DNA of 64,000 nt from Artocarpus heterophyllus. Its lineage: Eukaryota > Streptophyta > Magnoliopsida > Rosales > Moraceae. The stretch is from assembly GCA_025403435.1 (NCBI GenBank), contig CM046351.1, positions 27,803,730-27,867,729 on the forward strand. Direction: 5' to 3'. Below are positions 1 to 64,000 of the stretch, piece after piece. The first letter of the stretch is position 1. Each line of letters opens with the position of its first letter. Under the pieces are notes generated by a model. The model worked only from the letters and a program-made list of their open reading frames with translations, did no database searches and was not told the DNA's origin. The translations under genes were made by a program, and so were the position numbers.

Positions 1-14
1 ATAATAATAAAGAA

Positions 15-358
15 CTATTTGTAGCTGGGAAGCAGAGCCCTGCACAAGCAGTAGTTATGGAAGAAGACCGAGTAGTCAAACCTCATCTGCAAGTACCCAC
101 CCACACAACATGTTGTAACTCACATTCAACCCCTGTAAGCTTAGATTAGTCAGTCCATTAGGAAGAGTCTTGGATATCTTGTTGTGGTTCAGATCCAAAT
201 ACACCAAGCTCTTTGGAACCTCGACCTTCGACAGAGCGAACTCAAACGAGTTCCTCGATAGGTTCACATGCTGCAACATCTTCTTCTCTAGTGCGAACAG
301 CAGCGATGCTCGCCTTCAAGCTTGTTCCTCGACAAGTCTACGTAAATGAAGTCCTTGT
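15..358 (-). pseudogene. PGIP pseudogene, 3' part (split by Copia-1)
   Basis: This is the C-terminal part of a polygalacturonase-inhibiting protein. On the minus strand it begins at the LRR fragment DFIYVDLSRNKLEG and continues with NLSRNSFEF, PKSLVYLDLNHNKI and LNVSYNMLCG. It ends in a shifted frame with a worn FHNYCLC motif and a TAG at 15-17. At least two frameshifts break it. Its upstream edge abuts the Copia-1 LTR exactly. The missing N-terminal part lies at 32810-33441. If one copy of the 5-bp TSD is removed, the codons join in frame (GNK then DFIY), so the two pieces were one gene. It cannot encode a working inhibitor. Confidence 0.9.
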
Positions 359-1073
359 TGTTAGCAATATATTGCAAGTAATATAGATAAAAAAAAAACA
401 AGTTATAATTGAGAATATTATAAATCAGATTGACAAGTAAAACAAAACCTTCAACTGAATCAAAGTGAAAAATTGGATGAAAAAGCGGTCGAGCCATGTA
501 TAGCTTACGCTTTCCTTAAAACAGATTCGTCCCTCTAGTTGTGCATGAGGATTTAGCAGACGTCTATTTCCCATGATACAATGACAAATAGTGATGGTTT
601 ATACACATTCGAACACTGGCTCTAGCGAACTTGAAAAATGTCTTCCTCTATCACCAAAAACCTACTATACTACTAGACAAAGATAAAAAAAAAATAAATA
701 AATTAAAAAAATAAAGAAAACTTTGTGACTTGGTAAGTGCAATTACTATGTATCTATGTGTATGTCAAACATGTGGAGGAGAGCTCTATTTATAGGCGCA
801 AGAGAATGGATGTTACAATCCAAATTATAATGAGGTTTTATTTGGATATTATGAGCAAAATGGCACCAGTTGTAACTCTCCATTTTTTATGATAATGGTG
901 CTTATAATATACCATTAAACCATCAGTTGTAACCTCTATTTCTGATGATTATGATGCTCATAATCTCCTATTAAGCCATGTATTTGGGTGTTACAACATA
1001 AGGTTAATGACCTCCATTGACCTCCATTAATGAGCATCAATTTCTCATTCACTTGATTATCATTTTTCCAACA
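359..1073 (-). repeat. Copia-1 3' LTR
   Basis: A 715-bp direct repeat matching 32009-32809, with TG...CA ends. It carries a TATAAATA box on the minus strand at 787-794. A purine-rich tract (TAGGGGAT on the minus strand, 1074-1081) lies immediately upstream in element sense, as expected for the polypurine tract beside a 3' LTR. Confidence 0.92.
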
Positions 1074-1081
1074 ATCCCCTA
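1074..1081 (-). other. Copia-1 polypurine tract
   Basis: The minus-strand sequence TAGGGGAT directly abuts the 3' LTR and matches the expected position and composition of the plus-strand priming tract. Confidence 0.6.
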
Positions 1082-1572
1082 CATGAATGAAATTGATAGA
1101 CTACAAGGGAAAACAAAGACATGACATGGTGATAAAGTTCTATGGTTAATACCCGTATAGGATAGGTAGTCATTAACCCTTGAACTTTTCTTTGTGAAAG
1201 TATGTTTCTTTACTGGCTGATCAACAGATGCGATGTCCTTAAACTGTTCTACTACTTATGTAAACGATAACATACTTCACACAGATATTTTCCTGACACA
1301 GTTTCAGTTCTCATGGTTATGTTCATTTTGGCCATGAACATCTCCCTAGTTCTGCAAGAGTTTTTAAAAAATTAAGCCCTAGCAACTCTCCTTTGAAATG
1401 GGCCCACTTCTCTCTCATATAGGTGATTTCTTACTTTAAGAGTAACTCACATTACTCCACTCGAATTCTAACGTATTCGATGCATAAGAATCATTAAAAA
1501 CAAACTACTTAACCTTTCCCTATGGTTATCACTATTTTATTATATGAATGGGTTGGGGTAACCCCCATAGTG
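1082..1572. other. Copia-1 3' noncoding stretch
   Basis: AT-rich sequence between the polypurine tract and the hAT MITE. I see no conserved frame or RNA gene; it is the 3' untranslated part of Copia-1. Bases 1573-1580 are the left TSD copy (ATCCTACT) of the hAT element. Confidence 0.6.
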
Positions 1573-1580
1573 ATCCTACT

Positions 1581-2144
1581 TAGGGCTGGCAAAATCGTGT
1601 CAGCACGTTTATAGCATGACATGATTAGACCGAATACAAATACAACACGATTAATAAATATGCCATAAATGCAAACACGAACAGGACCCGCCTATGGCTT
1701 GTGTAACACAACACGACACAATTAACACGATTACTAAGCGGGCCGTGACGGATTGATATGATAACGACATGTATATGGCACGTTTATGACCTAGTTAACT
1801 AAAAATTAAAAAAATTAAAAAAAAAAGCCAATGAAGAAAATTAACAAAAACATAATATCTAATTAATACTAACTTACTACAAATATTTCAAATATTTTTA
1901 TTTTTAAGTTTAAATGTGTTATAAATAAGCAAGTCATGTCATGTCGTGTCGACATGTTTATGGCCTATTTAATTAAATGTGTTAAGGCGTGTCAGACGTG
2001 TTATCACGAATCCAGCCTATTTATTTTCGTGTTATTCATGCCAACCCATTTATGGCCTAATTAATAAACATGCGGTCTAAACCTGTTTATCTCATATCGT
2101 TTTCGTATCGTGTCATCATGTCATGTCTAAAATTGCCAACCCTA
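1581..2144. mobile_element. hAT-type MITE 1
   Basis: A 564-bp non-autonomous element. Its terminal inverted repeats are TAGGGCTGGCAA and, at the other end read inward, TAGGGTTGGCAA. It is flanked by a perfect 8-bp TSD, ATCCTACT (1573-1580 and 2145-2152), the hAT hallmark. The interior is rich in short CGTGTC/GACACG palindromes and has no transposase. It inserted into the 3' part of Copia-1. Confidence 0.88.
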
Positions 2145-2233
2145 ATCCTACTCGGTCTATTCAGTTTAGTTATCCTATTAAACCTAGATCTTAGGATCTC
2201 TAGTCAACAAGGTTGGGTTTTTACTATTTTAAC

Positions 2234-4271
2234 CTATTCTTTCATGGGCTTAAGTCTCATTCCTCTTGATATTTTCTCAACTTGATCTCTATTTAGTCCT
2301 TTGGTTAACGGATCTGCAGTATTCTCTTTATACCTTACATAGTCTATTGTCATGACTCTAGTCGAGATCAGTTGTCTAACGATATTATGTCGATGACATA
2401 TATGTCTAGACTTACTATTTTACATCACATTTTGTGCCCTAGCAATAGTAGATTGATTATCACAATGTATGCATAGTGCAGGTATAGGTTTAGGCCATTT
2501 AGGAATATCCTCCAAGAAATGCCTTAGCCATTTAACCACTTCACTGCTTTTATCTAAGGCTACAAATTCAAATTCTATAGTGGATTTGGTTATTACCATT
2601 TGCTTTGAGGACTTCCATGAAACTACAGTGCCTTCCAAAGTGAATACATATCCACTTGTAGCTTTAGAATCCTGTATATCAGATATCTAACTTGTGTCAA
2701 AATACTCTTTAAGAACAGTAGGATATCTTGTATAGTGTAGCCCATAATCACGAGTATATCGTAACTCTCTAAGTACTCTAATAATCGCTCTCTAGTGGTC
2801 ATCTCTTGGATTACTCGTGAATCTGCTCAGACTACTCATAGCATAGGCAATTTATGTTATTACATAACTCATTAAGCACATTAAACCGCCTATCACTCTA
2901 GCATATTCCACTTGAGATATACTTTCTCCTCTATTTTTGGATAGATGTTGACTAATATCAATTGGTGTTCTGGCTACACCAATATCATTTTTACTAAATT
3001 TATTAAGTATCTTGTCCACATAATGTGACTGACTCAACATGAGTCCATCAAGCAACCTTTTGATTTTGATTCCTAAAATCACATTGGTAGGTCTCATGTC
3101 TTTCATGTCAAACCTAGAGTTCAACATATCCTTAGTAGATTTGATCATTCGATCATTGCTACCCATGATTAGCATGTCATCTATGTACAAACGAAGAATG
3201 ACATATCCATCGTCTATTCTTTTGACATAAACACACTTGTTACACTCATTAATTTTGAAGCCATATGACATCATAACACTATCAAATTTCTCATGTCATT
3301 GCTTTGGTGCTTATTTAAGCCCATATAAAGACTTCACCAATTTGCAGACTTTCTTTCTTATCCTGGAGCAATACAACCCTCAAGTTGTTCCATGCAAATT
3401 TCTTCTTCAAGATCTTCATTAAGAAAAGCAATCTTTAAATCCATCTAATGTACTTCAAGATTTCGCAAAGCGCCAATCGCCAAAGTCATTCTAATGGAGG
3501 TTATTCTCATCACAGGAGAATAAGTATCAAAGTACTCAAGGCCCTCTTTTTGTCTATAACCTTTATAACAAGTCTAGCCTTATACTTTTCAATTGTTCCA
3601 TCTGCTTTCATTTTCCATTTGAAAATCCACTTATATCCTAGTAGTTTACTTCTTGAAGGAAGGTCCACTAATTGCCAAGTATGATTCTACATAATGGACT
3701 CAATTTCACTCTTTATGGCTTCTTTATGTAAAGGACCCTCAGATGAGCTTATAGCTTCTTTGAAAGTTTAAGGTCCAGCCTCTAGCATATAGGTTAGAAA
3801 ATCTAATCCAAATGACTTTTTTGTCCTTGCCTTTTTGCTTCGTCTTGGCTTTTCCTCTTCTTGTTTGGTTTCAACTTCTTGGTGATCCTGACTATTCTCT
3901 TCAATAGTCTCAAACATTCGTTTAGATGAACTTGGACCATCCTCCTTGGACTTACAAGGAAATACATGTTCAAAAAATGATGCATTCCTAGATTCCATTA
4001 TCGTGTTCTTGTGAATCTCAAGGTTTTTAGATTCATACACAAGGAACTGATAAGCACTACTGTTGTGGGTATAACCAATGAAGATGCAATCAACTATTTT
4101 AGGACCTATTCTCATTTTCTTTTGCGTTGGTACCATTACTTTTGCAAGACAACCTCACACTCTCAAGTATTTGTAGGAAGGCTTTCTTCCTTTCCACAAT
4201 TCATAGGGGTTCTTGTCTTCTTCTTTTGAGATACCTTATTTAAAAGGTAATTAGCCGAGAAAATGGCTTCC
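2234..4271 (-). pseudogene. Copia-1 reverse transcriptase and RNase H (degenerate)
   Basis: The minus strand encodes the C-terminal half of a copia polyprotein. In order it shows the post-integrase linker (CIFIGYTHNSSAYQF near 4080), the start of RT (TWQLVDLPSRSKLLGYKWIF near 3680), the catalytic LYIDDMLIMGS near 3190, the RT connection and RNase H ([18 protein letters not shown] near 2620, [11 protein letters not shown] near 2440, ENTADPLTKGLNRDQ near 2310), and a terminal TAG at 2234-2236. Several stops and frameshifts lie between these blocks. It continues the integrase reading at 16965, from which it is separated by the 4277-16959 insertion. It is not functional. Confidence 0.9.
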
Positions 4272-4586
4272 CCTCATGTAATACCCCCTTTTACGAACGT
4301 CACAGATGTCGTTATATTCATACATTCATACTTATTTAAATTTTAAATATAAACATAATTACAAAACTTATACGATACTTTAAATGGTAAATATAATAAA
4401 CATACATAACCAGGATTCGTTCATATTTTTTTTTTACAAACATTGCTTAACTTGTTTCATACCATAATTAATTCAATTATACTTGAAATTAATCATAAAC
4501 TTATTTTAATAAAATGAATATATCAAGTTGTAAAATCATAACTTATAAAAACATCACATCACTTAAAAATTACATGCTCCCACAGT

Positions 4587-4785
4587 TCAGCAAGCCGAAC
4601 TTGGGACTTCGGCAGGCCAAACATGATCGGCAGGCTGGAGTTCCTCAACCGACAGGCCGGCAAAGGCTTTGCAAAACTGGCTTAAAAAAAAACTTGTCAT
4701 CGTTCGGTAGATCAAATATGTGATCGGCAGGCCGAACCTTCAAACATCGGCAGGCTGAGCAATAATGTTCGGCAGGCCGACCGAG
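4587..4785. repeat. Palindrome array in unit B (one end)
   Basis: Eight degenerate copies of TTCGGC-NN-GCCGAA. The TCGGC-equivalent positions start near 4587, 4609, 4627, 4649, 4704, 4724, 4747 and 4769, mostly 18-23 bp apart. Equivalent arrays occur in unit A and in Copia-2. Confidence 0.85.
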
Positions 4786-4800
4786 CCAAAATCCTTGAGA

Positions 4801-6957
4801 AAACTTAATTTGTAAAATAGATTTAACTTTTCATAAAAATACGGAAGGTCAAAATTCTTTAAAATGGTAAAATAAAATATAAAACCATAGTTCATGTATT
4901 CTTAAATCTTAATCATAAAAATATGTTCAAATATAAAACTTGATTTAAAACATAAAACATTCTTCTTGGCATTCTTTCGGTTACAATTCATCGTGCTTAA
5001 TGCTCACACGCCTTCCCATGTCCTCCACCTATTCCATGATTTTCTTACCCTTATCTACAACATGACATAAAACTTGATTAAGCTAATGCTTAGTAAGTAC
5101 ATATAATTCTCATAATTAAAAACATTTCATATACATCATTATCATCACCATATCATAGAAGTGCCTTAAGCACAATTTCATAGAAACATATCTTTCATTA
5201 CATTGACCATATTAAAACTTATTCCATTTTATCTTAAGGGCCCAAGTGTTGCACCATAAACATCATCATAGGTGCGCCGTCATGAGAAGAGAATGGTAGC
5301 TAATCCAAAACCAAACATGACATCATAACATATCAGAGCATAACATTGGTGTGCAACACTTATTAGGTGATTCATATATATACATAATTTTCATGCTTTG
5401 AAGCATGTCATCATCATACATGCATAATTTTAAATCATGAAAATCTTTCATAAGAAATCCTTTAAGGAAAATAACCATGAAATCATAATGAATATCATTG
5501 TGAACATATCATCAAACCTTATAAAACGTGTCATGTTGTAGGTGTGAATGTACTTACCTTAACGGCTAGCTTACTTAACCTTGATAAGATTTGGTGACGA
5601 CACTGCGGTCTCGAAGTGCTCGTTCCTTTGTGTGTTCACGCCATTTATCCATTAAAAATATAATAGAATTAACACTTATCATAAAACCTCCATTCATATA
5701 CCATCACATATAAATTCATCTTAATACAAACATAATTCATAACCATAATTGTCAAAACATAAAATTATCATCACATATACATTCATCTCATATAAACATT
5801 ATTCATAACATGCTTCCTTAAGTATTATCATCAAAACATCTCATACATTACAAACATGAAAATCTTTTAAAAACATTTTCTCACAATTAAAATACATATA
5901 ATTTTTAATTTTAAATTCATACAAACGTCTTATTATCATACATTTCAATATCATAAAATTATTTCATAATCAATAAAATCACTTAAACATATAAAACATT
6001 TCATAAAATGAAAATTCAAAATAATAATGTTAAAACAGTTTTCTTGACCTATTCTCATAAAAATTTCATAACATAGAATACATCCATCAAAATATTACCA
6101 AACTTTGCAGTCTATATCATAACATATACATGAACATTCTTGTCATCTTTCATGAAAAACAAAACACATTTACCCCTTAAAATAAAATAAAAAATACTTT
6201 TTCATACATCATAGTCAAACAGTAATATTTTACTGTGAATGGTAGAGGAGAGAAAATTTCATATTTCATCATAGAAACATCGAAATACCATGAAACTTGA
6301 AGAAACATCACATAACACATACATGCATAACATATTAAAAAAATTCATAACAAAATACAATACCTAGAGAAAGATATTGCAGACGAATTAAGGAGGAGAA
6401 ATGCTTTTCAGAAACGTCAAAAGAAATGAATTCTTACCTTAACAATTTTCTTCTCAAAATTCTTGAATTCAACCAACGAAATATAACTTTTTCTTTCAAT
6501 ATTTGCAGAAAATTTTTGAGAGAAAGAAGGATGAAATTCGTGGAGAAGAGAAGGAGAAGAGATGAAGGAGAAAACGTCTTAGAAATTGAGAAAGAGAAGG
6601 CGTCAGAGGATGAGAGAAAAATAGAAAAAGAACGTTAAAAATTTTTAACGTAATGGGCATAACTGATGAAAATTCAATACCCTCTATTAAGTCAGAATTT
6701 TCTGACTAATTGATGGCTAATTGGCATGGAGGAAGGAAAGCAAGGAGGGAAAGTCAAAACTATTAGTCTCACTTGCCATATTTTGCCCTCTAAAAATAAG
6801 AAACCATTCAAAATAATATAAATCAATGCGAAGTCAAACATTTTATTTCCTTAACGGACAAAATTATTCCATTATTATGCCAATTAATCACCCAATTAAC
6901 GTAATTATCTCAGCCATAAATTTGGAGAGATTTCTGCTGACTGCTCATCAGCTGTCT
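4801..6957. other. Body of LTR-like unit B, no gene
   Basis: AT-rich sequence of the unit. Short open frames here (for example 6426-6638) have degenerate counterparts in unit A without conserved coding and are not supported as genes. The segment 5235-5660 matches, in reverse complement, 20330-20750 of unit A. Confidence 0.7.
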
Positions 6958-7072
6958 TCGGCCTACCAGTTCCACCAAGTTCAGCCTGTCAATGGTTCCC
7001 ATCGGCCTGCCGATCTTTGGCAGCCTTTTCAGCCTGCTGAACTTAAAAGTTTGGCCTACCGAACTATCTTTA
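6958..7072. repeat. Palindrome array in unit B (other end)
   Basis: Degenerate TCGGCCTGCCGA-type units start near 6958, 6981, 7002, 7029 and 7051, mostly 21-27 bp apart. The array ends about 45 bp before the CACTA insertion. Confidence 0.8.
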
Positions 7073-7116
7073 AATGCCATACATTAAAACATTCAAGTCA
7101 TGATTACATCATAATT

Positions 7117-7465
7117 CACTACAACAATTGTATGATTTAGCGGCTAAAATTTTAGCGACGACATTTTGTCGTCGTTAAATTATTTTTCAGCAACGATATT
7201 GTCGTCGTTAAATCTGTGCAAAATTTTTTTTTTTTGCTTGTGTAATAAAATATTTAGAGACGATATTTGACGTCGTTTATTATATTTAGCAACGACTTAA
7301 TCGTCGCTGAATATGTGCAAAAATTTCGTTGCTGAATTTCCGAAACACGCGCCATAAATTCGCGGTATTCGCATATTAAGCGACGATAAATGTCGTCGTG
7401 GAATCCTAATACGTTGTTGTTTTGGTAAGAATATATTTGGAGACGACATATGTCATCGCTAAAAG
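7117..7465. repeat. CACTA 5' terminal and subterminal repeats
   Basis: After the CACTACAA terminus there are repeated motifs of the form AGCGACGACATTTTGTCGTCG and its variants (near 7154, 7190, 7260, 7289, 7380, 7441), in both orientations. In CACTA elements such subterminal arrays are the TNPA binding sites. Confidence 0.85.
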
Positions 7466-10400
7466 AGAATACATATTCCCAAAACCCAGCTTTCCCCTCA
7501 CCCGCTTCTGAGCTCAGAAAATTTCAGCCTCTTCATCTCGTCTGAGAAGGATTCGATCGTCTCTCCGTTTTCAAGGCTCTCTCTCATCGAAATTTTTTTG
7601 AAACAACACTTTGCAACCCGTACGATCCCCGCCGGAGCTAGACGGTGTCGTTGGCAGGATTGTTGCTGTTTTGCACGCCGGAGATTCGTTGTCGCCGCAA
7701 CAGGTGTTAGGGTTTTTCTTTTTTTTTGTTCAACTTTCCTAGCTTGATTTCCTCTGAGATTTGTTTGGGCAGTTTGAAAATCTTTTTGTCTGTGGACATT
7801 TGCGGTTTGAGATTTCCTCTGAGACTCTCTCTCTCTATTTTTGACACCAATTTTTCCGACACTAACACCTTGCGACCCGTAGGATCCCTGCCGGAGGTAG
7901 ACAGTGTCGTTGACCAGATTGTTGATGTTTTCCACGCCGAATTTCAACTGTCGCCGCACCTGGTAAGTTTTTTTTTTTTTTTTTTTTGTTATACTTTCCA
8001 CACCGATTCAATTGGAGCAATATGTTTATATAAAATATGAGGTAGACTAACACCTTACTCACTTTTTCATTATTGGAAGCACCAATTTCAATTTCAATTT
8101 TCTTTTTTAGCGTCGTGCGCTGTTTGAATTTTTAATGCAATTTATCTTTATCCAGTATTAACTTCAGCCAGAGTTATTGGATACAAACAGAAGCTGAGCG
8201 TCGTGTTTTGATGTTGTATTATTATTATTATTTGCCTTCTGCTGCTGCGTATTTGTGACTGCCATTTTGATTTGATATTACCGCTTTTCAAAAATTTTGG
8301 TTGGCTTGTGCAATTTGGTTCCCTTATGTGTTCATAAAACAAGTAATCTTCTCTCGGTTTGTGCGTGTAGAAAGAATCGCCACTTGGGTTGCCTACGGAG
8401 TCCGCTCATCCTGGTAGATGTTTCAACTTAAAGTGCTTGAATTTTTCTTTCCCCTTTCTTCATTAGTACATGAATTGTATTCTTAGTTACTTTATTGGAG
8501 CATATCATAAATTAATGCTGTCTTTGTGACGGTTAATGGACTTCTAGGTTTAAACTATTGGGTCATCTTGTTCAATAATGACAGTTACCAAGTATAAATT
8601 ATGCACATCTTCGAGCATATCTGATGTGAATTTCAGGTTTCTCATCTGAAATCTAAACCGAATTTTTTCACAAAGCTTCCTTTTTTTATAGCATTATAGA
8701 TTCGTCATTTTGAAACTTACTCACTGCTGAATTTTTCTTGTTTTTACCAAAGTTTATGGTGGTTTTTCCAATTCTACCGTAATGCTCAGTTTTTCTATGA
8801 GGCACTAGTTTATTAAGGGTTGATTAAGGGTTTTAAATTAGAAATTGATGAAAATGTGCATAACAAGCTTTGTTTTGTCTAAAAACAACACGTTTCAAAG
8901 TTCAAAGGTAAATAAAGAGAAATATTATAATTCAAGGATAGAACATCTAAAGTTCGAGGAAACATATTGATACAAATGACATAATTTAGGAGGATTTCGT
9001 AAAATTTGTCCCTTTTTTTCTTTCCATATGAGAGACGAGAAATAATACAACTGAGATAAGTCCATTTCATGGGTTGGAAAAGTTGTGGTCTACACTAAAT
9101 AGCTTTTGTCATCTTGATGTGTCTGATAGCTACTTCTGATAATGAAAAACCTACCTTGTAGATGAGGGACCAGTATATGTTTTTGCCCCTTTAAACACCC
9201 ACTGAGTAGGAAGAGGACCACACCAACTTTTCCCCCCGCAGAGATATATGCATGCAGCAAAATTTAGACTTCTAAACCAAACAACTTATCAGAGTTGTAA
9301 TGGGAATAACTATTTTCAAAACCGGGAGTCATTAAAAACCAAGTCGAAGATAAATACCAGATCCGTATACCAATTTCTTTTCTTTCTCATCTTTGAAAAA
9401 GAAAAGGAAAAAAAAAAGAAAAGAAAGAAAGATACCCAACATAATTAATACAATGCTTGTAGTACTATAGCCTTTCTTTACTCTTTAGGCCGTTCAGTTA
9501 AGTTTGTAATGAGATGTGTAGGACTGCTGGGCTGGCTATACAGCATTAAAACCCTAGCTCTATATATATATGTAGCAGTGTGTTATTGCTTGAAAAGGGT
9601 TTTGCTTCTGCTTAATTATTTGCTTCATGACTGACAAGATGTATACTTATATTCATCAAAAAGCTGTTTCCTTATATTATCTTATTGGTGTGTTGCTGAC
9701 CTTTAGAAATAAGGTAAAGCTTCCAAAGCCAGATAGCTAATATCTAGACTATATATAATAGCAGAAAAAATTGACTTGTGCCTGTACTTGTCGAACGAAT
9801 AAATATGGTAATTAAGTACTAGTTGAATTCAAGTTTGCATTTTATTTTGCAAGGTGAAGAAGGTAAACAAATATATTTATAAATGCATGTACGGATACAT
9901 GCATAAACAGCTTAATTATTGATTTGTTATCTTATTTGAATGGTCTGTGCGAGGATTTAAGACTTAGACGCCCGAATTCTTTGTGTTTGACAATGCAGGT
10001 CGCCCTTACCAAGAGACAGTGTTTGTTGTTGTTGTTAGCTGGTTCTTTGTCACATTTCTTCTTCGATCACTTAGGTGAGGTAATTTTCTTTAAGCAAAAC
10101 CGGATTATTGATGCTTTTGTATCTAAAACTAAGTTGACAAGTGAAACTAATTCAGGGGCTTTCTACTGGCAAGAGAGTTAGGACTTGAAATAAGAAAATT
10201 AGTTTGAGGAGTAACTCTCTTCTCATCTTCTATATTCTTTGCTTTTCATTGTTTTCTGGGGACAACTAAGTTTTTCTAGGCTTGTACTAGCGATTTTCCT
10301 TGAATAGTCGTTCAGCTTCAGCGTTTGATTGAACAGCCATATTATGTTGCAATTAAGGTCTACGTTCTCCTTAGGATTAACTATGTAATAACTTTTTAGA

Positions 10401-10828
10401 CGCAAGTGGAATTATTTAGAATTCAATAATCTTCTTGTAACCAATTTTTGGATTGGAGTAGCGTGCCACTTTAATGACTTGCCGGATATATGAGACAAGA
10501 ATTTGCTGTTAAAGAGACAAAAGCCTTAAATGCATGAATATTGAATGGATGATTAATTGCTTATTCTTTCGTGGTCTTGTATATAGCAAACACTACGGCA
10601 GGTCATGAATTGCTTAGAAATTTGACATGCTATTATTTCTATCATTCTCATCGTGTGAAGTTTTTAACCGCATGAATTACAATTTGTTTAATCATCTAAT
10701 TTTTTTGCCATGCCTTTTGCTTAGTTTGTATTATGTAACGCAATATTGTGTAACTATATTTGTTTAGTAGAAAATTTTCCATATTTATGAGTTATATTGC
10801 ATTTGACAATAGGATTGAAAACATCAAT
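7466..10828. other. CACTA 5' untranslated region, no coding gene seen
   Basis: A 3.4-kb stretch between the 5' subterminal repeats and the transposase start. I see no conserved protein frame. A GC-richer leader of about 100 bp is duplicated at 7606-7703 and 7865-7963, and each copy is followed by a plausible splice donor (AG|GTGTTA, TG|GTAAGT). This may be an untranslated leader with introns. A ten-base pyrimidine/purine-rich run lies near 9395-9430. Confidence 0.6.
7606..7963 (+). repeat. Duplicated leader segment in the CACTA element
   Basis: Two copies of about 99 bp (7606-7703 and 7865-7963) share ACCCGTA-GATCCC-GCCGGAG-TAGAC, GTGTCGTTG and TGTCGCCGCA blocks and are separated by about 160 bp. 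They have diverged by point changes. Each ends at a candidate splice donor, which suggests alternative 5' leader exons. Confidence 0.7.
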
Positions 10829-13800
10829 ATGACGATTGACAAGAGTTGGATTTTTGAAAATGATCGCTTTTTTGATCGATACTGGAATGATGCAATGGCA
10901 TTTTTGGAAAGAGCAAAGAACTACATGAATAAGGATGGGTTTGTTAGTTGTCCATGCATTAATTGTTTGAATGTAACAATGCAAACATTACCAGTGGTTG
11001 AAGCTCATATAATTGACAAGGGATTTAGTCGAACATATACTACATGGATATACCATGGAGAATCTTATAATGCGAACATTAATGGTTATGAAACACATGA
11101 ACAATCTACTGACGAGATGCGAAATGTCTTAGATGATGTAGTGGGGGCCAACAATCATGTCGAACCAGAAGAGTCAAGTCCAACCGGAAAATACAATTCT
11201 GGGCAGTTTGAAAAACTTTTTGTTGAGCTTGAGGCAGAGTTGTATCCTGGATGCGAAAACTTTTCATCTCTTGATTTTTTAGTAAAATTGATGCATTTAA
11301 AGGTGCTTCATAGATGGACCAACAAATCGTTTGACTCTTTGTTAAAGCTTTTAAAGGAGGCATTACCAGGGGGGAATAATATTCCTGCTTCACATTATGA
11401 GGCCAAGATGAAGTTAAGGAAGTTGGGTTTAGGTTACGAGACAATTCATGTGTGCAAGTACGATTGTGCTTTATTTTGGAAAGAATATGCTGATAGAAAC
11501 ACTTGCCCTATATGTGGTGAGAGTCGATGGGTGAATCCAAACACAAAGAGAAAAAGAGTGCCACATAAAGTATTACGATATTTCCCTTTAAAGGATCGGT
11601 TGAAGGGTTTGTATGCGTCAAGACATACTGCAAGAGATATGAGATGGCATGGTTTTGGTCAATCTACGCAAGGCGTTTTGCAACATCCAGTAGATGGAGA
11701 GGCATGGAAGGCATTTGATCGTAGGTATCCTGATTTTGCTTCCGAAGTAAGAAATGTTCGTTTAGGTTTAACAACTGATGGGTTTAGTCCGTTTGGAAAT
11801 ATGAGTCAACCTTATAGTATGTGGCCAGTTATCTTCTCAACATATAATCTACCTCCATGGCTTTGTACAAAGGAACCATACTTGATGTTGACTTTGTTGA
11901 TTCCGGGACCTAATGCTCCTGCAAAGGATATAGATGTGTTTTTGAGACCAATTGTAGATGAGTTGAAAGAGCTTTGGGAGCATGGATTGGTAATTCATGA
12001 TGCCTACGCTAATGCATCATTTAGGATGCATGTTGCGTTGTTGTGGACTATCAATGATTTTCCTGCTCGAAGTAGTTTGCCTGGTTGGAGTGGCCAGGGA
12101 TACAACGCATGTCCAACATGCAACATGCATACTCCTTCTAAGCGTTTAAGGAGTAAGATGTGTTATATAGGCCATCGACGATTCCTTCCAACTTCAAATA
12201 TCATGAGGAGAGACAAACAATTTGATGGTACGGTTGAGAAAAGACCCCCGCCTCCACGCTTGGCTACAATTGAAATATTAAATCAGTTGGAACGTGTGCA
12301 ACGTAGATTACCAGGCAAGCACATTGATTTTGGAGGCAAAAAACGTAGGCGAGAACCTAATGAGTTAAACTGGACGAAAAAGAGTATATTTTTTGAATTG
12401 GAATATTGGTCAGATTTGTTGCTAAAACACAACTTAGATGTCATGCATATTGAGAAGAACGTCTGTGATAGCTTGTTGGGCACAATATTGAATATTGATG
12501 GGAAGTCAAAGGACACAGACAAAGCAAGAATGGATCTAGCTGACATGCAAATAAGGAATGAATTGCATCTTTACAAGGATGGGGATCGATGGATGAAACC
12601 TCATGCAGACTACACTTTAACTCCTATAGAACGGAAACAATTTGGTTCCTTTATTAAATCCGTTAAGTTTCCTGATGGGTTTGCGGCAAATTTGAAAAAG
12701 AACGTTGATGCTGATGGTAAGATCACTGGACTTAAATCGCACGATTGTCATGTCATCATGCAACGTCTTTTGCCGGTCGGTATTCGTCCATTTCTGAAGA
12801 AAGAGATCACTAATACAATTACTGAACTTTGTTATTTTTTTCAACAAATTTGTTCTAGAACCCTAAAGATCTCTGATTTAGAGAAAGCTGAAGACGAAAT
12901 TGTCATAATATTATGCAAGTTGGAAAGAATATTTCCGCCCGCATTTTTCGATATAATGGTTCACTTGGCTTTGCATTTGTCGGAAGAAGCCATGCAAGGG
13001 GGTCCTGTTCATACAAGGTGGATGTACCCTTTCGAGCGGTATATTGGGTCACTTAAGCAGTATGTCAGAAATCGAGCACGACCGGAAGGATCAATTGCAG
13101 AAGCTTATGTTGTAAAGGAGGCATTGACTTTTTGTTCACGTTACTTTCATGGTATCGAAACTAAATTCAATCGGCCTGAAAGGAACCTGCCTAATCATGA
13201 TTCTGCTCCAAAGAAAATGATATCGGTCTTCCAATCACAATGTCGACCAATGGGAAAGATTGTAGCAACTCATTTAAATGAGCAATTAAGGAAGAAGGCC
13301 GAGTGGTATATTTTAAACAATTGCCAAGAGATCCGAAGATACATAGAGTAAGTTTAACTCTTTAATTGTTCACTTTCTAGTATGTAGTATAACATAAATT
13401 TTATGACACCCATTTCATTTATAGGGAACACATGCGTGAGCTTGAAATTACTGGTAGAAGAAACCTGAATAAGGTTCAGATTGATGAATTTCCGACGTGG
13501 TTTTACAAAAAGGTAAAAAAAACTTTTAATCTTTCTAGGCGAAAAATCATATTTAAAGATTTAGTAACAATAATAATTTTCTCATTGTAGGTGTACCATT
13601 TACGGAAAAATCATTCACCGGAGGCGACTGAAGAATTGCTCGCCTTGGCGTCTGGTCCCAATGACACTGCACTATCATACTCTGCTTGTGTGGTAAATGG
13701 GGTCAAGTTTGTGTGCAACAATCGTGATGTTCAACGAAAAACACAAAATAGTGGGGTTTCTGTACCTGGTGTTGATGACAACATATATTACGGTCGGCTA

Positions 13801-14370
13801 GAAGATGTATTGGTACTTCGATATATGAATGATTGTTCGGTTGTGTTGTTTAAGTGTAAATGGTTTGACGCAGATCCAAGAAAGAAAAGAATCTTAAATA
13901 ATAAAAACTTCACGAGTGTGTTTGTTAATGCCGAGGCTTATAAAGATGATCCCTTTATATTATCATCACAAGCAAAACAAGTGTTTTATCTTGAAGATCA
14001 ACTTAATGGCCCTAATTGGAAAGTGGTCCAACAGTTTGGGCATCGACATGTGTGGAATCTTCCTGACATCGAACAAGAAGATTCTAGTTTAGTTGAGGTG
14101 CTACAAGATGATTATTCAAATTTTGAACTTGTAGTTGAGCTACCCAATTTGGAGTCAATAACATTTAGAAGAAATGATGTTGATCCTAATGTCGTTGAGA
14201 ATGCAACATTAATCGAAGTGGGTCATGGAAATGATGGCATTGAGGTTGACCTTGAGATGGATGATACTTTACCGGAGTACGACGATGATACAAGCACAGA
14301 AAATGAAGATGAAGACGAGGATACCAGTTTTGAACAAACTGAGAACGAGAGTACTAGTGATGATGAATAA
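10829..14370 (+). CDS. CACTA TNP2-type transposase
   Basis: Catalyses excision and integration of the CACTA element in the nucleus. Three exons are inferred: 10829-13347, 13425-13512 and 13591-14370, all with GT...AG introns and preserved frame, giving about 1,128 aa. Domain order is: N-terminal transposase-associated zinc-binding domain (CPCINC, HGE; residues about 1-80); TNP2 core (CPICGESRW near 230, TTDGFSPFG near 315, DVFLRPIVDELKELW near 370, MHIEKNVCDSLLGT near 540); DUF4218 region (FGSFIKSVKFPDG to RTRWMYPFERYIG-like motif, about 610-790); and DUF4216-like C-terminus (YYGRLEDVLVLRY in exon 3) with an acidic tail. The conserved acidic residues are present. I saw no premature stop. The start was chosen because the domain begins at MTIDKSW; an in-frame ATG at 10760 is less likely and follows a possible intron. 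Confidence 0.9.
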
Positions 14371-14485
14371 TGTACTTATAAATTTAACTTGTTTCCATTA
14401 CTTCTAGTTCTCATTGAACTTCCTTTTTATATTAAGTTTTTTAATAAATAATGTCTAAGAAAGTTGTTTGCAATAGGTGATTAGA

Positions 14486-16158
14486 ATGACTGGACCCGTT
14501 GCTACGTGTGTTGGATCTTCTGGAGGTGCAGAACCTCCACCAGGGCCAAGAAGACTTCCAGCAGATTGTGAGTTAGGCATAACTGAATACAATGTCTTCT
14601 ATCAAATGTATTATAAATTTTATATAAAATCTACACTCTTGCATTGTCTTGTTTTTTGGTTTTATTTTTCAGTACCGGCTGCCGCTAAGAAGGTTCGTGG
14701 ACGCACAAAGAATAAGGAAGTCCACAAGATTGTTGGTGCTAGTAAAGGAAAACTTCCAGTATTCCTAGACATTGAAGGAAAGACATATAAAGGCTTAGGG
14801 GACAATGCAGCCCGCTTAAGTAATTGTATAGGTCAGGCGGTGCGATCCAAAATTCCTCCATATTATGATAGTTGGAAGAAGGTTCCCGCGGTATACAAGG
14901 ATCAAATTTTACCTCAAACACGGGTAATATTATTTCATTTCTTATTTATAATATATAATTTTAACGACCTTGTATTAATTGTGATATTTATAATGAAATT
15001 ATAGGATCTTTTTGATTTTGATTTGACTCCTATATCGGCGGCATCAATAGATCGTAATGCACAAGACCGGTATAAGGAATGGAAAAATGACCTTCATGAA
15101 TATTTCAGACAATTAGGGGGGGCAAAAAATGTAGTTAACGTGAAGAAGCAACGTCCCGACAATGTACGAACACAAGCTGATTGGGAGGCTGCTTGTGATC
15201 ACTTCTGCAGCGAAGCTTTTCAGGTTTAAAATTATAAACTCTATTTCTCATGATTATTGCATAATTTGATATACTGTACTAATTTTAATTATTAATCTAA
15301 GTAACAGAAAAGGTCGGCGACAAATAAAAGAAACAGAGCAAATGTAAAGCAACCAAGTCGTCATGGAACGCAATCGTATGCTAATTTAAGATATCAAAAG
15401 GTAGTAAATAAAAATTTATTAAACTATGCTTCATTTGTTCTTTAAGATATGTATTGTTCTAACACAAGCCTATCCCTCCTGTAGAGAAATCCAGAAACTG
15501 GTGAGTTGCTTTCAATTTTGGAAAATTGGCGTCAATGTCATCAATATTCTGATGGCAGATGAGTTAATGACACTGCAGAGGCTAGATATGTAAGTCATAT
15601 AACTTATTCAGTTTTAGTTATGAAATTTTAAGTTGGATTGTAATTTATTTTGTTAAATGAATTTTGCAGAAGGAAATGCTTCAGATGCATACTCAACAAA
15701 CCCAAGCTGCTGCTGCTGCTGCATCTGCTTCTAGTTCTAGTTCAAGCGCATCTCAGACAACACATCTCATGAATGAAGAAGAGATTGCAGAGAATGTGCT
15801 TGGATCACACAGAGGGCATAGGAAAGGAGTGGGCCCGAGGATGAGAAAAGACATTCTTGTAGCAGCTACTCTTGAGGAGGCTCGTTCACAGTCACAAGTA
15901 CCTCCACAGGTGCAACAATGGATGGAGGAACAATCTCGGTATAACACACAACAAACCCAATATCAAAATCAAATGGCTCAATATCAAAATCAAATGACAG
16001 CAATATTTAAGCGTCTACTGCCGGATTTAGATTTACCAATGCCTCCCCCTCCTCCACCACCCCCACCACCACCATCACCTCCACCTTTTATGTCTTCCTA
16101 TCCACGTCACGAAGAAAACAATGATAATGATGGAGAAACAGACAATTTAGGAGACTAG
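14486..16158 (+). pseudogene. CACTA TNPA-like protein gene with one nonsense codon
   Basis: Plant PTTA/En-Spm family protein, which in this superfamily binds the subterminal repeats. Six exons fit by splice signals and frame: 14486-14567, 14673-14923, 15005-15223, 15308-15400, 15485-15589 and 15670-16158, about 412 codons. Exon 1 encodes a Pro-rich start, exon 2 a basic region plus GKLPVFLDIEGKTYKGLG, and exon 3 YKEWKNDLHEYFRQLGG and the WEAACDHFCSEAFQ block. Exon 6 encodes poly-Ala/Ser, a Gln-rich YQNQMAQYQNQM repeat and a Pro-rich tail. A TGA at 15560-15562 interrupts exon 5 where the family normally has a tryptophan. The rest looks intact. Readthrough or exon skipping (exon 5 is 105 bp, a multiple of three) could still yield protein. 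Confidence 0.8.
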
Positions 16159-16349
16159 TTTCTATTTTTATGATTCAGACTTGTTGACTTAATGTACATA
16201 TAACCGTATTGTCTATACAGTTATATTTTATTTATATTAAACTTTTTTAGTTATTACATATGTCTGTGACTTGGTAGTTATTTGCTTACAGGGTTTATTA
16301 TGGTCAGGGATGAAATTTTGGGGATGTTGGTTAAAAAAAAAAAAAATCA

Positions 16350-16759
16350 TTCACAGCGACGACAATTGTCGTCTCTAATTATACAGCGACGTCATTTGTC
16401 GTCGCTGATATTAGAAACGACTAATTATTAAAAAAAAAAATTATTCACAGCGACGACAATTGTCGTCTCTAATTATACAGCGACGTCATTTGTCGTCGCT
16501 GTTATTTGAAACGACTAATTATATAGCGACGACAACGTCGTCGCTATAATTTGTTGCGATTAACCAAACATAATTAGCGACGACAACGTCGTCGCTATAA
16601 TTAGCGACGACTAAATGGTCGTCGGTAAATATTTTTAGTTACCATGTGTTAGCGACGACAATTATCCACGAAAATATCGTCGCTTAAAAATATTAGAGAC
16701 GACTGATTTTATCTTAGCGACGACAAATGTCGTCTCCAAATGGTCTTCTTCTTGTAGTG
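16350..16759. repeat. CACTA 3' subterminal repeats and terminus
   Basis: Dense AGCGACGAC/GTCGTCGCT motifs end at TTGTAGTG. A 79-bp block (about 16350-16428) is repeated at about 16444-16521, with an A-run between the copies. The motifs match those of the 5' end in inverted orientation. Confidence 0.88.
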
Positions 16760-16964
16760 ATTAAACATACATTAAAATGAACATGAACACTTGAACACAT
16801 CGATTCCATGCGGTCATCACCTGTCATAGAACTTGAAATAAAAGTTAGTAACATTATAATCATAAATCATAACATATCATATAAATTATTAATAAAATTT
16901 TCTTAACGTTGTTACTAACTTTATCATGATCCATTACATAAAAATAGGTGGGTGTTACACCTCA

Positions 16965-18473
16965 CATGTTCTGTGGCAATCTAGAACTTATCAACAATGC
17001 ATTCATCATATAATTTAAGGTATAATTTTTGTGGTCAATCACACCATTTGACTGAGGTGAATAGGGTGGCGTAACCTCATGAATAATACCATGTTGTGCA
17101 CAAAATTCACTAAATGGTTCTACATATTCACCACCACGATCACTTTTTACTATCTTAATTTTCTTGTTAAGTTGGTTTCCAACTTCTTGGTTATAGAGAG
17201 CAAATTTTTCTATAACTTTATCTTTGCTTTTAAGCAAATATATATATCAATATTTTGTGCTATCATCTATGAATGTGACAAAATGTTTATTCCCACCTCT
17301 AGTTTGAACAAATTTAAAGTCACAAACATCGCTATGTATCAAATCAAGTCGCTCAGTATTTCTCTCAATCGTTTGGAACAAAGATCTCATTAGTTTTGCC
17401 TCTACACATATTTCACACTTATGTTTGGGATCAATATTAAACGTAGGTATGTGATCCAAGTTAATTAGTCTACGCAAAGTATTATAATTAACATAACTTA
17501 GTCTATCATGCCATAATTAGAAAACTCAAGCATATAAGAGGAAGACTTTTATTTTTATTGATGGCATTGGGCTTAATAGCCATTACATTCATTTTTCACA
17601 TCCCATCTTTCACATAACCCTTTCCTATATACATCCCATGTATAGACAAAACTATTTATCAGCTTCAAAAACTATCGTGAAGCCATGTGATCTTAGTAGA
17701 ATTCCAAAAATGAGATTCTTCTTAATATCAGGCACATACAGCATATTTTATAGTTTGACTTCCTTGCCTGATGTCATTTTCAAAAATACCATGCCTTGGC
17801 CCTTGATCTCAGATGTAGTCGAATTGCCCATATACAGCTTCTCCTTGGAATCTAACAATACGAGTTCAGCGAAGGCAGTCCTATCATAGCAAACATGGCG
17901 TGTGGCCTCAGTGTCTAGCCATCTTTCCTTTGGGTTGGAGTCTACCATGTTGACTTCAAAGACCACAATAAAAAGACTGATGTTTGACATTTCTTGTGTG
18001 ATGGTATCCACTATGTTGGCCTCTTTCTTTTTGTTCCTTTTTGGCAGCATACAATCTGTAGACTTATGGCCCACCTTGTCACAGTTGAAACACTTCCCTT
18101 GGAATTTCTATTTCTTTGAAATTCCACCCTTAGGTCGTAGCTTGAACCTAGACTTGTTCTTCTTGTTCTTGGAGTTTTTATCATATTCCACCGCATTTGC
18201 TTTGGCAACAGACTTATTAAAAAGCTTTTTCTTAGATCCTCTATTGTCTTCCTCAATGCGAAGTCAAACAATAAGATCTTCAATGCTCATCTCCTTACAC
18301 TTGTACTTCAAATAGTTCTTGAAGTCATTCCACACAGGGGGTAGCATTTTTATAATGACAGCTACCTAAAAAGACTTACTAATTACCATTTCTTTTGCAT
18401 GAATTTCATGAATGAGTAATTGCAGCTCTTGAACTTGACTGATTACAGTCTTGGAATCCACCATTCTATAGTT
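16965..18473 (-). pseudogene. Copia-1 gag C-terminus, protease and integrase (degenerate)
   Basis: Minus strand, high to low coordinates. It starts with the second half of gag (NYRMVDSKTVISQVQELQ near 18460, VWNDFKNYLKYKCKEMSIED near 18320) and a CCHC-like knuckle remnant (MGHKSTDCMLPK near 18070). The protease motif near 17910 reads WLDTEATRHVC, so the catalytic Asp-Ser/Thr-Gly has lost its glycine. GAG-pre-integrase follows ([12 protein letters not shown] near 17420), then integrase ([35 protein letters not shown], near 17370-17030). Stops and frameshifts are frequent. It is cut at both ends by the LTR-like units. Confidence 0.9.
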
Positions 18474-18714
18474 CATGATGTAACACTCACCTATTTTATG
18501 TAACGGATAATGTTATATTGGTGACGACGTTAAGCATTTTATTCCATATTGATTTATGATATTATTGTCACTAACTATTTATTCTAAGTGTTATGACAGG
18601 TGACGATCATGTGAAATTGATGTGCTCAAGTGTTCATGCTATTTACATTGTATGTTTATTTATGATTCATTAATGATTTAAATGCTAAGATATATTCTTG
18701 TATGTAAAGACAGT

Positions 18715-18822
18715 TCGGCAGGCCAAACCTTCAAGTTTGGCAAGCTGAATTGTCCCTCAAGAATCGACACGCCAATGGAAATCATCGACAGGCCAGACTT
18801 AGTGAAATCAGCAAGCCGATGA
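18715..18822. repeat. Palindrome array in unit A (5' side)
   Basis: Degenerate TTCGGC-NN-GCCGAA units start near 18715, 18737, 18764, 18785 and 18808, that is 21-27 bp apart, about 240 bp inside the start of the unit. Confidence 0.8.
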
Positions 18823-21195
18823 CAGCTGACGAGTAGTCAGCAGAAATCTCCTAAAATTGTGACGATGGTGATTGGATAATGATTATTGATTGATTGGCAT
18901 ATTTTAGGATTGATTTCCTCATTTAAAGAAATAAAACCCTTGACTTTTGATTGATTGGATTTAATTGATGAAGTTTCCTCCTTTGAAAAGGTAAAATATG
19001 GCAAGTAAACAATGATTTGTTGACTTTCCCAAATCCTCTCCTTCCTCCATGCCAATTAGCCAACTTTTAATCAGAAAATTTCTGATAATAACGGTAAAGA
19101 CAAGCATGCTCATGTACGTTACTCTCATTTTCCCTTTTCACGATAATTTTGTTCTCTCTCTCTTAGACGTTTCCTCTCTAGCCCACTCTCTCTCCTCTTC
19201 ATGTACTTCTTTGTCTCCCTCCCAAATTTCCCTACTAATTATTTGAAAGAAAAATTGAAAATTTTGTTGGTTGAACTGAAGGAGTTTTGAGAAGAAATTT
19301 GTTACGGTAAGAACTTTTTTTCGGTGTTTCTGAAATGCATTTCTCCTGCTTAATCCGACTGTCATAACTTTATCTAGGAATTTTATTTTATTTTGAAATT
19401 TTAGTATGATGTTCATATATGTATTATGTAATGTTTCTCCAAGTTTCTGTTATTTTGACTTTTCTACATTAAGGTATGAATTTTCTACCCTCTGCCACTC
19501 ACAGTAAAATGATGCTATTTTATTATATTGCTCAAAAATGTGGTTTTGATTCAAGGGGAAAATATGCTTTGATTTTTACGAAATTTGGCAATATGTTCAT
19601 GTATATGTTATGTTATGGACTGGAAAGTTTGGTGATGATTTGATGAATATTTTATGTAATATGGAATTTTATTTGAAGCTAGGTTTTTAGACTGTTTTTA
19701 TCTGTAAATTGTTGAACTCTTATTGTGTGATGTTTTGTATGATTAAATGATTTTATTGATGACTAGAATTTTTGAGGTACTGTATTTAAGTGTTAATACG
19801 ATGTCATAAGAATTTTGAGACTTAAATAAATTTTTTTTTATTGTTTGAAAATGATGAACTCATGTAACTCACTGCTTAATATGATGGAAGTTAGTTTTAT
19901 TATTGATTTCAAATGTGTGTTTTGACCCACTCCAATTTTTGTTGAAGCCAATTTTTGGATATGTTATAGTTTTATATGTCTATTATATGTGTTAATTTTT
20001 GTAGATTTTTCTATGATGTCAAAATGTGATTAATGGACCTGAGTTTAAAGTTGTTCACTGCCTATCTGTTGCTGGCAGATTTAGTGTCATGAAATATGTG
20101 ATTTATTTATATTGCTAAATGGAATTATTATGACTAATGAAAAATCATGGTGATACATTTATGTGGTAACTTTGTCCCTGCCAAGTTTAGACCTTGAATT
20201 CTGTGTGAATGTAAAGTTATTAAGCTATGAATTCATAGAGGTCAGTAAGCATTTGTGATGATATATGGTAATGGTAATTGCATGTTGTGATGAATAATTC
20301 TTTGAATTAAATATTAATTTTTATTTTTAATGAATGTATGATAGAAACACACTAAGGGCGAGCACATCGAGACCGCGGCGTCATCACCTACAAAATTAAG
20401 GTTAAGTAAGCTTCACAGGTAAGTACATTCTCACCTGCAACATGATATATTTTATAAGGTTTGAAATTATGTTCATGATGATATCTATGATGATTTTATG
20501 ATGATTTCATTTAAAGATTTCTTATGAAAGATTTTTATGTTCAAAAGTTATGCATGTATGATAATGACGTATTTCAAAGCATGAAAGTTATATATGACTA
20601 TATATGTATCACCTAAATAAGCATTGCACACTAATGTTATGTTATGATATGTTATGATGTCATGTTTGGTTTAGGATTAGGTACTCTTCTCCTCTCATGA
20701 CGACGTGCCTACAATGATGATTATGGTGCAACACTTAGGCCCTTAAGATAAAATGGAATAAGTTTTAATTTGATTAATGTTATGAAAGATATGTTCCTTA
20801 TGAAATTTGTGCCTAGTGCATTATTATGTTGATGATGATGTTGTTGTCCATAAAATGTTTTAAGTTGTGAGAAATGAAATGTACTTACTAAGCTTTAGTT
20901 TATTCAGTTTATATCATGTTGTAGATAAGGATAAGAAGGTTATGGACTAGGCGAAGGGCGTGGAAAGGCATGTGAACTAAGCAGGATGAATTGTAATCGG
21001 AAGAACGCCAAAGAAGCAAGTTTTATGATTTAAACTATGATTTACAATTTGAACATGTTTATTTGTTAAGTTTTTAAAGAAAGCACAAACTATGTTTTAT
21101 TATTTTACTTTATTCTTATTAAGTAAATGATCGTCCGCATATTGAAGTATTCAATCTTGTTTTTAAATTAGATTTCTAACATTTTTTTTTATCGG

Positions 21196-21345
21196 TCGGC
21201 CTGCCGAACAATGATGATTGGCCTGCCGATCTTAGCAAAGTTTAGAACCCTGTTTTGTAGAGCCTCGCGAGGCTTGCCGGTGGATGAACTCTGGCCTGCC
21301 AATCCAGTTCGGCCTGCCGAAGTAACAGGTTCGGCCTGTCGAATC
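21196..21345. repeat. Palindrome array in unit A (3' side)
   Basis: TCGGCCTGCCGA-type units start near 21196, 21218, 21269, 21291, 21309 and 21331. They are about 22 bp apart or a multiple of it, with one 18-bp step, and lie about 325 bp before the end of the unit. Confidence 0.85.
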
Positions 21346-21675
21346 GAGAATGAAGATTTTTTTTAAAAGATGATTTAAAATTCACAGTTTGAATTAAAAA
21401 TGTTGTGACATTTTATTTTAAATTATGACTTTTTTAATTGGTATATTTTATTTACTAAGAAGGTTTATGAATTTTTATTATTATTATGGATTAAGTTATT
21501 GAATGTAAAAAAAAAAAAATTGCATGGATCCTGGGTATGATTTCTTAATTATGTTATCAATTAACTTTTATGTTTTCAAATTGTCTTTTATAAAATAGTT
21601 TATCCTAAAATAAAAGTATGTAAGGAATGAATGTAACGACATCTGTAACGTCCGTAAGGGGGGCACTACACATGA

Positions 21676-22124
21676 ATCGTTAAACTATGAACTTTTTAGC
21701 ACCAGCATCTTCTGTTTTATATTTATGGTCCAAAGACTCCCACACTTCTTTGGCCTTTTTTTGAACTATATACATTATAAAGTGCATCAGTCAAGCTATT
21801 TAGAATATAGTTCTTGCACAAGAAGTTAGAATGCTTCCATGCTTCAACAGCAAGGAAAGTCTAAGCATCTATTTCATCCTCTCTAACAGTGGGAGGATCC
21901 TCTTTTAAGAATCTTGTAAGATTCAGTATTGTCAAATAGAACAATATCTTTTGTTGCCAAGTTTTGAAATTTAGTCCACTAAATTTTTCAGGTTTTTTAT
22001 TGTGGTTAACAAGAACCGTAATCGACAAAGGTTATGTTGAGTTCGAGGCATGAACCCTAAGAGACGACACCATTGTCTCAGAAGTGCTCTCAGTTAAAAC
22101 ATTCTCAATTATAACAACATTCAT
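21676..22124 (-). pseudogene. Copia-1 gag N-terminus (degenerate)
   Basis: Minus strand. The start codon at 22124-22122 lies inside the TSD TCATG of the chromovirus insertion. The frame shows a UBN2-type gag: KFSGLNFKTWQQKILFYL, then EAWKHSNFLCKNYILNSL and [24 protein letters not shown] after about 36 codons, a TAG and a small frameshift break it. It continues at 18473 beyond LTR-like unit A. Confidence 0.88.
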
Positions 22125-22125
22125 G

Positions 22126-24092
22126 TGTAACACCCCTATGTGGGGGTTAACAGTTTTAAATAAATAAAAATAATTTTAAATTTTATATTATTTAAATCAA
22201 TTAAACAATGCCCATGGGTCTTTAAACAACAAGAAAAATAAAAATAAGCGTTTTAAATACAAACCACAGTTTTTAGTGTAGCACCAAATATATATAATTA
22301 CAGTCATCATCACCATAGTACAATTCCCAAATAACTTAACACAGCCATAAAAAAAAAATAATACAACTCTTACATGTTGTAGATAAGTTGTAATTAAACA
22401 GGGTCTTCTAACACGAAAACAGCAGGATTGTTTTCGCTTATTCCTCTTCAAATATGTTGCACTGAGTTCCACCTGAGATATGAAGATATGATAGGGATGA
22501 GCATCGACATGCCCAGTAGGGAAATCATGACTCACCTTATGGTTTATCCATTACCACATTAAAAACTGCATGGTTAGTAGGTTACATCATATTCCAGATT
22601 ATGAGGTTTATTATGATCACATCTTATGGATACCGTAGTTAATCATTACCAAGTGTCATAATTACACATTTATACAAATATTACCAATCATCATTGTTCC
22701 TAGGTATCCATGTTAAATTGAGTATCACTCAACTCATCGAAACCCAAATGGGCGCACTTGATCACCCCATAAACATTCCAAGGGTGTTCCGGTGAGGGGA
22801 CATCAAGCTCCGAGTCCTCACCAAATCAATTCCTGTACAGTGTGTTCTGGGACTTTCAACCCAAGGAAGTGTCATCACCTTCCCCCTATTTTACCTTTTT
22901 GGGTATTCATGCCTAAGGACGTAACCGCCGCCCTCTTCATGTCTCACCATTTCTCTATATTAAATCATTATTAATAGAGTCAGTTTTTCTAACCATGCTT
23001 CTCAATTTATAACATGTGTCAATTCATTATGTTCCTCGCCGTACAATACAAGACGAGTCCATGTCATAGTTTCATATGTGATACTCATATAATATCAGTT
23101 CAACATAGATATATATATATTGCGGCAAAACAATCAATTTTAATTCTATAAAAACCTCACAAAAATGAGTAATAGAATCCCTACCTTTCAAGCTTATCAA
23201 CAATCTTTTAATCCTGGAATCAATTAACGTTAGCTCCACACATCCTTGACCCTAAGGCATGCATAAGGACAATTAAAACTAAAGCACAACGTATAATCAC
23301 ATTCATAAGTGAGTTATGTGTAAACCCGTCTACTAGTGCCATTAAAGTATTTTTATGCATTAAACATGGAGAAAATGCATACTAAAAACTAAGTTTAGAT
23401 TAAAGAAAACCTACCTCAAAACTTCTTTGAAAAGCACCAAAGTTTGGGTTATCAATCAAGCTTGAATTAACTTTAAAACCGCCTCGATCATCGTTGGGAA
23501 TTATAATTGTCTTGGCCACAAAGAGAGCTTTGCGCTCTATGTCTTTAGTTAGAAATTTGAAGTGAGAAGGGAGAGAATGAGAACTAGAGAAGAAGGTGGT
23601 GATAGTTAAATAAAAAGATATCAAAATGCTTAAGAGGAATGAGATGTTTACGGGGAAAAGTTGTAAGAAGAAACAAAAGAGTCTTAAAGGAAAATATCAT
23701 CTTGTCTCCCATGAAGACTTTTAGCAAATAATGCCAACATAATTGAGGGGATAATTGGAGTGAATTATAGAAGAAGATAAGGAAATAATTAATTAGGTGG
23801 TTGAGAAATATCTCCATGTCTTCTATGAATTGACGGAAAATAATTCAATGTCCCCTTCGGATACCTTTAGCAAAATGAGAAGAAGTCTATATAATTGAGC
23901 AATAATTTAGGGAGACAAGATTGGTAGAAGTAAGTGTTGGTAAGTTTTGAATGTTTCTTAGGAAGACTTGGTAAGAAAATACTAAAATGGTATTTTTTTT
24001 AAATGATCATAAACAACTTAGTAATTTTAAATAGTCACATTTTATTCATTAAATTTTACAAAATTATGCCCGTTAAAAATACGGGTGTTACA
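22126..24092 (-). repeat. Chromovirus 3' LTR
   Basis: A 1,967-bp direct repeat with TGTAACACCCCTATG and AATACGGGTGTTACA ends. Short open frames inside it recur exactly in the other LTR and are not genes. Confidence 0.95.
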
Positions 24093-24108
24093 GCTCTCCC
24101 CTCCTATA
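24093..24108 (-). other. Chromovirus polypurine tract
   Basis: On the minus strand TATAGGAGGGGAGAGC directly precedes the 3' LTR, the expected site and composition of the plus-strand primer. Confidence 0.8.
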
Positions 24109-24147
24109 AAAATTTCGTCCTCGCAATTTCGTACACTGATTACAATG

Positions 24148-27100
24148 TTAAAACAAATGTGGGTACTTTTCTCTCATTTCAGATTCAAGTTCCCATGTGG
24201 CTTCCTCCACATCATGGTGTTGCCACATCACTTTCACCAGAGGAATTCCACGACGACGTAATAATTTTATTTCATGATCCAGTATTTGAACTGGAATTTC
24301 TTCATAATTCGTATCTCCTTGAATTGGCACATCTGTCCACATGATCACATGTGAAGGGTCGGGTTCATACTTTCTCAACATCGATACATGAAACACATTA
24401 TGTACATGAGACAATTGTGGTGGTAGGTCTAAACGGTATGCCAACGTTCCAATGCGTTCCACAATCTCAAACGGTCCTGTATACCTTGGTGCTAACTTTC
24501 CTTTAACACCAAATCGAGATACACCTCGTTTTGGTTTCACTTTTAAGAACACAAAGTCTCCGATCATGAACTCTAAAGGTCGCCTCCTCTTATCTGCATA
24601 ACTCTTTTGTCGACTTTGAGCTGTCTGAAGATGTTCGCGAATAATCTGGATCTTGTTCGTTGTTTCTCTGATAAACTGAGGCCCAAGTTCAAGACGCTCT
24701 TCCTTTTCAGCCCAACACAATGGAGATCTACAAGGTCTACCATATAAGGCCTCATATGGAGCCATTCTAATACTTGCTTGGTAACTGTTGTTATATGCGA
24801 ATTCAACATATGGCAGCTGTGCAGCCCAATTTGTTCCAAAGTCCAGCACACAAGCCCGAAGCATATCCTCGAGAATCTGAATGACACGTTCAGATTGTCC
24901 ATCTGTTTGAGGATGAAAAGCTGTACTAAAATTCAATTGAGTTCCCAAGGCCCTCTGCAATCCTCTCCAAAATTTCGACGTGAAACGTGTATCTCTATCG
25001 GAAACTATTGACATTGGCACTCCATGCAATGTCACTACCTTTTCCACGTACAATTGACATAATTTTGAGACACTATAATTAGTTCTGATTGGGATGAAGT
25101 GGGCTGTCTTAGTTAAACGATCTACAATTACCCAAACGGCGTCATGCCCTATTTGAGTCTTAGGAAATCCAGTAACAAAGTCCATTGTCACATGATCCCA
25201 CTTCCATTCTGGAATAGGTAAGCTCCTCAACTCGCCTCCAGGCTTTTGATGTTCCGCTTTAACCTGTTGGCACGTCATGCACTTAGAGACAAAGGTTGCT
25301 ACATCTCGTTTCATTCCTCGCCACCAGTATTGTCGTTTTAGATCCATATACATTTTTGTGCTTCCAGGATGAATAGCAAACTTTGAACGGTGAGCCTCAT
25401 CTAGCACCGCATGCCTGAGATATGGATCCTCTGGAACAACTAATCTTCCTTTGTAAAGTAAAAATCCTTCTGGCTCAATCTGCCATCCATCCAGTTGTTC
25501 TCCATTTTGTATTTGTTTCCAAACCCTACGTAATCCTTCATCGTGCCATTGTCCTTGTTTTACTTTCTGAATTAACGTAGGAGTTGCTATCACATTGAAT
25601 AAGAAAGCTCTCTCGTTATCTTCATAATATTGCAAGTTGAAGTCGGCGATAGTGACTCGTCTCCAATCTTCCAATGCTAAACTGGCTATACGTCCGTTGT
25701 TCTTACGACTTAGAGCATCTGCCACGGCATTTGCTTTTCCAGGATGATATTGGATACTAAAGTCATAGTCCACCATGTACTCAGTCCATCTTCGTTGCCT
25801 TAGATTGAGATCCTTTTGAGTAAACAAATATTTCAGACTTTGATGATCTGAATATAGCTCGAACTTTGCGCCATATAGATAACATCTCCAAATTTTGAGT
25901 GCGAAAACCACAGCAGCTAACTCAAGATCATGTGTGGGGTAGTTCCTCTCATGGGGTTTCAACTGGCGTGAGGCGTAGGCAACTACTCGTCCATGCTGCA
26001 TTAACACACAACCCAAACCGTTTCCTGAGGCATCAGTGTATACTGTGTAAGGCTCCTCGTTGTTAGGTATGATCAGCACAGGTGCACTAGTGAGTCTTCG
26101 TTTCAGTTCCTCAAATGCTTCTTCACATTTATCATCCCACACGAACTTGACATTCTTCCTTGTGAGTTTTGTTAATGGAGAAGCAATCTTTGAAAAATTC
26201 TCTACGAAGCGTCGATAGTATCCAGCTAGTCCGAGGAAACTTCGAATCTCTGACACGTTCTTTGGTCGTTCCCAATTTAGCACTGCTTCAATTTTGGAGG
26301 GGTCCACTGAGATGCCTTCTTCAGAGACAACGTGTCCAAGGAACTTGACCTTCGTCATCCAGAAATCACATTTTTCTCTTTTTGCATAAAGACCATGTTC
26401 TCTCAACGTTTGTAGAGCGATCCTCAAATGCTCAGCATGTTCTTCTTCATTTTTAGAATAGATCAAGATATCATCTATGAAAACAATGATAAATTGATCT
26501 AAGTACGGTCGAAAGACACGGTTCATCAAGTCCATGAAAGCCGCTGGTGCATTAGTCAACCCGAAAGGCATGACAAGAAACTCAAAATGACCGTAACGAG
26601 TCCGAAAAGCTGTCTTTGGAATGTCCTCTTCTCTTATCTTCAGTTGGTGATATCCGGATCGTAAGTCAATCTTTGAGAAATAGCAAGATCCTCCTAACTG
26701 ATCGAACAACTCATCAATTCAGGGTAGAGGGTACTTGTTCTTGATAGTCAATCGATTAAGCTGGCGATAATCGACACAGAGCCTCAACGATCCGTCATGT
26801 TTCTTCACAAAAAGTACTGGAGCTCCCCAAGGTGATGTACTTGGTCGAATAAATCCTTTTTCCAGTAATTCGTCCAACTGCTTCCTCAATTCCACTTTCT
26901 CAGCAGGTGCCATTCGATACGGGGCAATAGAAACAGGTGCTGCTCCTTGAGTTAAGTCGATGACAAACTCAATTTCTCTATCAGGCGGAAGTCCGGGCAA
27001 TTCATCTGGAAAAACATCTGAAAATTCATCCACCACAGGAGTGTGAGAGGATAGGTCACTCTTCTTTAGTTCTCCATCTGAAGCAAAGATCGTCCCAAGA

Positions 27101-28845
27101 TTGGTGAAATTCCTTCGTCCTCCAATACAAGCCTTTAGCACCGGGGCTGGCGTCACTGTTCCTGTTTTTGCCTGAAATTCGATGACTTGTCCATTCTTGG
27201 TGAATAAAGAGACACGTTTCCTATGACAATCTACTATTGCCTGGTATTTAGTTAGCCAATCCATTCCTAAGATTACATCAAACTCTGTCATAGTTATTAC
27301 ATATAGGTCAGCCGATAGTTTATGTTCTCCTATAACAATACACACTGATTTACAAATTATGGATACTTCAGCTATCCCGCCCATTGGTGTACTAAGGGTT
27401 AATGATGAACTACATGTCTCAGTTTCTAATTGTAGTACGGAAGCAAATAACATAGATATAAATGAATGAGTGGCACCAGTGTCAAATAATACATGAGCCC
27501 AAGAATGAGACACGTGAATCATACCGTCTACAACTGAGTGATCAGCCTGTTTTCCTTGTCCAGTTGTAGCCGTAATTGCATAAGCTTGTGCTGGTGCTTT
27601 TCCTTTATCACTTTTTCCTCGGTTTCCTTGGCTACTACTAGCCTTATTATTATTTCTCCCAGAAAAATATGGCCTTTGATTCACTGAGCCTTGTGGAGTC
27701 GGTTGGAAGTTCTGATTAGCATAAAAATTGGAACCCTGTGGCCGCTGTTGATAGTTGTACTGAGGCTGGAACCCTCGAGGTTGAGTTACTGAGACTTGGG
27801 AAGCTGGAGTGTTTTGCTGAGGCGCTCCACGATTTTGACTCCCTCCCCAAACAGTGGAGCCAAAATGACTTCCTTGTGGCCTTGGTGCAAAGGATGATTG
27901 TGTAGGGCGGTTAGGGCAATTTCTCCTCAGATGTCCCACTTGTCCACAGTTATGACAAGCATACGGTTGGAAACGACCACTGCCAGAAGATCCACCACCA
28001 ATAGTCACTCCACTATGCTGAATGACTTGCCCTTGTGACTTCTCTTTCTTACTTATTTTCCTTTGACGCCCACCAGAACCCTTATACTCTCCATAGGAGT
28101 TATTTAGTTCTGTCTCTGCCCGCTGTGCCGCAGCTACAAGATCAAGAAAATCTGTTGATGGAACAGCAGCTATCATTTGTCTGATTTTCGGCCTCAGGTT
28201 ATTTCTAAATTTTTCGCATCTCGCCATTGGATCTGATACAGCCCCGGGATTGTAGCGAGACAATTCTATAAATCGAGCATGGTATTCAGCAACTGTTGTA
28301 TCTCCCTGCACCAGGTTTTCAAATTCTCGCATCATTGCTTGCCTATGGCTCTGAGGAATATAGGTGTTGCGAAAAATGGTTTCGAACTGCTCCCATGTAA
28401 GATTCGGCACATCATAGTCGTCTTTCTGAAGATCCCACCATTCTTCGGCTTTACCCTCAAATATATATGTTGAAAAGCTAACCCAATACTCCCGTGGAAT
28501 CCTCAAGGTGTCCAACTTCTTTTTGACTGCCTTTAGCCATTGTTCTGCTATGACCGGGTTAGGTTCTCCACTAAATATGGGTGGTTTCTGCTTCATAAAC
28601 TCCTTCAACAGAGTTAGATGTCGTTGTTCGGGATCACGAACCTCCACAGGTCTTTGCACATTTTGTAATGCTTGAAGAATTTGTCCTAAATTATTTACTT
28701 CTGGTGCAGCTGGCGGGGATTGTGTTGCATGTCGTAGTTGCTCATCTTCTTGAGCTTGTTCCATCGGTTCCGATTGCTCAACTTCTTGAGCATGTTCAAC
28801 CAGTTGTGACAGCTCAGACGATTGCATTTGACGTCTTAGTGGCAT
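24148..28845 (-). pseudogene. Chromovirus gag-pol polyprotein with one in-frame stop
   Basis: One continuous minus-strand frame of about 1,565 codons with a single TGA at 26721-26719 (codon about 709), at the start of the RT fingers. Domains: retrotransposon gag (about 90-200); CCHC knuckle [14 protein letters not shown] (about 297); aspartic protease [12 protein letters not shown] (about 455); RT with [10 protein letters not shown] and the catalytic FIDDILIYS (about 790); RNase H ([10 protein letters not shown]); integrase with the H-H-C-C finger (HPGSTK, CMTCQ) and DDE core ([21 protein letters not shown]). A chromodomain-like end ([19 protein letters not shown]) supports the chromovirus (Tekay/Del-like) lineage. 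Start taken at MPLRRQ (28845) because 14 upstream residues look like leader. The stop should prevent full-length pol. Confidence 0.93.
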
Positions 28846-28957
28846 AGTTTCTACTGGCTGCGAAAATTTAACTAGGATCAGTACCAAATGATGATGACAT
28901 TAACACCTAACTTTAAAACCATTCCCAAAGATTAATTTTTAAGGTGGTGCTATACCC

Positions 28958-28978
28958 CCTAGGTTAATCGAACCTAGG
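28958..28978. promoter_or_regulatory. Hairpin next to the chromovirus primer-binding site
   Basis: A perfect 8-bp inverted repeat, CCTAGGTT and AACCTAGG with a 5-nt AATCG loop, overlaps the edge of the primer-binding site. It could structure the RNA around tRNA priming. Confidence 0.7.
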
Positions 28979-28989
28979 CTCTGATACCA
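28977..28989 (-). other. Chromovirus primer-binding site
   Basis: Minus-strand TGGTATCAGAGCC, complementary to the 3' end of plant initiator tRNA-Met, lies 7 nt inside the 5' LTR. Confidence 0.92.
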
Positions 28990-28996
28990 AAAATTC

Positions 28997-30963
28997 TGTA
29001 ACACCCCTATGTGGGGGTTAACAGTTTTAAATAAATAAAAATAATTTTAAATTTTATATTATTTAAATCAATTAAACAATGCCCATGGGTCTTTAAACAA
29101 CAAGAAAAATAAAAATAAACGTTTCAAATACAAACCACAGTTTTTAGTGTAGCACCAAATATATATAATTACAGTCATCATCACCATAGTACAATTCCCA
29201 AATAACTTAACACAGCCATAAAAAAAAAATAATACAACTCTTACATGTTGTAGATAAGTTGTAATTAAACAGGGTCTTCTAACACGAAAACAGCAGGATT
29301 GTTTTCGCTTATTCCTCTTCAAATATGTTGCACTGAGTTCCACCTGAGATATGAAGATATGATAGGGATGAGCATCGACATGCCCAGTAGGGAAATCATG
29401 ACTCACCTTATGGTTTATCCATTACCACATTAAAAACTGCATGGTTAGTAGGTTACATCATATTCCAGATTATGAGGTTTATTATGATCACATCTTATGG
29501 ATACCGTAGTTAATCATTACCAAGTGTCATAATTACACATTTATACAAATATTACCAATCATCATTGTTCCTAGGTATCCATGTTAAATTGAGTATCACT
29601 CAACTCATCGAAACCCAAATGGGCGCACTTGATCACCCCATAAACATTCCAAGGGTGTTCCGGTGAGGGGACATCAAGCTCCGAGTCCTCACCAAATCAA
29701 TTCCTGTACAGTGTGTTCTGGGACTTTCAACCCAAGGAAGTGTCATCACCTTCCCCCTATTTTACCTTTTTGGGTATTCATGCCTAAGGACGTAACCGCC
29801 GCCCTCTTCATGTCTCACCATTTCTCTATATTAAATCATTATTAATAGAGTCAGTTTTTCTAACCATGCTTCTCAATTTATAACATGTGTCAATTCATTA
29901 TGTTCCTCGCCGTACAATACAAGACGAGTCCATGTCATAGTTTCATATGTGATACTCATATAATATCAGTTCAACATAGATATATATATATTGCGGCAAA
30001 ACAATCAATTTTAATTCTATAAAAACCTCACAAAAATGAGTAATAGAATCCCTACCTTTCAAGCTTATCAACAATCTTTTAATCCTGGAATCAATTAACG
30101 TTAGCTCCACACATCCTTGACCCTAAGGCATGCATAAGGACAATTAAAACTAAAGCACAACGTATAATCACATTCATAAGTGAGTTATGTGTAAACCCGT
30201 CTACTAGTGCCATTAAAGTATTTTTATGCATTAAACATGGAGAAAATGCATACTAAAAACTAAGTTTAGATTAAAGAAAACCTACCTCAAAACTTCTTTG
30301 AAAAGCACCAAAGTTTGGGTTATCAATCAAGCTTGAATTAACTTTAAAACCGCCTCGATCATCGTTGGGAATTATAATTGTCTTGGCCACAAAGAGAGCT
30401 TTGTGCTCTATGTCTGTAGTTAGAAATTTGAAGTGAGAAGGGAGAGAATGAGAACTAGAGAAGAAGGTGGTGATAGTTAAATAAAAAGATATCAAAATGC
30501 TTAAGAGGAATGAGATGTTTACGGGGAAAAGTTGTAAGAAGAAACAAAAGAGTCTTAAAGGAAAATATCATCTTGTCTCCCATGAAGACTTTTAGCAAAT
30601 AATGCCAACATAATTGAGGGGATAATTGGAGTGAATTATAGAAGAAGATAAGGAAATAATTAATTAGGTGGTTGAGAAATATCTCCATGTCTTCTATGAA
30701 TTGACGGAAAATAATTCAATGTCCCCTTCGGATACCTTTAGCAAAATGAGAAGAAGTCTATATAATTGAGCAATAATTTAGGGAGACAAGATTGGTAGAA
30801 GTAAGTGTTGGTAAGTTTTGAATGTTTCTTAGGAAGACTTGGTAAGAAAATACTAAAATGGTATTTTTTTTAAATGATCATAAACAACTTAGTAATTTTA
30901 AATAGTCACATTTTATTCATTAAATTTTACAAAATTATGCCCGTTAAAAATACGGGTGTTACA
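28997..30963 (-). repeat. Chromovirus 5' LTR
   Basis: A 1,967-bp partner of 22126-24092. Differences I saw include two near 29120 and two near 30405-30417. Confidence 0.95.
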
Positions 30964-30968
30964 TCATG

Positions 30969-32008
30969 TTATCGCCTATTTCTAAAAATAAAACTATGAA
31001 TTAATTTTTTTTAATAATAAAAAATTGCTCCCAAAAAAATACTAAATAATGTTAAGAAATTGTAAAATTATAACAAAAACGTTTATGTATATTATTACAT
31101 ATATAAACTGTATACTAAAATATTTATAACATAAACGTACAAACCAAATACATAAATATTTATATATATAATAATGTTTTGATTAAAACAAAACAAAACA
31201 AACTTTATAATGAAAAGGTTTTTTAATAAATAGTGAACAAACTGTTTATAACAAATGTTTTATAGAAAACTGAAACCGTGAACAAAATATAAACGTTTTT
31301 ATAATAAATGTTTCGATAGGAAAAACAATAACGTTCATTTATATATACATAAACAATTAAAACCGATACATAGGAACACAAATATAACAATTGACAATTA
31401 ATACAAAGGATGACTATAAACGAACTATAATGTAACTTAAGTGGTTAATGATATATTATAACAGTTCCTTTGATATCAGTAAATACATATACGTTAAGTT
31501 ATATTATTTACTGATATTATATCGTGTAATAACGTTTATACATGTAACAGATATATACGTTATATATTATGGTTGCCGGAAGTTTATTATACGTGAATGT
31601 AACAAAACAAATTCCAAACAACTAAAACTAACTTGAATAACTAAAACAAGTTTATCGTACGTAACAACATGACAGACTTAATAACTAAAACAAATAACTA
31701 AAAGCAAATGTAACAATTCCAAACGTTCATAACAAAAGCAAATGTTCACAACAATAACAAAAGCCAACATGAAAAACAAACCAAATTATCAAAGTTGAAA
31801 TCTAATAAAGTGCTTATAAACAAATATGCAAGCAAAGGATCTATAATAAGATGATTCTACTCTGATTAACAACATATTCAAACTGAATGGAATAACAAAG
31901 ATTTGTAATATATGTTAACATGCAAGCAAAACACGAGAAACAAATTATAAGGTCTATTCCTTCATTCTAGTAACCTATCCGTCTTCAAATGATGATCTGT
32001 TTTAAGAT
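30969..32008. other. Copia-1 5' leader, noncoding
   Basis: About 1,040 bp of very AT-rich sequence between the chromovirus TSD and the Copia-1 5' LTR. I see no gene. Directly inside the LTR the minus strand reads ATCTTAAAACAGATC, which is not a standard initiator-tRNA primer site. Confidence 0.65.
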
Positions 32009-32809
32009 TGTTAGCAATATATTGCAAGTAATATGGATAAAAACAACAAGTTACAATTAAGAATATTATAAATTAGAGAGACAAGTACAACAAAACCTTC
32101 AACTGAATCAAAATGAAAAATTGGATGAAAAAGCAATCGAGGCACGTATAGCTCACACTTTCCTTAAAACATATTTGTCCCCTCTAGTTGTGCATGAGAA
32201 TTTAACAGACATCTGTTTATTAGGTTACAACGACAAATGACGGTGGTCTATGCACTTTCCTTAAAACATATTTGTCCCCTCTGGTTGTGCATGAGAATTT
32301 AACAGACATTTGTTTCTCAGGATACAACGACAAATGACGGCGGTCTATGCAACCACCTCCAACAAACTTGAAAAGTGTCTTCCTCTATCACCAAAAAACT
32401 TACTATACTTCTAGATAAAGATAAAAAAAATTAAAAAAAAAAAGAAAATAGAAAACTTTGTGACTTGGTGAGTGCAATTTCTATGTATCTGTGTGTGTGT
32501 CAAACATGTAGAGGAGAGCTCTATTTATAGGCTCTAAGACAATGGATGTTACAATTCAATTATAATGAGGTTTTATTCAGATTTTATAAGCATAATAGCA
32601 CCGGTTGTAACCCTCCATTTTTTATTATAATGGTGCTCATAATCTCCTATTAAACCATCGGTTGTAACCCTCTATTTCTGATGATTATAATGCTCATAAT
32701 CTCCTATTAAGCTATGTATTTAGGTGTTACAATATAAGGTTTATGACCTCCAATAACCTCCACTAATGAGCATCAATTTCTCATTCACCTGATTATCATT
32801 TTTCCAACA
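32009..32809 (-). repeat. Copia-1 5' LTR with internal 97-bp tandem duplication
   Basis: Direct repeat of 359-1073 but 801 bp long. A 97-bp segment is duplicated in tandem (32156-32252 and 32253-32349), which accounts for the extra length. The outer end abuts the TSD CTTGT and then PGIP coding sequence. Confidence 0.92.
32522..32529 (-). promoter_or_regulatory. Copia-1 TATA box
   Basis: TATAAATA on the minus strand, about 280 bp into the 5' LTR, conserved in the 3' LTR at 787-794. Confidence 0.7.
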
Positions 32810-33441
32810 CTTGTTCCCCAACAACGCCAGTATTTTCCCCGAGAGCTGGTTGTGGGACAGGAAACGATAAAAATCGTCTCCCTTGAATTCTCTAAACGAG
32901 TCGGGGATTGGTCCCGTGAGCTTGTTGCCGTCTAACTGGAGCCCCATGAGCTTCAGTAGCTGACCGATGGAGCTCACGATCTGTCCTAATAGGCCATTGA
33001 ATGAGAGGAAAATGAACTCGAGGCTAGTGATTTCGCCAAGACGTTTGTCCAGGTTATGCTGTGGAACCGGAGCCTCTTCAACTTGGTGACGGACTGCGAG
33101 ATCGGTCCAATTAGGTTCAGGCTCTTGTGGATATCGAGGTCTTTGAGGTAGGAAAGGTCGCCAACTTGGTGCGTGATCGGTCCCCAGAGATCAGCGTAGT
33201 TGAAGTAAAGGTCCCAAACTCTATGGGTGTTGTTAATGGCACTTGACGCCGTACCAATGGCAGCAATCGGATTGTGGGTGTCCACGAGGGGAGGAAATTT
33301 GGGTTGTTGGTTTTGAAGGCTTCCTTGATCTGGAGGAGGACTTCTTTTATCTTCTGGGTGGCAGCGCTCGGAGAGAGAGGAGTGAATAATGGTGGAGAAG
33401 ATAAGGGTAAGGCAGAGGATTTTGGTTTTGGAGATGGGCAT
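32810..33441 (-). pseudogene. PGIP pseudogene, 5' part (split by Copia-1)
   Basis: The N-terminal part of the PGIP whose 3' part is at 15-358. It starts with a signal peptide (MPISKTKILCLTLIFSTI, cleavage near SLSERC) and the LRR N-cap start CHPEDK. Frameshifts follow: the cap motif DCCHWYGVKC is present in a different frame near 33240. LRR pieces (QVGDLSYLKDLDIHK, NLIGPISQSVTKLKRLRF, KLTGPIPDSF, SHNQLSGK) alternate frames up to LGNK at the Copia-1 boundary. A TATAAAT box lies about 60 bp upstream. Disabled both by frameshifts and by the insertion; the order of these events is unknown. Confidence 0.92.
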
Positions 33442-34203
33442 TATTGGGGCATACATTAATTACTTTTTGGTTTGAAAATGTTGGGGAGGAAATGATTGGA
33501 TTTATAGTGTACAATTTGATGGGCTCTGTAAGCTGAGGAAAAAAAAGGGGGCAGAGAGCATATAACTTGGAGCTATATGGCTGGTATGCATTGTGCTCAT
33601 ACGCTTAAAACGGTGAGTTTGACATGCTTTATGTCAGTAGGTCGAATTCAGCCTTATGTACATTTAGTGTGTGTTTAGAATTATGGATTCGAGTTAATAA
33701 TTTTGATCCAAATCAATTTTTTTATAAAATTTTTTTATAAAACTTGAATTAGTGCAATATTTTTAGTTCAAACCTACTTAAATATATGAAGCCAAATATA
33801 TCAATTATTATATCAACCACAATATAATACATCAACGATAAACTTTTAAATATTATTGATAAACCTGTAAATAACAAATCTCTAACAGAAAACCCAAACG
33901 TTAATTTTGTCTGTCATCTCTTTCTCATTCTTCTCTCATTGCACAGTATTTTTAGATACCGTAAGCGCCACACTCGGTTAGATCAACCGTCGGCAAATGT
34001 TATTTTAATTAATAATAATAAAAGATATTTTTGTCATTTTCATTTTGTAATTTTCTTTATTGGGCTGTTTGTTTAATTTAGAAAAAGTACGATACTTTAA
34101 AAATAAATAATTTCCAATTATTATTTGCAAATCTGAAATATGTGTATTTTATACGATAGAGGAAATTTGAACTACTTATTAATTCCCAAGCAAAATATTT
34201 CTA
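33442..34203. other. Intergenic, upstream of the split PGIP
   Basis: Contains the pseudogene promoter with a TATAAAT box on the minus strand at 33500-33506. The rest (33560-34200) is AT-rich with no gene seen and forms the 3' flank of PGIP-A. Confidence 0.6.
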
Positions 34204-35217
34204 CTATTTACAGCTTTCTAATGGAGCTCCGCACAAGCAGCGGTTATGGAAATACGTGGTATTGTCGAAGCTCTGCAAATTTCCACCCACCGGAATCTCT
34301 CCACACAACCTGTTGTAACTCACGTTAAAACCCCTTAAGTATTCCAGTGCGGTTAGCCCCACCGGAAGACTTCCCTTTATCCGATTATGGTTCAGATCTA
34401 ACGATACCAAGCTCTTCGGAAACTCGATCTCGGACATGTCGAACTCCAACATGTTCCTCGACAGATCCACGATCTGCGTCGTCTTGTTAAGCCCAAACAA
34501 CGCCGCGGCGCCGCCTTCGAGCTTGTTCCGCGACAAGTCGATGTAGTTGAAGTCCTTTCTCCCCAACGAGGATGGCATTTTCCCCGAGAGCTGGTTGTGC
34601 GACAGTTTAAGGTAAAAATGGGAACCTTGAAAATCTCCGAACGAGTCGGGGATTGGCCCGGTGAGCTTGTTCCGGTCCAAGAGAAGCCCGGTTAAGTTCG
34701 GTAACTCAGAGAGCGAGCTCGGGATAGATCCAGTGAGGTTGTTGAATGAGAATTCAAGGGATTCAAGGCTGTCGAGCTCGCTGAGGAAGTCCGGGATCGG
34801 ACCGGAGAGATTAGCCCAGGTGATGACTAGGAACCTGAGCTTCTTAAGCTTAGTAATTGAGTGCGGGATTGGTCCTGTAAGATTAGGTTGTTTATGCCAC
34901 CAGAGGACGTCTAGGTAAGGAAGCTCACCGATTTCGGAAGGGATCGGACCAGAGAGGTCTCCGCCGCCGAAGTATTTCTCGACGGTTGTGACCCGATTGG
35001 TCTTCTCGTCGCAGTGGACGCCGCGCCAGTGGAGGCAGCAGTCGGTGTTTTGGTCCCAAGTGGAGAAGACATTAGGATTGTTGAAGCCTTTCTTGATTTG
35101 GAGAAGGGCCCTCTTGTCTTGGGGATGGCAAAGTTCCGAAAGACATGGATAGATGAAACAAAGGAAGAAAAGAGAGAAACAAAGGAGTTTATTGATCAGC
35201 TTGTTTGGGACATCCAT
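34204..35217 (-). CDS. Polygalacturonase-inhibiting protein A (PGIP-A)
   Basis: Secreted LRR protein expected to act in the cell wall as an inhibitor of pathogen polygalacturonases. Intronless, 337 aa, the normal family length. Residues 1-27 are a signal peptide (LLCFSLFFLCF core). The N-terminal cap has Cys30, Cys60, Cys61 and Cys69 (DCCLHWRGVHC). About ten LRRs of the extracellular LxGxIP type follow, then the C-terminal cap LCGEIPVGG and CLCGAPLESCK. Several N-x-S/T sites are present. Start chosen at MDVPNK because the signal peptide begins there; the frame stays open 55 codons further up without family similarity. Compared with PGIP-B the exposed strand positions of LRR 2-3 differ (LDVLWWHKQ, LRFLVITWAN). 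No clear TATA box lies 60 bp upstream as in PGIP-B; TATATAAT at 35371-35378 is a weak candidate. A target-enzyme specificity cannot be inferred. Confidence 0.95.
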   Translation of the reverse strand: MDVPNKLINKLLCFSLFFLCFIYPCLSELCHPQDKRALLQIKKGFNNPNVFSTWDQNTDCCLHWRGVHCDEKTNRVTTVEKYFGGGDLSGPIPSEIGELPYLDVLWWHKQPNLTGPIPHSITKLKKLRFLVITWANLSGPIPDFLSELDSLESLEFSFNNLTGSIPSSLSELPNLTGLLLDRNKLTGPIPDSFGDFQGSHFYLKLSHNQLSGKMPSSLGRKDFNYIDLSRNKLEGGAAALFGLNKTTQIVDLSRNMLEFDMSEIEFPKSLVSLDLNHNRIKGSLPVGLTALEYLRGFNVSYNRLCGEIPVGGNLQSFDNTTYFHNRCLCGAPLESCK

Positions 35218-36772
35218 TTTAATTTCCTTGCCTTGGCTGAGGAAAGGATATTGGTTTGGCTTTTTATGGTGCCGAGTGAGGACTAATAATGATAAAAATA
35301 GGGGACGAGAGGATAATGTGGCGCACATCAATATTGACTTTTGTTTTGTGAGAGAATATAGAATAGAACTATATAATTTCAATCATTTTCAAGTCGATGA
35401 CTAACTTGCTTTTCAATTTTTAAGTTGATATGTGACAGTAATAATCCTTTAAACCAATTTTTAAAGCATGTTCACTATCATTAATGTTGACAACTCAATT
35501 ACTTCATTGATTGACTTAAAACATATCAAATAGATATAAATTTTAATTCGGTGATTTGGGGCATTGATTCATTTTAATTAATAAATTAAAATATTATAAT
35601 ATATAAAAATTTTATACTATAATTTATTTTTTTACATTATAATATATAAAAACTTTATAATATTTAAGTTCCAATGCTTCAAATATCCTGTAAATTTTAA
35701 ATATTATTTCTGGTATGCCCGGCAATGTTAAAATTGGATAAAATGAGAGTTTTTTTTTTTTCCCGTGGATAATGTATCATGTTTCCTCCTAGAAAGAACA
35801 ATAATAAAGAACGAAAGAAACAAAAGGAAAAAGTTTTATCATGCCCAAATGTCTTTTCAATACCTGACATGTTTTTATGAAAGCAAAATATAAATCCCCA
35901 AACGCGCTAGAAACTCTTCAAATTGGATGTCCATATGTTGTTGGATTTTGTGGCGTGCAGTTTCATTTGAGACGCATGCATTCTAAAAATGGGAAAATTT
36001 GCCAGTTGTCTCAAATTGGCTCTCCATTGTTAGATTTTTGTGGCGTACTACTATCTAAGTGCAAATTAACCTTATGATGGGAAATTACCCGAAATGATCT
36101 AGGACCAGAGCCGTCAAATATTCTATGATTAACGTATCTATTTTATATTTTTTTATTTATGAAGAAACAACTATTTTTTCATAAATATATTTTAAATTTG
36201 TCCCAATTTTCAAATTTTTGTATATGGCTCTCACAACTACTATTATCTCGTGTACATACCATATTGAAGTAATTTTTCTCAAATATTTTCCTACTTGAGC
36301 ACTTTTTGTGACCTTTCTAACTATTATTTCCTAATATATATGTACATCTAATCATTTTTCTATTTGATTTGAGCACTATAAAATCCTTTTTCTCTAAAAT
36401 ATATTCTACCAATAAACAATCAAAATATACATTTTAATTGAAACATGCATTTTGGTTCATCTGTTTTTTGTTAATTTATTATTTCTAAAATCTTATATCT
36501 TTAAATATACCTTACTATTTCTATTCAAATTTTCCTATTAATATAACTTTGCTTAAACCCTTCTACACTCAACTATATATTTGTCCTCTTGGTAGCAGTC
36601 TTCTTAAATAATAGTTTTTAAGTATGTATTTTATAAGTACTATCTTGTTGTCCCATTAAAATATTTTTTTAAAATTACACGCCTACTTAAATATCTTTCT
36701 CCTGATATTCTTTCAAATATTGTTTTCTTATATGTACTCCTTATATTCGTTAATGTCTATATTAATGTCACT
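35218..36772. other. Intergenic between PGIP-A and the Tat element
   Basis: AT-rich, about 1.55 kb. No conserved coding sequence, RNA gene or terminal repeat seen. It contains the PGIP-A promoter region and ends with the left TSD (TCACT, 36768-36772) of the Tat retrotransposon. Confidence 0.6.
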
Positions 36773-37351
36773 TGTTACAGGTAATCTTGACGGTCCAAGG
36801 CCTAGCGTCGAGATTGAAAAAAGCCCAATAAAGGTCCAAGTCTTGGAAGGGATCTTAATTGGAGGACGACTTGATAGGGGCTCCCCAAGTGTCGAGATGT
36901 CTTAGGGAAGGCAGGAGGCCAAATTGAGGGAGTGTCTAAGTTGACTGAACCCAGAGGCGCATATATGAACTACAAATAAAGAAAATCAAATTTCCATCAA
37001 ATTAAGGATCAATGTGATTCACGCAACAGTTATGAAGTAAAGTGGGAAAAAAATTAGAAAATTTTCCTAATTTTATATTTAAAATTTATAATTTTATCAT
37101 TTTGTACATGAAGTTATGGCTGTAAATAGGGGTGAAAAAACCCCTAGAGAACGGACTTCTCTTTTTGCCTTCTCAGGCTTGTATATTCAAAAGAAATAAA
37201 AAGAAAACCTAAAAGTGAATGTAGCTCATATTGATTGAACTATTATAAACTCCATTTTTTAAAATTTTCTGCACATTTTTACTTCTCTTATTTGCATTAT
37301 TCATCGTGAGTGATTTGTAAAATAATTGTTGAGCTAAATTCACCATCAACA
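36773..37351 (+). repeat. Tat element 5' LTR
   Basis: Starts TGTTACAGGTAATCTTGACGG and ends CATCAACA; matches 57452-58051 throughout with many differences. The TATA box seen in the other LTR reads TGTAAATA here (37121-37128). Confidence 0.9.
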
Positions 37352-38155
37352 TTTAATGCTAAAAGGAGGGTTAGATTTATCTGATTTTGAACCAAAAGTT
37401 TTCCCATGATCATCATGGTGACCATAATAACCAAGCTTACAGGGGATAACTCCAACAGTCCTTTGTTGCTAGGGAAGTTGGATGATCAAGGAAAGGGAGG
37501 CAACCCTCATGAACTGCTATTTTGGAGCAGATGGTGGAATGATTGAGCAAAATGCTTGAAAGAATCACAGTAGCCCTAGATCAATTTCATGGCCAAAATG
37601 GTAACGCTGTAGGTGCAGACCCAGCAGACTTAAAGGATAACATTGGTAACTAGAAGGGTGGCTAGCGAGAGGTCCTTGAGGGAACTGACGAGACTACAGG
37701 TGGCCATAATAGAAGGGAAAACTCAATGGGTAGCCGTGAGAGTAGCCATGGAGCAGCCCAAGCATTGAACTAGGGAGGAAGCCATCAAGGGCAAAATATA
37801 GGCCTCTGACCAATACCGCTAAGGCGAGATGACAGACAGGACATGGCTTCTGCCCAAAACAATAGATATCTCAGAGACCAACTCCATGGGGGAGATTTAA
37901 GGAATATGTTACTTGCAAGGAGAGCTGCTTTAGTAGGGAATGACCTAACCTGGTGGATTTGTCCACTGTCAACCAACCACTATGCAACCCACAAGTTAAC
38001 CCTCAACTGATAGCCCAACAAGTGAACCAGTAGACACAAGCTGCGTTAGGACTCCTTGTAGGAGAGATTAGACATTTAGTGGGAAGAGTGGAGGATTTGG
38101 AAGAAAAGCTTGACGTCCACCATGGTGAGGAGATCACTTATACCAACCCCTTTGA
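37352..38155 (+). other. Tat element leader and gag N-terminal region
   Basis: Low-similarity stretch between the 5' LTR and recognisable gag. It appears to be leader plus a decayed gag N-terminus (FIRHLV-like and Asp/Glu-rich remnants). No open gene and no clear primer-binding site. Confidence 0.5.
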
Positions 38156-39140
38156 GCTTAGAATCATGGAAGTGCCCATTCTAGAAAGGTTTAAAGTTTA
38201 AACCCTCGCAGATGTCTCCGTACAAAGGCTTGATAGATTCAGATGACCATATCTTAATATATGAGTCATATATGGGACTTTACAGAGTCCCATAAGAGAT
38301 CATGTGTTGAGCATTTAGCCAAACTTTGAAGGAAATATCAGACGCTGGTTTAGAACCCTTGAAGCTAAGAGCATCACTTGTTTTGAAGACTTAAAAATTG
38401 CCTTTTGAACCAATCTGTGGGTGTCAGGGTCTACCATCATCCAAAGAAAAGCTCAGCTTCTTAACTCAAGGACTGAATAAATCTTTGAAGGATTGGCTCG
38501 CCAGGTACACCAAGGAGGTGGCAGCAATTAGAAGGGTCTTAGATGACATCGCTATTATGGGGCTCTGAGTAGCATGCGTATGGATATTCCCTTCAACGAT
38601 GATCTCGACCATAAAGGTTTGAAGTTGTACAAGAATTCTTGGAGAGAGCTAGGGGATGTGTTAGCTAAGAAGAAGTAAAAAGCCTAGTTTTTAGGCAAAC
38701 CATGTTAGGCAACAATAGTGGTAATGGTCAGAGGTCAAACAATGGCAGAAAAAAGAGGGGAAACCCTCAAGAGCATAGTAGTTTAAAGCCACAAGTCTAT
38801 GATTTGCTGCCATCCCAACCAAGTTGGGTTGTTAACACAAATAATGCCAAACGGCACAAGCAGGAGGATGGCAGGCCTTGAACCTAACAAAGATATGATA
38901 ACTACCTTAAACTCACAGCCTCGATAGACAATTTTACCATCAGATTAGTGACAAGCCTTATCTTTAACGTCCTATCCCAATAAGGTCGAATTCAAATAAG
39001 TGCAATCAAAACAAATACTATAGGTTCCATGGTGAAATTGGACATTACACTAATGAATGTATGGATCTTAAGGACAAGATAGAGGGACAAGATAGAGAGG
39101 CTAGTAAGAGAAGGTCATCTTTAGGAGTACAAAGTTGAAA
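38156..39140 (+). pseudogene. Tat element gag (degenerate)
   Basis: Plus-strand fragments in several frames resemble retrotransposon gag: MEVPILERFKV near 38168, NFEGNIRRWFRTLEAKSIT near 38322, FEDLKIAF, and a region with DDLDHKGLKLYKNSW near 38600. A Tat-type zinc-finger remnant, YYRFHGEIGHYTNECMDLKD, lies near 39015 with the first cysteine replaced. Many stops and shifts. Confidence 0.75.
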
Positions 39141-39419
39141 AAAGAAAGAAAAATGATAGGAGGAATGATCATCTAAACAATCATGGAAATGATGGAAGAT
39201 GGCGTAATGATGATCGTCGAGACAATAACACAAATTTGCCCACTGGGGTGATTCATACCATTTTTGGTGGACCATATCGTAGAGGTGACTCCATAAGGTC
39301 CTAGAAGAATTATGCCTATGAGGTGAGAGAACACATGAAACAGAGATGCATTAACGTGTTAGAAAGCAAACCTGCCAAGGTGCAGAGATATGAGGGAATA
39401 GAGATAACTTTCTCCTAGA

Positions 39420-39836
39420 AAGAGGCACATAGAGTCCACTTTTCCCAAAATAACACCTTGGTGGTCGAGGCGATGATTGGAAACTATACCATGTGTTAGA
39501 TTGTGGTCGACAATATGTCGATATCATATATATAGATTGTCTCAAAAGTTTGATATCCCATTGGATCAAATGACGCTGGACTCAAGACCATTGTATGGTT
39601 TTATGAGGGACAATATAATCTTTGAAGGAATTATTAAGTTGCTAATAATGGTGGGAGAGAAGCCTAAGATGATGACCATATTGTCAAACTTTCTGATGGT
39701 CAAAAAAGGAGACCAATATAATACAGTGATTGGTAGGCTGACCCTTAGGATTAAACGCAATAACTTATATATACCATCAAAAAGTGAGGTTTCCTATGCC
39801 AGAAGGAGTGGGAGAGATGAGAGGAAACTAGTATGA
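39420..39836 (+). pseudogene. Tat element aspartic protease region (degenerate)
   Basis: Pieces typical of Tat protease: VEAMIGNYTMC near 39462, IPLDQMTLDSRPLYGFMRDN near 39560, GIIKLLIMVGEKPK and SNFLMVKKGDQYNTVIGR near 39690. The catalytic region (VVDNMS) lacks the normal Asp-Gly-Ser and a frameshift follows. Confidence 0.75.
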
Positions 39837-40059
39837 GTTAAGGCTAACTTATTCTAACGGTGTGTATACGTATGCAAACCTGCAGAAGACGGAGATGAGG
39901 ATGGTGCGTCAAGGGCCTATAGTGGAGGACGTAGATCCGTAACTCGAAGAAGAGATCACCAAGACAGAACCAGCTTAAGACCATGCAAAGGTAAGGGTGG
40001 ATGAAAAGATTCATCAAGGGTATTAAAAATAGGGTTAGAGTTAAGCAAGATGTAAGCAA

Positions 40060-42321
40060 AGGAATTAAAGGAATTCTTAAGCAAAGATCTCGATGTTTTT
40101 GCTTGGACTCACAAGGTTATAGTGGGAATTGACTAGGAAGTTGCCTAATATTGCCTGAACATCCACCTAACCTTTCCCTTGAAGAGGCAAAAGAGACGAC
40201 CAATAAACCCAGAGAGGTACAAAGCACTTCATTAAGAGGTTGATAAATTGGAGAAAAATGGCTTTATTAAGGAATCACTTTACCCCAATTGGACCCAGTG
40301 CTTGTCTACAAGCCAAATGGGAAGTGGAAAACATATATCGACTTTAGCTTTCCCTCCCACGGATTGATCAGCTAGTCGATGCTACCATAGGGCATGAATT
40401 ATTGAGTTTTATGGATGCCTACTTAGGCTACAACCAAATCCCAATGCATCCTCGAGATCAAGAACATACCTCCTTTATCACAGATAGGGGTTTGTATTGT
40501 TATCTCATCAGGAGCCACATACCAGTGCCTAGTGAACAAAATGTTCGCCAAACAAATCGTAAAGACCATGGAAGTATATGTTGACAAATACTGGCAAAGT
40601 CAATAAAGTGATCTTACATGTTGCACATCTTAGAGAGATGTTTTAGATCTTGAGAAAGTATAAGATGAAGCTCAACCCTTTGGAGTGTGCATTTGGCGGG
40701 CGTCGAGAAAGTTCTTAGGATTTATGGTCAACCGTCAAGGCGTCGAGGCAAATCTGACCAAAATCCAGGCATTTTTAGATATAGAAGTACCACAGAAGCC
40801 TAAAAAAGTGCGGAAGCTGATGAGTTGTGTAGCAGCACTCAACTGCTTCATCTCTAAGGTGACTAATAAATGTGTGCCATTTTTTGATATCTTAAAAGGA
40901 AGGAAACCGATCAAGTGGATAGAGGAATATGACAAGGCGATCAAATGCTTAAAGGAGTATCTCAGGAAACCCCATTTGCTTTTAAAAGCTCTACCGAAGG
41001 AGACCCTACAAATTTATTTAATCGTTTCACTCATGCTTTAAGCTCCATCATAGTTAAAGAGGAGAGGAAATCCTAATTTTTGGTTTATTATGCGAGCATG
41101 CGTTTGCTTGATACAGAGACAAGGTATTTAGAAATGGAAAAGCTTGCATTGGCCTTGAGTATGTCGATGAGGATGTTAAAAAGACATCTTTTGAAGCACA
41201 AAATCCTAGTCTTAACATACTACCCTCTGAGATAGGCCTTACAGATACCAGAGACTTCAAATCAACTACTAAAATGGTCGGTCGAATTAAACTAGTATGA
41301 CATTGAGTATAAGCCTCTAACAATAATTAAAGGGCAAGCACTCGCTGATTTTGTTGCTAAGTTTACAGTTTTACCGGGAGGCACTGAAGTAGAGGCTAAG
41401 GTGGAACAGTGTAAACGGAAGTTTTACGTCGACAGCTGATCAAACGAGAATGAAGCAAGAATAGGGGTTATGTTGGTAAAGCCTAGAAAACCATTAAATT
41501 ACAGTGGTAGTAAGGTTTAAGTTTAGTGCATCAAATAATGAGGCCGAATACAAGACTTTGCTAGTAGGATTAAGGCTCGTAGCCATATGAAGAGTGACCC
41601 ATTAGAGATTTATAACGACTCCCAGCTCATTGTAAATCAGACCTTGGATGAATATAAATCCTAAGATGAGATAACACTCAAATATTTGTACAAGATGAAA
41701 GAAGAGCTTTCAAAATTCCAATCATATGAAGTGAAGCAGATACCTCATGCGAACAACAATAATGCAGATGCCTTAGCTCACCTTGCTACATCAAAGGATT
41801 CAGACTTGTTGAAAGTAATCCTTGTCAAGATATTAAGAGTCCTGACTATACAGTAGGAAAAGTTAAAAAAGCAATGCCCATCAATCAGTCAAGGTAGTTG
41901 GATGACTCCGATTATAGGGCACCTACTAAACAAAGAATTAACTGTTGACCCAGTAGAGGCAAAGAAGAGTCACTATAGGTCAATGAGATATCTATTAAAT
42001 GATGGTGTGCTCCAGTGTCATAGTACTTCAGCTCCTCTTTTTCGTTGTCTCAATAAAGATGAAGGATTAAAGATGTTTAAGGAAATTCATGAGGGCATAT
42101 ATGGAAACCACTTCAGAGGGCAATCCTTGGCCCATAAACACTAAGACAAGGGTATTACTGGCCAACCTTGAAAAAGATGCCATTCAATACGCCTAAAGAT
42201 GTGACAAATGCCAATGTTATGCCATGGTGTTAAAATCTCGTCCAGAAAATCTATCATCGATCTTAAGCCCTTGGCCCTTCATAAAGTAGGGAATCAATAT
42301 AATTGGTCCACTTGTTATAGT
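40060..42321 (+). pseudogene. Tat element RT, two RNase H domains and integrase N-part (degenerate)
   Basis: RT starts near 40080 (LSKDLDVFAWTHK). It includes FMDAYLGYNQIPMHPRDQEH (near 40408), the thumb (FLGFMVNRQGVEANLTKIQ near 40712) and the connection (SCVAALNCFISKVTNKCVPF). First RNase H: RYLEMEKLALALS near 41128. Second, archaeal-type RNase H: ASNNEAEYKTLLVGLRL-like near 41530, YNDSQLIVNQTLDEYK near 41610 and HANNNNADALAHLAT near 41748. Integrase N-terminus: DGVLQCHSTSAPLFRCL near 42003 and EIHEGIYGNH. The catalytic YVDD block is lost to a deletion or shift. Interrupted by Copia-2 at 42322. Confidence 0.88.
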
Positions 42322-44354
42322 TGTTGGAAACAAAGTGCGCAGCGGAATTTTAAAAATTTTTCATCAGAGTATTTTCCAAAACACAAGTTTGACATGTTAT
42401 ATGTATAAATTAAACAGATCTTACTAACCTCAGTATGCCGAAGAACCTCCGCGACCTGTGTAGAGAAGTAACGTTCCAGAAGAGCCTCAACCAACTGGTC
42501 TTCTTTGCTATTCTCTATCCACAACCGGAGTGAGTGTGGGCTCACACGTACAGCTCTTCCACCGGTGACTCTCCTTCCAACCAATAGAGAGAACCCAAAG
42601 CTAGTGTTCGTGATTTGTGAACAAAAGCTCTCAGGGAGTTTTTAGATGCTCACTAGAAGAGTATCACTCTTAATCTCTCAAATTGATCTGAGTAAATCAT
42701 TAGACTCACTCCCTTTTTATACCTATTGGTCCTTGGGGTCAGTCCATATCAGATTAGGTCTCAAAAATCGAAATAGAATCAAGTTCGGATCAATATCTGA
42801 TAAGATACGCGTGAAAAACGCGTAATCTTAGCTGTCGCGGTCGGCATGCCGAACTGTGAGATAGGCAGGCCGAACTGGTCAGTTCGGCAGGCCGAACACG
42901 TCATCCGGCATGCCGAACTGCCGAGAAAAAATCTCCGTGAATCTTTTATTTTCCACCCGAGATTCTAAAGGATAAAGTCTCAGTTTTGATTCAAATAGCC
43001 CAATAGAAAAGATATCTGATCAAAACAAACTTTATCAAGATAATCTCTAAGAAAATAAATCAATTCACAATAATTCTACAAGTTTATCTTGTTCTAATTG
43101 TCCAAAATTAAAACAACCGATAAACAGACAAGAATTATCCGAACGCCATAATTCAACAAGTTCATCTTGAACTAATTTCTTACATAATTAATTCAACCGA
43201 TAAACAGACATGAATTATTTGATTCTTATAAATTTTAAACCAATCTGATAAATCCGACATAAGTCACCAATTATTGGAAAAGCACGCCGTGTCGTTACAG
43301 GATTTTGTGAGCTAGCAAAGGGGACCAAAATGGACCTATAAAGTTCAAGCTCATGATAACTATGAAACCCAATATCCCAGATATACATTTCACAATTATC
43401 AACTCCAACGCTACTCCACTAAAAGCTTGGAGCTGCACTCTCGAACTTTATAGAATTACGAAGCTCGAGTAGCTAAGTCTCCATGACATATCATAGTGTA
43501 TCGCATCCCCATATGATCATCCATAATCGGCTTAAGGACAAGTTCTGTCTTACCTTCCCGATTATTTTTATCTTACGTTCCATTGTCTCACCATTAGAAA
43601 ACTTACCATCCAAAGATAGTATACCATTCGGTTACACCTATGTATCCAAATGGTTGAGCGCTCCAGTTTTCCAATTACAGGACAACGCATATAAGAGGAT
43701 ATCATTACTCCTAAAGAGGAGCTATGGATTCCATATCTATGAATAACAAGTCTACGCTACCAAGAGTCATGCCTCCAACGTACCGGCATGCATGCCACTA
43801 TAGAGATGTGGGAGTCACCCATTGGTACATCAAAAGACACAAGTCGAGACAACGGGCCCATTATTCATCTCAGGATTAAGATACAATACAAATGATTGTC
43901 TAAAGTGAATCCATTTGACAAGACAGAATTATTAATCCAAATCAATTCACTTTATGTCCCGATCCAACACATCGTCACCTATGACAATGCGCCAATGTTT
44001 CTATTCACGGAGTCCAACTCCGATGGCCAAGACAAACCATCTCCCAAAAGGGATATAGACAACATAACAATCTTTACATGAATAAAGCGCCCAACTTTAT
44101 TCCCTCGATTGCGGATCATATATTTTAGACCATCACCTTAAGAGTCGTGTCTACCGCATAATCATCCCATCATATGCCCAACTCTTAAGGTTTAGACTGA
44201 CAGTCTCAGACTACTGTTTGCTTATCATACATTCAACAAATATGAACGTAAAGAGGACAATATTTGGTATATATAAATGAATAAATTCTTTATTGATAAA
44301 AATGTCTCCAAAAACGTATTACATTTTTACTCCTTAGAGCATACATGTCTAACA
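42322..44354 (-). repeat. Copia-2 3' LTR
   Basis: 2,033 bp with TGTTGGAAACAAAG and CATGTCTAACA ends. It contains the palindrome array at 42841-42917 and a TATA box at 42711-42721. Open frames such as 43483-43746 recur in the other LTR and are not genes. Confidence 0.95.
42841..42918. repeat. Palindrome array in Copia-2 3' LTR
   Basis: Four units of TTCGGC-NN-GCCGAA start near 42841, 42862, 42884 and 42905, spaced 21-22 bp. On the minus strand the array lies about 120 bp upstream of the TATA box. Confidence 0.9.
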
Positions 44355-44366
44355 ATCTCCCACTTG
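44355..44366 (-). other. Copia-2 polypurine tract
   Basis: On the minus strand CAAGTGGGAGAT directly precedes the 3' LTR, three bases beyond the stop codon of gag-pol. Confidence 0.8.
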
Positions 44367-44368
44367 CA

Positions 44369-47300
44369 CTAAGTGAGTAAATACTGCAAATTTCGCATCC
44401 CCATAGCTTCCACATGCCTTTCGAAGACTCTCCCAGAAAGTGTCTTCGTAAATGGATCAGCTAAATTGTCCTCTGACGCGATCTTGCATACCGTGACATG
44501 CCCGCTCTCAACGAAGTCCTTTATCACATGATACTTCCGATCAATATGCTTACTCTTCTTGTGAAATCTTGGTTCCTTAGCATTAGCTACCGCCGCACTG
44601 TTATCACAGTACAGTGATACCGCTTTATCCATACCAGGAACTACCTCAAGATCCCCAAGGAACTTGCGGAGCCACACTGCTTCTTTCGAAGCATCACTAG
44701 CCGCCACATACTCGGCCTCCATCGTTGAATCCGAAGTGCAATCTTGCTTCGCACTTCTCCAACTGATGGCACCGCCACCCAGAGTAAACACAAACCCTGA
44801 AGTCGATTTCCTAGAATCCAGGCAGGATTGAAAATCCGAATCAGTGTATCCTAGAGGAGTTAAATCCTCACCCGAATACACAAGCATATACTCACGAGTC
44901 CTTCTCAGGTACTTGAAAATATGCTTTACCGCAACCCAATGGTTTGGTCCTGGATCCGCCTGAAATCGACTCACAATCCCGACCGCATAGCTAATATCTG
45001 GTCGAGTGCAAAGCATGGCATACATGAGACTACCTACTGCCGAAGCATAAGGCACCTTCTTCATGTATTCTCTTTCTTCATAAGACTTTGGAGAGTCTTT
45101 CTTAGAAAGAGTAATTCCAGACCTAGATGGTTGCCCACCTTTCTTGGAATCCTGCATTGCAAACCTCCTGAGAATTTTATCTATGTACCCGGCCTGTGAC
45201 AAAGCTATCATTTTGTTCTTCCTATCCTGAAAGATCTGGATACCGAGAACAAAATTAGCCTCACCCAAGTCCTTCATGTCAAACTGCTTGGTCAACCATA
45301 ATTTGACCGATGACAATGCCCCAACGTCATTGCCAATTAGCAGAATGTCATCTACATAGAGTAGTAGAAAAACCACCTTCCCATTCTTAATGTGTTTGTA
45401 AACACATGGTTCATCCACATTTTGTGAGAACCCATAAGTCTTGATCACTTGATCAAATCTTATGTTCCAAGAACGAGAAGCTTGCTTAAGTCCATAAATA
45501 GACTTTAGCAACTTACAAACCTTACCCTCTTGACCCGTGACCTTGAACCCGTCTGGTTGTTCCATATAAATGGACTCATCAAGATAGCCATTCAGAAAAG
45601 CCGTCTTGACATCCATCTGCCAAATCTCGTAGTCGAGAGCGGCAGCTATGGACAAGAGTATCCGGATGGACTTAAGCATGGCTACAGGCGAAAAGGTTTC
45701 CTCATAATCGATTCCTTCCTTTTGCGTATAACCCTTAGCTACCAGTCTAGCCTTAAAGGTTTCGACCTTTCCATCCACTCCTCTTTTCCTCTTGTAGATC
45801 CACTTACACCCTATGGGTTTTACCCCTTCGGGAAGATCCACAAGCTTCCAGACCCGATTAGTCTCCATAGACTTCATCTCAATGTTCATGGCCTCTGTCC
45901 AGAGTCTTGAATCAACATCCTCCATAGCTTCTGCGTAAGTATAAGGATCCCTGTCATGTTCATCCGGTTCAGCCAAAAAGACCTCCCCATTGAACATATA
46001 CCTCTCAGGTTGACGCCCGATCCTCCCACTACGCCGAAGCCCCTGAGGTTGTTGTTCAGGTTTGTTTGGTTTTTCTACACCGATCGGAATGGTTTCGTTC
46101 GGAACCTCTGGAGTAAACGGATTACCCCTCAACTCCTCAAGCACCACTTTGCTTTGAGGTTTAAAGTCGTTCATGTAACTCTCCTCAAGGAAAGTTGCAT
46201 TAGTTGAAACCACGACTTTATTTTCCTTTGGGTTATAAAAATAACCCCCTTTAGTCCCTTTTGGATATCCTACAAACACGCAAACTTCTGAACGTGCTTC
46301 CAACTTATTCGGATCCTTAAACAGGACATGAGCTGGACATCCCTATATGCGAATATGGTTTAAGGATGTCTTCCGTCTTGTCCACAACTCGTGAGGAGTT
46401 TTAGGGACCGATTTTGAAGGCACATTGTTCAAAAGATAACATGCGGTTTGTAGTGCATATCCCCAAAAGGATAAAGGCAATGATGAATAACTCATCATGG
46501 ACCGAATCATGTCCAACAAAGTCCTATTCCTTCTCTCTGCTACGCCATTCTGCTGCGGAGTACCCGGCGCAGTCAAATGGGATAAAATCCCATTCTCTAA
46601 CAAGTGTCCCAAGAACTCATCAGAAAGGTATTCCCCACCTCGATCAGATCGAAGTGCCTTTATGGGTCTACCCAATTGCTTTTCCACTTCAGCCCGAAAC
46701 TCCCTGAACTTATCATAAGTTTCGCTTTTGTGGTGCATTAGGTACACATACCCATATCTTGAGTAATCGTCAATAAAAGTAACGAAGTACTCATACCCTC
46801 CTCGTGCCCGGATGTTCATCGGTCCGCAAACATCACTATGCACAAGTTCTAGAACCCCTTCGGCCCTATTGCCCTTAGACCCGTATGGTCTTTTGGTCAT
46901 TTTACCCTCCAAACAAGACTCACATTGAGGTATAGATTCCACCTTTAAGTGACTTAAAGGTCCATCCCTTACCAACCTTTGAATCCTATTTAGGTTAATA
47001 TGGCCAAGGCGCAAATGCCAAAGATAAGTCTTATTAGAGTGAGAAGTTTTAAGTCTTTTTGAGTTATTATCATTTATCTCAGCATTAAGCAACAAGTCCA
47101 TCTTAGGTTTGATAAAATATAGATTATTTTGCATCCATCCAGAACAGATAAAAGATTTGTTTTTACGAATCACCACTTTTTCATTAAAAGATACCACGTA
47201 GGAGTCTTTAAATAAAGAAGATACAGAAATTAAATTCCTTTTAAATTTAGGAACATAAAAACAATCTCGCAAAATTAAACTCCTATAATTATCAAAATAA

Positions 47301-48322
47301 AGATGGACATCTCCCACTGCTTCCGCTGAGACCAAGGATCCATCGCCCATCCGAAGCGTTAAGTCTTCACGAAGTAGACTTCTCGTTTCTTTGAATCCCT
47401 GCAGAGAAACACAAACATGATTAGTTGCACCAGAATCTATGACCCAAATGTCACTGGATTCCTCAACCAAACAAGTTTCTAAATATAGAAGATCACACCT
47501 ACCTCCCTTGGAAAGGAAGTCCTTGCAATGCTTCTTTATATGCCCGACCTTACCACAAAAGAAGCACTTAAGCTTCTTTGGGTTCTTCTTCTTCTTCTTC
47601 TTGCTCTTGGTAGCAATAGGAATAGAAGACTTCCCACTCTTGGCCCGTTGTTTCTTTCCATTCCCAGAGTTAGGATTGGAACCAGAAGCAGCTACCATAT
47701 TGGCCTCTCCACCAGCAGGAGACTCCCTGATCAGCAGTTCAAACTCTTGTAACTGTTTCATCAGTTCTGTCAAGGTCATATCCCGTCTATTGCTTAGATT
47801 AAAAGTAGCTCTAAACGGAATAAATTCCTTAGACAGAGTCTCAAAGACCATAGTCATCTGAGTTTCAGCATCGATGTCGGCTCCATTGGTTTGAGCCTCA
47901 GCCAGGTAACCCATGACCAACATCATGTGCTCCTTTACAGATGTCCCCGGTCTCTGTCTACAGTTTAAGAGTTTCCGAAGCGCCCCTTGCCGCTTTGTTA
48001 TGGCCTGGCCTCCAAACATGTCCTCAAGATTATCCAAGATCTGCTTCGCAGTCTCATAATCCTGATGTTGAGCCTGCAGCACGTTATTCATGCTAGCCAT
48101 AACATAGCAGCGGGCCTGATCATTAGCATCTTTCCAGCGTTCGTACGCTTGGAATTGCTCATTACTTGAGTCTCCCGTAGGTTCGGGAGGACAAGGAGTT
48201 GTCAGAACATATTTCAGTTTCTCAAAGGAAAGGACGATGTCCAGGTTCCGTTTCCAATCATTATAGTTCTCACCGGTCAATTGGTTTTTGTCAAGTATCG
48301 ATGATAAAGCGTTTTTAGACAT
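44369..48322 (-). pseudogene. Copia-2 gag-pol polyprotein with one in-frame stop
   Basis: A continuous minus-strand frame of about 1,317 codons with one TAG at 46342-46340 (codon about 661), just after the integrase core, where the family normally has a tryptophan. Domains: UBN2-type gag (about 10-200); Lys-rich stretch and CCHC knuckle [14 protein letters not shown] (253-266); protease [15 protein letters not shown]-pre-integrase ([18 protein letters not shown]); integrase core ([40 protein letters not shown]); RT ([24 protein letters not shown] near 990); RNase H ([25 protein letters not shown]). Start taken at MSKNAL (48322), where the gag family begins; 24 upstream in-frame residues look like leader. 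A protein ending at the stop would hold gag, protease and most of integrase but no RT. Confidence 0.94.
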
Positions 48323-48472
48323 TTTCAATCTACAATAAAGAATCATATACCAAACATAAGCAAACATATATAATAATTTAGTAAGATAACACAATCATGT
48401 AAATTATACAAATGTGTTTATGTGTCAAAACCTTGAAAATATCACAACCTTACAACGATAATTCCCAACTCA

Positions 48473-48882
48473 GAATTCAACATGCTCCTAGGGGAGTCAT
48501 GCCAAATTCAATCAGGAACACGGATCCCCTCCTGATTAATATATGCCATCCAGGACCCGTATGATCCAGCATATACTAATAATCGTTTCTTTGGCCATTA
48601 ATTTTATTAACAGAGCTCCTAGGGGAGGTTAATAATAAAATTAACGTGAGTGTATAACCACCGTTTTAATATTTTATCCATGATTTATAATCACCACCTA
48701 GGGGTGTGCAATCATAAATCATACTAAAATACCTTATCCTTTCAGAGATCCAATCTGGTACATGATAGAAATCCCTTCCTAGGGGTTGGGACCATCATGT
48801 TCTTCCTATGGACCAACGATGGAGGCCTTAGGTTCTCTCTTCGAAAACCTTCTCCCACTCAATCTTTTGAAGTCAAGGTTTT
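48473..48882. repeat. Hairpin array in the Copia-2 leader
   Basis: Seven consecutive imperfect inverted repeats: 48473-48509, 48510-48537, 48540-48575, 48598-48644, 48680-48722, 48760-48800 and 48844-48882. Numbers 1, 4, 5 and 6 share the apex CC-TAGG-GG, while their stems differ in sequence. In number 5 the adjacent pair has changed on both sides (CACC/GGTG in place of CTCC/GGAG), so pairing is kept. Confidence 0.75.
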
Positions 48883-49290
48883 ATTTTAAAATTATGCATG
48901 AACAATTTTAATATGAGCGGCACTCCCTATTCTATATGACATGTTATCAATATACATGGTAAATCATATTATAATGCAGACAAGCAAAGCAATCAAGCAA
49001 AGCTACAAGCATAATAATAATAACCGTAATATTATGGTTCCACCCTAGAGAATAGAAAAAATAAGATTACAAGAGAATAATCGAGACATTTATCGATTCT
49101 TCATCCTTGAATCCTCAAGCCGTATCCTTCTTCATGTAATATCCATCTTCAAGTCCTCAATCCCGTATGAATCGAACACTTCATATTTCCGGTCATATCC
49201 AAATTTAATGTTTCTCAGAATCGTCCCAAAAATAAAATTAAAACTGCACTGAAAAAATCGCACCTTTTCTGGACACCTGGCAGCTCTCGG

Positions 49291-49471
49291 TCGGCAGGCC
49301 GATCTGGGTGATCGGTCTGCCGATCATGGTGGTTCGGCCTGCCGAACATGAAGGTTCGGCCTGCCGGCAGAGCACCAAAATTTCTGCCCCACTGTCGGCC
49401 TGCCGGACCATGCGTCCGGCCTGCCGATCTGTGACCTTCGGCCTGCCGAACTGTGAGGTCCGGCATGCCGA
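49291..49471. repeat. Palindrome array in the Copia-2 leader
   Basis: Eight units of TTCGGCCTGCCGAA or close variants start at 49291, 49311, 49333, 49355, 49395, 49415, 49437 and 49459. The steps are 20, 22, 22, 40, 20, 22 and 22 bp. One step is a double interval, as if one unit were lost. Confidence 0.92.
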
Positions 49472-49963
49472 CCGAGCAGAAAACCCTCAATCCAGAAAAT
49501 ACAATTTTAATGCAATTCATCAATTTTATTTTCAACAATTCAAAAACATAAAATTAGAGACTCAGGAAATACCTGGAGGCGCCATCATCTATCTTCAAGA
49601 TCCGACTTCTCGTTCCGTCTTCTCCGAATAATTATTTAATTACAAAATTCTTACAAATTAAATAATAATTCCTAGACGGAGATGATAGTCCGCCATCTAA
49701 TTACATGAAAAACCTAGATACACATTCTAACCTCTAAGGAACCATAACCGGTATTGATTAATTAATAAATAATTAAACAACAATTTAATCAACCATAATT
49801 AATTAATAAACATTCACCATATAATCCATGACAACATATATATTATATAGAAACCTAGAGTGCCATCTCTCTATAAAATTTAATTCAAGCATTGGAGAGA
49901 TTAAGATCACAAAATTTATGCATATAACATGATCACAAACTTGCAAATTTATGTAAAAACCTC

Positions 49964-49976
49964 GGCTCTGATACCA
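49964..49976 (-). other. Copia-2 primer-binding site
   Basis: TGGTATCAGAGCC on the minus strand, complementary to initiator tRNA-Met, two bases inside the 5' LTR. Confidence 0.93.
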
Positions 49977-50367
49977 ATTGTTGGAAACAAAGTGCGCAGC
50001 GGAATTTTAAAAATTTTTCATCAGAGTATTTTCCAAAACACAAGTTTGACATGTTATATGTATAAATTAAACAGATCTTACTAACCTCAGTATGCCGAAG
50101 AACCTCCGCGACCTGTGTAGAGAAGTAACGTTCCAGAAGAGCCTCAACCAACTGGTCTTCTTTGCTATTCTCTATCCACAACCGGAGTGAGTGTGGGCTC
50201 ACACGTACAGCTCTTCCACCGGTGACTCTCCTTCCAACCAATAGAGAGAACCCAAAGCTAGTGTTCGTGATTTGTGAACAAAAGCTCTCAGGGAGTTTTT
50301 AGATGCTCACTAGAAGAGTATCACTCTTAATCTCTCAAATTGATCTGAGTAAATCATTAGACTCACT

Positions 50368-50378
50368 CCCTTTTTATA
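50368..50378 (-). promoter_or_regulatory. Copia-2 TATA box
   Basis: TATAAAAAGGG on the minus strand in the 5' LTR, about 1.63 kb into the LTR and 120 bp downstream of the palindrome array. It leaves about 370 bp for R-U5. Confidence 0.75.
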
Positions 50379-50497
50379 CCTATTGGTCCTTGGGGTCAGT
50401 CCATATCAGATTAGGTCTCAAAAATCGAAATAGAATCAAGTTCGGATCAATATCTGATAAGATACGCGTGAAAAACGCGTAATCTTAGCTGTCGCGG

Positions 50498-50575
50498 TCG
50501 GCATGCCGAACTGTGAGATAGGCAGGCCGAACTGGTCAGTTCGGCAGGCCGAACACGTCATCCGGCATGCCGAAC
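50498..50575. repeat. Palindrome array in Copia-2 5' LTR
   Basis: Same four units as in the 3' LTR, offset by 7,657 bp. The array sits upstream of the promoter of this copy. Confidence 0.9.
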
Positions 50576-52016
50576 TGCCGAGAAAAAATCTCCGTGAATC
50601 TTTTATTTTCCACCCGAGATTCTAAAGGATAAAGTCTCAGTTTTGATTCAAATAGCCCAATAGAAAAGATATTTGATCAAAACAAACTTTATCAAGATAA
50701 TCTCTAAGAAAATAAATCAATTCACAATAATTCTACAAGTTTATCTTGTTCTAATTGTCCAAAATTAAAACAACCGATAAACAGACAAGAATTATCCGAA
50801 CGCCATAATTCAACAAGTTCATCTTGAACTAATTTCTTACATAATTAATTCAACCGATAAACAGACATGAATTATTTGATTCTTATAAATTTTAAACCAA
50901 TCTGATAAATCCGACATAAGTCACCAATTATTGGAAAAGCACGCCGTGTCGTTACAGGATTTTGTGAGCTAGCAAAGGGGACCAAAATGGACCTATAAAG
51001 TTCAAGCTCATGATAACTATGAAACCCAATATCCCAGATATACATTTCACAATTATCAACTCCAACGCTACTCCACTAAAAGCTTGGAGCTGCACTCTCG
51101 AACTTTATAGAATTACGAAGCTCAAGTAGCTAAGTCTCCATGACATATCATAGTGTATCGCATCCCCATATGATCATCCATAATCGGCTTAAGGACAAGT
51201 TCTGTCTTACCTTCCCGATTATTTTTATCTTACGTTCCATTGTCTCACCATTAGAAAACTTACCATCCAAAGATAGTATACCATTCGGTTACACCTATGT
51301 ATCCAAATGGTTGAGCGCTCCAGTTTTCCAATTACAGGACAACGCATATAAGAGGATATCATTACTCCTAAAGAGGAGCTATGGATTCCATATCTATGAA
51401 TAACAAGTCTACGCTACCAAGAGTCATGCCTCCAACGTACCGGCATGCATGCCACTATAGAGATGTGGGAGTCACCCATTGGTACATCAAAAGACACAAG
51501 TCGAGACAACGGGCCCATTATTCATCTCAGGATTAAGATACAATACAAATGATTGTCTAAAGTGAATCGATTTGACAAGACAGAATTATTAATCCAAATC
51601 AATTCACTTTATGTCCCGATCCAACACATCGTCACCTATGACAATGCGCCAATGTTTCTATTCACGGAGTCCAACTCCGATGGCCAAGACAAACCATCTC
51701 CCAAAAGGGATATAGACAACATAACAATCTTTACATGAATAAAGCGCCCAACTTTATTCCCTCGATTGCGGATCATATATTTTAGACCATCACCTTAAGA
51801 GTCGTGTCTACCGCATAATCATCCCATCATATGCCCAACTCTTAAGGTTTAGACTGACAGTCTCAGACTACTGTTTGCTTATCATACATTCAACAAATAT
51901 GAACGTAAAGAGGACAATATTTGGTATATATAAATGAATAAATTCTTTATTGATAAAAATGTCTCCAAAAACGTATTACATTTTTACTCCTTAGAGCATA
52001 CATGTCTAACAATAGT

Positions 52017-52830
52017 GCCAGGAGGTTTTAAGTTTACCACAATGGCAGTTGACTATTACACGAAGTAGGCCGAAGCAAAAGCTTTTACCACCATTATAGA
52101 AGCAAATTGCATGAGTTTTATCTAGTCCCATATTGTCTATCGTTTCGGTGTACCACATTTGCTTGTCTTTCATAATGGAAAATAGTTTGACAACATGAAG
52201 ACTAGAAAGTTCTGTAATGATCTTGGCATCCATAAGAATTTCTCGGCTGTAATGTACTCACAGTCAAATAATCAAGTGGAAGCAGTGAAAAAGATTATTA
52301 AAAATACACTCAAGAAGTGCCTTGATGACCTAAAGGGCATGTGCGCAAAAGAGCTTCCTAGTTATTATGGGCGTATAAAATGACGAGTAGAATAACCACA
52401 AACGAGACGCCATTTTCCCTAAACTATAGAGCTGAAGCAGTTTTACCAATTGAGCTTACCATGCCCATTAGTCGAATTGTCAGGTTCGATGAAGGAATGA
52501 ATACATAGTTGATGAATGCATAGCTCGACCTGCTTAAAGAACGAAGAATTGATTCATGAATTTGCCTCACTGTTTATCAACAGAGAACGACAAGATACTA
52601 TAATAAGAAGGCTAAGGAAAGAAGATTCATTGTTAGGGACAGTCTTTAAAAGAGTAACTCCAAGCACAAAGCCAAGGAATATGAGTCCTCTTGGTCCAAA
52701 CTAGGAGCCTTATACGATCCAGGATGCTATTAGGCCTAGAACTTATACATTAGAATCGATGAACAATCGACATATTGAGCATCCTTAGAATGCAGAGCAT
52801 TTGCGCCCTTATTACCAGTAATTATAGAAT
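52017..52830 (+). pseudogene. Tat element integrase C-part (degenerate)
   Basis: Continues the integrase broken at 42321. It starts with MAVDYYTK and AEAKAFTT (near 52040), then KFCNDLGIHKNFSAVMYSQS and NNQVEAVKKIIKNTLKKCLD (near 52210-52310), and the C-terminal part RTYTLESMNNRH (near 52738). Stops and frame changes are frequent. The catalytic Asp regions are damaged. Confidence 0.85.
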
Positions 52831-53369
52831 TTGCTTTAGTTATTTCTATCTTTATGATGATTGATTACAAAGTATTAAATAAAACTCCAAAGGAGTTATT
52901 TCATTTTTATTTTTTTATGCTTTCTAATTTTGTTATGTCTACTATATCAAAGATGTAAAAAATTGAAGCAAAGATTAAGTGTTTGACATGGGGCCATAAG
53001 GCAGGCAAGGTTAACAACCCTAGACTATCCCCCTTGATATCGTATGCGATCGTAGACTAAAAAAGTCTACCACCAATTATTGATTAAAGATTCAATGTTT
53101 AATATAAGAGGCATAATATCCCTTTGGTATCCTATGCAATCATAGACTTTAAAGAAGTCTACTAAGTTAGTGCTCTAACACATATGACAAAACGTAACGC
53201 GTAAAGTCTACTGCTTCTTCATTGAAGAAAATAATCATAAAAAATATATATATTCATCAAAACTCAAAAAAGGCCAAAGGCTATATAGTCATTACAAGGG
53301 CAGCCAAAGGCCTAAAAAGGAAAAAAAAAAATCTCTATTGGTTTTCCCTGTTGGATCCTCTACTTCAAC
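52831..53369 (+). other. Tat element post-integrase noncoding
   Basis: AT-rich 3' region after the pol remnant. It contains a partly repeated block of about 50 bp (near 53020-53060 and 53110-53160, sharing ATCCCxTTGxTATC and TATGC-ATC-TAGACT). No gene seen. Confidence 0.55.
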
Positions 53370-55687
53370 CTCTTTCTTTTCTGCAGTCGCCTCGTCAACC
53401 AGGGTTGAAGTATCCAAGGAATATAAGAAAGACAAGTCCTAGTCTTGGTGAATTCCATGAATTTGCTTTACAATTTGTTTGCTTACCGACATGAGGATAG
53501 CCTTCTAAATTTGTGCAAATTCCTTAAAAGCTTCGCATTTCTTGATTGCTATTTCAATCGTAGCAGAGATGGCCTTGGTAATGTCCTTTCCTTTCTTCCT
53601 CTCTACATTAAGGGTAGCAGCTTTAAAGCTTTCCTTAGGCTTGAGCAATTTTTCCCTATCCCTTCAACCTCAGCCCTCAGGTCGTCGATTTGCTTAAAGA
53701 GCTTAGAGGAATTATCTTGCTCAACGCAAAGGAGAGCTTAGACTTTCATCTCCTTATCCTTGGCTTCCTCAATCACCATCTTCTCATCCTTACGTAGAGT
53801 TCTCAAGGACTCAATCTCTTAGTGACGTCCTTCAGTGTTGTTCACTAGTTGTTCAATCTCGCAGTATGAGATTAAAGGCATCATAAGAGCCTGAAAGAAA
53901 AAAAGATGTCAAAAAAGGCGACATATATACAAAATGGTGAAGAAAAAAACTCATGTAGTACTCTTACCCTGACTTGGCTGCAGATTTGCTCTTTGTGGTG
54001 CAAGAGGAGACGGCACATTTTTGCGGTACACTAGTCCTTCTTGAAGAAGAACTTGTATATCGCTTGGAAGGCAAACCCAAACCGAGGAGGGAGGTCAAGC
54101 ATGATACGTCGCCCATGATAAAGTTAGTATCACTTACTCGACCCCCAAGGAGTAGGCGGAGAGGCTTTTTTGATGGAAGAGTGGGCAAATCCGTGACCTT
54201 AATCACAGATGCTTTCTCATATCAACGTTTAAGAGCCGACATACTCTCATCAGTCCTCTGCTTCTTAGTTCAATAGCTTTTCTCAGATTGCCGACTCTTG
54301 TCTTTCTTCAAGTCAGCCTTCTTGGGATTAGATCCACCTCCAGATGAGGTCCTACTAGTAGAGGCCTGGGGCCTTCTTGCTAAGGTCTAGGAGTTTCAAG
54401 TTCAACATGTCTGCAAAGAAAACTAAAGTTAGTTATAAAACAAATATATATACACACACATAAATATATATATTCACAACAGCTCAACAAAAAATCTCTA
54501 CCCTTTTTATTTGGCCCTTAAGGAATTTGCTTTAGGATAACCCAGGCAGGCTCAGGGAGCTCGACAATTAAACCAATAACCTTTTATTCTCTTCCGTAAG
54601 GAGATTTTTGATCCTTCTCTCCTCCTCCAAAAGCTCAGTGATTTGCCTAAGCTAACTGGTCTAGCCACTGAAAGTACGGGATGTTTAGCAAGCTCTACAA
54701 TAGGGAAAATAAAGCTAAGTAAAAAAAAAAAAAAAAAAAGAGGAGGATAAAAGACGTGAAAGAAGAGGTTGAAGGTCTAGCGTGGGAAGCTTATTGGCAA
54801 TCCTCTAGGTAGTATCGACTTCGTATTTCTTTGGATTGTAACCTGATTGCCCATCCAAAGGATGAGTGTTGAAGTCTCCCTTCAACATTAAAAAAAAAAA
54901 TCTTCTTCTAGTCGTGACTGGAAGTGGGAAGATTTAGAATAATGGGGTCCTTATCTTTAGCCAAACTATAAGTTCCAGCATAATAGAAGCCCTTGGACGG
55001 AGACTGACTAATGCAATAGCAGTACAAGAACTTGTCTAGTCAAAGTGGAGCTCTAAAGTGAAGCCATCACAAAATCCACATCCTTAACAAGATGAACCAA
55101 AAATTAGGGGAAGGCTACATGGGCGACATTTCCAATTTGCAGCAGAGCCTTTTAATGAATGGGTGGAGAGGAAAAGTTTGCCCTGCCGTCACGCACTGAT
55201 TTGTAGACAACCAGTTGTCCTGGTAGTGCAGCATCAGTGCATTGATATTTGTTAGGAATAACAAACTCAAAATATCGATTGTTGATGAGACCTTTAGCGA
55301 AAACTTTATGAACGTCATAAGGAGGACAACGCAATTTAGTCATCCTTGCCTTTTTTGATAAGGCCTCACCTTTAATCGTAGTCAAAGGCTCTTTTCTGTT
55401 TGCGGCTGTACCAAAAGATCACCCTTTTGAAAGTACGAAGGCATTTGTACTGGTCAAGGATACCAATGGTTTGGAACTATCATAGTAACAGGAATAGGCA
55501 CGCTGTCCGCAAGCTAATCAACACTGTCTGTTGAAGGGATAGTGTCAAAATTGTCAGTATCCCTAAAGATTGGTTCATCCCCAAAGATGAAATCGTCGCT
55601 ATACTGTGAAGCCTTGGGAACCTCTGCAGCATCTAGGCAAACACAAGATGAAGACTCGACCTCTTGAGGCTTTCTAGGAAAAGACAT
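53370..55687 (-). pseudogene. Antisense reading frame in the Tat 3' region (degenerate)
   Basis: Minus-strand similarity running opposite to pol. It starts MSFPRKPQEVESSSCVCLDA at 55687, then has FPLHPFIKRLCCKLEMSP near 55150 followed by NFWFILLRMW. Further down there is a Ser/Arg/Lys-rich part (54206-53964) and a helix-rich, probably coiled-coil part (EIESLRTLRKDEKMVIEEAK, near 53800). FPLHPF followed by an N-x-W region recalls the plant 'putative gypsy-type transposon' family, recalled from memory and not searched. Many stops and shifts. The function in intact relatives is unknown to me; antisense frames are known in some Tat elements. Confidence 0.5.
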
Positions 55688-56180
55688 GGCTTGCTATAAA
55701 AAAATAAGAAAAGAGAGAAAGTGTGTTAAAGACTTAACCTATATTGAGAGGTCGACCTAAAGGTAGCTTCTAAAGATTCAAGTATAAGCCAAATAGTCGG
55801 CCTAAACATTTATGCATATGAAGGACGACTTAACATAGAACTTTAGAAAAACAATGTATTCTTTTCATATCCTAAAACCATAGAAATACTATTAAAATAG
55901 CCTAACGTGATTTTCCCAACTATTCTTAATACTCTATTTGTAAACTAACCTATTTTCGCATGAAATCGGCATTAAAAAAAAAGGAAAAGGGTAAAGATGG
56001 GAATCAAAAAATGCAAGAAGATTTATTGGCTTGCAAAGCTTTGTGTTGAGACCCTTGGAATTGGCTGATTTACTCGGGAAAGGGAAAAGCACACATGCAA
56101 TAAAATAAAGGGCCCAAAAGAGTAGTTAGGAGGGTATTCTAGATTTCTAAGAGGGCTAAAGTGCTTTTGGCAAAGTAACA
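55688..56180. other. Tat element 3' noncoding stretch
   Basis: AT-rich; presumably the promoter side of the antisense frame. I see nothing else before the hAT TSD at 56181-56188. Confidence 0.5.
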
Positions 56181-56188
56181 GCAAGAAC

Positions 56189-57013
56189 TAGGGGTGAACG
56201 GTGGGCGGTTTGATGGTTTTTGGGCGGGTGCGGTGCGGTTTTTTTGGATGACGGGTTAGCGATTAACCAACCCGCAAACTGCCCACCACATGGCGGGTGG
56301 TTTCGGTTTGGTTTTGGGTGGTTGCGGGCGGGTTGAGGCAGTTTAGACCTATGCTATTGCTCAATGTAATTTTTTAGACCTTTTTTTTAGAAAATGAAGA
56401 AAATTTGTAGAAAATATAAGATGATAATACATAAAGCATTCCCAACAACAAGCAAGTTTGATGCCTAAAGACAATGACCATATTCAAAAGTATAAATTAA
56501 GAAACATAATAATTCACTGCAACAAGAAACATCAACTACAGATACAGTGATGAACAAAGTCAAGAGTCTATAAAGATTAAAGCCTATTCATTGGGTTCGA
56601 AAATAATAGAATGCTACAAGTGAAACGATGCACAAAGTCAAGTGTTCTTTTTTTTTTAAGGCTTTCTCTACTAACTTACTTGATTTGAATTTTGATTACT
56701 TTACAAAATAATAAGAAAATTTCAAGTTTTCAATATGTCAAGAGGCAGCCGAGTCCGTGCTTAGAGTGTTGGATTGTTTAATCATCTCTAAAATAAGAAC
56801 AAAATCAAATAAATGATAAGTTTTTTTTTTAATATATAGGCGGGCGGGTGCGGGTTGAACCCACACTCAAAGACTTAAAACCAAACCCGTCCACCTGAAT
56901 GTATTGGTGAACCCACCCGCCAGTGGGTTGCTAACGTAAACCTGCTTTTTTCGAGATGGGAGGGCCCATTCGCGGGCGGTTGGCGGGTGCGGGGCGGTTT
57001 TTGTACAGCCCTA
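56189..57013. mobile_element. hAT-type MITE 2
   Basis: 825 bp with a perfect 8-bp TSD GCAAGAAC (56181-56188 and 57014-57021). Termini are TAGGGGTGAACGGTGGGCGG and, read inward from the other end, TAGGGCTGTACAAAAACCGCC. Both subterminal regions are rich in GGCGGGTGCGG motifs. No transposase. Inserted in the Tat 3' region. Confidence 0.9.
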
Positions 57014-57021
57014 GCAAGAAC

Positions 57022-57438
57022 GCCAATTGAAATGGCAAAAACTGAGTCTGAAAATTGTTTTTATATACACTTTAAGGGTAAAAATCTTGACCGTCAAATC
57101 AAAAGATCATTAATCCAAGGGCCAAAGGTTAAGGTAACCAAAGACACCATCCCACAGCTTAGATTTTAGGCAGGAAATTTCCAAAGCCATCCCATGGTCC
57201 AAATTGAAAACCTCTAAATCTAAAACGACATCTGACACAATAAAGCGATGGTCGTAACAATCAACACAACTGGTTGGTTGTTTGAGGAGTCAAAGTGGCA
57301 GGCGATATTCATGGCAATAGTAAAAGACTTCATGAAAAAGAAGCCCTCAAATTGAAGCAAGCTCGACTACTTAGTGTCAGGAGACTTATTAAAGTCTTAA
57401 CCTCAAGAAGCACGAAGCAACTTGAAGAGTTGCTTCAT
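57022..57438 (+). other. Tat element 3' untranslated stretch
   Basis: Sequence between the MITE and the polypurine tract; no gene or structure recognised. Confidence 0.5.
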
Positions 57439-57451
57439 GCTGGGGGGAAAT
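57439..57451 (+). other. Tat element polypurine tract
   Basis: GCTGGGGGGAAAT directly precedes the 3' LTR on the plus strand, which confirms the element's orientation. Confidence 0.8.
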
Positions 57452-58051
57452 TGTTATAGGTAATCTCGATGGCCCAAGGCCCAACGTCAAGATTGAGAAA
57501 AACCCAACAAAGGCCCAAGTTTCAGAAGGGATCTTAATTGGAAAACAAGTTGATAGGGGTTTGCCAAGTGTCAAAATGTCTTAGGGAAGGAAGGAGATCA
57601 AGTTAAGGGAATGTCTAAGTTCATTGAATGCAGAGGCCCATATTTGAATTACAAATAAAGGAAATCAAATCCTCACAAAATTAGGGATCAACATGATCCA
57701 AGCAACAATTATGGATGGTCAAATACAAAGAAAGTGGGAATTAATAAAATTAGGAAAGGGACATTTTTTATTCTATATTTAAATTCTTATAATTTTATCA
57801 TTTTGTACGTGAAGTTATGGCTATAAATAGGGGTGAAAAAACCCCAGAGAAAACTTTTTCTCTTTGGCCTTCTCACGCTTGTGTATTTAGAAGAATTAAA
57901 AAGAAAACCTAAAAGTGGACGTAGCTCACATTGAGTGACCCACAATAAACTCCTTGTGTTCTTTATTTCTGCATGTTTTTTCTTTTCTAGTTTGCATTAT
58001 TCATTGTGAGTGATTTGTGAGATAATCATTGAACTAAATTCACCATCAACA
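57452..58051 (+). repeat. Tat element 3' LTR
   Basis: 600 bp with TGTTATAGG and CACCATCAACA ends. A TATAAATA box is intact at 57832-57839, unlike in the 5' LTR. Confidence 0.9.
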
Positions 58052-58938
58052 CCACTCATTTTTTTAAATGTGTGATCTATTAAATTATATTTTATTTCTA
58101 TGCTAAACTCAAAAGAATAATGAATTTAGCTTTAAAAATTAAAAATATTAAGAAAATTTTGCATTCAATCATACAAAAACTCATCAAACAGGATACCCCA
58201 TCCTTGTAGTATTCAAGCAAAAGAAGGACATGGCAATATTGATGTCTATCCCTTCACAAAATTGCACTAAAAAATTTATATTATAAGCCACCGAAAAAAT
58301 AAAAGCCTGAAATTTACAATCCTAATAATATTACTTGAAAAAATAATGTGCAAAAATTGGGTTAACAGTTGAAATCAAAGTAAGATAATAGGAAGGATTT
58401 TTTTGGAGAAACTACATTTAATTGTATTTTTCCAAAATTTATTGAATTAAATAGCAAGTTAAAAAAATATTTGTAGTAAATAATAGTAAATGAAACTGTA
58501 AAAAAAATTTACCACCATAAAAAAAATATGACAAAAGTTTATTATTGTAAATAGATATGACAAAAAATTTTTGCAGATATTTTTTTTACTATTGTTTACT
58601 ATAAATATTTTTTAAACCAACTATTTAATTTAAAAGCTTAAAAATCTATTATTTTCTTCATTCCTCCGTTATCTTTTTTCTTCTTTTCCTTTTTTTTTTT
58701 TTTGAATTAATATAGTAGGGAGCATTAAGTGAATAAATGTTACCGTTTATTGAAACAACAACACAAACAATTATTATTATTATTATTATCAGTAAGACAA
58801 ATGAGATGCCTGGGACTGCCATTCAAATTATTGATAACCCTTTCTTGTTTCACAACAATCATAGAATTTTAAATCCTGAATTACATATAATAGAGGACAT
58901 TTGAACTACTTGTAAAGTTCCAAGGCAAATCCCTTACA
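58052..58938. other. Intergenic, 3' flank of PGIP-B
   Basis: AT-rich; no gene. Contains a (TTA)n microsatellite at 58771-58789. The part nearest 58938 is the likely PGIP-B 3' untranslated region. Confidence 0.6.
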
Positions 58939-59949
58939 CTATTTACAGCTCTCTAACGGAGCTCCACATAAGCAGCGGTTATGGAAATACGCCGTGTAAT
59001 CAAAGCTCTGCAAATTCCCACCCACCGGAATCTTACCACACAACCTGTTGTAACTCACGTTGAAACCCGTTAAGTTATCCAGGGCGGTCAGCCCCACCGG
59101 AAGACTCCCCTTTATCCTGTTATGGTTCAGATCCAAAGACACCAAGCTCTTCGGAAACTCAACCTCGGACATGTCGAACTCCAACATGTTCCTTGACAGG
59201 TCCACGATCTGCGTCGTCTTGTTAAGCCCAAACAATGCCGCGGCGCTGCCTTCAAGCTTGTTCCGCGACAAGTCGACGTAGTTGAAGTCCTTTCTCCCCA
59301 ACGAGGACGGTATTTTCCCCGAGAGCTGGTTGTGGGACAGAACAAGGTAAAAATCTTCGCCTCGGAATTCTCCGAACGAGTCCGGTATCGGTCCTGTGAG
59401 CTTGTTCCGGTCGAGGCGAAGCGACTGGAGGTAAGGCAGTTTCGAGAGCGAGGTCGGGATCGGTCCCGATAGGTTGTTGAAGGAGAGTTCGAGGAGATTA
59501 AGTTTGTTGAGCTTGCCGAGGAACTGCGGGACGGATCCCGACAGATTGTTCCAAGTCAATCTCAAGTACTTGAGGTTCTTGAGATTGGTAATGGTTTTTG
59601 GGATCGGTCCGGTGAGATTGGGTTGCTTGTGGAGCTCTAGGGTTTCGAGGTAAGGAAGGTCGCCGACTTGCGGCGGGATTTGGCCGGAAAGGCTGCCGGT
59701 GATGACGGTTAGGGAGTTGATACGGTGCGTTTTGTCATCGCAGGTGACGCAGTACCAGTCCGTACAACAGTCGGTGTCTGATTTCCAAGAGGTGAGCACA
59801 TAGGGATTGTTGAAGGCTTGCTTGATCTGGAGGAGAACTTTTTTGTCATTTGGGTTGCAGAGCTCGGAGAGAGAAGGATGGAGAAGAGCAGTGAAGAAGA
59901 AGAAGAGTGTGAGAGAGAAGATTGATGAAAACGTTATTTGCTTCGCCAT
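58939..59949 (-). CDS. Polygalacturonase-inhibiting protein B (PGIP-B)
   Basis: Secreted LRR inhibitor of fungal polygalacturonase, expected in the cell wall. Intronless, 336 aa, the usual PGIP length. Signal peptide residues 1-28 (FSLTLFFFFTALL core); N-cap with Cys31 and DCCTDWYCVTC (61-70), a canonical PGIP motif; about ten LRRs including LETLELHKQPNLTGPIP, LKYLRLTWNNLSGSVP and LRLDRNKLTGPIP; C-cap LCGKIPVGG and CLCGAPLESCK. Start chosen at MAKQIT because the signal peptide starts there. The frame extends 38 codons upstream only through the TATA region and a T-run. TATATATA at 60009-60016 lies 60 bp upstream. It looks intact and is the more conventional of the two complete PGIPs. Confidence 0.96.
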   Translation of the reverse strand: MAKQITFSSIFSLTLFFFFTALLHPSLSELCNPNDKKVLLQIKQAFNNPYVLTSWKSDTDCCTDWYCVTCDDKTHRINSLTVITGSLSGQIPPQVGDLPYLETLELHKQPNLTGPIPKTITNLKNLKYLRLTWNNLSGSVPQFLGKLNKLNLLELSFNNLSGPIPTSLSKLPYLQSLRLDRNKLTGPIPDSFGEFRGEDFYLVLSHNQLSGKIPSSLGRKDFNYVDLSRNKLEGSAAALFGLNKTTQIVDLSRNMLEFDMSEVEFPKSLVSLDLNHNRIKGSLPVGLTALDNLTGFNVSYNRLCGKIPVGGNLQSFDYTAYFHNRCLCGAPLESCK

Positions 59950-60008
59950 TTTTTTGTTTTGTTTGTTATAATAAAAATGTGATATGGAGATTAGAATCAA
60001 GTTTGGGG

Positions 60009-60016
60009 TATATATA
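60009..60016 (-). promoter_or_regulatory. PGIP-B TATA box
   Basis: TATATATA about 60 bp upstream of the start codon, followed upstream by a 17-base A-run (60032-60048, plus strand). The spacing matches the TATAAAT box of the split PGIP. Confidence 0.75.
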
Positions 60017-60499
60017 GCATTGCTCCTCTGGAAAAAAAAAAAAAAAAAGACCCCCGGATACACCTTCTTTAGTTATCAGATCACGATATGATCCAACTGT
60101 TTTAAAATATGCATTTAAGACCGTGTAAAGGGATTTTTAATTTTATGAGTACGTGGAAAGTGTGTAATTGTGTTTTGGATTGAATGATATGTATTTATTT
60201 TCACTAAAATTTAAATTAAATAAATTTTTTTAATTTAAGTTTTTAGATTTTTATTTTCTCTTTGTACTCTTTGTATTTGGATATGTTTGTTACAATAAAA
60301 CTAAAATTTTCTCTCTTATATTTAAAGAGAAAAAATATTAACTTTTTTAGTTGATATCCAATTAAGATGATTCTTTTTTCATTGTTTTTTTAATTAAAAG
60401 ATAAATAAATTAATATTTATATTACATATTTTTTAAAATCATGAATATTAAAATTTTATTAGAATTTTTTAATAAATCAAAAAAAAAATTTACTACCTA

Positions 60500-61560
60500 T
60501 CCAAACATAAATTTTAAGTTTATTTCCTATTCGGATTACACTTTAAATACCCATTTAGATCTAAATTTAGATAGCAACTTAAATCATATAATTTAAATCA
60601 AAATAATTTAAATCAACGTAATTTAAACTCACTGATGAAATCTTTTTGAGTCAAAGAAGATACCACAATTATAATCTAACACGCAACATAGTATTGTTAT
60701 CTATTATTATTTATAAAAAAAAGGGGGGACAAGTAATTATTGTTAATATTGCTAGGTTATATAGCCAATTAAATATTGAGCATTTTCAAACTTAACAGCT
60801 TTATTTTAAGTGCCCAGTTTAAGTGCTTAATTTGCTAACCTTTTCTTCTAGAATTTTGGTAGATTGTCCACCTACGTCATTAGTAAGATCGTACCGAACT
60901 GCTTAAATGAATCGTCGCTCGATCATTAATGATCGGACGGTTGTAGAGTAGCACGTCACATACTTGAACGTCTGAGAAGAAATTCCGAGTTTGAAATTAG
61001 TTGATTAACTTTGTTCATACACTTTATGGAATACTTGTGCAAGCCAGACACGTCGACAGTCAAGGACGTCAGCCATTAATAAAGAGAGTATATTACAAGT
61101 CGAGTATTAACTTTTTGATAAATAAGACACGTAGCCTAGGGCAAATTAGGCACAAAAATCTTCTAAAAAAGTAATGCAACGGCGCATAAGTAGACCTCAC
61201 TGATGATCCTTGCAGGCTTTTATGGTCGCTGTGTTCGTGTATATATGCATTCTTTGCTTCAGAGTGTTTTAAAAAAATAATAATAATAATAGCCACCACG
61301 ACGAGTTCCAAGTGCGATTCACTTATAATATTTAAGGTCTATTTATTTAGTAAATAGATTCAAATTGTATTAATTTTGATTATTTTGATTTGAATTATGT
61401 GATTTGAATTGTTATTTCAATTGACGTTTAGATGTGCATTTAAAGTGTTAATCTAGATAAAAAATAAAATTAAAATCTATGTTTGCATATATTGTAGAAA
61501 AAGTTTTTGATTTATTTACAAATCTAACAAAATATTAATGTTTATGGTATTTAAAAATAT
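60500..61560. repeat. Two inverted copies of an AT-rich MITE-like sequence
   Basis: 60500-60640, reverse complemented, matches 61370-61520 (GATTTGAATTATGTGATTTGAATTG-like blocks, TTTAGAT, ATTTAAAGTGT and ATGTTTG segments). The copies face each other about 0.8 kb apart. Exact ends and TSDs are unclear. Confidence 0.5.
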
Positions 61561-62799
61561 GCAAGACGGATCTTCATTAATTTCTCTTTTTATCATAAAT
61601 GTAAAGAAAAAAATTATCTCAATCGAATATCAAATAAATAAGTTATATTTTTTTTACATAAATATAAGAGAGAATATAAGATTTTACTGTAGTAAACTAA
61701 TCTAAATCTAAAGAATTTAAAGAAGAGTAAAATTTTGAAAACTTAAATTTAAAACATTTATTTAATTTTAATTTTAAAAAAATTAAACATCTGTCTAAAA
61801 CATTTTTTAAATTTAAAATTTAAAAAATTATTCTAATATGTCAAACAAACAGCCTTGAGTAGCTCTAAGTTCCTTTAAAACCAGCAGGTTGAAGAGTTGA
61901 CAAAAAGTTAATTATTATCACATTGCCGCATAGCAAGGTTTGCCATTTTGCAGATAAGAACTGACGCTTTGTCAAAGATGGAGGCTAACCAAGACTGGCC
62001 CCGTAATTTAATGATTGAAAAAAAAAAAAAAAATCTTTCTCCCAAAACTCTCTCACATGTCCCTCCACCACATAGAACTTCACCAGATACTCTTGTCGGT
62101 GATCAAATTCATTATGAATTAACATGTTAAAAGCCTCTTTCCTTGACGCCGTATGTCTTCTTTTTTGCCCCTTTGTTTAAAGAGGAACCATTTCAGTCAA
62201 GGCCATACTAATTATTGGAGGGCTGATCATGACGATTTTTTTCCCCTCCTTTAAAAACGAATTGAATACACGCAAGAGCCTTAAATGTTGATCAAATTCT
62301 TTTTTCGCTCAATAATATTTAGGGAGATTTTGACGAAAGGACAAAAAAAATTTCTAATTAGGGAGATGGTCTTTTTTTTAACTAAAAAACACGTTTTTTT
62401 ATATAGATAAATTGTTCTAATTTTTTTAAAAAAATAAAGAAAATGACTGTAGCAGGATAAGAAACCTCAACAAGATAGAAAAAAAAAAACTGAAACCGTT
62501 TTGATGTCTAAAAAACATTTTTTTGTGCCAAAAATTGTCCAAAAAAACGCTTTCAATTTTGAACCATTTACCAAAAAAAATTTCACCAGAAGGCCATTTT
62601 TAAAAATCCCTCCAATATTTAACGCTATCAATTTTGAACGACAGGAACAAAAAAACGACGACAATATATGAGAAGTACTAAGCTACAAGAAAGAAAACTT
62701 TGCAAACGACAAGAAACAGAAACGACATAAAGGGGAATAAATAACAAAGAAAACAGTTAAAAATGACAACAAAACAAAAACGTTAAACCGGATAAAAAA

Positions 62800-62944
62800 C
62801 GTTTGGTAGTGTTTTTAAAATAGTAAAAATTGTTCTGTTTTATAAAAAGAGAAGCTTTTAAAAATTATGCTGAGGGTGTTTTTGAAATTTTTGGGTCAAA
62901 AAACGTACAAAAAATTTTCAAAAACTCCTAAAACGTACCAAACG
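62800..62944. repeat. Short MITE-like inverted repeat
   Basis: A 145-bp stretch with ends CGTTTGGTAGTGTTTTT and, read inward, CGTTTGGTACGTTTTAG. The interior is AT-rich and snap-back in character. No clear TSD. Confidence 0.45.
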
Positions 62945-64000
62945 GAGGTCATTGTTTTAGTTGTTAGTTGGGAATCTGTGGCAATTCAGTTTTGTGAAGA
63001 ATACTTATCTAACTTAATATAAATATCAGAAAATGAGATCTAACATAGTTGGTTAGACTCTCAACAAACACTTTATTTTTCTCTCAACATCTCTCTCTCT
63101 AAAAATCTCCAGAATACTCTCCATTCCTTTTTGAGAACGTGTCACAAGAAAAGCAAGATGACAAAGATTTTGTAATGACAGGCACATAGAATGGGAAAAA
63201 AAAAATAAAGAAGAAAGAAAAAAGTTGAAAACGACAAGAAAGCTACTAAATTTGCCGACAGAATACTGAAAAAAAAAAAAAAAGGTGAGGATTAATCTCA
63301 TTTTCGATTCCCAAGCTAAGGGTGATTCTTATTTTCGTCTCTATTATTAAAAACGTAGAAATTACTTTCGCTAGCTATGAAATTTTCAAAAAGTGATCAA
63401 AAATTGGATTCATCTGATAGTCGCGGGACACATTGGATATCCCACTAACATTACTTTTTATTTATTTTTAATAGGATCTTGATGGAAGGACTTTAATGAA
63501 ACAATTTTATAGGTCACAAACAAGTAGTGGAACATGGGGCTATAATGGATTTCACTCCTAAATTTTGGAGACCAAACGGGATTAAGGAGAAATGTAATGA
63601 ACAATAAAAAATGATGTATGTTTAAATCCTTTTTTTTTTTTTTGATCTAGAAAAAAAAAAAAGAAAGAAAGAAACTACTTTAAACATTATCCAAGAAATT
63701 CCTCAACTTTTAAAAAAATTATATTGCCATTTTTTAATTATTAATTAATTGATTTTGACAACTTATTAACTGATTTCGCTTGTCCTTACTTGATTTTAAC
63801 AAATTAGATATTTATCCAGATAAATCAATTAATTTACCATGTCTATCACAAGTCATTAATTAATTTATCACTCATTACTTGTCTTTAATAAATCAGTTAT
63901 TTATCCTGATAAATCATCAATATACAATTGCAAATCAATAATTGATTTAACTTTGAAAAAAAAAATAGCACATTACAAATCTGTTTGCACCACTCACGGA

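What the first reader, a model, noticed from the sequence alone, without database searches (positions are those of the whole stretch)
4587..50575. A 14-bp palindrome in 21-22-bp spaced arrays shared by unrelated retrotransposon families
Arrays of TTCGGC-NN-GCCGAA occur seven times: 4587-4785, 6958-7072, 18715-18822, 21196-21345, 42841-42918, 49291-49471 and 50498-50575. The unit spacing clusters at 20-23 bp, about two helical turns, with occasional 18, 27 or doubled steps. The carriers are a Gypsy-like LTR family and a Copia element, which are not related over the rest of their sequence. The chromovirus, CACTA and Tat elements lack the array. In Copia-2 the LTR array is about 120 bp upstream of the TATA box, an enhancer-like position. 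Same-face spacing of a dyad suggests cooperative binding of a dimeric host protein; GCCGA half-sites recall ERF/DREB-type cores (speculative). Alternatives are a shared captured satellite, or sites for chromatin or methylation control.
Basis: partly seen in the sequence, partly recalled or inferred. Interest (0 to 1): 0.8.

Follow-up and report, generated by a model that had tools for sequence, protein, structure and literature searches.

The report
Palindrome arrays in unrelated plant retrotransposons
Two unrelated kinds of jumping gene in a plant carry rows of the same short mirror-image DNA word, evenly spaced, probably landing sites for a plant protein that switches them on or off; such rows are already known from another group of plant jumping genes, so this widens a known pattern and is not a new one.

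Summary
All 27 sites within two mismatches of TTCGGCNNGCCGAA in the 64 kb lie in the seven stated arrays; shuffled windows average 0.7 such sites. The seven are four independent arrays: an outer and an inner one in two related ~3 kb solo LTRs ("family G"), and one in the LTR (two near-identical copies) and one in the 5' leader of a young Copia. Outside the arrays the families share only short weak hits. In each carrier the palindrome is conserved and the flanking spacers are near random (median column identity 0.92 versus 0.27 in Copia). This argues against a plain satellite and for selection on the dyad. The closest known thing is the Sirevirus "repeated motif" (CGG-CCG palindromes in CpG-rich clusters upstream of the TATA box; PMC2829016), there called Sirevirus-specific. 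This Copia lacks the Sirevirus linker and exact PPT; family G is another family. I read the arrays as Sirevirus-type cis-regulatory arrays for a dimeric host factor, found outside Sireviruses. The binding protein is unknown. No host-genome test was possible: the genome search did not complete 15 of 15 times. New variant of a known kind.

The parts
4277..7116 (+). family G solo LTR copy L, first part (TGTAATACCCCC...; target duplication CCTCA at 4272-4276); interrupted by a CACTA at 7117
   Evidence: ends, CCTCA on both sides; alignment to copy R
16763..16959 (+). family G copy L, second part after the CACTA (...GGGTGTTACA, then CCTCA at 16960-16964)
   Evidence: 16762-16959 matches 18658-18479 inverted
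18479..21670 (-). family G solo LTR copy R (TGTAGTGCCCCCC...GTGTTACA; target duplication TCATG on both sides)
4586..4781 (+). outer array of copy L, 6 units used (a seventh, weaker 8/12 site dropped), AG centre in LTR sense
6957..7063 (-). inner array of copy L, 5 units, orientation opposite to the outer array
18714..18820 (+). inner array of copy R, 5 units
21195..21343 (-). outer array of copy R, 5 units
49979..52011 (-). Copia 5' LTR (2033 bp; TSD ACTAT; TGTTAG...CCAACA)
42322..44354 (-). Copia 3' LTR, 99.85% identical to the 5' LTR
50497..50574 (.). Copia 5' LTR array, 4 units at 21/22/21 bp, LTR positions about 1438-1515
42840..42917 (.). same array in the Copia 3' LTR
50372..50378 (-). 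TATA-like box (TATAAAA, first base 50378) about 120 bp downstream of the LTR array
49290..49472 (-). Copia leader array, 8 units in two groups of 4 (22/22/21, gap 39, 22/22/21), between PBS and gag
44369..48394 (-). Copia gag-pol reading frames (two open frames; gag, integrase, RVT_2 domains)

Best explanation
The arrays are cis-regulatory arrays of the Sirevirus 'repeated motif' type, here carried by LTR elements that are not, or not known to be, Sireviruses. Each 14-16-bp dyad, roughly (G)WTCGGC-AG-GCCGAA(C), is bound by a dimer of a host DNA-binding protein. Dimers stack on nearly one face of the helix (steps of 21-22 bp) upstream of the promoter; a second array lies further downstream (Copia leader, family G inner array). 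Shown: the arrays, their places, dyad conservation against free spacers, and the excess of C>T/G>A changes in the dead copies. Inferred: that a protein binds, that it is a host protein, that it acts on transcription, and that both families use the same one.
For: Enrichment and exclusive clustering. Median column identity, dyad versus flanking spacer: Copia 0.92/0.27 (p=3.2e-5), G_L 0.67/0.28 (p=4.3e-6), G_R 0.72/0.27 (p=4.7e-6). Between G_L and G_R, transversions hit 4 of 142 aligned dyad positions, 27 of 135 array-spacer positions (p=4e-6) and 290 of 2094 flank positions (p=2.8e-5) (counts, tests; a further class of 322 positions with 67 transversions was left out of the test). Inner dyad changes in the dead G copies are 25 of 29 C>T or G>A, versus 1 of 7 in the young Copia (L and R may share some changes by descent). 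LTR array about 120 bp upstream of TATA. 9.7-11.5 CpG per 100 bp in the Copia arrays versus 2.3 in the window. Same signature and place upstream of TATA as Sirevirus motifs in PMC2829016 (Table 3 and sections 9-11).
Against: No binding, expression, methylation or small-RNA data. Regular spacing could be left over from tandem duplication. Units were picked by dyad match (>=8 of 12), which inflates dyad identity, and aligners anchor on repeated dyads. Total L/R identity of dyads (0.80) is hardly higher than that of the best flank (0.79) because dyads lost many bases by transition. In family G the one TATA-like site conserved between copies, in the part scanned, is about 740 bp downstream of the outer array (5520), a weak link to a promoter. 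Steps of 18, 27 and 39 bp break strict helical phase. The Copia leader array lies downstream of the promoter.
Confidence: 0.6

Rival explanations
1. One array module (satellite or captured promoter piece) arose once and was copied between families, for instance by template switching or nested insertion; the sharing is by descent and need not be functional in each carrier.
For: Same dyad, same usual AG centre (G 17 of 21 units, Copia 8 of 12) and consistent orientation within arrays. Upstream spacers match across families more than shuffled ones (mean 2.40 of 8 against 1.92; 4 pairs with >=6 of 8 against 0.89, p=0.016), and for copy R the excess lies at -8..-3 (p=0.008). Best pair 7 of 8 (CCTTCATG in Copia leader, CCTTCAAG in G_R; such a maximum p=0.065). 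End units read GCCGACCG, or its reverse complement, at both ends of the Copia leader array, one end of the Copia LTR array and one end of the G outer array in both copies. Maize has one palindrome in both Copia and Helitron elements (PMC10760457, passages).
Against: Spacers among units of one carrier are near random, so no recent satellite. Spacer positions -8..-3 do not exceed the null for copy L (p=0.34), nor +3..+8 for either copy (p=0.26, 0.70) (p values not corrected for the number of tests). Outside the arrays the 30 best hits of a permissive comparison include only short weak ones (best E about 7e-4).
Confidence: 0.25
2. The arrays act in RNA: palindromes in the leader and 3' U3 fold or pair for dimerisation, packaging or end-to-end cyclisation of genomic RNA, or form hairpins that feed small RNAs and methylation.
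For: Leader array RNA folds at -120.6 kcal/mol, z=-7.1 against shuffles. Copia LTR and leader arrays are in inverted orientation to each other (82-bp match, 78%), and so are the outer and inner arrays of G. Per PMC10760457 (passages), small RNAs map in excess to palindrome clusters of maize Sireviruses.
Against: With dyads kept and the rest shuffled the leader fold is only z=-1.7 (its halves -1.9 each) and the Copia LTR z=-0.5; more only for the G inner arrays (-2.3, -2.4). So most of the folding follows from the dyads alone. The Copia LTR array lies upstream of the TATA, so it enters the transcript only at the 3' end.
Confidence: 0.12
3. Anti-silencing or chromatin-control sites (in the manner of VANC motifs or an insulator array) rather than a plain enhancer.
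For: Arrays on both sides of the Copia promoter; clustered short motifs in non-coding parts. The analogies to VANC and to the Drosophila gypsy su(Hw) array are recalled, not tested.
Against: No candidate element-encoded binding protein seen: Pfam finds only gag-pol domains in the two Copia frames; family G has no internal region in the window.
Confidence: 0.1

Closest known systems
Sirevirus repeated motif (RM) with CGG-CCG signature (Bousios et al. 2010, PMC2829016)
   Same: Dyad-symmetric palindromes with CGG...CCG (12 of the 13 RMs in Table 3) in many copies, CpG-rich clusters, upstream of a TATA box in the LTR, often a second cluster inside the element. The Citrus RM AATCCGGCTWRCCGGATT has CGG and CCG separated by four bases, as here.
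   Different: The Copia carrier is not a Sirevirus by the linker test and family G is unclassified. The second cluster is in the 5' leader (Copia) or elsewhere in the LTR (G), not upstream of env. The LTR cluster is in the lower part of the Copia LTR. The paper states the RM is absent from classic Copia elements.
Maize Sirevirus palindrome CACCGGACNNNGTCCGGTG, also found in Helitrons (PMC10760457, passages; Bousios 2016 itself not held)
   Same: Palindrome clusters in LTR cis-regions; one palindrome shared across element types.
   Different: Different sequence and host; [quoted passage not shown]
Drosophila gypsy su(Hw) array (recalled, no call)
   Same: Array of one protein's sites in the transcribed leader of an LTR element.
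   Different: Different sequence and kingdom; insulator function untested here.

Membership tests
Sirevirus-type repeated motif (PMC2829016) | palindromic unit with CGG-CCG core | tested here: met
   Copia: CGG letters kept in 11, 12 and 12 of 12 units, CCG letters in 12, 12 and 12 of 12 (table); G arrays degraded mainly by C>T/G>A
Sirevirus-type repeated motif (PMC2829016) | at least eight copies per element | tested here: met
   Copia: 4 in each LTR and 8 in the leader; G: 11 used units in copy L, 10 in copy R
Sirevirus-type repeated motif (PMC2829016) | cluster upstream of the TATA box | tested here: met
   Copia LTR array about 120 bp upstream of TATAAAA at 50378; for G inconclusive
Sirevirus-type repeated motif (PMC2829016) | most LTR copies in the upper half of the LTR, starting 200-400 bp in | tested here: not met
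   Copia array at about 1438-1515 of 2033; G outer array begins about 310-330 bp in, but a second array lies near the 3' end
Sirevirus-type repeated motif (PMC2829016) | clusters define CpG islands | tested here: inconclusive
   CpG density about 3-5 times the window's in Copia and G outer arrays, 1.5-2 times in G inner arrays; CpGplot not run
Sirevirus (genus of Copia) | PPT AGGGGGAG close to the 3' LTR, several copies | tested here: not met
   AGTGGGAG, 2 bp before TGTTAG; no exact AGGGGGAG on either strand of the Copia. The place fits; the third-base change is one the paper reports as common in classic elements. Weak test alone: two Sireviruses also vary.
Sirevirus (genus of Copia) | long linker between pol and the 3' LTR (0.52 kb or more in the paper's Table 2) | tested here: not met
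   14 bp between the pol stop (44369-44371) and the LTR start (44354)
Sirevirus (genus of Copia) | LTR/PBS junction CA-ATTGG-TATCAGAGC | tested here: met
   CAACA|ATTGGTATCAGAGC at 49979/49978; the paper finds a semi-conserved version in some classic elements too
Ty3/Gypsy (family G) | gag-pol order, PBS, internal region | not testable with these tools
   both copies are solo LTRs with TG..CA ends and 5-bp target duplications; no internal region in the window
tandem satellite | whole repeat unit, spacer included, similar among units | tested here: not met
   spacer column identity median 0.27-0.28

The most novel reading that the evidence does not exclude
Unrelated LTR retrotransposon families in one plant lineage have converged on, or exchanged, arrays for one and the same host dimeric DNA-binding protein, with two arrays per element in opposite orientation, one upstream of and one beyond the start of transcription, so that one host factor controls a guild of unrelated elements.
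Probability: 0.3. Interest if true: 0.65.

Novelty: new variant of a known kind. Interest (0 to 1): 0.42.

Why it matters
If the dyad binds one host factor, it would give a single handle on how unrelated retrotransposons are switched on or silenced together, and show that the Sirevirus-type palindrome array is not confined to Sireviruses. It makes the old question of what those palindromes bind testable in a genome where two families share one motif.

Tried and rejected
Host-genome test of the motif: the genome search 'own' with TTCGGCNNGCCGAA was unanswered in 15 of 15 attempts, so frequency, spacing peak and carrier families genome-wide are unknown.

A scan of viral contigs for two neighbouring exact units gave 0 matches. 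A protein search with the open frame across the leader array found one match at E<=1 among 4 candidates, 98% identical, on a 2385-bp ENA contig: probably another close copy of the Copia leader, nothing more. A search with the Copia RT frame listed the best 120 of 7690 relatives; the named ones are mostly plant proteins, several called TNT 1-94-like. I drew no lineage from it.

First idea that 4277-21670 is one DNA transposon with long inverted repeats: rejected. The two arms are separate solo LTRs, each with its own 5-bp target duplication, both inserted in an older Copia whose pieces continue on either side (the outermost gag piece is weak, E=9e-4).

Sirevirus membership of the young Copia: rejected mainly on the linker, with the PPT sequence as a weaker sign. 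RNA folding as main function: weakened by the spacer-shuffle control.

Paper searches for earlier reports: (one search was malformed and not answered). No title or abstract start in those listings names this motif or such arrays in Moraceae. The library holds open-licence papers only; I opened three of the listed papers and not, for instance, the mulberry transposon papers.
Full report
OBSERVATION. The palindrome arrays are real. In 64 kb there are 5, 16, 27 and 42 sites at 0, <=1, <=2 and <=3 mismatches to TTCGGCNNGCCGAA; 100 dinucleotide shuffles give means of 0, 0.04, 0.68 and 8.97. TTCGGC is also the commonest exact 6-NN-6 dyad in the window (5, next best 3). Counting homologous arrays once and leaving out two gaps (39 bp in the Copia leader, 97 bp in the L outer array, where a weaker 8/12 site was dropped), 15 of 17 steps are 20-23 bp (steps); the exceptions are 18 and 27.

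CARRIERS. The seven arrays reduce to four. Family G is a ~3 kb LTR with two copies. L runs 4277-16959 with target duplication CCTCA and is interrupted by a CACTA element at 7117-16759 with its own ATT duplication. R runs 21670-18479 on the minus strand with target duplication TCATG. Each has an outer array about 310-330 bp from its start and an inner one about 240-250 bp from its end (CACTA not counted), in opposite orientation. Both copies sit inside one old Copia: the match to the gag-integrase frame breaks at residue 640 at 16974 and resumes at 645 at 4273, and pieces of that frame lie on both sides of R, the outer one weakly supported (E=9e-4). So L and R are solo LTRs, not the two ends of one element. 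"Gypsy-like" cannot be tested because no internal region is present. The second carrier is a young Copia on the minus strand: LTRs 49979-52011 and 42322-44354, 99.85% identical, target duplication ACTAT, with gag, integrase and RVT_2 domains. Its LTR array (4 units) lies about 120 bp upstream of TATAAAA at 50378; its second array (8 units in two groups of four) lies in the leader between the PBS and gag. A permissive comparison of Copia LTR plus leader with family G (30 best rows shown) gave array-to-array hits and a few short weak hits elsewhere (best of those E about 7e-4).

CONSERVATION. For the units used (L 11 of 12 sites at >=8/12 matches; R 10 of 10; Copia 12 of 12, one LTR plus leader) median column identity is 0.67, 0.72 and 0.92 in the dyad against 0.28, 0.27 and 0.27 in the 16 flanking columns. 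A plain minisatellite would diverge evenly over the unit. Caveat: units were chosen by dyad match, which inflates dyad identity; in the two Copia arrays, however, each step of about 22 bp inside a group holds a unit. The conserved site reaches one base beyond the dyad on each side in Copia (G at -1 in 10 of 12, C at +1 in 10 of 12), and the centre is usually AG (G 17 of 21, Copia 8 of 12). Between copies L and R, transversions hit 4 of 142 aligned dyad positions, 27 of 135 array-spacer positions and 290 of 2094 flank positions (Fisher p=4e-6 and 2.8e-5); a remaining class of 322 positions (67 transversions) was not in the test, and gapped positions were left out. Total identity is not so clear: dyads 0.80, array spacers 0.65, flanks 0.79 and 0.69, because dyads lost many bases by transition. 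Inner dyad changes are C>T or G>A in 25 of 29 cases in the dead G copies but 1 of 7 in Copia (some of the 29 may be shared by descent), the pattern expected of methylated CpG decay. An aligner anchors on repeated dyads, which also favours dyad identity.

DESCENT OR CONVERGENCE. Cross-family spacer matching exceeds shuffled spacers overall (upstream p=0.005 and 0.0007 for L and R; downstream 0.008 and 0.049). For L the excess sits next to the dyad (-2,-1 p=0.036; +1,+2 p=0.013; -8..-3 p=0.34; +3..+8 p=0.26). For R the upstream excess is further out (-8..-3 p=0.008; -2,-1 p=0.34) and the downstream one weak (+1,+2 p=0.059; +3..+8 p=0.70). None is corrected for the number of tests. The best spacer pair is 7 of 8 alike (a maximum reached with p=0.065), and end units share GCCGACCG. 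Old common descent with later dyad-only selection is therefore possible; a recent shared satellite is not supported. Outer and inner arrays of G, and LTR and leader arrays of Copia, are each inverted relative to one another, but with opposite polarity.

RNA. The leader array folds very stably (z=-7.1), and the LTR array as DNA too (z=-5.3). With dyads fixed and the rest shuffled, RNA z is -1.7 (leader), -0.5 (Copia LTR), -1.6 and -0.6 (G outer) and -2.3 and -2.4 (G inner). Folding is mostly a by-product of the dyads, with some residue in the G inner arrays. Leader and U3 pieces co-fold at -199.6 against a sum of -172.7 kcal/mol, without a control.

KNOWN WORK. Bousios et al. 2010 (PMC2829016; abstract, outline, sections 6, 9, 10, 12, 19 and passages read) describe repeated palindromic motifs in LTRs of 13 Sireviruses, 12 of them with a CGG-CCG signature, clustered in CpG islands upstream of TATA, with extra copies mostly upstream of env in the nine with that gene, and say they are absent from classic Copia elements. 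PMC10760457 (passages) reports the maize palindrome in Copia and Helitron elements and cites Bousios 2016 for small-RNA excess; that paper is not held. PMC11656987 (passages) links DREB1D-type sites to plant LTRs by machine learning; words beginning with 'palindrom' do not occur in it. The window's Copia has the PBS junction and a PPT in place but with a third-base change, and no linker (14 bp).

HOST. An LRR protein frame (34207-35382) is 85% identical over 85% of its length to a Morus notabilis polygalacturonase inhibitor and 75% to a Ficus carica protein, so the host is probably of the mulberry family (inference).

VERDICT. The arrays are best read as Sirevirus-type regulatory arrays in a non-Sirevirus Copia and an unclassified LTR family. 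The binding protein and its effect are inferred. The genome-wide test that would decide was not available.

Noticed in passing
2240-21986: Nested insertions: an old, broken Copia (minus strand) carries two independent solo LTRs of family G, one of which carries a CACTA with tnp2, DUF4218 and DUF4216 domains.
   Followed up: yes
7145-7326 and 16336-16750: Subterminal parts of the CACTA hold many GACGAC...GTCGTC palindromes (a 30-bp and 94-99-bp period), a separate dyad array of the kind CACTA proteins may bind (recalled).
   Followed up: no
49242-49631: An antisense open frame of 129 codons crosses the Copia leader array; one 98% match exists on a 2385-bp ENA contig. Probably not a gene.
   Followed up: partly
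4781, 21195, 49290, 49472, 50497: Units at these array ends read GCCGACCG (or reverse complement) in both families; no other unit listed does. Unexplained.
   Followed up: partly
34207-35382 and 58942-60072: Two LRR frames, the first polygalacturonase-inhibitor-like, in similar stretches (34143-35153 and 58877-59882, 78% alike).
   Followed up: no
43070-43218 and 50727-50875: An 80-bp direct duplication (83%) inside each Copia LTR, upstream of the array in the sense of the element.
   Followed up: no
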